A stretch of DNA of 42,511 bases from Acidobacteriaceae bacterium (GTDB taxonomy: Bacteria > Acidobacteriota > Terriglobia > Bryobacterales > Bryobacteraceae). Made by a program: the position numbers and the translations under genes. The DNA lies in NCBI GenBank assembly GCA_020247055.1, contig JADCJL010000274.1, positions 1 through 42,511 on the forward strand. The letters run 5' to 3'. This document shows, one piece after another, positions 1 through 42,511 of this stretch. The notes under the pieces were generated by a model. It was not told where the DNA came from, searched no databases, and saw nothing but the letters and a program-made list of their open reading frames with translations. Each line of letters opens with the position of its first letter. The first letter of the stretch is position 1.

Positions 1-141
1 GCGTGGACACCACGGGCCCGCTGCGGCTTTACGGACGATTTGCGTTCCTGTCCTCATCGTCCGCCTCGCTGGCGGGCCGCCTGGCGCAGGACGATGCGGG
101 AACCCGCGCCCGTTTCTGGACCATCCGGCAGGTAAAAAAGC
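1..141. repeat. Terminal direct repeat, left copy (circular-contig overlap)
   Basis: The first 141 bases are identical to the last 141 bases (42371-42511). Overlap of this kind, of one fixed length and with no mismatch, is what de Bruijn assemblers leave when a circle is written linearly; 141 is a common maximum k-mer. A coding frame continues through the join without a break. The unique circle is therefore 42,370 bp. A true biological terminal redundancy is less likely, because the repeat lies inside one gene. Confidence 0.93.
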
Positions 142-209
142 TGGCAAAAAAAGCCGGCGGGGATTGGCTAGTGCGCCTACATGCCCGCCGGCTGAATGGC
201 CCCCGCTAG
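1..209 (+). CDS. Polysaccharide deacetylase (NodB-like), C-terminal part across the circle join
   Basis: This is the 3' end of the gene that starts at 41791. On the circle, codon CGC is split with its first base at 42370 and its other two bases at 1-2, and the frame runs on to TAG at 207-209. The whole protein is 262 residues. This part is the last 69 residues, with the basic, Trp-containing stretch FWTIRQVKKLAKKAGGDW near the end. Read alone it would look like a short GTG-started ORF at 3, but it is not a separate gene. The catalytic motifs lie in the part described under 41791-42511. Its stop is 6 bases from the stop of the convergent beta-helix gene. Confidence 0.9.
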   Translation, partial: VDTTGPLRLYGRFAFLSSSSASLAGRLAQDDAGTRARFWTIRQVKKLAKKAGGDWLVRLHARRLNGPR

Positions 210-233
210 GGCTCTCTATGGAATGAGAGGCCC
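209..233. terminator. Possible bidirectional hairpin between convergent genes
   Basis: GGGCTCTC at 209-216 pairs with GAGAGGCCC at 225-233 with one bulged base and an 8-base loop. It overlaps the stop codons of both convergent genes (207-209 and 216-218). There is no clear T-run on either side, so it may be a weak or factor-assisted terminator. Confidence 0.35.
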
Positions 234-3032
234 CACCCGGGAGTTGCCGACCACCGACTGGTCGAGGGCAATGTAATTCGCCCGCCAGTAGAGTGCCTGG
301 GTCAAGGTGACGGGAACGGTGATGGTGCAGCCGCTGGAGCAGACCACGGCCGAGGTGGTAGTTCCCAGGCTCGACGTGGGGCCATAGCTGATGCTGGCGG
401 TAGCCACGGTGCTCCAGTTGGGCGGCGTGAGCCGGATAGTAATGGTGGTCGCAGAGGCGGCAATACCGGTGGTGGCAAAGGAGCCGGTATTCTGGCTGCC
501 GCCGCACAGGAGGCGATAGTAGTATAGGGTCCCGGGGCTGAGGCCAGAGGCCAATAGACTGCGGTCCCGGCTACCGCCGGAATCTTGGAAGCGCAACGGC
601 GAAGCGTAGGTGGATGAAGCGGATACGTCCAGCCAGCAGATATCGCCATCCGGCGCGACGTAGCGGACAACGGCCTGCGTCCGGCCGATGTTGGCCACGC
701 GAACTCCGCTCACCAGACCGATCGCCCGTTCGAGCACCGCTACATTGACGCCGACATCGTCGCCATCGGCGGCGGCGGATGCCGCGCCGGCCCGGTAGGG
801 CGACGACGGTTGCAGACGAAAGTTGCCGGTGGCGGCGCTGGTGAATTTCAGCGCGTCTTCGCCGGCGGCGGCGTCACCAGGCCAGTAATTGCCCGACGGA
901 TATCCGCCCTGTTCGATGGCCGTGTCGCCCGGGGTACCGGCCACGATAGCGTTGTGTGTGAACAGGTAGGAGGCAGTGGGCATGCGCATGGCGGTTTTGT
1001 TCAGCTTAGTGACCGCGTTGGCCGAACCCGCGGTTGTGCCGTCGGGAAAGGCCGTCGGGCTATAGCGAAGTCCATTGCCGCCGCCGGCGACGCCGCGGTT
1101 GAGCCATAAAATATTGCTTCGCCAGGATAGTCCGGAGAAGGCGCGCTGTTCGGCCAGATGGAGGAAAGCGGGCCCGGTGCCGGTGTTGTTGTAGACCGTG
1201 TTGTGTTCAAAAATCAGATCGGCCACGCCGCTGGAGGCAAGAATCTGTCCCCGCGTCGAGTTGAAACCGCCGGCCTGGGAGATAATGTTGTTGTTGATCT
1301 CGTAGAACAGGTTGTTCCTGATCGTCAGCCGCTCGGTGGGACGTGTGTTGCGGTACCCCTGGTCATCGCCCGACCAGATCTCCATGAACCCGGTGCCCTT
1401 GCGGAATATGTTGTTGGTGATGGTCAAATCGCTTACCTGGTAAGCGTTACCATCGAATCGGGAGGACCCGGAGGCGCGCGGCGTGATGATCATGGCCGGA
1501 TAGGTGCCGACGGTGCTCCAGTAGTTTTCAAACACATTGCCGTCTAGCCAAAGGCGGCGGCCGCGTTTGAGTTCCAAAGGACCGCGGACATCGCGGCAGA
1601 TTCCGTCACTGGAAGGCGAGCCGCAGCGCTGCGCGTCATTATAGGTGAAGGTGTTACGGCGCACCTCGAAATCGTCGCGTGGGATGGCACCGTCGTTATC
1701 GTTGACGAACAGCAGGATACCAGCGCCGCGGATGTAGTTATTAACGATCTTAAACGGCCCGGTGCCGCTGGTGATATTGATGATCTGTGCGCCGCCGGCA
1801 ACATTATAGGGTACCAGGGTGGGCACAACGCGCATGTCTAGGTAAGAATCGATCAGGGCGATATTACTCCCGTTCATGCTCAAGGCGTTGATGGCGCTAG
1901 CGGAAGGTCCGACGTAGAAAATACAGCGGTCCACGACAACGTTGCTGTGCATTCCCGAGTAGTTGCCGATATTGAGCAGCGTGCCAACGGAGTTGCCGCC
2001 CAAGTCTCCCGGTTCGAAGCGCAGACCTAGAAAGCGGAAGCCTTTGAGGGCGGTCAGATAGTTGTTGGCGATCGCATAGCCGCCATCGCCGCGCGGGTCC
2101 AAACGGAGCCAGCGGTTGGCGGCAACACAGCGGTAGAGCGAGTGGCGCGAGGAGCCATTGGTAGTGTTGTACCAATAGACGCCCACAGCGCAGGTGGAAG
2201 GCTGCGTGGTGCTTTCCGTATATCCAGCGGTGACGTTGACCGCAGTCCAGACGTTGGTGGCGGTACAGACCCGGTACTTGTTGAGGCCGGTGGCGGCGGT
2301 GTTCCAGTAGTAATCTCGCGGAGAGCAGCCGCCGGGATCGGTGGACTGCTGGGTATCGCCGATGGACGGATTGACGAAGACGGGCATGGCGCTCTCCCAA
2401 CTCCGGGTGGCGCGGACGCCGGGCGGTGGAAGGGCGGTATCGGCGCTAGCCGAGCGGATAACGATATAACCGGAGCCGTTCGCGTTGGCTCCGTTTTTGG
2501 GGCTGATGTCGTAGGGTCCCACGCAGATGGCCGAAGCCGGTATACGGACCTCGTGGTTCAGGTTTCCGTCGGCGGCGCGCGCCTGGTTGACGCGGGTCAT
2601 GAAATCACTACAATCGGAGGCGACCGTAAAGGTGCTACCGTTGATGATCGGCATGACCGTGGACATGGTGGCGGGCAGTATGGCCGGCATGGGCACACTA
2701 TCTGTGTCGGCCAGAGTGACAAGCGTCTGGTTGGCTGAGCAGCCAGCGGGCGGTGTGTAGCTTTCGTTACAGATGCGCCAATTGTAGGTGGTGCCGCCGG
2801 CCATGCCCGTCATCTGATGCACGAAGCCGCCGCTACCGCCGAAGTTGGAGGTGCGGAAGCCGTATGACGTGGTGGTGCCGTACTGCACGTAAAAATTGCC
2901 GCTGCCCGAGGTGGTAAAACCAACGCGGGCCGTTGAGCGCGTAATGGCATCCGATTGCATGCCGGTGATGGCGGGCTGGGCCTCCAACAGTCCGGCAAAG
3001 AGTGAGAAAAGCAAGAAGAGTAGGAAGACCAT
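216..3032 (-). CDS. Secreted right-handed beta-helix protein with FN3-like ends and two Cys-Cys-Trp modules
   Basis: The gene encodes 938 residues. I chose ATG at 3032 because it is followed by a clear signal peptide (MVFLLFLLFSLFAGLLEAQP) and preceded by AAAGGA; the longer open frame upstream only shadows the neighbouring gene. Order: signal peptide (1-19), a fibronectin-III-like domain (about 20-105), the start of a pectate-lyase-like beta-helix, two tandem modules of the form C-x19/20-C-x5-W (about 240-315), then a long beta-helix (about 320-760) with repeated N-rich turns such as NNYIRGAGILLF, and a second FN3-like domain (about 790-880). It is a close paralogue of the protein at 24909-27524, sharing long nearly identical stretches around NDND..PRDD.EVRRN and RCGSP.SDGICRDVRGP. 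The gene sits 2 bases after the 3035-3916 gene, in one operon. Such folds occur in polysaccharide lyases, C5-epimerases and surface adhesins. No catalytic residues can be assigned from reading. Confidence 0.8.
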   Translation of the reverse strand: MVFLLFLLFSLFAGLLEAQPAITGMQSDAITRSTARVGFTTSGSGNFYVQYGTTTSYGFRTSNFGGSGGFVHQMTGMAGGTTYNWRICNESYTPPAGCSANQTLVTLADTDSVPMPAILPATMSTVMPIINGSTFTVASDCSDFMTRVNQARAADGNLNHEVRIPASAICVGPYDISPKNGANANGSGYIVIRSASADTALPPPGVRATRSWESAMPVFVNPSIGDTQQSTDPGGCSPRDYYWNTAATGLNKYRVCTATNVWTAVNVTAGYTESTTQPSTCAVGVYWYNTTNGSSRHSLYRCVAANRWLRLDPRGDGGYAIANNYLTALKGFRFLGLRFEPGDLGGNSVGTLLNIGNYSGMHSNVVVDRCIFYVGPSASAINALSMNGSNIALIDSYLDMRVVPTLVPYNVAGGAQIINITSGTGPFKIVNNYIRGAGILLFVNDNDGAIPRDDFEVRRNTFTYNDAQRCGSPSSDGICRDVRGPLELKRGRRLWLDGNVFENYWSTVGTYPAMIITPRASGSSRFDGNAYQVSDLTITNNIFRKGTGFMEIWSGDDQGYRNTRPTERLTIRNNLFYEINNNIISQAGGFNSTRGQILASSGVADLIFEHNTVYNNTGTGPAFLHLAEQRAFSGLSWRSNILWLNRGVAGGGNGLRYSPTAFPDGTTAGSANAVTKLNKTAMRMPTASYLFTHNAIVAGTPGDTAIEQGGYPSGNYWPGDAAAGEDALKFTSAATGNFRLQPSSPYRAGAASAAADGDDVGVNVAVLERAIGLVSGVRVANIGRTQAVVRYVAPDGDICWLDVSASSTYASPLRFQDSGGSRDRSLLASGLSPGTLYYYRLLCGGSQNTGSFATTGIAASATTITIRLTPPNWSTVATASISYGPTSSLGTTTSAVVCSSGCTITVPVTLTQALYWRANYIALDQSVVGNSRVGPLIP

Positions 3033-3034
3033 TG

Positions 3035-3916
3035 CTAGAATCCTTTCACGAGTACGGCGGTATAGGTTGCCGAGACGGGGTTGACGGCGGTGCCGAAAAG
3101 GTTGCACACCCAGACGCTCACTGTACCGGCGGCGCTGACGCGCATGAATGGCATAAGGCCCGCTTCGAGGGCAGCCGGCCAACCGGGCGACAGGGCGCTG
3201 CCGGCCACGGCACCGGGCATGTTCATCGTCAACGGCGAGGCGCAGGTTCCGGAGTTGATCGACGGGAAATCGAGCGTGCTGGACGCAAAGAGAGCGGCGG
3301 GCACAACGGCGGTATCCAGGCCGACTGCATAATCGCTGCCGACCTGCGTGACGGTGATGCCGGCACCGGCGGAAACGGTGCTGCTGCCGCCGCCACCACC
3401 ACCGGAAACGGTGGCCGGTTCCCATTGGCCGAGACCGCTATTGGCGGCCGCGTTCCAAGAAAGCACCTGGCCATTGAATGGTGTGACGGAAGAGACTGTC
3501 TTCCCCTGCAATTTCCGCACGACCGTGGTGTTGATGTTGCCGTCGATATCGCCAGCCGGAGCCAGCCATGCCGTGGCACTGCCGCTGACGACCAGCACCT
3601 TACCGTTTTGCCCAGTGATATCGGGCGGGCTACTGGGGGATGAGCCGCTCATCTGGGCCCAGGTGTTGGTAGCCACGCAGCCATAGAGATTCTGTCCGTT
3701 GGCCGCATTCGTAAGAAAGTACATTTCTCCGATAGCACAGGCGGCGGGCAGGACCGTTCCCGTCTTCACCGGGCGGGTGGCGGCTGCAGTAGTGAAATCG
3801 ATATTTCTAGCCTGTTCGCGCAGATCGACCTTGGTTTGACCATCGGCATTGCGCGAAATGGCTACAGATAGTAGCAGGCAGCAGAAGGCTGGCCGGAGAC
3901 TCATAAACCGTTTCAT
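3035..3916 (-). CDS. Secreted beta-rich protein with one Cys-Cys-Trp module
   Basis: The gene encodes 293 residues starting at ATG 3916, with AAGGAAAGG about 9 bases upstream. Residues 1-27 form a signal peptide ending near ADGQ. Residues about 55-90 carry one C-x19-C-x5-W module (CAIGEMYF...LYGCVATNTW), the same kind as the two modules in each beta-helix protein of this circle. The rest is Gly/Ser/Thr/Val-rich with a run of six glycines near residue 172, then a beta-type tail ending in TYTAVLVKGF. No enzyme motif is visible. It lies first in a two-gene minus-strand operon, 2 bases before the beta-helix gene, so the two products probably act together outside the cell. Function unknown. Confidence 0.75.
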   Translation of the reverse strand: MKRFMSLRPAFCCLLLSVAISRNADGQTKVDLREQARNIDFTTAAATRPVKTGTVLPAACAIGEMYFLTNAANGQNLYGCVATNTWAQMSGSSPSSPPDITGQNGKVLVVSGSATAWLAPAGDIDGNINTTVVRKLQGKTVSSVTPFNGQVLSWNAAANSGLGQWEPATVSGGGGGGSSTVSAGAGITVTQVGSDYAVGLDTAVVPAALFASSTLDFPSINSGTCASPLTMNMPGAVAGSALSPGWPAALEAGLMPFMRVSAAGTVSVWVCNLFGTAVNPVSATYTAVLVKGF

Positions 3917-3993
3917 GCTGAATTTCCTTTCCTTGTTTCGACCAGGTAACCGAGTAAGCCGCGGTCTGCTGGTGCTGGGTGTAAAAATGAAAT

Positions 3994-4029
3994 AGCCGGT
4001 TGGCGCGCGCTACAGCGCGCCAACCGGCT
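3994..4029 (-). terminator. Strong 15-bp hairpin with following T-run on the minus strand
   Basis: AGCCGGTTGGCGCGC at 3994-4008 is perfectly complementary to 4015-4029, with a 6-base loop. Read on the minus strand, the stem is followed by ATTTCATTTTTAC, which fits an intrinsic terminator or a leader attenuator about 80 bases before the 3916 start. It may be the remnant terminator of the decayed minus-strand gene at 4730-5487, or a control element of the secreted-protein operon. Confidence 0.6.
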
Positions 4030-4133
4030 TCTATCTCCATCGTAGGTACAGCAGTTGCCCGGTTCACGACTGGAAATAGTGTAGTTGTTGAAAAGAAAGG
4101 AAATAGATTCTTTATGATCTATGTGACAAACCC

Positions 4134-4679
4134 ATGGAAGCAGACCAAGAACGGATGGACGAACGGATGGCCCGGGACTTTTGGGAGGCGGCGCGGTGGC
4201 CTGGCGGCCAACCGCGGTGTCCGCACTGCGGCTGGCAGGAGCGCTGTTACCGGCTGACGCCGCAGCCAGGAAGCCGGACACGGGAGGGGCTGTGGCGCTG
4301 CGGAGGGTGCCGGAAGCAGTTTACGGTTACGGTGCGGACGGTGCTGGAGGGGGGGAAACTGCCGCTGCGGGTGTGGGTACGGTTAATTGAGCTGCTGTGT
4401 TCGCGGGCGGCAGGTTGGACGGTGAGGGAACTGAGCGAGGCACTGCGGATCAGCTATATGAGCGCGTGGATGCTATCTGACCGGATCCGGTATGCTTTGA
4501 ACCAGGAACCGTTTTCGGGGACTGACGTGATGCGGTGGCGCGTGGAAGGGCGGGCGTCATTTTATCCGTTGTCGGAACAGAAGGCGGCGGCGATGCTGTT
4601 GGCGGTCGTACCTGAACGTAAACATCCGCTGGCGAGCGCCCGGCAGTTGGCGCGACTGGCACGGAGACGGAGCGGCTAG
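4134..4679 (+). CDS. IS1595-type zinc-ribbon/HTH protein lacking the transposase catalytic domain
   Basis: The gene encodes 181 residues. Near residues 25-60 there is a zinc-ribbon pattern (CPHCGW ... CGGCRKQF), followed by a helix-turn-helix-like stretch (WTVRELSEALRISYMSAWMLSDRIRYAL), in the order seen at the N terminus of IS1595/ISXO2 transposases. Where those enzymes continue into the ISXO2 DDE domain (typically ...VEVDETY.GG), this one has an unrelated tail of about 50 residues rich in Arg, Ala and Leu. It cannot be an active transposase. It is most likely a truncated IS remnant, less likely a domesticated DNA-binding regulator. The frame is intact. A second start is possible at 4155. 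It sits between the secreted-protein operon and a decayed GT39 gene. Confidence 0.55.
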   Translation: MEADQERMDERMARDFWEAARWPGGQPRCPHCGWQERCYRLTPQPGSRTREGLWRCGGCRKQFTVTVRTVLEGGKLPLRVWVRLIELLCSRAAGWTVRELSEALRISYMSAWMLSDRIRYALNQEPFSGTDVMRWRVEGRASFYPLSEQKAAAMLLAVVPERKHPLASARQLARLARRRSG

Positions 4680-4729
4680 CAGGGCGGCACCTCAACCAGA
4701 TTCCAGCGGCCGTGGGTCATGGAAATGAT

Positions 4730-5487
4730 TTAGAGGGGAAATCCCCGCTTCAGCAGGTCGCGGGAGAGAAAGGATTCCTGGGGCTCGGCTCGAATGGGAC
4801 CAAAGAGGAGGAAGCGGCGATAGGAGGTCCGGTAGGAATCCAAGTAGCTGGACTGCCCTTTGAGCTGGCCGGCTTTCACGCCGACGACAGTGACCAGTTC
4901 CACTTGACCGGCCATGGTGTAGCGGGTGATGCGCTCCTTGTCGGCGAGATAGACGATGCGGGAGACTGGTTCGGAAGAAGCGTAGCTGGCGAGCGGGGCG
5001 AAGAGCAGATAGTCGACGACGACAATGGGCAGAGTGGGATCGCCGCTGACGGCAGGTACCTGCCGTTCACCGGGTGCAGTTGACCCAGCTTGGGCTCGCG
5101 CAACTCCCAGCGCAGTTCTGGCAGACCTTTACCAACGGCAAAGGCGAGTAGCAGCCGGACAACAATGTGCCGCCAAAGGGGCGGAGCGCGTAGGAGAAGA
5201 TACGCTCAGAGAACGGCGTAGGCGATAATCGCAGTGGGATGTAGGAGGAGCGCTGGCGTTGGTAACCAGCTTGGCGAAGACGGCGCCGGCGGTCGGCAGG
5301 AAGACAAATCCAACAAATCCAACCAGGAGCGCAATTCCTCTCTGGTCAGGCGTGTAGGGCACTGCGCTGTCGGCGGACGCCCTGGCGGCAAGGTGCCAGA
5401 GCAGGGTGGTGAGAATCAGTAGGGCGAAAAGTGCGAGCGTGCCGGGCTGGAGAATATGCAGCCTAAATTTAGCCGGTAAGGCATACG
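4730..5487 (-). pseudogene. Decayed GT39-family membrane glycosyltransferase, C-terminal part (copy A)
   Basis: Reading the minus strand and switching frames gives a continuous protein. First comes a hydrophobic stretch (LHILQPGTLALFALLILTTL ... LVGFVGFVFLP ... FAKLVTNA), then after a frameshift near 5255 IIAYAVL, an in-frame TGA at 5206-5208, and AYLLLRAPPLW ... ELREPKLGQLHPVNGR. After a second frameshift near 5055 it continues PAVSGDPTLPIVVVDYLLF ... RIVYLADKERITRYT ... YRTSYRRFLLFGP up to a stop at 4730. The last part matches the soluble C-terminal domain found in many acidobacterial GT39 (ArnT-like) proteins. The N-terminal catalytic part is absent, and the break coincides exactly with an IS end at 5488. 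It is therefore dead: one truncation, two frameshifts and one nonsense codon. Confidence 0.75.
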
Positions 5488-5522
5488 TAGAGCCCGTCCG
5501 GAAATATTTCAGGTCCTTTCCC
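5488..5522 (+). mobile_element. Solitary IS end matching the right end of the 23341-24846 element
   Basis: TAGAGCCCGTCC at 5488-5499 is followed by GGAAATATTTCAGGTCCTTTCCC. The reverse complement of this whole stretch matches 24812-24845 with only two differences. That stretch is the right end of the decayed IS after the GT4 gene at 22199. No partner end is visible in the next 400 bases. This end marks the exact breakpoint of the GT39 pseudogene copy A, so an insertion followed by a deletion probably removed the 5' half of that gene. Confidence 0.75.
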
Positions 5523-5890
5523 ATCGCAGACTCAGCTTCATTCTTGACTTGTTAGGCGGAGACAAGCGGACTGCCCATTCCGACTAGCCGGCAAGCTGCA
5601 CAACAAGCTGCACAAGAGGTAGAGAGGCGGATTGGGTTCAACGCCGGTTAACAGTTGCTGCTGGGAGGTGACCAGGGAGCTGGCAACGACAAACTAGGCA
5701 GCGGCGATTTCGTCTTTCCAGAACGGACGGACAACACCGGGCGGCGCAGCAGCGATGAGGAAAACCTCCATCGACAAGGGGAGCAGAATTCCCCACTTTC
5801 CCCATAGAGAGACCTTTGGTTATGAATACAGCCCACAGAAAGCTTTATTTCTTTACAGAAAGACATCTTTACGGAAATATCTCTTCAAAA
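5523..5890. other. Non-coding stretch between IS end and partition genes; 12-bp tandem repeat
   Basis: No convincing gene is visible. CAAGCTGCACAA occurs twice head to tail at 5592-5615. The right part (about 5840-5880) is AT-rich and holds CTTTAC motifs described under the partition repeats. The stretch may include leftover IS sequence that can no longer be recognised. Confidence 0.5.
5851..5874. promoter_or_regulatory. CTTTAC repeat cluster 3, downstream of the partition operon
   Basis: CTTTACAG at 5851-5858 and ATCTTTACGG at 5865-5874 lie just after the end of the RHH gene. They match the core of the repeats found upstream of parA and inside the RHH gene. They may be part of a centromere-like partition site. 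Confidence 0.4.
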
Positions 5891-6268
5891 CTACTCGCCC
5901 ATCTCGGATCCCCACGTTTCTGGTGGGGGGGAGTAAGGGCCTGTGTCCAGTTCGGCTTCGATGGCGCGGATGAGGATATCGGTCATGCTGATGTCGTTAA
6001 ATTGGGCGGTGCGTTTGAGGCGAGCGTGGAGAGTGACGGGGAGTTTGGCGTTCATGAGAACGGCAGTTTCTTTGCGCCGGGCCGGTGGAATTCTTCCCTT
6101 AGAAGTCTTTACATCTTTACGTATGTCTTTATGTAAAGATGTTCCGACAGAAACGCCTAAAATCTGCTCTTCCATTTCGGTGGTAAAAGAGACCGGGGTC
6201 ACGCGCGGCATGGACGGCAGTGAGGCCTTGAGGCCCATTAAGCTCCCGCGGTCGTTTGATTTAGACAT
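5891..6268 (-). CDS. Ribbon-helix-helix partition/repressor protein (ParG/ParB-like partner of ParA)
   Basis: The gene encodes 125 residues starting at 6268, inside the 3' end of parA (31-base overlap), which is typical of a translationally coupled par pair. The C-terminal half (about residues 65-110: [41 protein letters not shown], given here in outline) has the spacing of a ribbon-helix-helix fold, with a beta strand ending in KLPV and two helices. The N-terminal half is polar and basic, like the flexible tail of ParG-type proteins that stimulates ParA ATPase. By analogy with ParF/ParG systems it should bind repeats near the operon and repress it. Clusters of TCTTTAC repeats upstream, inside and downstream of the operon are candidate sites. 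The small size and lack of a ParB-type domain argue against a classical ParB. Confidence 0.7.
6105..6142. promoter_or_regulatory. TCTTTAC repeat cluster 2, inside the RHH gene
   Basis: GTCTTTACAT (6105-6114), ATCTTTACGT (6113-6122), GTCTTTATGT (6125-6134) and an inverted copy TGTAAAGATG (6133-6142) are packed into 38 bases of coding sequence. The same motif occurs upstream of parA. This density within codons suggests a binding site for the RHH protein. Confidence 0.45.
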
Positions 6269-6948
6269 GTAAGAACCTCCTCGGTAAGTTGCCGCAATTC
6301 AAGACTTGCTTTCGATTGGGGCCGATAGTCGATGACGGCCTGACCGACGGCTGGGGCTTCGGCGAACATCTGCCGGCTGCAAATTTCGGTAGCAAGAACG
6401 GTGACGGGCAGACCGTCGGCGGCGAAGATGGCTTCGGCGGCCCGGTGAGCCTCAGCGCCTAGGCGGGTATGACCGGCAGGCCGACCGTTAATGACAAGCA
6501 TGACTTTTAGCGGGGCGCCCGGACGAAGAAAGGAGACGTCCTGGAGAAGAGGAAGGATGATAGCGGCGGCCTGGTAGTCGAGCGGGGTGGGGCGGACAGG
6601 CATAAGGACAGCGTGGGAGGCGAGCAGAGCCGAACGGGTGATGTCGGATTTTCGATCGGCGCCGGACGCGGCTCCGGGCGGGCAGTCAATGAATACCAGG
6701 TCGTAACCGGCTTTTTCGAATTGGGCAGGGAGTTCTTTATGGATAGTGGGGAAGGGGTAGGGTTGGATGTGGAAGGGGAGAGCACTTTCCTCGCGGTTGT
6801 TGCGCCACTGCATGGCGCTGGCCTGGGGATCGGCGTCGACAAGGAGGACGTTGTAGCCGACACGGGAGAAGCAGGCTGCGAGGTTCATGGAGATCGTGGT
6901 TTTGCCACAGCCGCCTTTTTGGTTCGCGACGGCGATGACGTAAGGCAT
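6238..6948 (-). CDS. parA: ParA-family partition ATPase
   Basis: The gene encodes 236 residues. The deviant Walker A motif is at residues 11-18 (KGGCGKTT, with the signature lysines K11 and K16), followed by SMNLA. Walker A' is around [11 protein letters not shown] (residues 40-50), and Walker B is in [11 protein letters not shown] (near 80-90). The length is that of the short ParA group (about 200-250 residues) that lacks an N-terminal DNA-binding domain and relies on its partner protein for repression. It is followed, with overlap, by the RHH gene, and preceded by CTTTACGT repeats at 6967-7004. It would move plasmid copies apart over the nucleoid before division. The start ATG at 6948 lies 19 bases from the first repeat. 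Confidence 0.92.
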
Positions 6949-6966
6949 AGAGAAAGAATACCATAT

Positions 6967-7004
6967 GTCTTTACGTATATCTATACCTCTTTACGTCTTT
7001 ATGT
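6967..7004. promoter_or_regulatory. TCTTTACGT repeat cluster 1, upstream of parA
   Basis: GTCTTTACGT (6967-6976), CTCTTTACGT (6987-6996) and GTCTTTATGT (6995-7004) lie immediately before parA in an AT-rich stretch that probably also contains its promoter. They are candidate operator or centromere sites for the RHH protein. A related GTAAAGAT lies at 7490-7497 before rep. Confidence 0.55.
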
Positions 7005-7263
7005 ATTTCAGCCTGTATTGGGTCACGGCAACCGTACTCCAAAGGAACATCGTCCGGAAGTGATTGATATAAAGCGGCTTGCGGCGGCCGCTTCGGTTTG
7101 GCCAGGAGAACGCCACAGGTTTCCCGCTACGTGGTGAGGAAGTACTTCAAAGTAAGAATCTTTGCAACTATATGATTTAAAAGCATATTCTTCTTTCTTA
7201 TGGCGTCTTCGACGGTGCTTTCGCGGGCCATACCAACGCCTTTGCCCAGTTTGGGGCTCGCCG

Positions 7264-7371
7264 GACGTACTTCCAAGGAAGAAATCCCGTACCTCAACGT
7301 AAGGAACCCGTACTTCAACATAAGCCAACCCGTACCTCAACGTAAGGAACCCGTACTTCAACGTAACAGAA
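7264..7371 (+). promoter_or_regulatory. oriV: Iteron array, replication origin
   Basis: Four near-perfect direct repeats begin at 7286, 7307, 7329 and 7350, spaced 21, 22 and 21 bases, with consensus CCCGTACYTCAACRTAAG. A degenerate fifth copy precedes them at 7264, again 22 bases away. Two more diverged copies lie outside the array at 7139 (GTACTTCAAAGTAAGAA) and 7031 (CCGTACTCCAAAGGAA). Spacing of two helical turns and a position just before a rep gene are hallmarks of iteron-controlled plasmid origins. The AT-rich stretch 7158-7200 between the outlying and main copies could be the unwinding element. Confidence 0.85.
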
Positions 7372-7421
7372 TTGCCACTATCCTCTTTGCTTTCAACGGG
7401 ATCAGGAATACTACAGTTGTT

Positions 7422-7445
7422 CATATGTTTTCTCATGTGTTTTCA
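7422..7445 (+). promoter_or_regulatory. Short tandem repeat before rep
   Basis: CATATGTTTTCT is followed directly by CATGTGTTTTCA (two 12-base units, one mismatch inside the core). It lies between the iterons and the likely rep start and may be a rep operator or part of its promoter. The evidence is limited to position and repetition. Confidence 0.3.
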
Positions 7446-7521
7446 AACAAACAGGGCTGGAAATGTTCTTGTCATGCCTGCCTGCCTGTGTAAAGATCGC
7501 TGTACGGTCATCCCACTTTGC

Positions 7522-9036
7522 ATGAGAGACTCGCAGCCAAAACAGCAGAAACTCTTCGCCGCAGGCCAGCAGAAAGCCGAAGTGGTGCGTGTTGAGAAGA
7601 ATCTCAATACTATTGGTTTTTTTACGCCTTCGAGCAAAAAACTGGTAGGTCTCTCGGTAAAGACGATTAAGGTCAAAATACGTTCAAGTACGGGACAGAG
7701 GGTAGACGCTCGGGCAACAATTTTCCCAGTAGCCGAATTCGGTCTGCCGACAACTGCTGATCAGGACAAGTATTTTGCTTTTCAAAAATTGGTTGAACGG
7801 ATGCGTGGCCAGGATGGCAAGATCCGAAATCCGGTCCAGTTCTCTTCCGGTGAGATGCTGTCCATTCTGGGAATGACGCAGGGAGGGAAGAATTACCAGG
7901 AGATATCGGTCTGGCTGCGGCGGATGACATTTACCGGTATTGAATCGGAAGGGGTCGTTTTTTTGGCGGGGAAGAAGAAGTATGCCCGCGATATGTTTCA
8001 CGTCTTCCATCGGGCGGTAGCGATGGGCGAAGTGCTCGAGGATGGTACGCTGGCACAGGAAAATTATGTGTGGCTGAGTGACTGGCAACTGGACAATCTG
8101 AACAACCGCCACACGCTGCCGGTGAATTATGACGTCTACCGGAGACTGCAACTGCATATCGGGAAGGCGCTGCTGCCGCTGTTGCAAATGTGGCTTTACG
8201 CCAGCCGGGAGCAGTATTGCGAAAAACGATACACGCAACTCTGTTCGCTGCTGGGTATTCAGCAATATCAGGCAGTTTCCCGGATCCGACAGCAGCTGGC
8301 GCCGAGCCTGAACGAATTACGCCAGCAGGAGTTTCTCTCCAACTGGGAGATAGGCGAAACGGCCGATGGCACCGATTTCAAGCTCCGCATGTGGGCCGGG
8401 GCGGCATTTGTCAGCAGTGCGGATCTGCGACGACCGGCGCAGCCGAAGGCTTTGCTGCTGCCGGATCAGAACAATATCGTCAAGGCTTTGGTTGATCGCG
8501 GGGTAAGAGAAGACAAAGCCAGGAACCTCCTGCTCAACATGCCCGAGGATCAACTGGCAATGGATCAGATTGAATGGGCCGATACAGAGATTGCGCGCAA
8601 GTCGCTGACGGCGGGAGCGATCCAGAACATTCCCGGTTTTCTCATCTACATACTGCAATCGAACCATCCGGTGCCGGCCTCATTTATGAGTACGCGCCGG
8701 CGCCACCTGCAGGAAGCCGCCGCCGAGCAGACCGAGAATGAACAGGCCCAGGCGGCCCGCAAGGAAGTGGAACGCTACGCCTGGATGGAGCGATACGACC
8801 AGTTTCTGGCTGAAAATACCGATGCCTACATCGCCAGCAACATACCGGAGCCGCTTTTGAAGCGTCGGCTGGCGGCGATGCGAAAGCAGGTCCTGCAAAT
8901 GAATACTATGGCGAAAGGATGGCCCGCGCAAGTGATTGATGAGTACTCCCTGCGTATGCTGCGCCAGGAGTTGGCGATGGATCTGGATCTGCCGTCATTT
9001 GACGATTTCTGTCAGTCGCAGACTCCATTGTTTTGA
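7522..9036 (+). CDS. repA: Plasmid replication initiator (RepA-like)
   Basis: The gene encodes 504 residues from ATG 7522. Other in-frame starts exist at 7474 (ATG) and 7372 (TTG); none has a clear ribosome site, and the recognisable protein begins around QPKQQKLFAAGQQK. The first 250 residues resemble plasmid initiator proteins of the replication-initiator-A/TrfA type: a polar start, then FPVAEFGLP...KYFAFQKLVERM, a winged-helix-like part (SSGEMLSILGMTQGGKNYQEISVWLRRMTFTGI, in outline) and a second one around LLPLLQMWLYASREQYCEKRYTQLCSLLGI. The C-terminal half is a long, charged, Gln/Glu/Arg-rich helical region that may form coiled coils. Direct repeats lie just upstream (7264-7371), as expected if the product binds them to start replication. 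The initiator type is recognised by pattern, not by an exact match. Confidence 0.78.
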   Translation: MRDSQPKQQKLFAAGQQKAEVVRVEKNLNTIGFFTPSSKKLVGLSVKTIKVKIRSSTGQRVDARATIFPVAEFGLPTTADQDKYFAFQKLVERMRGQDGKIRNPVQFSSGEMLSILGMTQGGKNYQEISVWLRRMTFTGIESEGVVFLAGKKKYARDMFHVFHRAVAMGEVLEDGTLAQENYVWLSDWQLDNLNNRHTLPVNYDVYRRLQLHIGKALLPLLQMWLYASREQYCEKRYTQLCSLLGIQQYQAVSRIRQQLAPSLNELRQQEFLSNWEIGETADGTDFKLRMWAGAAFVSSADLRRPAQPKALLLPDQNNIVKALVDRGVREDKARNLLLNMPEDQLAMDQIEWADTEIARKSLTAGAIQNIPGFLIYILQSNHPVPASFMSTRRRHLQEAAAEQTENEQAQAARKEVERYAWMERYDQFLAENTDAYIASNIPEPLLKRRLAAMRKQVLQMNTMAKGWPAQVIDEYSLRMLRQELAMDLDLPSFDDFCQSQTPLF

Positions 9037-9053
9037 CCTGTTCCGGCGTTACG

Positions 9054-9611
9054 TTACGACCGGGAACAGGCGGGAATCCAGCGATAGAGAGTCGGAACAG
9101 AGACGCCAAGGTTACTAGCGACTTCTTTAGGAGGAACGCCGCTGGCCAGCAGTTTCCTGGCCGATGCCACCTTGCTATCGGTCATCTTTCGTTTTCGACC
9201 GCCTTTGCGGCCAAGCAAACGGGCCGCTTGGAGACCGGCGCAGGTGCGCTCGACCACCAGTTCCCGCTCCATTTGGGCCAGACTGGCCATCACATGGAAG
9301 AAAAACCGACCAGAGGCTGTACTCGTGTCGATAGAATCGGTGAGGCTTCGGAACTGAATACCCTGCCCATGAAGTTTACCGACCAGCTCGACAAGGTTCT
9401 TGACGCTCCGGCCCAACCGGTCGAGCTTCCACACAACCAGGGTATCGCCTTCGCGCAGCATGGCCAGTGCCATGGCTAATCCAGGCCGTTCCGCGTGACT
9501 TCCGCCAATTTTGTCGTTGAAGACTTTCTTGCAACCGGCTTCAGTCAAAGCCTTGACCTGTAGATCCAGGTTTTGATCCTGCGTAGAAACACGCGCGTAA
9601 CCGATCAGCAT
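9054..9611 (-). CDS. Serine recombinase (resolvase/invertase family)
   Basis: The gene encodes 185 residues, full length for a small resolvase. The N-terminal catalytic domain starts MLIGYARVSTQDQNLDLQ, with nucleophile Ser9 and Arg7. LVVWKLDRLGRS (about 58-70) holds the conserved Arg pair. The E-helix region follows (MASLAQMERELVVERT, about 108-125). The C-terminal helix-turn-helix is at about 142-180 (ASGVPPKEVASNLGVSVPTLYRWI). It converges on rep, with 17 bases between the stops. Its likely job is resolving plasmid dimers or cointegrates, which supports stability. It could also be left from a Tn3-type transposon, but no Tn3 transposase is present. Candidate sites lie just upstream of its start. 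Confidence 0.92.
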   Translation of the reverse strand: MLIGYARVSTQDQNLDLQVKALTEAGCKKVFNDKIGGSHAERPGLAMALAMLREGDTLVVWKLDRLGRSVKNLVELVGKLHGQGIQFRSLTDSIDTSTASGRFFFHVMASLAQMERELVVERTCAGLQAARLLGRKGGRKRKMTDSKVASARKLLASGVPPKEVASNLGVSVPTLYRWIPACSRS

Positions 9612-9628
9612 GGCCAGGTGGGGATCTC

Positions 9629-9750
9629 CTTATCGAAACTCATTAAACTAGAATGAAGCGAGAATATCATTTTAAGAACCCTTTGTGAGAAAGGAATCCT
9701 GTTGATTCTACGTACAGAAAAGGGAACGCTGCGCGGCTTATCGAAAACTC
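9629..9750. repeat. Direct repeat pair upstream of the resolvase (candidate res region)
   Basis: CTTATCGAAACTC at 9629-9641 recurs as CTTATCGAAAACTC at 9737-9750, 108 bases apart, in an AT-rich gap between the resolvase start and the GT39 pseudogene. Resolvase sites usually lie here and span about 110-130 bases, so this could be the res site. The repeat does not match a known res consensus. Confidence 0.35.
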
Positions 9751-9760
9751 TCGTTTGTGA

Positions 9761-11175
9761 TTACAGTGGCCCGATTGCTTCCTCGGCGATCAGGCCGGCA
9801 TTGGCAGCGCATCGTTTCGAGGTCGGATGGCCGCCGACAGTGGTAGCGAGGAGGGCGTGATGGGCGCGGAAAGACGGCCGCAGAACCTGTTTGATTGGGA
9901 TCTTGTCGAGAACGACGCCGACTGTGGTTTCGTCCATCTTCCGCTCGACGACGTCGTTGCTGTGAACAAGCAGGCGGTAGCAATAGCCGTTCGAGTCCGT
10001 ATGGGCAAGAAGTTTGTTGGCGCGGACGATGATAATAGTTGGACGCTGGTCGGAAAGGGTGGCGACGGCCATACATGGTCTTTCACGCCAGCCCAGTGGA
10101 GACGATATGGGCATGCGGGCGCGGCGGGGGATCTGGCGGGCAAGATCGGTCCAGCCCAGCCGGCCCGCATCTCTGTATAGAACTCGTACGCGAAGGGAAG
10201 CAGTGTAAGGAAGGAGGCGACGACAGGCGCCCAGAGGGTGCGTCGGGTGAGCCAGTCGTAGGCGTAGAGGGCGAGCAGAAGAAGTGCCGATACGGACGGC
10301 GATTCAGTGGCGTGATCCCCGCATGGAGCGGACGAAAGAAAGAGACAAAGAGAATTGGTTAAGACCACAGAAAAAGCGGCGGGGGGCACCGGATGGGGGG
10401 ATTCCCAGGTGAAGACAGAATTGGCGGCAGCCAGGAGCAGTGTACCGGCTCCGGTGAGTTCTAGCAGCAAAATGGCGCCCCAGGGCAGGGACACCGCGGG
10501 GGAGAAGCTGGCCCAGGCGGACAAACTGGCAAAGAAACGGTACTGCAAAAGAAGAGCGGCGGCCAGCAGCGTGCCGCCCACGGCGGGCACCCCGACCATG
10601 CAATAGACGTGGAAGTGCCGCCCAAAGGAACCGGCGGCTATCACGAAGAGTGAGGAGAAGGGAATTCGTACCCATTACCCGGGAGACTGCTTGCTCCACG
10701 ACCGGAAGGGCGAACAGAGCGAGGCTGGCGGCAATGGCGGGCGCCAGACTGCGGATGCACGGAATGCGCGGCGGGCGAGGGAGAGAAACAGCAACAGGCA
10801 GACAGCGTCGAGAAGCCAGTTCAACCACATGGCCGATGCCCGGCTGGGAGGAAGGATGAGCTACCAGAGTCCTTGTAGGATGTAGTAGCCGGGAGGCTAC
10901 TGGCCAATGGCCACTTTGGGGTAGTGTGTGTAATACTACAAGGCCCAGGGAATGGCATTGGGCCGGGGCCGCTGGGCCATATCGCTGCGCACCAGAAGCA
11001 TCGATACTAGATGAGAGGATTCATCGGCATGGGCGTCGAATTCGGCCTGATAGGAGCCGCTCGATAGTCGCATGGCAGCGATGATGAAGCCAAAAGAGAC
11101 GACCGTAAGCCCAAAAGAGTCTTTGCTGTTCCAGGGGAAACAATGAAGGGCTTTCCCAGCAGCCTTCCATGACAT
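9761..11175 (-). pseudogene. Decayed GT39-family membrane glycosyltransferase, near full length (copy B)
   Basis: The reading starts at ATG 11175 with a membrane segment (FGLTVVSFGFIIAAMRL) and then the family's acidic loop (YQAEFDAHADESSH). It continues through three in-frame TAG codons (10936-10938, 10897-10899, 10861-10863) that interrupt YYTHYPKVAIGQ-PPGYYILQGLW, where the second TAG replaces the Trp of the usual QWPP. Three frameshifts follow (about 10820, 10640 and 10180 to 10110). Several hydrophobic segments remain (LLLALYAYDWLTRRTLWAPVVASFL). The end (RPTIIIVRANKLLAHTDSNGYCYRLL...GVVLDKIPI) resembles the soluble tail of acidobacterial GT39 proteins. The gene is clearly dead. Its start diverges from the GT2 gene at 11177 with almost no gap. 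Confidence 0.78.
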
Positions 11176-11176
11176 T

Positions 11177-11926
11177 ATGAACCAGCCATGTACGATTGTG
11201 ATTCCCTGTTACAACGAAGAGAAACGTTTTCCCTTCGAGCGGTTCGCGGCCTATGCGGCGGCGCATGACGGCATCCGGTTTCTCCTGGTCAACGATGGAA
11301 GCAAGGACCATACGCTGGCGGTGTTGCGGCGGGCGCGGGAGGGCAGGGAAGACCGGGTGGACATTCTGGACCAGCCGGCCAACGGCGGTAAAGGCGAGGC
11401 GGTGCGGTGCGGAATGTTGGCGGCAATGGAGCGGTCCGGCTGTCTGTATGCCGGGTTCTGGGATGCTGATCTGGCGACGCCGCTGGAATCGATTGAGGAA
11501 TTGGAGGAGGTGTTGCGGGAACGGCCGGAAGTCGCCATGGTTTTTGGAGCGCGGGTGAAACTGCTGGGCCGGCATGTGGAGCGCAAGGCGAGCCGCCACT
11601 ATCTGGGGCGCGTATTTGCCACGGTGGTTTCAACGCTGTTGCGGCTGGCGATCTACGACACCCAGTGCGGAGCAAAACTCTTCCGGGTAGGCGAGGAGAC
11701 ACGGCGGCTGTTTGCCGCCCCCTTCTGTTCCCGCTGGGTATTCGATGTTGAGATCATAGCCCGCTTTATTCAAGAACGGCGACATGAGATAGCGACCGTG
11801 GAAGGGGCGATCTATGAGTACCCGCTGCCGGAGTGGCGTGACATTGCCGGATCGCGGCTACGGATCGGGGATTTTTTCCGGGCCTTTTACGATGTCCTCC
11901 ATATTTATTGGCGCTACAGACCGTAG
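11177..11926 (+). CDS. GT2 glycosyltransferase, dolichyl-phosphate glucose synthase-like
   Basis: The gene encodes 249 residues with a GT-A fold. It begins IVIPCYNEEKRFP (residues 7-19) with the nucleotide-sugar strand, then FLLVNDGSKDHTL (about 34-46), GKGEAVRCGM (about 74-83), the metal-binding AGFWDADLATPLESIEEL (about 93-110), and YDTQCGAKLF and RWVFDVEII (about 160-190). This set is typical of the ALG5/DPM1-like group, which loads a sugar from a nucleotide donor onto polyprenyl phosphate. It has no C-terminal membrane helices. Such products feed GT39 enzymes, two of which are intact on this circle. The start diverges from the GT39 pseudogene start at 11175. No clear ribosome-binding site is visible. 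Confidence 0.85.
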   Translation: MNQPCTIVIPCYNEEKRFPFERFAAYAAAHDGIRFLLVNDGSKDHTLAVLRRAREGREDRVDILDQPANGGKGEAVRCGMLAAMERSGCLYAGFWDADLATPLESIEELEEVLRERPEVAMVFGARVKLLGRHVERKASRHYLGRVFATVVSTLLRLAIYDTQCGAKLFRVGEETRRLFAAPFCSRWVFDVEIIARFIQERRHEIATVEGAIYEYPLPEWRDIAGSRLRIGDFFRAFYDVLHIYWRYRP

Positions 11927-12120
11927 CGCGTACGACATATATAGAATGGAAATATCGGTTGCTGCCGATAGACGGAACAGGAGCGTCAGGTTTGCCGGAT
12001 AGAATCCACGGTCGGTCGGCGCCAAACAGTGCAAACTTCGTGACCCCGACTGGAATCCATCTCCCCGCCGCTTCCCTCCGGATGGTGCCGGCCGGACATC
12101 GCAATTCCTTCCTTCACACG

Positions 12121-13467
12121 ATGGGTTTCTTGGCGCTGCTGGCATACTTTTTTTTCCTGGTAAGCCGGGTCCTCGATCTCACGGTGCCGCAGTTGCGCAT
12201 TCCGCTGGTGCTGTTTGGGTTGCTACTGGCCGGGGCCCTCTTCAGCGGCGTGACGCGGCTGTTTTCCTCGCGGGTGAACTGGTTTTTCGGAATGCATGTG
12301 GCCTGGATAGCGGTGGCAGTTCCGTTCAGTTACTGGAGGAGCGGGAGTTTTGAACTGTGGCGGAACTCGCTGAAGGTCATTGTGTTCTTCTACGCCATCC
12401 AGATCCTGCTGAGCGACTGGGGTAAACTGCGTTGGGCGATCCGGGTGCTGGCGGCTGGATTGCTGACGGCGGCGCTGTTGAGTATTTTGACGGGCGACTC
12501 CTCCAGCGGCCGGCTGAAGCTGCAGGTGGGAACGCTTTCGGACCCTAACGAGTTCGCCATGTACATGATACTCGGCCTGTGTTTCGTTCTGCAGTTATGG
12601 AATACAGCGAAAAACCGTGTGGCCGCCACGATGTTGTCTCTACCGGCTGTCGGGCTGATTCTGATTTCGTTTCTAAAGACTGGTTCGCGCGGCGGCCTGG
12701 TGGCGCTGGCGGTTGTTTTCGTCATCTGGGTGTTGCACAGCCGGATGATGACACGGATGTTGCTGGTGATGTGCGCGTGTGTGGCGATGTTGCTGGCGCC
12801 GTTTTTCATGACCGACTATGTGAAGAGCCGGCTGCTGACCTTCAACACCATTGATGAGCAGGAGATTACCGACGAGCAGACAGCGTCGCGGCTGGGCGGA
12901 AGCGTGGCTTCAACCGAGAGCAGGAAGCAACTGGTGTTGGAAAGTCTGGAGCTGACGGCGACCCATCCGCTATTCGGCGTCGGGCCGGGAATGTTTCCTC
13001 TCTATAGCGACCTCCGGGCTAAGGAGGCCGGTCTGCGCCGCGGCCACTGGCAGCCGACGCACAACATGTTCACGCAGATATCGAGCGAGTGCGGGGTGCC
13101 AGCGCTGCTGTTTTATGTCGCTGGCCTGGTGGTGATGGTCTTCTCGCTGCGGCGGATCCGGCAGGCGTCCGATACCTTCCCCGCAGCCGAAGCGATGCGG
13201 GAAACGGCCGGGTATCTTTTGATGGGGTTTTACGGGGTGGTCTCCGCCGGGATGTTTTTGAGTATTGCCTACGGAACGATTGTCTATGTTGTGGTTGCGC
13301 TGTCGCTGGCCCTTGTGGATATCTATGACCAGGAGGCGGCGCGCTACCGCAAAAACCTTGCGGTCGCCGCCGCGGCGCCAGGCAGCCAGCGGGACAGGCG
13401 GCGCCTGCCGGGGTATCGCCATCCGGCCATGCTGCCGGTACGCCAGACGCCGGGCGTAAGAGGATAG
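12121..13467 (+). CDS. O-antigen ligase/polymerase-like membrane protein (Wzy_C family)
   Basis: The frame is open from TTG 11908, but the recognisable protein starts just before the first membrane segment (MGFLALLAYFFFLVSRVLDL, ATG 12121), giving 448 residues; ATG 12082 is another option. About ten hydrophobic segments follow. The large periplasmic loop is at about residues 250-330 (ATHPLFGVGPGMFPLYSDLR ... QPTHNMFTQISSECGVPALL). Its PTHNMF..I..E.G and HPLFGVGPG motifs are the usual signature of the Wzy_C/O-antigen ligase family. It would polymerise repeat units or transfer glycan to an acceptor at the outer face of the inner membrane. The protein ends in a basic tail. The amidotransferase gene follows after 6 bases, so the two are likely cotranscribed. 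Confidence 0.82.
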   Translation: MGFLALLAYFFFLVSRVLDLTVPQLRIPLVLFGLLLAGALFSGVTRLFSSRVNWFFGMHVAWIAVAVPFSYWRSGSFELWRNSLKVIVFFYAIQILLSDWGKLRWAIRVLAAGLLTAALLSILTGDSSSGRLKLQVGTLSDPNEFAMYMILGLCFVLQLWNTAKNRVAATMLSLPAVGLILISFLKTGSRGGLVALAVVFVIWVLHSRMMTRMLLVMCACVAMLLAPFFMTDYVKSRLLTFNTIDEQEITDEQTASRLGGSVASTESRKQLVLESLELTATHPLFGVGPGMFPLYSDLRAKEAGLRRGHWQPTHNMFTQISSECGVPALLFYVAGLVVMVFSLRRIRQASDTFPAAEAMRETAGYLLMGFYGVVSAGMFLSIAYGTIVYVVVALSLALVDIYDQEAARYRKNLAVAAAAPGSQRDRRRLPGYRHPAMLPVRQTPGVRG

Positions 13468-13473
13468 CCCGGT

Positions 13474-15411
13474 ATGTGCGGCATTGCTGGTTTTGTTGTT
13501 TCCCAGGTCAATGGATTGGCCGGTCGCGAGGCAAATGAGACGGTTCTGGCCCGGATGACCGGAGCGATTGCCCACCGTGGTCCCGATGGCGAGGGCTTTT
13601 ACACGCATCCGTCAGGAGTCTTTTTGGGTCACCGGCGGCTCAGCATCATCGATGTTGCCACCGGCGGCCAGCCGATGGCTAACGAAGAACAGACGCGCTG
13701 GATTGTCTACAACGGCGAGATCTTCAACCACGACAGCATACGGCCGGAGCTGGAACGGGCCGGGCACCGCTACCGCACGCGCTGCGATACGGAGACGATT
13801 CTGCATGGCTGGGAAGAGTATGGAGTCCGGAGCCTGGAGCGCTACCGCGGCATGTTCGCCTTCGCGCTATGGGATGGTCCTTCCCAAACGCTGTTTTGCG
13901 CGCGGGACCGGCTGGGCATCAAGCCGTTTTACTACTACCAGACGTCGAAACTGTTCGTCTTTGGCAGCGAAATCAAGGCGTTGCTGGAGCATCCCGATGT
14001 GGCTGCGGATTTGAACGAAGGCGCCATTGCCGAATACCTCGCGCTGGGCTACAACTGCGGCGAAGAGACGTTGTACAAAAACATTCGCCGGCTGCCGGCC
14101 GGGCACTGGCTGCGGTTGCGCGTCGACGGCGGGCCGCTAGAACCGGAGATCATCTCCTACTGGGATGTGCCGGCGGGCGAAGAGATCTCCCGTAGCGATG
14201 CCGATTGGATTACCGAACTGCGCCAGCGGCTAGAAGAGACCGTCCGCATGCGGCTGATGAGCGATGTGCCGCTGGGTGTGTTTCTGTCCGGCGGCCTGGA
14301 CTCTTCGCTGATTACCGCCATTACACGCACGCTGGTGAAGGGGCCGGTACAGACCTTCTCGGTCGGTTACGGGGAGAGCCAATACAGCGAACTGAGCGAG
14401 GCCGCCGAGACCTCCCGTGTTTTGGGAACCGAGCATCATGAAGTCCGCGTGTCGATGGCTGATTTCTTCGGCGAACTGCCGAAGCTGATCCGTCATGAAG
14501 ACGAGCCGATCTGCTGGCCGTCAAGTGTTTCCCTGTATTTTGTTTCTCGCCTAGCGGCTGAGCGCGTGAAGGTGGTGTTGACCGGTGAAGGGGCCGATGA
14601 GCTGTTTGCCGGCTACGAGCGCTACCGCTACTACACGATGTTTTCCCGCATGCTGCCGTATTGGCGCATGCTGCCAGCGCCGGTGCGCGGCGGGTTAAAC
14701 GGCTGGGTGCAGAACTCGATGCTGTTGTCGGCCGCGGCGCGGCGCAAGTTGGGCCACACCTTTGTCGGGCGTCCCGACACCTTCGAATCGCTGTATCTGG
14801 AAAATTTCCTGTGCGCCTTTTCGCGCGGTCAGCAGACCGGGCTCCGCGGCGCCGATCCGGGCGAGGATGTCTACAAAGGCTACCTGCGCTACTGGAACAG
14901 CCGCCAAGGGCAGCCCACGCTGCAGCGGCTGCTTTATGCGGATCAAAAAACTTATCTGGCGGAATTGCTGATGAAGCAGGACCAGATGAGCATGGCCTGT
15001 TCGATCGAAAGCCGGGTGCCGCTGCTGGACCACCATCTGGTGGAATTTGCGGCCTCGGTGCCGGGCCATTTGAAGCTGCGCGGCAAGGGGAAGTACATCA
15101 TGAAACAGGCCGCCTCGGCCTGGTTGCCGGACAGTGTCATCTACCGGAAAAAGAAGGGATTCCCCACGCCGCTGCGGGCCTGGCTGCGCGATCCGGCCGC
15201 CGCCCCGCTCTATGAACGGCTATTGCGGCCCAATACCCTGCTGGCCGAATATACCCGGCCGGAGGCGCTGCGGGCGCTTTGCGACCGGCACCGGAACGGC
15301 GTCGAGGACGCCACGGACCGTATCTGGCGGCTATTGAACCTGCAGATTTGGGCCGATAGCCTATTGAATCGGGACCGGGCCGAGACGCCGCTGCTGGCGG
15401 CGAAACCCTGA
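13474..15411 (+). CDS. asnB: Glutamine-hydrolysing asparagine synthase-type amidotransferase
   Basis: The gene encodes 645 residues. The N-terminal Ntn-hydrolase glutaminase domain begins at Cys2 (MCGIAGFVVSQ), with RGPDGEG (about 32-38), NEEQTRWIVYNGEIFNH (about 70-86) and CDTE (about 105). The synthetase domain carries the PP-loop SGGLDSS at residues 272-278 and LTGEGADELFAGYERYRYY (about 369-387). Near the C terminus are KQDQMSMACSIESRVPLLDHH and KKKGFPTPLRAWL. All key residues are present. A ribosome site (AGAGGA) lies about 9 bases upstream. Enzymes of this form are common inside polysaccharide and exosortase-linked gene clusters, where they may amidate a sugar acid rather than make free asparagine. 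Here an AlgD-like dehydrogenase could supply such a uronate. That role is inference. Confidence 0.93.
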   Translation: MCGIAGFVVSQVNGLAGREANETVLARMTGAIAHRGPDGEGFYTHPSGVFLGHRRLSIIDVATGGQPMANEEQTRWIVYNGEIFNHDSIRPELERAGHRYRTRCDTETILHGWEEYGVRSLERYRGMFAFALWDGPSQTLFCARDRLGIKPFYYYQTSKLFVFGSEIKALLEHPDVAADLNEGAIAEYLALGYNCGEETLYKNIRRLPAGHWLRLRVDGGPLEPEIISYWDVPAGEEISRSDADWITELRQRLEETVRMRLMSDVPLGVFLSGGLDSSLITAITRTLVKGPVQTFSVGYGESQYSELSEAAETSRVLGTEHHEVRVSMADFFGELPKLIRHEDEPICWPSSVSLYFVSRLAAERVKVVLTGEGADELFAGYERYRYYTMFSRMLPYWRMLPAPVRGGLNGWVQNSMLLSAAARRKLGHTFVGRPDTFESLYLENFLCAFSRGQQTGLRGADPGEDVYKGYLRYWNSRQGQPTLQRLLYADQKTYLAELLMKQDQMSMACSIESRVPLLDHHLVEFAASVPGHLKLRGKGKYIMKQAASAWLPDSVIYRKKKGFPTPLRAWLRDPAAAPLYERLLRPNTLLAEYTRPEALRALCDRHRNGVEDATDRIWRLLNLQIWADSLLNRDRAETPLLAAKP

Positions 15412-15425
15412 TCCATCACGCCATC

Positions 15426-16643
15426 ATGCGTATTCTCTGGGTCAACAACATTTTTCTGCACCCAACCACCAAGGGCGGGCAAATTCGGACGCTGGAAATG
15501 CTGCGGCGGCTGCATGCGCGGCATGAAATCCACTATGTGGCGTTCGACGACGGCGAAAGTGACGAAGCCGTGCCGCGCAGCAAAGAATACTGCCGGGAGG
15601 TCTACCCGGTGCCGTTCCGCATCGCCGGCAAGCAGTCGCCGCAATTTTACGCGCAACTGGCCGAGGGGCTGTTTTCCTCGCTGCCGGTTGTGGTGGCCCG
15701 CAAGCGCTCCGAAGGCATGGCGCGGCGGGTACGGGAGCTGTTGGCGCAGCACCATTTTGACAGCGTCGTATGCGATTTTCTGACGCCGGCCGTAAACTTC
15801 CCATCGCTCGCCGGCGCCGTGCTGTTTCAGCACAATGTGGAAACTACGATCTGGGACCGTCGGGCGGAGAATGCCCGTGGGGCGGCCGAGGGCTGGTTTT
15901 TGCGGCGCCAAGCGCGACTGGTGCGGGAGTACGAGGGCCGCAAGTGCCGGGAAGCGGCGCACGTGGCCGCCGTAAGTGAAGAAGATGCCGCGCGGATGCG
16001 CGAGATGTTCGGCGCCGGGCGTGTGACGGCGATTCCCACCGGCGTCGATATCGAATACTTCGCGCCGCCGCCGGCGGGTGCTATGCCAGGACCGGCGGCC
16101 GAACTAGTTTTTGTTGGTTCCATGGACTGGTTGCCGAATGTGGACGGTATGCGATGGTTTATGGAATCGATTCTGCCGAGAATCCGGGAAAAGAAGCCGG
16201 GCTGCCGGGTGGTGATCGCGGGTCGTAAACCGTCCGAAGAGGTGCTCGGCTGGGCACGGCGTGATGCGGCGATTACGGTCACCGGCACGGTCCCCAATAT
16301 CCGGCCATATCTGTGGAACTCGGCCGTTTCGATTGTCCCGCTGCGGATCGGCGGCGGCACGCGGCTGAAGATCTATGAGGCCATGGCGGCGAGGATCCCG
16401 GTGGTTTCCACCACCATTGGCGCCGAAGGGCTGGCGATCGACCCGCCGCACAATATCCGCATCGCCGATGAGCCGGAAGCCTTCGCTGCGGCCTGTCTGC
16501 GGCTGCTCGATTCGGCCGCGGAGCGGGAAGCGGTGGCCGGCGCCGCCTGGCGCATGGTTTCCGAGCATTTTTCCTGGGAGCAGGTGACCGGGTTGTTTGA
16601 GAGCATTCTATTGGCCCATCCCTATGGGAGAGGCCGGGCATGA
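15426..16643 (+). CDS. GT4-family glycosyltransferase
   Basis: The gene encodes 405 residues with a GT-B fold. The N-terminal domain starts MRILWVNNIFLHPTTKGGQIRTLEML, with the glycine-rich acceptor loop. A linker leads to the C-terminal domain, which opens with ELVFVGSMDWLPNVDGM (about 223-240). The donor site appears as LWNSAVSIVPLRIGGGTRLKIYEAMAARIPVVSTTIGAEGL (in outline, about 298-340), including the E-x7-type spacing of the retaining GT4 group. This arrangement resembles the sugar transferases associated with EpsH1/PEP-CTERM-type clusters, though no exosortase is present here. It lies between asnB (14 bases before) and a GT39 gene that it overlaps by 4 bases. Donor and acceptor cannot be told from sequence. 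Confidence 0.88.
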   Translation: MRILWVNNIFLHPTTKGGQIRTLEMLRRLHARHEIHYVAFDDGESDEAVPRSKEYCREVYPVPFRIAGKQSPQFYAQLAEGLFSSLPVVVARKRSEGMARRVRELLAQHHFDSVVCDFLTPAVNFPSLAGAVLFQHNVETTIWDRRAENARGAAEGWFLRRQARLVREYEGRKCREAAHVAAVSEEDAARMREMFGAGRVTAIPTGVDIEYFAPPPAGAMPGPAAELVFVGSMDWLPNVDGMRWFMESILPRIREKKPGCRVVIAGRKPSEEVLGWARRDAAITVTGTVPNIRPYLWNSAVSIVPLRIGGGTRLKIYEAMAARIPVVSTTIGAEGLAIDPPHNIRIADEPEAFAAACLRLLDSAAEREAVAGAAWRMVSEHFSWEQVTGLFESILLAHPYGRGRA

Positions 16644-17872
16644 TTGCCGAAGCCGCGCGGCGCCGCCCGGCACTGACGGCCGGCCTACTGGCTGCGCTGG
16701 CGCATGCACTATTCTGGCTGGCCCTGCCGGCGTCAATGCAGCGCAACCAAAGCACTGATTACTTTGAAGTGAATGAGCCAGTAGCGCGGCAGATCGCCGC
16801 TGGCCATGGCATCACCACGCCCGCCGGTACCCCGGCTTCGGCCAAGTCGCCGGGACAATCGATTCTGCTGGCCGGCTGCTTCTGGCTGGCCGGGGTGACG
16901 GGCCTCTCCGAAGACCTGGTTTTGCGGCTGTATGTCGTCGGCACGATGGGGGTTGCGGCTGGGTTGCTCTACCGGTTGTTCCTGGTTCTGCTCTCGCCGC
17001 GAGTAGCGCTGTGGGGCGTGGTTCTGTGGACCCTGCACCCGATGACGCTCTGGATCGCCAAGCAGCCAAATACGGAAGTCCCGTTCTTCGCGTTTTTTTT
17101 CGGGGCCCTGCTGGCGGCGGGAACGCACGGTCTGCTGTGCGGCCTGCTGTTGGGCATGGCGATGCTGATCCGGCCGATCGGCCTGCTGCTGCCGGCTGTG
17201 CTGCTGGTGTGGCTCTGGCTTGATGCGCGCTGGCCGTGGCGACGGCTGGCTATCTTCGGCGTCACACTGGTGGTCGGATGTGCGCTTGCCGTGGGGCCGT
17301 GGGAAATATGGGTGCACCAGAAAACGGGCCGCTGGATTCTATTGAGCGAACACGGCACGGCCTCGCTGATGGACGGTCTGACCTTTGGCGTCAAGGGCGG
17401 CGACATGGGCGCGACGCTGGTGCGGGCGGAGCTGCTGCCGCTGATGCAGGACATGCTCGACGAACAGATTGCCGGCCGCATGGATACCAACGTGCAGGTA
17501 TTTTCATACCTTGGCCGGCGGTTGCGGGAAGAGCCGGCGCTGGTTGTGGAGCTGTTTGCCGTTAAAACGCTGCGCAGCTGGTTCGGCACCAACGGGAAAT
17601 GGATGGAACTGGCGATTGCGCTGGTGCAGCTGCCGTTTGTTTTGCTGGCCGGGCGCGGGCTATGGCAGTTCTGGCGCGCTGGGGACCGGGAGCGCTCCTT
17701 TGGGCTGCTGTGCCTACTGCTTACCGGCTACTTCTGGGCTATGACGGTGACGGCGCTGTCGATTGTGCGCTACCTACTGCCGCCCATGGCTGTGCTCTGC
17801 GCCGCCGTGGCTGCTGGTGCGGGACTGGCCCGTGCCCCAGGGAGTGCGGAGCGCCCGGCGGAGAAAGGATAA
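16640..17872 (+). CDS. GT39-family (ArnT-like) integral membrane glycosyltransferase
   Basis: The gene encodes 410 residues, starting with ATG that overlaps the stop of the GT4 gene (4 bases). It has about ten to eleven membrane segments. The first periplasmic loop carries TDYFEVNEPVARQI (about 34-47) with the acidic residues that GT39/GT83 enzymes use, then SPGQSILLAGCFWLAG. Later loops include ...HPMTLWIAKQPNTEVPFFAFFFGALLAAG and GMAMLIRPIGLLLPAVLL. It lacks the long soluble C-terminal domain seen in the decayed copies, so it is the short form. It probably transfers a sugar from polyprenyl phosphate to a growing glycan or protein on the periplasmic side, with the GT2 genes as donor makers. 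Its stop lies 2 bases before the stop of the convergent methyltransferase. Confidence 0.8.
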   Translation: MIAEAARRRPALTAGLLAALAHALFWLALPASMQRNQSTDYFEVNEPVARQIAAGHGITTPAGTPASAKSPGQSILLAGCFWLAGVTGLSEDLVLRLYVVGTMGVAAGLLYRLFLVLLSPRVALWGVVLWTLHPMTLWIAKQPNTEVPFFAFFFGALLAAGTHGLLCGLLLGMAMLIRPIGLLLPAVLLVWLWLDARWPWRRLAIFGVTLVVGCALAVGPWEIWVHQKTGRWILLSEHGTASLMDGLTFGVKGGDMGATLVRAELLPLMQDMLDEQIAGRMDTNVQVFSYLGRRLREEPALVVELFAVKTLRSWFGTNGKWMELAIALVQLPFVLLAGRGLWQFWRAGDRERSFGLLCLLLTGYFWAMTVTALSIVRYLLPPMAVLCAAVAAGAGLARAPGSAERPAEKG

Positions 17873-17874
17873 CG

Positions 17875-18711
17875 CTACTTTTTGCCCACCATGGTCAGGT
17901 AGAGTATGCGCTCCATCAACCGCGTGCGGGAGATGGAGCGGCGCGTACCGGCCGGCAGCGCCTCCAGTAGCCTTTCCACCATGTGGAAAGGCGCCGGGGG
18001 CATGCGCAGATAGGTGAACTTTAAGTTCTTATCCACCCAGATTCGCGAGAATCCGGCCTGTTGGAACAGAGCGGCCAGATCGCCGATGCTGTATTCGCGC
18101 AAGTGAAAGCCGCTGGCGATGTCATCGAAATGGCGTGAGATGTCGTGCGGGCCGGAAAGGCGGTTGGGAGTGATGCAGAGATAGGACCCGCCAGGGCGCA
18201 GGACGCGGTGGATCTCGGCGAGCTGGGAGGCGGCGTCGTCGGGGTGGATATGTTCCATCACCTGATCGCTATAGGCCAGGTCGACGCTGTTGTCTGGCAG
18301 GGGAATATCGCAGCCGGTGGTCAGAACGAGTTGAAAGTTCGACGGCCGGGCCGAGCCGCTGGTAATGGCTTCGGAAACATCGAGGGCATAGACCTGCCGG
18401 GCCTTGGGCGCGACGGCGATGGAAAGCGTACAGTCGCCGGCGCCGATTTCCAGAAACGTATGTTCCGGCCGGAGATAGCGCTCGATGAGCCGGAGTTTGC
18501 CGCGCACCATGCGGCCGGAACGCTCCGGATCCTTTTTCATGGCGAGCTGGGGATGGTGGGTAACGCGCCTGAACAGGTCGTTGTAGACCTCCGGATAGAG
18601 CTGCGCTCGTTGGGTGGCTGGGGCGTTGCGAAGCCGGTCGGCGAGCTGTTTTTCGATCTCGTAATGCTCTCGCAACTGCTCGGGTGTGCGGGGGTCTGTC
18701 ACCAGCTCCAT
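17875..18711 (-). CDS. Class I SAM-dependent methyltransferase
   Basis: The gene encodes 278 residues. SAM-binding motif I is FLEIGAGDCTLSIAV (about 89-103). ALDVSE (about 112) closes the second strand, DNSVDLAYSDQVMEHIHPDD (about 135-155) is motif II with the post-II region, and LRPGGSYLCITPNRLSGPHD (about 166-185) is motif III. An N-terminal helical part (about 1-85) precedes the fold. It is of the Methyltransf_11/25 type. In a polysaccharide cluster it may methylate a sugar, or it may act on a lipid. It lies on the opposite strand to its neighbours, converging on the GT39 gene and diverging from the GT2 gene at 18835, with a 123-base gap that probably holds both promoters. Confidence 0.85.
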   Translation of the reverse strand: MELVTDPRTPEQLREHYEIEKQLADRLRNAPATQRAQLYPEVYNDLFRRVTHHPQLAMKKDPERSGRMVRGKLRLIERYLRPEHTFLEIGAGDCTLSIAVAPKARQVYALDVSEAITSGSARPSNFQLVLTTGCDIPLPDNSVDLAYSDQVMEHIHPDDAASQLAEIHRVLRPGGSYLCITPNRLSGPHDISRHFDDIASGFHLREYSIGDLAALFQQAGFSRIWVDKNLKFTYLRMPPAPFHMVERLLEALPAGTRRSISRTRLMERILYLTMVGKK

Positions 18712-18834
18712 GATAGCGCTGTCGCCGCCGGCTCCTCACAAATACCGGGCGATGTGCTGATATGGTATTGGGAATTTTTGTAAGTTGCAACCTCTACTTA
18801 AGTTGTTCCGGACTTCGGGAGCCCCATTCGCCGA

Positions 18835-19977
18835 GTGACGGTTGCGGCAACAATCTGCTTGCTCTGCGGCTTGTTTGCGGCCTATGTACTGGCCGGCTAT
18901 CCCCTTTGCCTGGCGCTATTGGCGCGCTGGCGCGGCCGTCCCTGGCGGCGGGAGTTCCATCCGCTGGCGGTCACGGCGCTGTTGCCGGTGCGCAATGGGG
19001 AGCGTTGGCTGGCGGCCAAGCTCGATACGCTGCTGCGGTTGGACTATCCGGCGGATAAACTGCGCATTCTGGTGCTTTCCGACGGCTCCACGGACCGTAC
19101 GGCGGAGATAGCCCGTTCTTATGCTGGCCGAGGCGTGGAGCTGTTGGAACTGTCCAGCGGCGGCAAGTCGGCGGCGTTGACGGCGGGCCTTGCCCAGGCA
19201 ACCGGCGAAGCGGTCTTCCTGACCGACATCCGGCAGGAGCTTTCGCCCAACAGCCTGCGGGACCTGGTCGCCTGTCTGGGAGATCCGCAGGTGGGCGTGG
19301 CGAGCGGGGAACTGATCCTCCGCGATGGCAACGGCCAGGAGCAGCGCAACGTGGGTCTTTACTGGAAGTACGAAAAGTTCATCCGGCGGCGGCAGGCGCT
19401 GCTGGATTCCGTGCCTGGCGCCACCGGCGCTATCTATGTGATCCGGCGCGAACTGACGCGGCCGCTACCGGCCGATGTGCTGCTGGACGATGTCTATCTG
19501 CCGATGGGCGCGCTGCGGCGCGGCTACCGTGTCGTCTTTGCCGAGAGCGCGCTGGCCTACGACGACACGGTTCCCCTTGGCGCTGAATTTGGCCGGAAGA
19601 TGCGGACGCAGGGCGGCCTGTGGCAGCTGCTCTGGCTCGAACCTTGGCTGCTAGGACCGGGAAACCGTATCTGGTTGCACTTTGTTTCGCATAAGCTGGG
19701 CCGTTTGTTGTTGCCCTTCGTGCTGGCGGTGCTGCTGGTGGCTTCCGCCTGGCTCGATGACCCCTGGCGGCTGGTGTTGTTGGTCGGGCAGGGCGTTTTC
19801 TATGGCCTGGCGGCGATCGATGGCTGGGTGGGGGAAGGGAATCCCTGCAAGCGGTTGACCAGCCCGGCCCGGACAATTACAGTGCTGCTGCTGGCGGCGG
19901 CGGCCGGAGTACGGGTTTATTGGACGCCGGCGCAGCAGTTGTGGCGGCCGCCGGCCGGGAAAGAGAGAGCTGTATGA
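18835..19977 (+). CDS. Membrane GT2 glycosyltransferase (cellulose/PNAG synthase-like)
   Basis: The gene encodes 380 residues starting at GTG 18835; GGGAG lies upstream with a rather long gap. There is one N-terminal membrane helix (TICLLCGLFAAYVLAGYPLC). The GT-A domain follows, with VTALLPVRNGERWL (about 44-57), ILVLSDGSTDRTAEIA (about 77-92), GKSAALTAGL, FLTDIRQELSP (about 130-140), GATGAIYVIRR (about 195-205) and LLDDVYLPMGALRRG (about 217-231). KMRTQGGLWQLLW stands in place of the usual QRRRW motif. Two or three C-terminal membrane segments follow. This is the pattern of processive or single-step synthases that act at the inner membrane. Its stop overlaps the start of a decayed GT39 gene by 4 bases. 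Confidence 0.85.
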   Translation: MTVAATICLLCGLFAAYVLAGYPLCLALLARWRGRPWRREFHPLAVTALLPVRNGERWLAAKLDTLLRLDYPADKLRILVLSDGSTDRTAEIARSYAGRGVELLELSSGGKSAALTAGLAQATGEAVFLTDIRQELSPNSLRDLVACLGDPQVGVASGELILRDGNGQEQRNVGLYWKYEKFIRRRQALLDSVPGATGAIYVIRRELTRPLPADVLLDDVYLPMGALRRGYRVVFAESALAYDDTVPLGAEFGRKMRTQGGLWQLLWLEPWLLGPGNRIWLHFVSHKLGRLLLPFVLAVLLVASAWLDDPWRLVLLVGQGVFYGLAAIDGWVGEGNPCKRLTSPARTITVLLLAAAAGVRVYWTPAQQLWRPPAGKERAV

Positions 19978-21179
19978 GGGAGAGTTCGAATGTGGGCGGG
20001 CCGTCCCTCGCCACCCGCCTCCCGGCGCTGCCGCTCGCTGGTGCTTTCCTGCTGGCCGGGGTTGAAGCTCTCATCGGGAGCCTTATTCCCTATCACGTGG
20101 TGAAAGCCCGCGTGGACCGCATGGCTTCCGACGGCAACGCTGAGGGCTTCACAGAAGAGATCTACCGCCCGGTTACGGCTCGGGCGCGGTGGGGGCGGGC
20201 TGGTGCTGGTCGCACTGCGAAACCGGACCGTTGTGTATTGGCAAACAACGCCCTTGTCGGAACGTGCCTGCTTTTTGGCGGTGCTACTGGCCGCGCTCGC
20301 CGTGTGGCCGCTTTTTCTGAGCGATCCACTCCGGCATTACGAGGCGTACACCGTGGCAAGCTATGCCAAGAAACCGTTTTTCTTGACGTTTACCGACCTC
20401 TGCACGCCGAATAACCACATGCTGCCGGTGGGTTTCGTCATCCGCTTGTTTGGCGATGCGGAGTGGGTGGTGCGGCTACCTGCGCTGGCCGCCTGATGGC
20501 TCACTGTGGACGCGGCTTGTTTCTGTGCGCGGCAGTCGGCGTGCGGCGCGGCCGGACTGCTGACTGCGATGCTGGTGGCGTCGCAAGCGGCACAGGTGCA
20601 ATACTCGGTGCTAGCGCGCGGGTATTCGCTGGCCGGTCACCTGTTCCTGCTGTGGCTCTATGTGGTTCATAATTGGCCGCCGCATCCGCAAAGCCGTTTC
20701 CCCTCGTGGGGGCCCTTTGCGCTGCGACCGGCCTGTGTACGCTGCTCAACATGACGCTGGCGCTCGCCGTTACTGGAGTCTGGTATCTGGTCCGCATTCA
20801 GGAGAAGCGCGCGCCGCTATTGCTGGCGTTGCAGACCATTGTCACCGCCTTCCTTCGTTCGCGCATCCAACCTGGCGATCCTATTTGGGTCACGCTCGTT
20901 TCCAACATGTCTGTCCAAAACTACTTCCGGAAAGCCGGCATCCCGCCGGAGGTTCTCTCCCTGAGAAAGCTCGGATCGGGCCGCCTGTTTGCGATCGAAG
21001 ATAAGCTGCCCGTCGAAGAGAAAGGAAACTTCTCCGAACACGTCATCATGTCGAACATTGGCCTGGTGATGCGTATTGAGGGGGACAACACCGATCGCCT
21101 CCCCCCCCAAAAAAAACTGTTGTGGGAGTTGCGCTGGCTGCGCCTGTGGCTCTATGAGCCGGCTACTTCGCTTTGGTAG
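19974..21179 (+). pseudogene. Decayed GT39-like membrane protein (copy C)
   Basis: ATG 19974 overlaps the GT2 stop, as for a coupled gene. The first frame reads LALPLAGAFLLAGVEALIGS-type membrane sequence and EEIYRPVTARARW. A frameshift near 20195 leads into VVYWQTTPLSERACFLAVLLAALAVWPLFL, then HYEAYTVASYAKKPFFLTFTDLCTPNNHMLP, the region where GT39-type proteins keep their catalytic acids. A TGA at 20494-20496 interrupts it. The same frame continues with AMLVASQAAQVQYSVLARGYSL. A second frameshift near 20690 leads to a tail (LCTLLNMTLALAVTGVWYLV ... GRLFAIEDKLPVEEKGNF) ending at 21179. A run of eight C and eight A at 21101-21116 lies near the end. The central membrane part seems shortened. 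It is dead as it stands, and its end overlaps the convergent methyltransferase by 17 bases. Confidence 0.68.
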
Positions 21180-22122
21180 CTGTCAAAAAGATATCTTCTA
21201 CCAGCAGTTCCTCATCGCTCAGCGCCCGGAACGGGGCGGCCAGGCGCGGGCGGTAGCGGGCGAGTTCCTCCTGCAGCGCGGCCGGAATCGAGTCCAGGCA
21301 GAAGCGACCGGGTCCGGCGGGTTCGCGGCGGCCAGCGAGTTCGACGATGTGTATCTGCGTCTCATACCGCAGCTTTTTCATAATGCCGGCGTAGAAATTC
21401 ACCCGCCGCCGGTTCGGCCGGCCGGCGTGGCTGGCCATGCGGCTCCAAACCGTCTCGGGGATAGTTAAAAACTCCAGCGGTCCGTAGCCGATACCGCTGA
21501 ACATGTCGTAATCGCCTAGCCCGATCTTGTGCAGCATCCGCCCGCCGGGCCGCAGCAGCTTGTCCATCACCTGAAAGGAGCGCTCGGCCTCGGGGATCTC
21601 TGTTAGCACCGCCCGCGAAATGGCGATGTCGAAGGAGGCGGATGGGAGCGTCTCGTCGGCCCGTTCCAGTGGCAAACCGTAGAGGTAGCGTAGCCGGTCC
21701 TCATCGAACCGGGCTAGGCCGTTTTCCCAGCGGACAATCCGGTCGAACTCGGCCTGCTCTGCCGGGGAAAGCCGTTCGCGCAAGGCGCGGTAGATGGTCG
21801 CCTGGTGCGCCTCGTCGCGCTCGGCGTAGAATTTATCGATACAGGTCACCGTGGCTGCCCCGGCGATCAGGAATTGCAGCGCCACGCCGAAGTTATCCCC
21901 CGGCCCGATCTCTAAAATATGGGCGCCGCGCACGGCCTCCTTCGACAAGGAACCGAAAAGAAAGTACTCCCGGAAGACCTGGATAATGTAGTCAACGCTC
22001 TGCGCCAGAGTAAACCGCCGGTGCGTCGACCCGCCCGCTGAATTCACCTCTCCCTTTTTATAGAGCCGAGCCAATCGCCAGTCGGAGACAATATAACGGA
22101 GGATCAGCAGCCATTTGCGCAT
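21163..22122 (-). CDS. Methyltransferase-like protein, paralogue of 37847-38893
   Basis: The gene encodes 319 residues. It opens with a basic helix (MRKWLLILRYIVSDWRLARLYKKG), then GSTHRRFTLAQSVDYIIQVFREYFLFG. Next comes SAM motif I, ILEIGPGDNFGVALQFLIAGA (about 69-88), then CIDKFY. SFDIAISRAVLTEIPEAERSFQVMDKLLRPGGRMLHKIGLGDYDMFSG (in outline, about 160-210) covers motifs II-III. The gene at 37847-38893 has the same order with GSTHMKFSDEQSVAY, MLEYGPGDNVGVGLL and LLKPGGWMLHKVDHRDYG, so the two are paralogues of one family. Its role is unknown; methylation of a sugar or lipid carrier is the likely theme. It diverges from the GT4 gene at 22199 and converges on GT39 pseudogene C. Confidence 0.8.
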   Translation of the reverse strand: MRKWLLILRYIVSDWRLARLYKKGEVNSAGGSTHRRFTLAQSVDYIIQVFREYFLFGSLSKEAVRGAHILEIGPGDNFGVALQFLIAGAATVTCIDKFYAERDEAHQATIYRALRERLSPAEQAEFDRIVRWENGLARFDEDRLRYLYGLPLERADETLPSASFDIAISRAVLTEIPEAERSFQVMDKLLRPGGRMLHKIGLGDYDMFSGIGYGPLEFLTIPETVWSRMASHAGRPNRRRVNFYAGIMKKLRYETQIHIVELAGRREPAGPGRFCLDSIPAALQEELARYRPRLAAPFRALSDEELLVEDIFLTATKAK

Positions 22123-22198
22123 GGAAGCGTTATTGTAGCGTTTTCAGCGCGGTACATTGAAATGCCAGGAAAATGCCGATATAGCGCATAGACAGCCG

Positions 22199-23341
22199 AT
22201 GCACATTGTTTATTTATGTCCGGAGTACCCGCCGTCACGCCATGGCGGTATCGGTAGCTTCATTCAAACCCTGGGCCGCGCGCTGGTCGAGCGTGGCCAT
22301 CAGGTAAGTGTGCTGGGCCTCTACGATCCCTCCGAAGCGGGGGAAAGCGACGACCTAGGCGTGCGCGTCATCCGTGTTCCCAAACAGGGCTGGCCCGGCA
22401 CGCGTTATCTGCAAAACGGCGCCCGGCTGCGGGCGGCGCTTCGGGCGCTCCATGCTCGGCAACCCGTGGATATCCTGGAGGGCGCCGAACTCAGCTACGC
22501 CATTATCGACCGCTCTTTTCCCGCCCCCAAAGTTCTCCGCATGCACGGCGGGCCCCACTTTTTTTCCGCCGAACTCGGCGGCCGCGTGGAGCGTTGGCTG
22601 GGCTGGCAGGAACGCCGGTCGTTTGCCACGGCCACGCATCTGATCGCCGTCAGCCGTTACGTTGGGGAACGGACACGCCAGTATCTCTCGCTCGGCGAAC
22701 GGCCGGTCAAGGTGATCTATAACCCGGTGAATCTGGAACTATTCTCTCCCCTCCCGGAGATTCCGGAAACACCCGGCCGAATGATCTACATCGGCACATT
22801 GATTGAAAAAAAAGGAATCCGGCAACTGCTTCAGGCGCTGCCGGCCATCTGCGAGAAGGTGCCGGAGGCGCACCTGGAAATCTGCGGCAATGATACGGCC
22901 GATCCCGAAACCGGTGGCTCTTTCCGGGCCCGCCTAGAGAATTTGATTCCTGAGTCGCTACGCCCGCGCGTCCGTTTCCATGGCGCCGTTGCGCGTGCCG
23001 ACCTGCCCGCTAAGATGGCCGCGGCCAGTGTCTGCGTTTATCCTTCCCACATGGAGGCCATGCCCATTGCCTGGATCGAAGGCCTGGCCATGGGGAAGGC
23101 GGTACTGGCTTCCCGCACCGGCCCCGGCGCCGAGGTCATCGACGACGGCCGCGACGGCTTATTGTGCGATCCTCACCAGCCAGCCTCGATCGCCGAGGGA
23201 ATGACACGCCTGCTTACCGATCCAGCTCTCCGCCTCCGCCTAGGCGCTTCCGCCCGTCTCCGTGCCGGCCGTCACCACGCACTTTCTACTCTCGTGGACC
23301 GCAACTTGGAAGCCTATACGCTGTTTTTACGAAAAGTATGA
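22199..23341 (+). CDS. GT4-family glycosyltransferase
   Basis: The gene encodes 380 residues. I chose ATG 22199 because the GT-B N terminus MHIVYLCPEYPPSRHGGIGSFIQTLGRAL starts there; the frame is open upstream to TTG 22157. LRMHGGPHFF (about 113-122) is the acceptor-side loop. HLIAVSRYVGERTRQYL and VIYNPVNLELF mark the interdomain link. MIYIGTLIEKKGIRQLLQAL opens the C-terminal domain. SHMEAMPIAWIEGLAMGKAVLASRTGPGAEVI (in outline, about 282-314) holds the E-x7-E motif. The stop TGA at 23339-23341 abuts an insertion sequence, and may itself be part of the 3-base target duplication. The N-terminal GGIG loop is typical of enzymes using UDP- or GDP-sugars. Confidence 0.9.
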   Translation: MHIVYLCPEYPPSRHGGIGSFIQTLGRALVERGHQVSVLGLYDPSEAGESDDLGVRVIRVPKQGWPGTRYLQNGARLRAALRALHARQPVDILEGAELSYAIIDRSFPAPKVLRMHGGPHFFSAELGGRVERWLGWQERRSFATATHLIAVSRYVGERTRQYLSLGERPVKVIYNPVNLELFSPLPEIPETPGRMIYIGTLIEKKGIRQLLQALPAICEKVPEAHLEICGNDTADPETGGSFRARLENLIPESLRPRVRFHGAVARADLPAKMAAASVCVYPSHMEAMPIAWIEGLAMGKAVLASRTGPGAEVIDDGRDGLLCDPHQPASIAEGMTRLLTDPALRLRLGASARLRAGRHHALSTLVDRNLEAYTLFLRKV

Positions 23342-23545
23342 TAGAGCCCGTCCCCAATAAGCGATTTTTCGAAAAATCGACCCGCTAAAGAAACCCACTG
23401 ATAGGTGGTGTGTTTTGATTTCAGGCCGAATTCTTTTTTTCCTCATTCCTGAGTCTTTTGGGGCAAACCTCGGCTCAGCCCCCTACTTTTCCACCTGCTC
23501 TTTCTGGTCTACTCCCCTTCCGTTGGCCTTCAGCGTAGGCTCGCT

Positions 23546-23740
23546 TTACCTTCGTAAGTCCACAAACAGAAACAGCTTATGGGTCAGCACCGCCGAACCG
23601 ACCCGCCGATCATGCCCCGCAACTTCTTTACTCAACAGTGGCCCACCTAAAAACTCGTTCTTGAAGATCCCAATCCGCGCCTCCGTCTGCGCCCGTCGAT
23701 GGAGCCAACGTGTTCGGCCTCGGCTGCAACCGGAGGAGTC
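23546..23740 (-). pseudogene. Transposase C-terminal remnant
   Basis: On the minus strand, about 60 residues ending at a stop at 23546 read RRAQTEARIGIFKNEFLGGPLLSKEV ... AVLTHKLFLFVDLRR (in outline). The TEARIGIFKN...LTHNLW-like pattern is the last part of a DDE transposase. The rest of the gene is missing: to the right, the frame runs into the IS3-family insertion. The family could be IS5- or ISNCY-like; I cannot decide. Confidence 0.55.
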
Positions 23741-23757
23741 GAGTAAAGGCGATATAA

Positions 23758-24428
23758 ATGTGGTCGAAGAGGTCTTTGGAGCGAGACCTTGAAGAAACCA
23801 AGATCTGCGAGGAGGCCAGCCTGTCGCCAACGCAGTTCTATGCCTGGCAGGAGCAGTTATTCGCCAACGGCAGCGCGGCGCTGGCGTCCAAACGCGTTTC
23901 CGAGCGCAACAAAGAGCAGGAACGCATCCAGAAACTGGAAAGTAGACTCCGCCAGAAAGACGAGGTCATCGCCGAACTTCTTACGGAGCACATTGCCCTA
24001 AAAAAAGAGTTTGGGGACCTCTGAAGGGTGCCTGGGTCGAGTCGGACAAGCGCGACCAGGTCGTAGACATCCGGCACTCCGGCATGACCCACGTGCGCAC
24101 CTCTCCGTACTATCCGCAGTCGAACGGGAAGCTTAAGCGTTGGAACAAGTCGATCAAGAGCGAGTGTATCCGGCCGGGCGTGCCCCTGTCGTTAGCCGAC
24201 GCGAAACACCTGATCGAGCAGTATGCGATGGTGTACAACGAACAGCGGCTGCACAGCGGGATTGGGTACATCTCGCCGAAGGCTTGGCTGGCGGGCCGGC
24301 AGGCGGAGATTCACGCCGCGCGGGACCGGAAATTAGAGACGGCGCGGCGACAGCGGGAGTCAGAGGCGAGGGCGGAGTTACCCGGAGGGAGTAAGTATAA
24401 TTCGTCCTCAAAGGACGCGGATTCTTAG
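23758..24428 (+). pseudogene. Internally deleted IS3-family transposase (orfA and orfB fragments)
   Basis: 23758-24024 encodes an 88-residue piece of an OrfA: ...KICEEASLSPTQFYAWQEQLFANGSAAL (helix-turn-helix) followed by a leucine-zipper-like coiled coil (RIQKLESRLRQKDEVIAELLTEHIALKKEFG, in outline). Its own N terminus is short. Directly after it, a second frame reads the very start of OrfB (WVESDKRDQVVDI) joined to its C-terminal catalytic part from 24084 (HVRTSPYYPQSNGKLKRWNKS ... YNEQRLHSGIGYISPKAWL), ending at 24428. The middle of OrfB, with the first two catalytic Asp residues, is gone, while the final Glu region (normally N-G-x-x-E) reads NGKLKRW. It cannot transpose by itself. Confidence 0.75.
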
Positions 24429-24833
24429 TCGATAACTGATTGTTGGGCGAAACGGAAGGGAGCTCTGCGGGGACGCAACTCAGCCGAGGGATAGCCCGAT
24501 GGGCTCATTGAGACGATGAACAAACGGGGTGGCGTTGCGAACGTGCCACCGCAACTCCCCCTATCGGATCGATAGACCCCTATGCCTTGAAAATCCCCGC
24601 CCGTAGGGCGGAATCTTCCCTCTTCCACCAATTTTCAATCCTCATTTTCAAGCTGAGCCAAAACGGGTCGCAGTTCGTCTTGGAAGGGGAGGAGAGAAGA
24701 GGCTGGAAGGAGGAGGACGACGCTCACACAATATTATAAATAGCGTTTTTGGTTACTGTTCTTCTTTTTTGCGTGTTATGACACGAATTTAATGCAGCTT
24801 CGCCTTAAACGGGAAAGGACTTGAAATATTTCT
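24429..24833. other. Non-coding remainder of the decayed IS
   Basis: No convincing reading frame is visible. A small hairpin (CCGCCC-GTA-GGGCGG) lies near 24597. The last 120 bases are AT-rich, up to the inverted end at 24834. Only 62 bases separate the IS from the start of the beta-helix gene at 24909, so the promoter of that gene may lie in this stretch. Confidence 0.4.
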
Positions 24834-24908
24834 GGACGGGCTCTATGATAAATCGGTACCGGGCAAAATCCGATAATGAAGCCAACATCTGCGACCTGGA
24901 AAGAAATT

Positions 24909-27524
24909 ATGAGGCGTAAACGATTCGTGTCGCTGTCCGTTTTTGTGCTGGTTGTAGCGACTCTCGGTATTTACCGGGCGTGGGGTCAGAACGACATCCA
25001 GATTTCTAATATCCAGGCTGATTCCGTAACAAAAACATCTGCCCGTATTGGTTTCCGTACGACAAAGGCCGGTATCTACCGCCTTTTGTACGGTGTTGAT
25101 CAACGTTACGGCTATATAAGCTCCAGCGCCTCGGTCACCAACGCGGCCGTGATGATACTCACCGGACTGCCCGCTGACCGAGATATCCATTACCGCGTCT
25201 GTTACTTACCTGATAACTCTGATCAGATGCTCTGCACCGCCGACCAGGTGGTCCACACTGCCAAGGCAGATACCCCCGGTGTCGAACTGGCCGTCCTGCC
25301 CAAAACGTTCGATGCGCCCATGCCCACCGTTAACGGGCTGACGTTCACTGTCAACGACAAATGCACGGACCTGCAGCAGCAGTTGCAGCTGGCTGCCCAG
25401 GCCGATGGCGCCCTGAACCATCAGGTACTCCTCCCGCCCCAGGCCGTCTGTTATGGCAACTTTGAATTCCAGGCCAAACGAGGTCCTAACCCGCGCGGCG
25501 AAGGTGTGATCATTGTCCGCACCGCCGCGCCCGATAGCGCTCTGCCGCCGGAAGGCATGCGCATTAGCCCGGCTTGGGAAAAGTCGATGGCCCGCATCGC
25601 CAATAATGCGATATTCAGCAATTTCGATAGCTCTCTACCGGGCCAGTGCTCACCGGAGGAGTTCTTCTGGCTGCGCTCCAGCCCGAACGAGAACAAGTTC
25701 CACGTGTGTGTGGATAAAAACACATGGAAGCCGGTCGAGTCCCTCCCCTCCTATCGTACCGGGACCTCGATACCGTCCGGTTGCGACGAAGGCCAACTGT
25801 TCTTCCTGCAGGCATCCGAGGCTGGCGCCCAATACAGCCTTTATCGTTGTGTCATCGGCGGTAATGCCTGGATTCCCCTCAATCCCCGCGGCGACGGTGG
25901 CGCGGCCCTGTCCAACCCTTATGAACAGGGCGTACGGGGCTATCGCTTCGTCGGCATCATCTTTGAACCCGCCGAGGCTACCGGCCTTAGCTACGGCACG
26001 CTCTTAAACATCGGCAACTACAGCAACGCCCACGAAAACGTAGTGGTCGATCGTTGTATCTTCCGCGTTCCGGCCACGGCCAGTGTCATCCGGGCCCTTG
26101 ATCTGAACGGCTCCCGTGTTGGCGTCATCAACTCTTGGTTCGATATGCGCGTCGCCGTCGGCTCCCATCCTTATAACCCGTCTGCCGGCTCCCAGATCAT
26201 CAACATCACCGGCGGCACCGGGCCGTTCAAAATCGTCAACAACTACATCCGCGGCGCGGGCATCCTTCTGTTTGTCAACGATAATGACTCCCGTGTACCG
26301 CGCGACGATATCGAAGTCCGCCGTAATAACTTTTCCTATAACGACGATCACCGCTGCGGTTCGCCCACCAGCGACGGCATTTGCCGCGACGTCCGCGGTC
26401 CCATCGAACTCAAACGCGGCCGTCGCGTTCTGTTTGAAGGCAATATCATCGAAAACTTCTGGAGCACCCTCTCCGGCGGCCAAGCCTTCATCATCACCCC
26501 CCGCGCCTCCGGTTCCAATGGTCCGGACCGCAACGAATACCAGATCTCCGATCTCACCATTCGCTACAACATCGTCCGTAACGGCAGCGGTTTCGTCCAG
26601 ATTGTGGGCCAGGACGATGTCGGCTATCGCAATACCAAGATCACCCAGCGTGTCACCATCACCGACAATCTTGTCACCGGTATCAATGGATTCACCCAGG
26701 CTGCTAAAGATTACGGCCCCACTCGCGGTCAGATTCTTGCCATCGCCAACGGGGCTGAGGATGTCACGTTCCGCCATAATACCGTGGTCAATAACCGAGG
26801 TACTGGTCCGGCCTTCCTCCACGGATCCTATGCCGCCGTGGGCGGTCTGGATTACCGCGATAACATCCTCTGGGTGAATCCTACCCAGGCCGGCGGCGGC
26901 ATTGGCATCCGCTGGAGCGAACCCGCCTTCCTGCCCAACGGTCTGGCCATCAACCGGGCTAGCGAACAGGCCATCCTGAACGCCATGGCACTGCGCATCC
27001 CCAACGTTTCTTATCAGTTTTCCAACAACGTGATCATCGCCGGCCCCGGCGTCAAGGTTTCCGACCTCCGCAAGAACTATCCCAACGCCGCCTCTAATTT
27101 TTTCTCCGAACAGGCCGCTGCCGACAGTGACCCGGTCGGCTTCGAGGACATGCAGTCCGGCAACCTCCGGGTGAACGTTGCAAGCCCGTTCAAAAGTACC
27201 AGCTCCGATCGCAACGATCCTGGCGCCAATATCGACGAGATCGTCAAACGAAGCGGCGAGATCCGCGCCCAGTGGATCGGCGATGTGTTCCCCGACGCCG
27301 CCACCCTCATCTTCTACCCGCCCGATAGTTTTCGCTGCCTGGTGGAAGTCAGTGATTCAAACTCTTTCACCAACCCCATCCGCGTTCGCGATGAATCCGC
27401 CGAGGAAGAGGATCGTCACATGATCCGTGTGGCCGGCCTAAAGCCGGATACCGCTTACTTTTACCGTCTGCTCTGCTCCTCGGCAACCGCGCAAGGCGAT
27501 TTCCGCACCTTGGGCGTGCAGTAA
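24909..27524 (+). CDS. Secreted right-handed beta-helix protein with FN3-like ends and two Cys-Cys-Trp modules (paralogue)
   Basis: The gene encodes 871 residues. I chose ATG 24909 because GGAAAG precedes it and the signal peptide follows (MRRKRFVSLSVFVLVVATLG); the frame extends to ATG 24876. Order: signal peptide, FN3-like domain (about 28-115), pectate-lyase-like start, two tandem modules C-x19-C-x5-W and C-x21-C-x6-W (about 250-325), beta-helix (about 330-720; NNYIRGAGILLFVNDND, RCGSPTSDGICRDVRGP), and a C-terminal FN3-like domain (about 785-865). It is the paralogue of the gene at 216-3032 and sits directly before the flippase gene (its TAA touches the GTG), which ties it to the polysaccharide. 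Beta-helix proteins beside uronate pathways are often epimerases or lyases. I see no defined catalytic triad, so that stays inference. Confidence 0.8.
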   Translation: MRRKRFVSLSVFVLVVATLGIYRAWGQNDIQISNIQADSVTKTSARIGFRTTKAGIYRLLYGVDQRYGYISSSASVTNAAVMILTGLPADRDIHYRVCYLPDNSDQMLCTADQVVHTAKADTPGVELAVLPKTFDAPMPTVNGLTFTVNDKCTDLQQQLQLAAQADGALNHQVLLPPQAVCYGNFEFQAKRGPNPRGEGVIIVRTAAPDSALPPEGMRISPAWEKSMARIANNAIFSNFDSSLPGQCSPEEFFWLRSSPNENKFHVCVDKNTWKPVESLPSYRTGTSIPSGCDEGQLFFLQASEAGAQYSLYRCVIGGNAWIPLNPRGDGGAALSNPYEQGVRGYRFVGIIFEPAEATGLSYGTLLNIGNYSNAHENVVVDRCIFRVPATASVIRALDLNGSRVGVINSWFDMRVAVGSHPYNPSAGSQIINITGGTGPFKIVNNYIRGAGILLFVNDNDSRVPRDDIEVRRNNFSYNDDHRCGSPTSDGICRDVRGPIELKRGRRVLFEGNIIENFWSTLSGGQAFIITPRASGSNGPDRNEYQISDLTIRYNIVRNGSGFVQIVGQDDVGYRNTKITQRVTITDNLVTGINGFTQAAKDYGPTRGQILAIANGAEDVTFRHNTVVNNRGTGPAFLHGSYAAVGGLDYRDNILWVNPTQAGGGIGIRWSEPAFLPNGLAINRASEQAILNAMALRIPNVSYQFSNNVIIAGPGVKVSDLRKNYPNAASNFFSEQAAADSDPVGFEDMQSGNLRVNVASPFKSTSSDRNDPGANIDEIVKRSGEIRAQWIGDVFPDAATLIFYPPDSFRCLVEVSDSNSFTNPIRVRDESAEEEDRHMIRVAGLKPDTAYFYRLLCSSATAQGDFRTLGVQ

Positions 27525-28802
27525 GTGCTGGCCGGATTATGGCGTTCGGCCATACATTCTCTTCGCCGCGATCCGGCTGTTCTCCGGAACTTCCTCGCCT
27601 TGGGCTTCATCCAGATCGCCAACTACGGCCTGCCCATCCTCACCATGCCATACCTGGTCCGTACCCTCGGCATCGCCAACTACGGCCTGCTCGCCTTCGC
27701 CCAGTCGCTCAGTCAATACGCCAAGCTCATCATTGACTACGGCTTCGACCTCAGCGCCACCCGCGCCATTTCGCTCGCCCAGGACGATCCCGCCGCCCGT
27801 TCCCGTGCCTTTTCCGCCGTCCTCTGGATCCGCCTTGGCCTAGCCATTGTTTGCTTCACGCTCCTGCTCGGCGCCGTTGCGGCTAGTTCCAAACTACGCT
27901 CGTACTGGTCCATTCACCTGCTCACTTTCCTCAGCGCCGCCGCTTCCTCCCTGTCCACCATCTGCTTCTTCCAGGGAATTGAGCGGATGGAATACATCAC
28001 CTACCTTTTCACCGCCAGCCGGCTCATCATCACCGCCTCAATCTTTCTCTTTATCCGCTCGGAAAACGACTACTACCTGATGCCCGTCATCAATGGCGTC
28101 ACCGAGTTCCTGCTCAACCTGGCCGGCCTCTGGCTCGCCACCAGCCGCTTCCACCTGGCTCTCTACCGTCCCCCGGCGGCTGAAATCTGGCGCGGCCTGC
28201 GAGAAGGCTGGCACCCCTTCGTCAGTTGGCTTTTTCAGAACTCCTATACCGCCGCCCGGACGTTCTCCCTGGGTCTTTTCAACAACGAAGACATCACGGG
28301 CCGTTTCGTTCTCGCCGCCCGCCTCTCCGAGGTGGCCCAGATGTTCCCCCTGGCCAGCCTGCTGCAGGCGCTCTACCCCCGCCTCAGCAGACTCTACGAA
28401 CAAGACCCCACGGAGAGTTTCCGTTCCATGCGCCGCTTCCAGCTCTGGACCACTCTCGCCTATACCGCCGGCATTCTCATTGTCATGCCCCTGGCCGGCT
28501 GGGTCGTCCGCCTGGTAGCCAGACAGGAGTATCCGGAAACCGTTCTCTCCCTGCAACTCCTCCTTGCCGGCGTCTGGATCATTAACTGCAACGCCTTCCG
28601 GCTTCAGTTCCTCCTCGTCTCCAAACGCTACAAGGTGTACTCCGGTCTGCAGTTAGCTGCCGGCACCATCGGCAGCGTTCTGCTGTTTACCGGTTCCTGG
28701 GCATATTCCTACATCGGCGTCGCCGCCGCCCTCAACTTCGTCTCACTGCTGCTGCTGATCGCTTCGCTCTACCTGGTCAAGGAGCCGGCCGCGGAAGGCT
28801 AA
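27525..28802 (+). CDS. Wzx-type polysaccharide flippase
   Basis: The gene encodes 425 residues starting at GTG 27525, directly after the stop of the beta-helix gene. It has about 12 membrane segments. The N-terminal stretch LRNFLALGFIQIANYGLPILTMPYLVRTLGIANYGLLAFAQSLSQY (in outline) is the classic start of the oligosaccharide flippase family (Polysacc_synt), including the G..NYG repeat and the FD/SATR stretch (GFDLSATRAISLA, about 73-85). It moves lipid-linked repeat units from the cytoplasmic to the periplasmic face of the inner membrane, for the polymerase at 12121. Its stop overlaps that of the convergent dehydrogenase gene by 2 bases. Confidence 0.92.
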   Translation: MLAGLWRSAIHSLRRDPAVLRNFLALGFIQIANYGLPILTMPYLVRTLGIANYGLLAFAQSLSQYAKLIIDYGFDLSATRAISLAQDDPAARSRAFSAVLWIRLGLAIVCFTLLLGAVAASSKLRSYWSIHLLTFLSAAASSLSTICFFQGIERMEYITYLFTASRLIITASIFLFIRSENDYYLMPVINGVTEFLLNLAGLWLATSRFHLALYRPPAAEIWRGLREGWHPFVSWLFQNSYTAARTFSLGLFNNEDITGRFVLAARLSEVAQMFPLASLLQALYPRLSRLYEQDPTESFRSMRRFQLWTTLAYTAGILIVMPLAGWVVRLVARQEYPETVLSLQLLLAGVWIINCNAFRLQFLLVSKRYKVYSGLQLAAGTIGSVLLFTGSWAYSYIGVAAALNFVSLLLLIASLYLVKEPAAEG

Positions 28803-30082
28803 ACCGGCCTTGCCACCGAACGCAGGTCGAACAGATCCAGCACCGGCAACTGGCTGGCCGCAATCTTGGCCCGCGTTTCTGCCGACGGCTGCTGCGCCAG
28901 CACAATGTGGCTCGCCCATCCCAGCAGTTCGTCCAGCGATGGCTCCATCAGCCGCCCAATATGCGGAATCGTCTCCAGCAGATAGCGCTGATTGCTCCCA
29001 TAGATCTTGTCCAGTTGGATATGCGGATCGTGGATGCGCAGGTCCCGGCCTTTGCCAATCAACTGCTCTAGCAGTATCACCACCGGGCTTTCTCGCAGAT
29101 CATCGGTGTTCTCTTTAAACGCCAGCCCGAAGATGCCGATCCTGGTCTCCGGCAGCGCCAGTACCGCCTCCAACGCGCGCGACAGGTGCTTCTGATTGCT
29201 CGGCAGCACCGCTTCCATCACCGGCAGCGAGATATCCATGCGGGAGGCCCGGAACGTCAGAGCTCGCAGATCCTTGGGCAGGCAGGAGCCGCCGAAGGCG
29301 AACCCGGGGCGCAGATACGCCTTGGAGATGTTCAGGTGATGATCCCGGCACAGCGTGTCCATTACTTCGGCGGGCGAAACGCCCAGCGCCGCGCTCAGCG
29401 TGCCAATCTCGTTGGCAAAGGAGATCTTCAACGCGTGGAAGGCATTGCAGGCGTACTTGATCATCTCCGCCGTCCGCAGCGACACCAGGCACACTTCGCC
29501 CGGCAGTCCGGCATACAGATCGGCAACCAGTTCCACCGCCGCCCGGTCCTCGCCCCCCACTACCACCATCGCCGGCACCAGGAAGTCTTTTACTGCCGTT
29601 CCCTCGCGCAGGAACTCCGGGTTGCTCACAATCGAAATGCCCGGCTGGCCACCCAGCAGGCTCCCCAGAATCTCATCGCAGGTGCCCGGAAACACCGTGC
29701 TCCGTACCGCCACCACCAGCGGCGCCCCGCTGCGCGACGGCAGATGCCCGGCAATCTCGGCCGCTACGCGGCGCAACTGTTCCAGTCCCAGGTTGCCGTT
29801 TTTTTCCGACGGCGTCCCCACGCATAACAGCGCCACTTCGCTCACCGCCAGCGCCTCGGCCAGCGATGTCGTTGCCTGCAGTCGGCCAGTCCGCCGGCCC
29901 TCCCGGATCAACTCTTCCAATTCCGGTTCGTAGAACGGGGATTCCCCGCCGTTTACGGAGTCTACTTTATATTGATCGCGGTCCACTCCGGTTACGGAGT
30001 GCCCATGGTTGGCCATGCAAGCCGCCGAAACACACCCCACATACCCAAGTCCCACGATCGCCACACGGTAAGAACGTCTCAC
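28799..30082 (-). CDS. algD: Nucleotide-sugar dehydrogenase, GDP-mannose dehydrogenase-like
   Basis: The gene encodes 427 residues. The N-terminal Rossmann motif is VAIVGLGYVGCVSAACMANHGH (GxGxxG, about 6-20). VGTPSEKNGNL and VRSTVFPGT follow. NPEFLREGTAVKDFLVPAMVVVG (in outline) is the substrate loop. EMIKYACNAFHALKISFANEIG is the central helix. CRDHHLNISKAYLRPGFAFGGSCLPKD (in outline) holds the catalytic Cys267. The combination of NPEFLREGTA and DH.LN.S..Y.RPGFAFGGSCLPKD is closer to AlgD (GDP-mannose 6-dehydrogenase, Cys268, 436 residues) than to UDP-glucose dehydrogenase, though that specificity is not proven. It would give a uronic-acid donor. The lyase at 33781 and the beta-helix proteins would fit a uronate-containing polymer. 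Confidence 0.85.
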   Translation of the reverse strand: MRRSYRVAIVGLGYVGCVSAACMANHGHSVTGVDRDQYKVDSVNGGESPFYEPELEELIREGRRTGRLQATTSLAEALAVSEVALLCVGTPSEKNGNLGLEQLRRVAAEIAGHLPSRSGAPLVVAVRSTVFPGTCDEILGSLLGGQPGISIVSNPEFLREGTAVKDFLVPAMVVVGGEDRAAVELVADLYAGLPGEVCLVSLRTAEMIKYACNAFHALKISFANEIGTLSAALGVSPAEVMDTLCRDHHLNISKAYLRPGFAFGGSCLPKDLRALTFRASRMDISLPVMEAVLPSNQKHLSRALEAVLALPETRIGIFGLAFKENTDDLRESPVVILLEQLIGKGRDLRIHDPHIQLDKIYGSNQRYLLETIPHIGRLMEPSLDELLGWASHIVLAQQPSAETRAKIAASQLPVLDLFDLRSVARPV

Positions 30083-30143
30083 AATGGCCAGTATGGCATC
30101 ATGGGTCTTTGTTCCGGTGATTCCCTGTCTCGGCAGGTAACTT

Positions 30144-31217
30144 TTGGTTCTTCTTCTCGGGCCCTTTCCTCCGCCGCACGGAGGCGTACAAACTCACATG
30201 GTCGCCCTCTGGCGCTACCTTCGCTCTGCCGGCATTGCCTGCGAGGTCATCAACCTCACTCGCTACCGCCAGCAGCGGGAACCCGGCGTCTACGTGCCCT
30301 CAAGCGCCCTCGGCGTCATGCGGCTGCTGCTCAGCCGTCCCGCCTCCATCGTGCATCTGCACTTCGGCGGCACCCTCTCGCCCCGTCTCCTCGGCCTCTG
30401 CCTGTTCGCCTCCCTCCTCCCCGGCCGCCGCGTCGTACTCACGTTCCACTCCGGCGGCTTTCCCACCTCGGCGCCCGGTCTCGCCCTGCGCCCTCACTCC
30501 CCCGCCGCCTGGATTCTCCGCCGCCTGGATGCCCTGATTGGTGTTAACGAAGCCCTCAGCACTTACTTCTGCGGCCTCGGCGCCCAACCCGCCCGCGTCC
30601 ACACCATCGTTCCCTTCGCCCTCACCACCCAGCCCGCCCCGGGCCCTCTCCCCGAACCCCTCGGGTCTTTCTTCGCCTCCGCCAGCCATCGTATTTTCTC
30701 CGCCTCCGGCTTTGAACCCGAATACGATATTCCTTCCCAACTCCGCGCCATGGAGGCCGTTCTCGCCCGTTTTCCCCACGCCGCCCTCGCCATCGCCGGC
30801 TATGGACGCCGGGAAGCTGAACTCCGTGCCGCCGCTGCCCAACTCCCCTGGAAGGATCGTATTCTCCTTTGTGGCGATGTTCCCCACGCCTCCGTCCTGG
30901 CCGCCATGCGCGACGCCGATGTCTGTCTCCGCACCACCCTCTACGATGGCGACGCCATCTCCATCCGCGAAGCGCTCGCCCTCGGCACCCCCGTCATCGC
31001 CACCGATAACGGCATGCGCCCACCCGGCGTCTCGCTCGTCCCCATCGGCGATAGCGCCGCGCTCGCCAAGGCTGTCATCGCCTGCCTGGAGTCCGGCCGC
31101 GGCGCCCCTCCCCCGGCCGGCGCCGGCACCGAAAATCTCCGCGCCATCCTCGCCGTCTACCGCCAGCTCGTTCCCTTCGGATGGCCTCCCATCGCCGGCG
31201 ATCCGCCAGCGCAATGA
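30144..31217 (+). CDS. GT4-family glycosyltransferase (TTG start)
   Basis: The gene encodes 357 residues with a GT-B fold. The first strand and loop (MVLLLGPFPPPHGGVQTHMVAL) require the TTG at 30144; AGGTAA lies just upstream, and the next ATG (30195) would cut off the strand and the HGGV loop. IVHLHFGGTLSPRLL is the second acceptor-side strand. VVLTFHSGGFPTSAPGL, LIGVNEALSTYF and RIFSASGFEPEYDIPSQLRAM mark the interdomain and donor domain. DGDAISIREALALGTPVIATDNGMRPPGV (in outline) has the E-x7-E-like donor motif in the form DGDAISIRE. It diverges from the dehydrogenase gene with a 61-base gap that must hold both promoters. Confidence 0.85.
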   Translation: MVLLLGPFPPPHGGVQTHMVALWRYLRSAGIACEVINLTRYRQQREPGVYVPSSALGVMRLLLSRPASIVHLHFGGTLSPRLLGLCLFASLLPGRRVVLTFHSGGFPTSAPGLALRPHSPAAWILRRLDALIGVNEALSTYFCGLGAQPARVHTIVPFALTTQPAPGPLPEPLGSFFASASHRIFSASGFEPEYDIPSQLRAMEAVLARFPHAALAIAGYGRREAELRAAAAQLPWKDRILLCGDVPHASVLAAMRDADVCLRTTLYDGDAISIREALALGTPVIATDNGMRPPGVSLVPIGDSAALAKAVIACLESGRGAPPPAGAGTENLRAILAVYRQLVPFGWPPIAGDPPAQ

Positions 31218-31253
31218 TATGGTGAAGTCTTTGGCCTCTGTTGCCCGCTTCTT

Positions 31254-32795
31254 ATGAATTCCCCAGAATCTCCTTTGCCCGAGGGCTCCCCTCTCTCCCG
31301 CGGAAAAACACGTTTGGCCATCCTTGTGGCGATTCTCCTGTTTGCCCTCCTCGCCGCCGGCAGCCTCGCCACCAAGCGCCCCTGGAGCGATGAGGGCTGG
31401 TTTGCCTCCGCCGGCTTCACCCTGGCCGAAAAAGGCTACATGGGGACCCCCGTGATGGACGAAAGCTGCACCGGCCTCACCGGCATTCAGAAGCGGACAT
31501 ACTGGGTCCTTCCCTTTTATTTCCTCGCCCAGGCCGCCTGGTATAAGGTGTGGGGCTTTCACCTCTTCACCATGCGCGCCCTCTCGCTCTTTCTGGGCCT
31601 CGTGGCGCTGTACTGCTGGTACTCCGTGCTGACCCGGCTCGCCGGCCCCCGCTCCGCCCTCGTCGCTCTCTTACTGATGGCCAGCGACTACTATTTCGTG
31701 CAGGCCGGTTCTTTCGGCCGCTATGATATGCTCTGCCTCACCCTCGGAGCACTCGGCGTCTGGGTTTACTTCCACTTTCGCGCCACCAATCTCCCGCTTG
31801 GCCTGTTCCTCGCCCAATGCTTTCTCTGCGCCGGCGGCCTCACGCACTTCCTGGGCATCATGACGTTTCTCTGGTTCTGGATCGTCGTCCTCTGGCAGGA
31901 CCGTTCCCGGCTCCGCGTCTCCGTCCTGGCCCTGTGCGCCCTGCCCTATCTGTCCGGCGCCGCCCTTTGGTACAACTACATCCGGCAGAGCCCGGAGGAC
32001 TTCCGCGCCCAGTTCCTCGCCACCGCCACCTCGGCCGGCCGTGTCTCCGGTGTCGCCGATCCGCTCACCGCCTTGGCCCGCGAATTTTCCGAACGGTATC
32101 TCATCGGCTACGGCCTCGGCACCCACTCGGCCACTCACTCCGGCCCCATCTGGATGAAAAGCCTCATCCTCCTGGCCTGGATCGCCGGCGTTGTCGCCGC
32201 CATCCTCATCCCGTCCCTCCGCCGCCGCCCCGTCGTCCGCCTGCTGCTCGTGCTGGCCTTCATCGAGTTCTGGACCATGACCCTCCTCGATGGCCACAAA
32301 CAAACCTGGTACCTCGTCTATATGACGGTCCCCTTCGCCGCCCTGCTCGCCATTGCACTGGAATGGTGCTGGGATCGCCGCCCCGCCCTGCGCGCGGGCC
32401 TGGTGGTCGCCCTCGCCGGCCTCATCGCCCTCCAGGCCGGCGGCTCCCTCCTCCGCATGCGCATCAATGTCTATAAAAATCAGTTTGTCCCCGCCGCCGA
32501 GTACATCAAAGCGCACGCCCGGCCCGATCAAATGGTCATGGGCAGCGCGGAATTGGGATTCGGTATAGGGTTTGACCGCAATTTTGTCGATGATATTCTC
32601 ATCGGCTTCAAAAGCGGCTACAGGCCCGAGTTCATCGTCCTGGAATCCAACTGGCAAGGCTTGATGGAGATCTTCCGAACCGAACGCCCCCCGGTGTTCG
32701 CCCACATGCAGCGCCTCTACGCCGAACAATACCGCTTGGTCTACGACGAAAATGGATACAAAATCTGGCAGCTCCGCTCCCCCCGCATCCCGTGA
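31254..32795 (+). CDS. GT39-family (ArnT-like) integral membrane glycosyltransferase
   Basis: The gene encodes 513 residues. After a polar N terminus comes a first membrane helix (LAILVAILLFALLAAGSL). The first periplasmic loop, KRPWSDEGWFASAGFTLAEKG (in outline), has the Asp-Glu pair that GT39 enzymes use. A second loop holds the YFVQAGSFGRYDMLCLTLGALG stretch. There are about ten to eleven membrane segments, and a soluble C-terminal domain (about 410-513: AAEYIKAHARPDQMVMGSAELGFGIGF ... EQYRLVYDENGYKIWQLR, in outline). This is the long form, like pseudogenes A and B. It probably uses a polyprenyl-phosphate sugar made by the GT2 product encoded 13 bases downstream. It is one of two intact GT39 genes on the circle, against three decayed ones. 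Confidence 0.82.
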   Translation: MNSPESPLPEGSPLSRGKTRLAILVAILLFALLAAGSLATKRPWSDEGWFASAGFTLAEKGYMGTPVMDESCTGLTGIQKRTYWVLPFYFLAQAAWYKVWGFHLFTMRALSLFLGLVALYCWYSVLTRLAGPRSALVALLLMASDYYFVQAGSFGRYDMLCLTLGALGVWVYFHFRATNLPLGLFLAQCFLCAGGLTHFLGIMTFLWFWIVVLWQDRSRLRVSVLALCALPYLSGAALWYNYIRQSPEDFRAQFLATATSAGRVSGVADPLTALAREFSERYLIGYGLGTHSATHSGPIWMKSLILLAWIAGVVAAILIPSLRRRPVVRLLLVLAFIEFWTMTLLDGHKQTWYLVYMTVPFAALLAIALEWCWDRRPALRAGLVVALAGLIALQAGGSLLRMRINVYKNQFVPAAEYIKAHARPDQMVMGSAELGFGIGFDRNFVDDILIGFKSGYRPEFIVLESNWQGLMEIFRTERPPVFAHMQRLYAEQYRLVYDENGYKIWQLRSPRIP

Positions 32796-32808
32796 CCGTT
32801 CGGGAAAA

Positions 32809-33813
32809 ATGCTTCTTTCCCTGGTCATCCCTGTCTATAACGAGGAAGAAGCGCTGCCTTTTCTCCTCCCCTCCCTGGCGCCGGTGCTCGCCAAAATCCC
32901 CGATTGCGACTATGAAATCATCTTCGTCAACGATGGCAGCCGCGATAAATCCTGGACCATGCTCTGTGAGGCGGCCGCCAACGATCCTCGGCTGAAGCTG
33001 ATCCACTTCAGTCGCAACTTCGGCCACCAGCCCGCCATCAGCGCCGGCCTCGACTTTGCTACCGGTGACGCCGTCGTCGTCATGGATGCCGATCTCCAGG
33101 ACCCCCCGGAACTGCTCATCACCATGGTGGAACGCTACCGGGAGGGCTATGACGTCGTCAGCGCCCAGCGCACCATCCGCCATGGAGACAGTTGGATGAA
33201 GCGCAAAACGGCATCCTGGTTTTACACCATCATGCGGCGCATGGTGGACCCCCGCCTGGTCCCCGAGGTCGGCGACTTCCGCCTCTTCAGCCACCGCGCC
33301 GTCCGCGGCCTGTGCAACTTCCGCGAACAGCACCGGTTTATGCGCGGCCTGGTCGCCTGGCTCGGCCTCCGCGAAGCTATTGTGCCCTTTGAACGCCAGC
33401 CCCGAGCCGCTGGCGAAACCAAGTACCCGGCCCACAAAATGCTCCTGTTCGCCTGGACGGCCATCTCGTCGTTTTCCGCCGTCCCGCTCCGGCTCAGCTT
33501 CGCCCTCGGCCTCACCCTAATGAGCTTCGGGTTCCTCTACTCCTTCTACGCCGTCTACCGCATGTTGTTCACCAATACGACCGTCGTCGGCTGGACCTCC
33601 CTGGTCGCCCTGCAGTGCCTCTTCTCCGGAGCCACCATGTTCCTGCTCGGCCTGGTCGGCGACTATATCGCCCATCTTTACGAGGAGAGCAAGGACCGGC
33701 CCCTCTACGTCATCGACGACAGTCGCAACTTCCCCCCGGCCATGCCGCAGCCTCGCCGGGCGCTCTATCTCCCCCCCGTCTCACCGGATACGGATCCGCG
33801 CCGTCAGTTGTAG
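32809..33813 (+). CDS. GT2 polyprenyl-phosphate sugar synthase (DPM1/GtrB-like)
   Basis: The gene encodes 334 residues from ATG 32809, where MLLSLVIPVYNEEEALPFLL begins; an in-frame ATG at 32752 would overlap the GT39 gene by 44 bases. The GT-A core has IIFVNDGSRDKSW (about 37-49), FSRNFGHQPAISAGLDFATGDAVVVMDADLQDPPELL (in outline, about 66-102; DADLQDPPE is the metal site) and GDFRLFSHRAVRGL. Two C-terminal membrane helices follow (about 230-300). This is the layout of GtrB/ArnC-type enzymes, which attach a sugar to undecaprenyl phosphate. The partner GT39 gene lies just upstream. The gene's 3' end overlaps the convergent lyase gene by 33 bases. Confidence 0.9.
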   Translation: MLLSLVIPVYNEEEALPFLLPSLAPVLAKIPDCDYEIIFVNDGSRDKSWTMLCEAAANDPRLKLIHFSRNFGHQPAISAGLDFATGDAVVVMDADLQDPPELLITMVERYREGYDVVSAQRTIRHGDSWMKRKTASWFYTIMRRMVDPRLVPEVGDFRLFSHRAVRGLCNFREQHRFMRGLVAWLGLREAIVPFERQPRAAGETKYPAHKMLLFAWTAISSFSAVPLRLSFALGLTLMSFGFLYSFYAVYRMLFTNTTVVGWTSLVALQCLFSGATMFLLGLVGDYIAHLYEESKDRPLYVIDDSRNFPPAMPQPRRALYLPPVSPDTDPRRQL

Positions 33814-35589
33814 CCGCCCCGTCCCGGAGACCCGCGCCACCGCATAGTCGGCTTCCTCCAACTGCCCGAAGCAGCGCGACCGCCAGCCGTGCGTCCCCCC
33901 GCGTCCCCGCTCCACTTCCCCGCCCTCCGGCAGTTCCAGACAATCGTCCGCCTCCGCTCCAAAGTGCCAGAACTGCTCGGCTGTATGCACCCCCGGTCCG
34001 GCGTCGATCGTGTCCAGCACATCTACCTGCCCGGCTTGCTTGTAAAACACCACCGTCCGGCGATGTGTGCACCCCCCATACAGGCAAACGGCCGTCAGCT
34101 TGTCTTCGTCCACCCCCGTCTCCCAGGCCTCCACACGCACCTCCGGCCGGCTGCGCCAGCCGAACGGGTAGTCCATCTCACCCTGGTCCCGCCCATCCAC
34201 CCGCACCGTATTGTGCGCCGCCGTCGACCGGAACCAGTTCCGCCGCTCTCTATCGGAAACATAGGTGTAGGTGCCCGGGTCGATCAGCAGCTCCCGGCCT
34301 CCCTTGCGAATCAAAATCTGCAGGGAATCGGAGTGGCTGTGCCCACCCCGGCGCGAACCGAACCCCCCAGCGTCCACCAGCACCTGCACATCCCCGCTGA
34401 CCATCGAGACCAGCCCGGCATCGGGAAACAGCCGCGAAACCGGCGGCCTCCCTCCCCCGCCTTCGTACGCCAGCGGCGCGGCGCCAAGCCACCAGGCCGC
34501 CTGTTCCGCAATGCGCTTTTTCGGGAATCGCAGGTCTTTTTTATTCAGGGCAATAGCCGCTGTTGCCAAAGTGGTTTCAAAGAACGCCCCGCGTTCGCCG
34601 TAGGGATGAAACAACCGGCCCCCGTCGTCGTCGCCGGTCAATGGCATCGGGGCCCCCGGCCCGCCCAGCGTGTCGAGAAATTCGGCCATCGCCTCCAGCC
34701 GCCCCCGCATCGCCGGCGGTCGCCCCGCCAGCAGCCAGTGGAACAGGAACATATCCAGCGCGTAGATATGGTAGTAGCTCGATTGCTCAAAATCGGCCCC
34801 GTCCGCCAGCACCTGATAGTCGATCTCCCGGGCCAGTATCTCCCCACCCATCTGCCGCCACCGCACCGCCCGCGGCCAGTCCGGATACAACGTCCCCAGC
34901 GCATGCAGCGCCACGGCCTCGCCCAACAGGTGCGTATTGCGGGAAAAGTAAATGGACAGGTTCTCTTCCAGATGGCGGCCATGCCGGTAGAGCCCTGTTC
35001 GCAGCTGCTGCCGCGCCTCCGCACGCATCTCCGGCCCCGCCAGATGGTCCACCCAGATCCAGCTCAACGCCCGGAAGGCCACCTCCAACGCGCTCGCCCA
35101 GTGTATCCCCCGCTGAAACGGATTGTGGGCCAGAAAATGAGCGATCTGGCGCTCAATCGCCGTCACATAGCCCCTACCGCCCCCCAACAGCGCCGCCTGC
35201 GCCAGTAATACCAGGTGTTGCTGCCGCGCCGGCTCCCAGATACGCTTATGGTCGCCCACCGTTTCGCTGGCCAGATAGGGAACTCGTTTGAAGTAGGCCA
35301 GCCCGCTCGCCCGGCCCGTTTCCCAATCCCGCCGCCAGTCGGGCTCGGCCCCCAGCGCCACCGTATCGCTGAACAGCGGATACTCTCCGGCCGTAATCCG
35401 TTCGGCCAGTGCCAGTACTTGCGCCGCGTACTGGCTCCCGGCTAGCCCCCGCGCCACCGTCTCCGGATCCGGCAATACCGGTAGCCGCCCGCCTCCGGCA
35501 GCCGGCGCCAGCGTCGGCGGATGCAGCAATAGCAACAGGTTAGCCGCCTCCTGCCACGCTCGGTAGCCGATCTCCCGCGCGCTTCTCAC
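33781..35589 (-). CDS. Heparinase II/III-like polysaccharide lyase
   Basis: The gene encodes 602 residues. The N-terminal part is all-helical, an (alpha/alpha)-toroid (about 1-340), with WEPARQQHLVLLAQAALLGG, NPFQRGIHWASALEVAFRALSWIWV and FSRNTHLLGEAVALHALGTLYP (each in outline). The C-terminal beta-sandwich (about 360-600) carries GSRRGGHSHSDSLQILIRKGGRELLIDPGTYTY and RNWFRSTAAHNTVRVDGRDQGE (in outline), the hallmark of the Hepar_II_III family with the conserved His in HSHSD and AHNT. I see no classical signal peptide, though the N terminus could be annotated differently. Family members cleave uronate-containing glycans or trim polymer during synthesis. It fits with the AlgD-like dehydrogenase. 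Confidence 0.87.
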   Translation of the reverse strand: MRSAREIGYRAWQEAANLLLLLHPPTLAPAAGGGRLPVLPDPETVARGLAGSQYAAQVLALAERITAGEYPLFSDTVALGAEPDWRRDWETGRASGLAYFKRVPYLASETVGDHKRIWEPARQQHLVLLAQAALLGGGRGYVTAIERQIAHFLAHNPFQRGIHWASALEVAFRALSWIWVDHLAGPEMRAEARQQLRTGLYRHGRHLEENLSIYFSRNTHLLGEAVALHALGTLYPDWPRAVRWRQMGGEILAREIDYQVLADGADFEQSSYYHIYALDMFLFHWLLAGRPPAMRGRLEAMAEFLDTLGGPGAPMPLTGDDDGGRLFHPYGERGAFFETTLATAAIALNKKDLRFPKKRIAEQAAWWLGAAPLAYEGGGGRPPVSRLFPDAGLVSMVSGDVQVLVDAGGFGSRRGGHSHSDSLQILIRKGGRELLIDPGTYTYVSDRERRNWFRSTAAHNTVRVDGRDQGEMDYPFGWRSRPEVRVEAWETGVDEDKLTAVCLYGGCTHRRTVVFYKQAGQVDVLDTIDAGPGVHTAEQFWHFGAEADDCLELPEGGEVERGRGGTHGWRSRCFGQLEEADYAVARVSGTGRLQLTARIRIR

Positions 35590-35705
35590 CGCCCGCCGCC
35601 CGCCATGGCAAGATTCCGGGAATGCGGACTGCGGAAATGGGGCGAAATAACCGATAGGAAAGATAACGGACAGAGTATTGGTATGCTCAGGAAAGACATT
35701 CTGGA

Positions 35706-36830
35706 ATGCATGTAAATTGGGTAATCGTCGGGGCCGGATTTACCGGCTGTACGCTAGCCGAGCGGATCGCGACGCAATGGAATCAAAAGGTCCTGTTGTT
35801 GGACCGCCGCAGCCACGTTGGCGGAAACGCCTATGACCATTACAACGAACATGGCGTTCTCGTGCATCGCTACGGTCCCCACATCTTCCATACGAACTCA
35901 CGGAAGGTATGGGAGTATCTAAGCCAGTTCACCGAGTGGCGGCCCTATTATCACCATGTTCTAGGGGTCGTCGATGGGAAACAGATCCCCGTTCCGTTTA
36001 ATCTGAACTCGCTTTACGCCCTCTTCCCCGCCCGCTACGCCGGCAAACTCGAGGAGCAGTTGCTGGCCGCCTATGGCTACGGCGTCAAGGTGCCGATTTT
36101 GAAGATGCGGGAGAGCGAGAACTCCGATCTGCGCTGGCTGGCCGGCTACATCTACGAAAATATTTTTCTCCACTATACCCGCAAGCAGTGGGAGCTTGAC
36201 CCCGATCAGCTCGACCCAGGCGTCACCGGCCGCGTTCCGGTCTATATCAGCCGGGACGACCGGTACTTCCAGGACACCTGGCAGTCGATGCCCAGCGAAG
36301 GCTATACCGCGCTCTTCCAGCGCATGCTCAACCACAAGAACATCCGCGTGCTGCTCAATACCGATTGGCGCGAGATCGACGGTGAAATCCGCTATGACCG
36401 CATGATCTACACCGGTCCCATCGATACCTACTTCCAGTACGCCCACGGCGCCCTGCCCTACCGCAGCCTCCGCTTTGACTTCCGCACAATCGACAACGAA
36501 TGGCATCAGAACGTCGGAACGGTCAACTACCCCAACGAGCACGACTTCACCCGCATCACCGAACAGAAGTACCTCACCGGCCAGACATTGCCCAAGTCCA
36601 CCATCGTCGTCGAATACCCGCAGGCCTACAAACTGGGCGAGAACGAACCCTATTACCCGGTTCCCCGCCCCGATAACCGGGAGCACTACGAGAAGTATCT
36701 TCGCGAAGCCTCCTCCCTCGGCGGCAAGGTCCTTTTCGCTGGCCGGCTAGCTGATTATAAGTACTACAACATGGATCAAGCCGTCGCCCGCGCCCTCAAA
36801 CTCTTTGAAGACGAGGCCGCCGACCGGTGA
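35706..36830 (+). CDS. glf: UDP-galactopyranose mutase
   Basis: The gene encodes 374 residues, the usual length. FAD-binding motif VIVGAGFTGCTLAERIA (about 6-22), then RSHVGGNAYDHYNEHGVLVHRYGPHIFHTNSRKVWEYL (in outline), the typical Glf N terminus. PFNLNSLYALFP, IYENIFLHYTRKQWELDPDQLDPGVTGRVPVYISRDDRYFQDTWQSMPSEGYTALFQRML (in outline) and YTGPIDTYFQYAHGALPYRSLRFD give the substrate site with conserved Arg and Tyr residues. FAGRLADYKYYNMDQAVARALKLF closes the FAD site. It converts UDP-galactopyranose to UDP-galactofuranose. The next gene overlaps it by 4 bases and is a likely galactofuranosyltransferase. The upstream gap (35590-35705) is AT-richer than its surroundings and should hold the promoter. 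Confidence 0.97.
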   Translation: MHVNWVIVGAGFTGCTLAERIATQWNQKVLLLDRRSHVGGNAYDHYNEHGVLVHRYGPHIFHTNSRKVWEYLSQFTEWRPYYHHVLGVVDGKQIPVPFNLNSLYALFPARYAGKLEEQLLAAYGYGVKVPILKMRESENSDLRWLAGYIYENIFLHYTRKQWELDPDQLDPGVTGRVPVYISRDDRYFQDTWQSMPSEGYTALFQRMLNHKNIRVLLNTDWREIDGEIRYDRMIYTGPIDTYFQYAHGALPYRSLRFDFRTIDNEWHQNVGTVNYPNEHDFTRITEQKYLTGQTLPKSTIVVEYPQAYKLGENEPYYPVPRPDNREHYEKYLREASSLGGKVLFAGRLADYKYYNMDQAVARALKLFEDEAADR

Positions 36831-37747
36831 CATCCGTCTCTCCTGAAGGGCGCATCTGCGCCGTCGTTGTCACGTTTAACCGCGTCAACCTGTTACGCAA
36901 ATGCCTCCATGCGCTGCTGGTGCAAACGCGGCCGCTTGATCACATCCTCATCGTCAACAACAAGTCCACCGACAACACTGCCCAGATGCTGGCCAGTGAG
37001 TTCCCGCAGTTAGAGGTCATGCATATGGCCGAAAACACGGGCGGCTCCGGCGGCTTCGCGGCCGGCATGAAGGAGGCCCACGCCCGCGGCTTTGACTGGC
37101 TTTGGATTATGGATGACGATGTGGAGGCCTATCCGACCGCCCTCGCCTCGCTACTGGACTACCGCGATATCTCCGACTACCTCCATATGCGCAAGGACCT
37201 CGCCGATGGCAACTGGCATTTCGAGGGCCTCTGGGACTTCCACGTCCTCACCGTGCGCATGTTACCCACCGAGGTATCGTTTGCCAACGGCAAGGAGTGG
37301 ATGGTGGTCAACTATAGCAATTTTGAAGGCCCGCTCATCCACCGCCGCGTCATCGATAAGATTGGCCTGCCCGATGCGCGCTATTTCATGTATGGCGACG
37401 ATGTCATCTACGGACTGCAGGCTTCCTTTCACACCAATCCCATCTATATCAATCGAACCGGATTTCGCAAGGATTTCGGCTGGTCCAAAGGCATGGATCG
37501 GATGAGTTACTATTTTACGTTCCGTAATAACTTCCTCACACAGGAACATCTGCGCGCCATTGGCCTCTACATCAATAACACATCGTTCTGGATCTCCAAC
37601 GTCCGTAACCTGATATGGTGCACGCACCATATCCTCACCACACCCGGGCAACGGAAATGGAACCACGCCACCGCCGTCTGGCAGGGCCTGCGTGACGGCA
37701 TTCGGCGCAACTATCACCCCTACGGCCGGCCGCCATGGATGTGCTAA
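36827..37747 (+). CDS. GT2 glycosyltransferase, galactofuranosyltransferase (GlfT)-like
   Basis: The gene encodes 306 residues starting at GTG 36827, overlapping the glf stop by 4 bases. The GT-A core begins ICAVVVTFNRVNLLRKCLHALLVQT (in outline), then ILIVNNKSTDNTAQML and NTGGSGGFAAGMKEAHARGFDWLWIMDDDVEAYP (in outline), with the metal-binding triple Asp at residues 96-98. WMVVNYSNFEGPLIHRRVIDKIGLPDARYFMYGDDVIYGLQA (in outline) resembles the GlfT2/WbbD-type group, where GDD-x3-G is common. Genetic coupling to glf argues that UDP-galactofuranose is the donor. The long C-terminal part (about 220-306) is helical and probably membrane-associated. Confidence 0.88.
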   Translation: MTSVSPEGRICAVVVTFNRVNLLRKCLHALLVQTRPLDHILIVNNKSTDNTAQMLASEFPQLEVMHMAENTGGSGGFAAGMKEAHARGFDWLWIMDDDVEAYPTALASLLDYRDISDYLHMRKDLADGNWHFEGLWDFHVLTVRMLPTEVSFANGKEWMVVNYSNFEGPLIHRRVIDKIGLPDARYFMYGDDVIYGLQASFHTNPIYINRTGFRKDFGWSKGMDRMSYYFTFRNNFLTQEHLRAIGLYINNTSFWISNVRNLIWCTHHILTTPGQRKWNHATAVWQGLRDGIRRNYHPYGRPPWMC

Positions 37748-37846
37748 CAGTGCACAGGCCGCGCAGGCCCGGCACCAACGCGCAAGCAACTCGCCCATCC
37801 CGCCGCGCCGGAGCGTATCCGTTGTGCGCGTTTTCCTACAGCCTTG

Positions 37847-38893
37847 TTAGAACTTCGCCGCCGCCGGCGGGCCATCGGCGGAAAACGGCGGCTTCTGCGC
37901 CACCTGGAACGTCCCGGCCACCAACAGATCGCCCTCTGGAAGGCTGCGGAAGGGTTCCACAAGCCGCGGCCGGATGTCACGAATCATCTTTTCGTGCTCG
38001 CTGGTGTAATCGACATCCTTCACCAGTTCGGCCTTGTGCGGAATGATCTCGTTCGGGTTGGCGTGATGGTAGTCGGCAATCAGATAGGCCTTGTAGAGGA
38101 TACCGCGGTAGCCGCGCGTCCGCATCTGGTCCCGGTAGTAGTTCATCAGCCGCCGCGCCGGCCGGTCGCTCTTTTTGGCCATCAGCTGGTAGATGCCTTC
38201 CGATACCGTCAAAAACTCCAGCGCCGGAAAGCCGTTGGCATTGAACAACCCGTAGTCGCGGTGGTCCACCTTGTGCAGCATCCACCCGCCGGGCTTCAGC
38301 AGTTTGTCCATGCTGGTAAACAGCTTTTCGCCTTCGTAGATCTCCTGCAGCACTCCCCGCGAAATCAGAAAATCAAACGGCTCCTTAAACTGCGTATCGG
38401 CATCCTCGGCGCCCACGCCGTAGACGCACTTCACCCGCTCCGGGTTGAAGACAATGCCCTGGGACAGGTCTACGGCGGCGTCAAACCGCTTGCGCGCAGC
38501 GTCATCGGTCAGTCCCTCACGCAGCTTTTGATAGATACGGCGCTCTTTTTCCACGTCCCGGATGGCGTCGAACTTGTCGGTGGCCGCGTAATAGCGGATG
38601 CCGGCGGCAATAAACAACAGGCCGACACCAACGTTGTCCCCGGGGCCGTATTCGAGCATCGTCCGCCCCGCCAGCATCTCCGGCGTCAGGTGACCGTACT
38701 CAAAATATTCGTTATATTGCCGAAGACAGTAAGCGACGCTTTGCTCGTCGCTGAATTTCATGTGGGTCGACCCGGTAATCGAATCAAACTTCCCTTGTTG
38801 AAAACGCCAGCGAACCCGGGCGCTGTGCAGTATGGTATAGGCAATGAGAGCCCATTTATTGCGTTTTAATTGTTTACGAAGACTGGCGATCAC
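37847..38893 (-). CDS. Methyltransferase-like protein, paralogue of 21163-22122
   Basis: The gene encodes 348 residues from GTG 38893; the frame is open to GTG 38941 (364 residues). The alignable N terminus of the paralogue begins just inside the shorter form (RNKWALIAYTILHSARVRWRFQQG, in outline). The longer start would overlap the ribosome site of the divergent deacetylase gene. GSTHMKFSDEQSVAYCLRQYNEYFEYG is followed by motif I (MLEYGPGDNVGVGLLFIAAG, in outline), ATDKFDAI, DFLISRGVLQEIYEGEKLFTSMDKLLKPGGWMLHKVDHRDYG (in outline) and AKKSDRPARRLMNYYRDQM. Same fold and order as the 319-residue paralogue. Target unknown; sugar or carrier-lipid methylation is the likeliest use in this setting. 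Confidence 0.78.
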   Translation of the reverse strand: MIASLRKQLKRNKWALIAYTILHSARVRWRFQQGKFDSITGSTHMKFSDEQSVAYCLRQYNEYFEYGHLTPEMLAGRTMLEYGPGDNVGVGLLFIAAGIRYYAATDKFDAIRDVEKERRIYQKLREGLTDDAARKRFDAAVDLSQGIVFNPERVKCVYGVGAEDADTQFKEPFDFLISRGVLQEIYEGEKLFTSMDKLLKPGGWMLHKVDHRDYGLFNANGFPALEFLTVSEGIYQLMAKKSDRPARRLMNYYRDQMRTRGYRGILYKAYLIADYHHANPNEIIPHKAELVKDVDYTSEHEKMIRDIRPRLVEPFRSLPEGDLLVAGTFQVAQKPPFSADGPPAAAKF

Positions 38894-38944
38894 TGTTTCT
38901 GTCTTAAAGCACTCGCCGTTCCGGCTTTCAGGAGGAGTCACCCT

Positions 38945-40000
38945 CTGTACCGCAACGCAAAGCTAACCCTTTTCCGGTTCGCCAGACGATTCGGGGCCCT
39001 AGAAATCCTGCTCAACAGCAGGTGGCGCCGTAACCGGCTGCTGATCGTATGCTATCACGGCGTGTCTTTGCACGATGAGCATGCCTGGGATTCCAGCCTC
39101 TTTATGAGTCCGGAACAGTTCACCGGACGGCTCGAAATGCTGGCCTCCCATCGCGCCACCGTGCTCCCGCTTGGCGAAGCTGTCGAGCGGCTCCAGCAGG
39201 GAACGCTCCCCCCGCGCGCCGTCACCCTCACCTTCGACGACGGCTTCTTCGACTTCCAGCAACAGGCCTGGCCCATCCTCCGCCGCTTCGGCTTCCCCGC
39301 CACCGTCTATCTAACGACTTATTACAGCCAGCTCAACCTGCCCGTCTTCGGCATCGCGTCTTCCTACCTGCTCTGGAAGTCCTGCCGCCCTGCCGTCTCC
39401 CTGCGGGAGATTACCGGGGAGGCAGCTTCCCTACCCTGCGCCACACCCGCGGAACGCAACGCCATCCGCGCGCATCTGGAAGCCTTCGCCGAAGCCCGCG
39501 GCTGGGGTGGCGGGGAAAAGGACGCGCTGCTCCAGCGCCTGGCCGCCGCCGCCGGCGCCGCCGGTGCGGACCAGGAACTCCGCCGCCGCCGCATGCTGCA
39601 CCTGCTCACGCCCGCCGAATCGGCCGCCCTCGCCGCCCAGGGGGTCGATTTCCAACTCCACACGCACCGCCACCGCACACCGCTCGATCACGCGCTCTTC
39701 CGCCGGGAAATAGACGATAACCGCCGCGCCTTACAGGCCTCCGGCGCCGCCGCCGCACCCGTACACTTCTGCTACCCCAGCGGTGTACATGAGTCCGAGT
39801 TCTACCCCTGGCTCCGCGAATCAGGCGTCCAAACCGCCACCACCTGCGATGTCGGCCTTGCCCGCGCCGCCGAAGACCCCTTACTCCTGCCCCGCCTTGT
39901 CGACTTTAGTCAGTTGCAAGCCGTCGAGTTCGAGGCCTGGCTGGCTGGCGCCCCCGCGCTCCTCCCCCGGAAAACTCGTCATGGCATTCGCATTGGGTAA
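38945..40000 (+). CDS. Polysaccharide deacetylase (NodB homology), possible CTG start
   Basis: The frame is open from TTG 38870. A perfect AGGAGG at 38930-38935 lies 9 bases before CTG 38945, which is in frame and gives 351 residues; no ATG or GTG is available nearby. The N terminus (LYRNAKLTLFRFARRFG) suits that start. Motifs: LLIVCYHGVSLHDEHAW (motif 1, about 35-50), VTLTFDDGFFDFQQQAWPILRRFGFPATVYL (in outline; TFDDGF carries the catalytic and metal Asp), the family's HTHRHRTPLD (His-x3-His metal pair) and APVHFCYPSGVH (motif 4). It would remove N- or O-acetyl groups from a glycan. A GAxGAD-like Ala-rich insert sits near residues 200-220. It is first in a run of four genes ending with a second deacetylase. 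Confidence 0.85.
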   Translation: MYRNAKLTLFRFARRFGALEILLNSRWRRNRLLIVCYHGVSLHDEHAWDSSLFMSPEQFTGRLEMLASHRATVLPLGEAVERLQQGTLPPRAVTLTFDDGFFDFQQQAWPILRRFGFPATVYLTTYYSQLNLPVFGIASSYLLWKSCRPAVSLREITGEAASLPCATPAERNAIRAHLEAFAEARGWGGGEKDALLQRLAAAAGAAGADQELRRRRMLHLLTPAESAALAAQGVDFQLHTHRHRTPLDHALFRREIDDNRRALQASGAAAAPVHFCYPSGVHESEFYPWLRESGVQTATTCDVGLARAAEDPLLLPRLVDFSQLQAVEFEAWLAGAPALLPRKTRHGIRIG

Positions 40001-40607
40001 TCACCTCCGCAACGCGCTCGCCGCCGTGGGCTTGCTCACCATTGCCGTTCACGCCACGCCGCTCACCTATTGGTGGGCCGGATGGCTGTCGGTCCCCGAT
40101 GCCGGTGGCTCGGCCGCCGTACTGCTCGTCCCCACCGGCGCCGTCCACCCCGATGGGACCATCGGACTGGGCGCCTACTGGCGCACCGTCTATGCCTTGA
40201 ACGCCTTCCGCGTCGGCCGCGCCGACCAGATTTTGTTGAGCGGCGGCGGTCCCGGCGCCCCAGCCATCGCTGAAGCCAATATCGTTCGAGACTTTCTTAC
40301 CGCCAGCGGTGTGCCCACCTCGGCCATCCAGGTGGAAACGGCCAGCCAGTCCACCCGCGAAAACGCTCTGTTTTCGGCTCCCCTCGCCGCACGCTTCCCG
40401 GGCCGCAAACTCCTGCTCACCAGCGACTATCACATGTTCCGCGCCCTCGGCGCCTACCGGAAAGCCGGCATCGAATGCGAACCATTTCCGGTTCCCGATA
40501 TCCGCAAACGGTCGCTCATCTCCTGGAGAAACCGCGGCCAAGCTTTTTTCGATCTCTGTTTAGAGACCACAAAAGTCATTTACTATACTGCGAAAGGGTG
40601 GATTTAA
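39981..40607 (+). CDS. YdcF/SanA-like DUF218 membrane protein
   Basis: The gene encodes 208 residues from ATG 39981, overlapping the preceding deacetylase by 20 bases; GGAAAA lies 8 bases upstream. One N-terminal membrane helix (LRNALAAVGLLTIAVHATPL) is followed by AVLLVPTGAVHPDGTIGL, RTVYALNAFRVGRADQILLSGGG (in outline), the E-x2-S-x2-T-x-ENA motif (VETASQSTRENALFS) and LLLTSDYHMFRALGAYRKAG, all typical of the DUF218 family. That family lies near envelope and peptidoglycan genes and is thought to act on lipid carriers or the cell envelope, but its reaction is not established. Position inside the deacetylase operon ties it to glycan assembly. Confidence 0.85.
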   Translation: MAFALGNHLRNALAAVGLLTIAVHATPLTYWWAGWLSVPDAGGSAAVLLVPTGAVHPDGTIGLGAYWRTVYALNAFRVGRADQILLSGGGPGAPAIAEANIVRDFLTASGVPTSAIQVETASQSTRENALFSAPLAARFPGRKLLLTSDYHMFRALGAYRKAGIECEPFPVPDIRKRSLISWRNRGQAFFDLCLETTKVIYYTAKGWI

Positions 40608-40657
40608 GACGTTTTTGTGTACAGTTTTTGGCACCAGATGAGGGGGAATTCCGCACC

Positions 40658-41785
40658 ATGAAAGTCCATGTGCAGCCTTTTACGGAGCCTTGGATCGCCC
40701 CCGTCAGGGAGTTCAATGCCCGTCTGCAGGCGGTTGGCCTGGATGCCGATCTGCAGTTTCCCGAGTCGCCAGTGCCGGAGTTTCCGGCCCAGCCGGGCCG
40801 CGACTTCTTTCAAGAATACTATCTGGCCACCGAATCTGAGCCGCCCGCCGTGCGCGGCTGCTTTTGGCTCACGTTTGAGCCCTGGATACTGGACGGAGAG
40901 CAGATTTCCACCTCCCACTACCGTCTGCCGGTCTCAGAAGGCATCGCAAACGCGGACTATAAGCCGGTCGCCGGAGAGCTCATGAAAGCGGCCCTCGCCC
41001 GCCAGCCATTTCTCTATTGCCTGGGAATGGGAGGATTTGACCGGCCGGTCACCAAGAGCCTGAAAAAACAGGGCTGGCACATGGCCGCGATTCCGTTTTT
41101 CTTCCGGGTGGTGCATCCGGGACGCTTTTTGCGCGAAATGCCGTCTTTGCAGCAATCCCCTTTGCGCCGCGCAGCGGCCGCGGCGGGCGCCTGGACCGGT
41201 ACCGGCTGGGCCGGTATCCACGGCGCGCAGTGGTTCCGGACGCAGCACCCACCGGCGGCGGAAACAATACAAACAGAATGGATTCAATCATTTGGAGATG
41301 CCGACGAGGCGCTCTGGCGAACGGCGGCGCCCGCCTACCGCTTCCTCGCCCGCCGCGATACCGAAACGCTCAATCTGCGCTACGGCTCAACCACTTTCCG
41401 GCGTTCCCTGCGCCTGGCCGTCCGCCGCGGCGACCGCTATCTGGGCTGGGCGGCATGCCTGGATACGCCCATGCGCGGCAACAAGTATTTCGGCAATCTG
41501 CGCGTCGGTTCCCTCATCGACATCTTCGCTCATCCCGATGACGCCGTCGCCGTGGCCGGCGCCGCTTGGCGCGTCCTGGCAGCGCGCGGCGTCGATCTCA
41601 TCGTCGCCAACTTCTCCCACCGCGCCTGGCAGAACGCACTCACCGCCAACGGCTTCTGGCGCACCAGTTCTAACTACGTCTTTGCCGTTTCCGTGCCGTT
41701 GGGCGAACGCCTCGCCCCCATGGAGACCAGCCTGCCGGACTTTCACATCACACGCGCCGACGGGCCCGGCCCGACGCGGCTATAG
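40658..41785 (+). CDS. GNAT/FemAB-like acyltransferase
   Basis: The gene encodes 375 residues from ATG 40658, with GAGGGG about 11 bases upstream; the longer open frame to 40475 overlaps the previous gene in another frame. The N-terminal half (FTEPWIAPVREFNARLQAVG ... DFFQEYYLATESEPPAVRGCFWL, in outline) and the C-terminal half (LRYGSTTFRRSLRLAVRRGDRYLGWAACLDTPMRGNKYFGNLRVGSLIDIF ... VANFSHRAWQNALTANGFWRTSS, in outline) look like two GNAT-type units, as in FemAB-like proteins. It may acylate a sugar of the polymer, the opposite of its deacetylase neighbours. It lies 5 bases before the second deacetylase. Family assignment is by pattern only. Confidence 0.65.
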   Translation: MKVHVQPFTEPWIAPVREFNARLQAVGLDADLQFPESPVPEFPAQPGRDFFQEYYLATESEPPAVRGCFWLTFEPWILDGEQISTSHYRLPVSEGIANADYKPVAGELMKAALARQPFLYCLGMGGFDRPVTKSLKKQGWHMAAIPFFFRVVHPGRFLREMPSLQQSPLRRAAAAAGAWTGTGWAGIHGAQWFRTQHPPAAETIQTEWIQSFGDADEALWRTAAPAYRFLARRDTETLNLRYGSTTFRRSLRLAVRRGDRYLGWAACLDTPMRGNKYFGNLRVGSLIDIFAHPDDAVAVAGAAWRVLAARGVDLIVANFSHRAWQNALTANGFWRTSSNYVFAVSVPLGERLAPMETSLPDFHITRADGPGPTRL

Positions 41786-41790
41786 GAAAT

Positions 41791-42511
41791 ATGCGCGCCG
41801 TTAGTCTCATGTATCACGACGTAGTTTCCCCGGGGGCCGAGGAGGAAAGCGGTTTTCCCGGCGGGCATTCCCGTATCTATAAGTTGCATACAGAGCTATT
41901 TTCCGCACACCTTGACGCCGTGGCTGCCTCCGGCGCCTCCGTTTGCAACGATGTCCGCGCGCTCACCGCCGCTTCCCGCCCCGCGGTGCTGTTCACCTTC
42001 GACGACGGTGGGGTGAGCTTCCTGGACCCGATCGCCGGTATGCTCGAGGCGCGTGGCTGGCGCGGTCACTTTTTCATCACGACGGGCCGGGTCGGCTCGC
42101 CGGGTTTTTTGACGGCGGCCCAGGTTCGGGAGCTTGCCGGGCGCGGTCATATTGTCGGGTCTCATTCGGTCCACCATCCCACGCGGATGGCGGAGTTGCC
42201 GGCCGCACACATGAGCGAAGAGTGGGCCGAAAGCCGGAAGGCTCTTGCCGATCTTCTCGGCGCTGCAGTGGATACGGCTTCGGTACCGGGCGGCTACTAT
42301 TCCCGCCAAGTAGCGGTTTCGGCGGCCGACGCCGGATTCGGGCACCTGTTTCACTCCGAACCGGTGACACGCGTGGACACCACGGGCCCGCTGCGGCTTT
42401 ACGGACGATTTGCGTTCCTGTCCTCATCGTCCGCCTCGCTGGCGGGCCGCCTGGCGCAGGACGATGCGGGAACCCGCGCCCGTTTCTGGACCATCCGGCA
42501 GGTAAAAAAGC
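41791..42511 (+). CDS. Polysaccharide deacetylase (NodB-like), main part; continues at 1-209
   Basis: The start ATG 41791 lies 5 bases after the previous stop. The full protein on the circle is 262 residues. MRAVSLMYHDVVSPGAEEE opens motif 1 (MYHDVV). LFTFDDGGVSFLDPIAGML (about 70-88) is the metal-binding motif. HFFITTGRVGSPGFLT follows. IVGSHSVHHPTRMAELP (about 129-145) holds the HxxHHP-type metal pair, and ASVPGGYYSRQVAVSAADAGFGHLFHSEP is the substrate strand (in outline). It looks active. It is the last gene of the deacetylase-DUF218-acyltransferase-deacetylase run. The final 141 bases of this entry are the circular overlap. Confidence 0.9.
   Translation, partial: MRAVSLMYHDVVSPGAEEESGFPGGHSRIYKLHTELFSAHLDAVAASGASVCNDVRALTAASRPAVLFTFDDGGVSFLDPIAGMLEARGWRGHFFITTGRVGSPGFLTAAQVRELAGRGHIVGSHSVHHPTRMAELPAAHMSEEWAESRKALADLLGAAVDTASVPGGYYSRQVAVSAADAGFGHLFHSEPVTRVDTTGPLRLYGRFAFLSSSSASLAGRLAQDDAGTRARFWTIRQVKK
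42371..42511. repeat. Terminal direct repeat, right copy (circular-contig overlap)
   Basis: These bases are identical to 1-141. Drop one copy to obtain the 42,370-bp circle. Confidence 0.93.

What the first reader, a model, noticed from the sequence alone, without database searches (positions are those of the whole stretch)
1..42511. The window is a complete 42,370-bp circular plasmid dedicated to surface-glycan synthesis
An exact 141-base end repeat and an uninterrupted gene across the join show a circle. Iterons, Rep, ParA/RHH and a resolvase supply replication and maintenance. Nearly all other intact genes belong to glycan assembly. Small replicons almost wholly given to one polysaccharide are uncommon, and a plasmid-borne glycan would be a portable surface trait.
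Basis: partly seen in the sequence, partly recalled or inferred. Interest (0 to 1): 0.8.

Follow-up and report, generated by a model that had tools for sequence, protein, structure and literature searches.

The report
Acidobacterial plasmid carrying a polysaccharide factory
This is a complete small circular plasmid of an uncultured Acidobacteriota bacterium, mostly filled with genes for building what is probably a cell-surface sugar polymer, and some relatives in other genera carry different versions of the same sugar module on related plasmids.

Summary
The window is a whole contig whose 141-base ends are identical and have no other full-length match in the assembly; a deacetylase gene runs across the join and aligns through it to relatives. 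Rep (Pfam RPA), iterons, ParA and a resolvase make it a replicon. About 31 of 42 kb is glycan genes (20 kb by direct Pfam evidence). Among 27 related Rep contigs whose ends I read, 4 close as circles; 3 of these are glycan plasmids. Eight Rep contigs carry its WbpS-like amidotransferase gene (0.11 expected by length). Backbone and cargo disagree: the nearest plasmid shares ParA at 83% and Rep at 69%, the amidotransferase only at 56%; a tree rejects a single plasmid origin of that gene (p 0.0002). Two sister plasmids keep 26 of 29 genes with dN/dS of 0.20 or less. The plasmid lacks an initiating sugar transferase and an outer-membrane exporter; the host assembly has both. My reading: it specifies an exchangeable, probably uronamide-containing surface polysaccharide that the chromosome starts and exports. 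Plasmid EPS loci are known elsewhere: a new variant of a known kind. No relaxase was found. Coverage, copy number and the glycan itself are untested.

The parts
1..141 (.). end repeat, identical to 42371-42511
42371..42511 (.). end repeat, identical to 1-141
41791..42511 (+). polysaccharide deacetylase PDA2, N-terminal part; continues through the join to base 209 (262 aa in all)
   Evidence: PF01522 71.1 bits; aligned across the join
1..209 (+). C-terminal part of PDA2
216..3182 (-). secreted-looking protein bh1, beta-helix-type by relation to bh2 (45% identical)
4134..4679 (+). IS1595-type transposase fragment
   Evidence: PF12760
5891..6268 (-). small protein beside ParA, ribbon-helix-helix-like by eye only
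   Evidence: no Pfam hit; 69% identical in G011; sequence
6238..6948 (-). ParA partition ATPase
   Evidence: PF13614; NF041546 175 of 180 bits
7139..7372 (+). iteron array: units at 7287, 7308, 7330, 7351; diverged ones at about 7265 and 7139 by eye
7372..9036 (+). Rep, replication initiator protein A family; true start probably downstream of 7372
   Evidence: PF10134 32.0 of 27 bits
9054..9611 (-). serine resolvase/invertase
   Evidence: PF00239
11177..11926 (+). glycosyltransferase GT2a
   Evidence: PF00535
11908..13467 (+). Wzy/O-antigen-ligase-type polymerase
   Evidence: PF04932 63.5 bits
13474..15411 (+). Asn: asparagine-synthase-type sugar amidotransferase of the eps_aminotran_1 (WbpS) kind
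   Evidence: PF00733; TIGR03108 549 bits, below its 817 cut-off, and TIGR01536 498 bits, above its 267 cut-off
15426..16643 (+). glycosyltransferase GT4a
   Evidence: PF13692; TIGR03087 234 of 317 bits
16640..17872 (+). membrane protein, GT-C-like by eye
   Evidence: no family hit; sequence
17875..18711 (-). methyltransferase MTa
   Evidence: PF08241
18835..19977 (+). glycosyltransferase GT2b
   Evidence: PF00535
20203..21179 (+). decayed membrane-protein remnant (by eye)
   Evidence: short ORFs without family hits
21163..22122 (-). methyltransferase MTb
   Evidence: PF08241 27.4 bits
22157..23341 (+). glycosyltransferase GT4b
   Evidence: PF00534
23758..24428 (+). IS3-type transposase remnants, shared with other contigs of the host assembly
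   Evidence: PF13683; DNA matches
24876..27524 (+). beta-helix-type secreted-looking protein bh2
   Evidence: PF16655; weak PF13229, below cut-off
27525..28802 (+). Wzx flippase
   Evidence: PF01943
28799..30082 (-). UGD: nucleotide-sugar dehydrogenase
   Evidence: TIGR03026 368 of 190 bits
30144..31217 (+). glycosyltransferase GT4c
   Evidence: PF13692
31254..32795 (+). GT-C/PMT-type transferase
   Evidence: PF13231 26.0 of 26.1 bits
32752..33813 (+). ArnC/PgfS-like polyprenyl-phosphate glycosyltransferase
   Evidence: PF00535; NF047588 284 of 500 bits
33781..35589 (-). heparinase II/III-type lyase
   Evidence: PF07940, PF16889; heparinase III chains in the PDB
35706..36830 (+). UDP-galactopyranose mutase
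   Evidence: TIGR00031 420 of 304 bits
36827..37747 (+). GlfT1-like galactofuranosyltransferase candidate
   Evidence: PF00535; NF050113 93 of 330 bits
37847..38941 (-). methyltransferase MTc
   Evidence: PF13489 31.1 of 27 bits
38870..40000 (+). polysaccharide deacetylase PDA1
   Evidence: PF01522
39783..40607 (+). DUF218 protein
   Evidence: PF02698
40475..41785 (+). h40475, acyltransferase-like by eye; next to PDA2 here and in G181 and G182
   Evidence: no family hit; 38-40% in G181 and G182, beside PDA2

Best explanation
A 42,370-bp circular, iteron/RPA-Rep-type, probably low-copy plasmid (ParA, resolvase) of a Bryobacteraceae-like Acidobacteriota bacterium. Its cargo specifies a Wzx/Wzy-type surface polysaccharide. 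Inferred steps: UGD makes a UDP-uronic acid; the Asn protein amidates it to a uronamide as WbpS does; GT2 and GT4 enzymes, with galactofuranose from the mutase and GlfT-like enzyme, build the repeat unit; Wzx flips it and Wzy polymerises it; the ArnC-like and GT-C pair decorates it on the outer face; deacetylases, methyltransferases, the heparinase-type lyase and the beta-helix proteins tailor, trim or bind it. The chromosome supplies the first sugar transferase and the export pore. Related plasmids carry other versions of the same core module, exchanged between plasmids and chromosomes. Shown: circle, replicon, gene content, recurrence, backbone/cargo discordance, purifying selection on a sister plasmid pair. 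Inferred: the sugar chemistry, surface location, copy number and dependence on the chromosome.
For: Circle. Replicon: 11, 65, 113; Rep relatives (29-32% identity) on closed Acidobacteriota plasmids pACPOL2 and pACPOL4 (Acidisarcina) and NC_015057 (Granulicella tundricola). Skew splits the circle; in each of four circles with this Rep family 0 of 500 block shuffles reach the amplitude. Glycan content: 12-17, 98. Host link: IS3 remnant shared at 86-95% with contigs C78 and C234 of the assembly. Recurrence: 54, 59, 61, 62, 66, 122. Asn gene on 8 Rep contigs, 0.11 expected in the 15 genomes with known contig length. Wzy hits on Rep contigs at least 12 against 1.6 expected. Discordance: 122, 75. 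Purifying selection: 98, 100. Initiator and exporter missing here, present elsewhere in the assembly: 43, 44, 96, 97, 107. Uronamide chemistry of the TIGR03108 family: PMC7468200 passages.
Against: No reads, so no coverage or copy number. The skew minimum (about 42.0 kb) lies 7.7 kb from Rep, so the origin may not be at the iterons, or the plasmid has been rearranged. Asn, GT4a and Wzy score below the cut-offs of their nearest glycan-specific NCBIfam models. Of 39 Rep genomes, 31 do not have the Asn gene on the Rep contig, and 9 of the 17 that have it have it elsewhere. Of four circles with this Rep, G231 shows little of the window's cargo (not scanned with Pfam). The host assignment rests on binning and shared IS remnants; a 4.7-kb piece of the same plasmid sits in a Brevundimonas MAG. 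No glycan was measured.
Confidence: 0.78

Rival explanations
1. The circle is an assembly artefact or an excised form of a chromosomal island or integrative element, not a stable plasmid.
For: The module also occurs on long, presumably chromosomal contigs; IS remnants are present; no reads available.
Against: Rep, iterons, ParA and resolvase together; end 141-mer without another full-length match in the assembly; three further Rep contigs close as circles; sister contigs G181:C9 and G182:C25 are collinear and circularly permuted; replicon-wide skew halves; no integrase hit among the 40 window ORF queries apart from the small resolvase and IS fragments.
Confidence: 0.06
2. The plasmid belongs to another organism and is misbinned in this assembly.
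For: A 4,694-bp contig in a Brevundimonas MAG equals window 6677-11370 at 99.957%; small plasmids bin poorly (general knowledge).
Against: IS3 remnant shared with G000 contigs C78 and C234 at 86-95%; the nearest Rep and ParA (G011) and the nearest Asn protein (G014) are in the same genus; the Brevundimonas record is itself a short MAG contig. Pieces of G000 have GC 0.637 against 0.608 here, tetranucleotide correlation 0.94, which is neutral since several other contigs score as high.
Confidence: 0.1
3. The product is not a free or capsule-like polymer but a protein- or lipid-linked oligosaccharide, for instance an anchor for exosortase-sorted proteins.
For: Asn, GT4a and Wzy have their nearest glycan-specific models among exosortase-associated families; the host has two exosortase hits on other contigs; h40475 sits beside a deacetylase, like the vimA-related gene beside a polysaccharide deacetylase reported in an exosortase locus.
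Against: Scores below those families' cut-offs; no exosortase hit on the plasmid; h40475 gives no NCBIfam hit such as TIGR03019; the heparinase-type lyase suggests a polymer (inference).
Confidence: 0.2

Closest known systems
Lactococcal EPS plasmids (pNZ4000, 42.8 kb)
   Same: Similar size, theta replicon, one EPS cluster with conserved and variable genes on plasmids without common DNA outside the cluster's conserved region (PMC6458302 passages)
   Different: There the cluster carries regulation, initiation and export itself, has 14 genes, and mob elements are present; here initiation and export are absent, no mobility gene was hit, and about three quarters of the plasmid is glycan genes
[quoted passage not shown]
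   Same: Genes for the switch to a sessile, attached life carried on plasmids across a bacterial family (passages in PMC9426580 and PMC5513947; the original paper PMC5030684 was not held)
   Different: No rhamnose-operon (rml) family was hit in the window; different phylum; different gene set
WbpS/eps_aminotran_1 uronamide pathways (P. aeruginosa, E. coli O121, P. gingivalis A-LPS)
   Same: TIGR03108-type amidotransferase acting on a sugar uronic acid; wbpS deletion removes the uronamide in P. gingivalis (PMC7468200 passages)
   Different: The passages do not describe plasmid loci; the window protein scores below the family cut-off
Acidobacteriota plasmids pACPOL2, pACPOL4 (Acidisarcina) and NC_015057 (Granulicella)
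   Same: Same Rep family, 29-32% identity; pACPOL2 has ParA near Rep
   Different: Among the listed features of the stretches I read (24 kb of pACPOL2, 41 kb of pACPOL4; PLSDB's gene table is incomplete) there is no polysaccharide synthesis locus; NC_015057 was not inspected

Membership tests
Plasmid (independent circular replicon) | circular topology | tested here: met
   141-bp end repeat and gene across the join
Plasmid (independent circular replicon) | own replication initiator with iterons | tested here: met
   PF10134 Rep; iterons
Plasmid (independent circular replicon) | copy number and coverage distinct from the chromosome | not testable with these tools
   no reads
Conjugative or mobilisable plasmid | relaxase or type IV secretion genes | tested here: not met
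   none among 40 window ORF queries scanned with Pfam; oriT not searched
Wzx/Wzy-dependent polysaccharide locus | flippase and polymerase | tested here: met
   PF01943, PF04932
Wzx/Wzy-dependent polysaccharide locus | initiating phosphoglycosyltransferase in the locus | tested here: not met
   PF02397 and PF00953: 0 on C195, 4 and 2 on other contigs
Wzx/Wzy-dependent polysaccharide locus | outer-membrane exporter in the locus | tested here: not met
   PF02563: 0 on C195, 5 on other contigs
Exosortase (XrtA/PEP-CTERM) EPS locus | exosortase gene in the locus | tested here: not met
   PF09721: 0 on C195, 2 on other contigs
Exosortase (XrtA/PEP-CTERM) EPS locus | associated families above NCBIfam cut-offs | tested here: not met
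   TIGR03108 549/817, TIGR03087 234/317, TIGR03097 80/188 bits
Roseobacter biofilm plasmid | rhamnose (rml) operon | tested here: not met
   no RmlA-D-type Pfam hit; the definition is from passages and recall

The most novel reading that the evidence does not exclude
A family of non-conjugative Acidobacteriota plasmids acts as interchangeable surface-glycan cassettes: one plasmid backbone carries different alleles of a uronamide-polysaccharide module, so a cell can change its coat by replacing a plasmid while the chromosome keeps the generic start and export machinery.
Probability: 0.35. Interest if true: 0.75.

Novelty: new variant of a known kind. Interest (0 to 1): 0.55.

Why it matters
Acidobacteriota are abundant in soil and hard to culture; a review says that all cultured species are reported to make EPS, and the passages of it that I saw do not place EPS genes on plasmids (PMC7661733). 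A plasmid lineage whose cargo is the recipe for a coat, swapped between plasmids and chromosomes while the backbone stays, would be a route for coat change (phage escape, attachment, drying). The three circles give defined units to test.

Tried and rejected
Considered and rejected: a repeat at the ends shared with other contigs (no other full-length match of the 141-mer); a phage-plasmid (62 pattern matches in viral contigs, none a relative of Rep); a plasmid already on record (near search of window 1-25000 in PLSDB: no match; bases 25001-42511 were not searched there). A single capture of the module by plasmids was tested and rejected for the Asn gene. The beta-helix protein has no PDB relative by sequence; its structure job was accepted but not finished at any of 13 collecting calls, so its role is unknown. 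h40475 gave no hit in Pfam, NCBIfam, PHROGs or PDB sequences. Rep and bh2 have no PDB sequence relative. Literature: ten searches. Those on Acidobacteria/Acidobacteriota or Bryobacter with plasmids and sugar-polymer terms (72, 77, 110, 74) found 0, 1, 10 and 2 papers (6 of the 10 were listed); I saw passages of two of them with no plasmid-borne polysaccharide locus, the others as listings only. An earlier count said that five relatives 'all carry' certain genes; that is wrong, the table is the correct version (G117 lacks GT4a; G011 lacks Wzy, UGD and bh).
Full report
OBSERVATION. The window is contig C195 of a 358-contig, 6.56-Mb assembly (97.7% complete, 4.0% contamination). Its first and last 141 bases are identical and the 141-mer has no other full-length match among the places scored in the assembly. 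The ORF 41791->209 crosses the join. Its homologues in G182, G181 and G165 align straight through the join and on beyond base 141 of the left end. This is as good as circularity gets without reads. The unit is 42,370 bp.

REPLICON. Rep is a replication initiator protein A (PF10134), preceded by 21-22-bp iterons. ParA lies divergently upstream, with a small conserved protein beside it (69% in G011). The resolvase follows Rep. Rep relatives with 29-32% identity sit on closed plasmids of Acidisarcina and Granulicella. GC skew splits the circle into two halves largely regardless of gene strand. In this and three other circles with the same Rep family the skew amplitude exceeds all 500 block shuffles. 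The minimum lies within Rep in G080, about 2.5 kb from it in G231 and 6-8 kb away in G182 and in the window, so the origin position is not settled.

CARGO. Fifteen ORFs pass Pfam cut-offs for glycan families and one lies 0.1 bit below: four GT2 (one ArnC-like, one GlfT-like), three GT4, Wzy, Wzx, a nucleotide-sugar dehydrogenase, UDP-galactopyranose mutase, a WbpS-type amidotransferase, a heparinase II/III-type lyase, two polysaccharide deacetylases and, marginally, a PMT-type transferase. Three methyltransferases, two beta-helix-type proteins, a membrane protein, DUF218 and h40475 are assigned by context. Together these cover 31,155 of 42,370 bp (19,705 by direct evidence), replication and maintenance 3,281. 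The rest is IS remnants, one decayed stretch, small untyped ORFs and spacers.

WHAT IS MISSING. Six-frame searches of the own assembly found no PF02397, PF00953 or PF02563 on C195, but 4, 2 and 5 on other contigs. C202 carries a Wzz/GNVR-AAA protein between an initiator and an exporter; C170 carries an initiator beside a GT2 and an epimerase, among genes such as HSP70 and an aminotransferase. The plasmid therefore most likely relies on chromosomal initiation and export (inference).

RELATIVES. Rep matches at E <= 1e-10 occur in 39 of 237 genomes of the family, including 2 of 19 of the window's genus. Of 18 named records with a Rep relative, 16 are Acidobacteriota by title (among them Bryobacterales and Bryobacteraceae), one Brevundimonas and one Omnitrophota MAG. 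I read the ends of 27 Rep contigs; 4 have exact end repeats: the window (141), G080:C130 (70,539 bp, 141), G182:C25 (44,502 bp, 149), G231:C31 (116,678 bp, 149). G182 and G080 carry many glycan families (27 of 29 and 52 of 55 called ORFs scanned); G231 shows little similarity to the window beyond Rep. Against the window's proteins: G182 and G181 share Asn, GT4a, GT2b, Hep, UGD, Wzy, PDA2, h40475 and beta-helix parts; G080 shares Asn, GT4a, GT2b, Hep, UGD, Wzy, Wzx, PMT and GT4b; G117 shares Asn, GT2b, Hep and Wzy; G177 (12.4 kb) shares Asn, GT4a and GT2b; G011 shares Asn, GT4a, GT2b and Hep; G185 shares Asn, GT4a, GT2b and UGD. The galactofuranose pair has no full-length relative in these plasmids at E 1e-8. 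G182 and G181 carry their own PF00953 initiator and G080 two PF02397 initiators.

ASSOCIATION. A relative of the Asn protein (E <= 1e-150) occurs in 76 of 237 genomes, 79 matches. Of the 39 Rep genomes 17 have it; in 8 it is on the Rep contig, in 9 elsewhere. For the 15 of these 17 whose Rep contig length I had (one Rep contig per genome), 0.11 would be expected by length (P about 5e-13; without the window 7, P about 2e-11). In each of the 8 genomes this was the only match reported, although the search scored at most five candidates a genome. Wzy_C: 189 matches in 28 Rep genomes; at least 12 on Rep contigs of 9 genomes against 1.6 expected (the listing was cut short, so 12 is a floor). Some Rep contigs are long (up to 192 kb) and could be large plasmids or integrated.

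BACKBONE VERSUS CARGO. Window and G011: Rep 69%, ParA 83%, but Asn 56%, GT4a 52%, GT2b 52%, no closer than to other genera. G182, G177 and G185: Rep 75-81% (a partial Rep in G185), Asn 59-61%. In a tree of 34 Asn proteins (34 of 79 matches: 8 on Rep contigs, 12 on contigs over 100 kb taken as chromosomal, 14 unlabelled), well-supported branches force at least 4 changes between plasmid and chromosome (3 in a first tree with a distant outgroup), the label is no more clustered than in shuffles (251 of 500 as low), and one plasmid clade is rejected (p-AU 0.00018). The label 'chromosomal' for contigs of 100-150 kb is an assumption. The window's Asn is sister to that of G014 of the same genus (98/89), which lies on a 6.8-kb contig of unknown kind beside GT4a, GT2b and Wzy relatives.

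SELECTION. G181:C9 and G182:C25, from two species of one genus, are collinear and circularly permuted at 76-93% DNA identity; 26 of 29 genes have a match, with dN/dS between 0.008 and 0.20 (dS is high in a few). A plasmid of this type is thus kept with its glycan cargo under purifying selection. This is shown for the sister pair, not for the window itself.

CHEMISTRY. TIGR03108-type amidotransferases (WbpS, WbqG) turn sugar uronic acids into uronamides (PMC7468200 passages). Together with UGD this suggests a uronamide-containing polymer; the heparinase-type lyase fits a uronate backbone (inference). Exosortases exist in the host but not on the plasmid, and the exosortase-associated models score below cut-off, so I do not file the locus there.

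HOST. The IS3 remnant is shared at 86-95% with contigs C78 and C234 of the assembly. A 4,694-bp contig of a Brevundimonas MAG equals window 6677-11370 at 99.957%. It is a separate record linking rep to the first glycan gene; its host label is probably a binning error, and whether the two samples are independent is not known.

VERDICT. New here: the recurrence, the backbone/cargo discordance and the missing initiation and export. Plasmid EPS loci are known in lactococci and roseobacters, so this is a new variant of a known kind.

Noticed in passing
216-3182 and 24876-27524, with 5488-5542 / 24791-24845: Two beta-helix-type paralogues lie as inverted copies (78-83% DNA over 219 and 120 bp), each near IS remnants and a shared 55-bp inverted repeat; recombination could invert about 25 kb.
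   Followed up: partly
window about 21.9 kb and 42.0 kb: GC skew switches at two nearly opposite points, 7.7 kb from Rep; origin position unexplained.
   Followed up: partly
L049 (JADCBH010000034.1), 4,694 bp: Piece of the same plasmid in a Brevundimonas MAG, 2 mismatches.
   Followed up: yes
L188 (G242:C373) and L187 (G126:C388): Stretches with the Asn gene and a ParA (53%) or resolvase (49%) but without a match to this Rep: possible further glycan plasmids with other replicons.
   Followed up: no
G011:C587 (L017, L018): The nearest plasmid relative has what looks like an ABC-2-type permease and ATPase pair beside its glycan genes, judged by eye from ORF translations: perhaps a different export route on the same backbone.
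   Followed up: no
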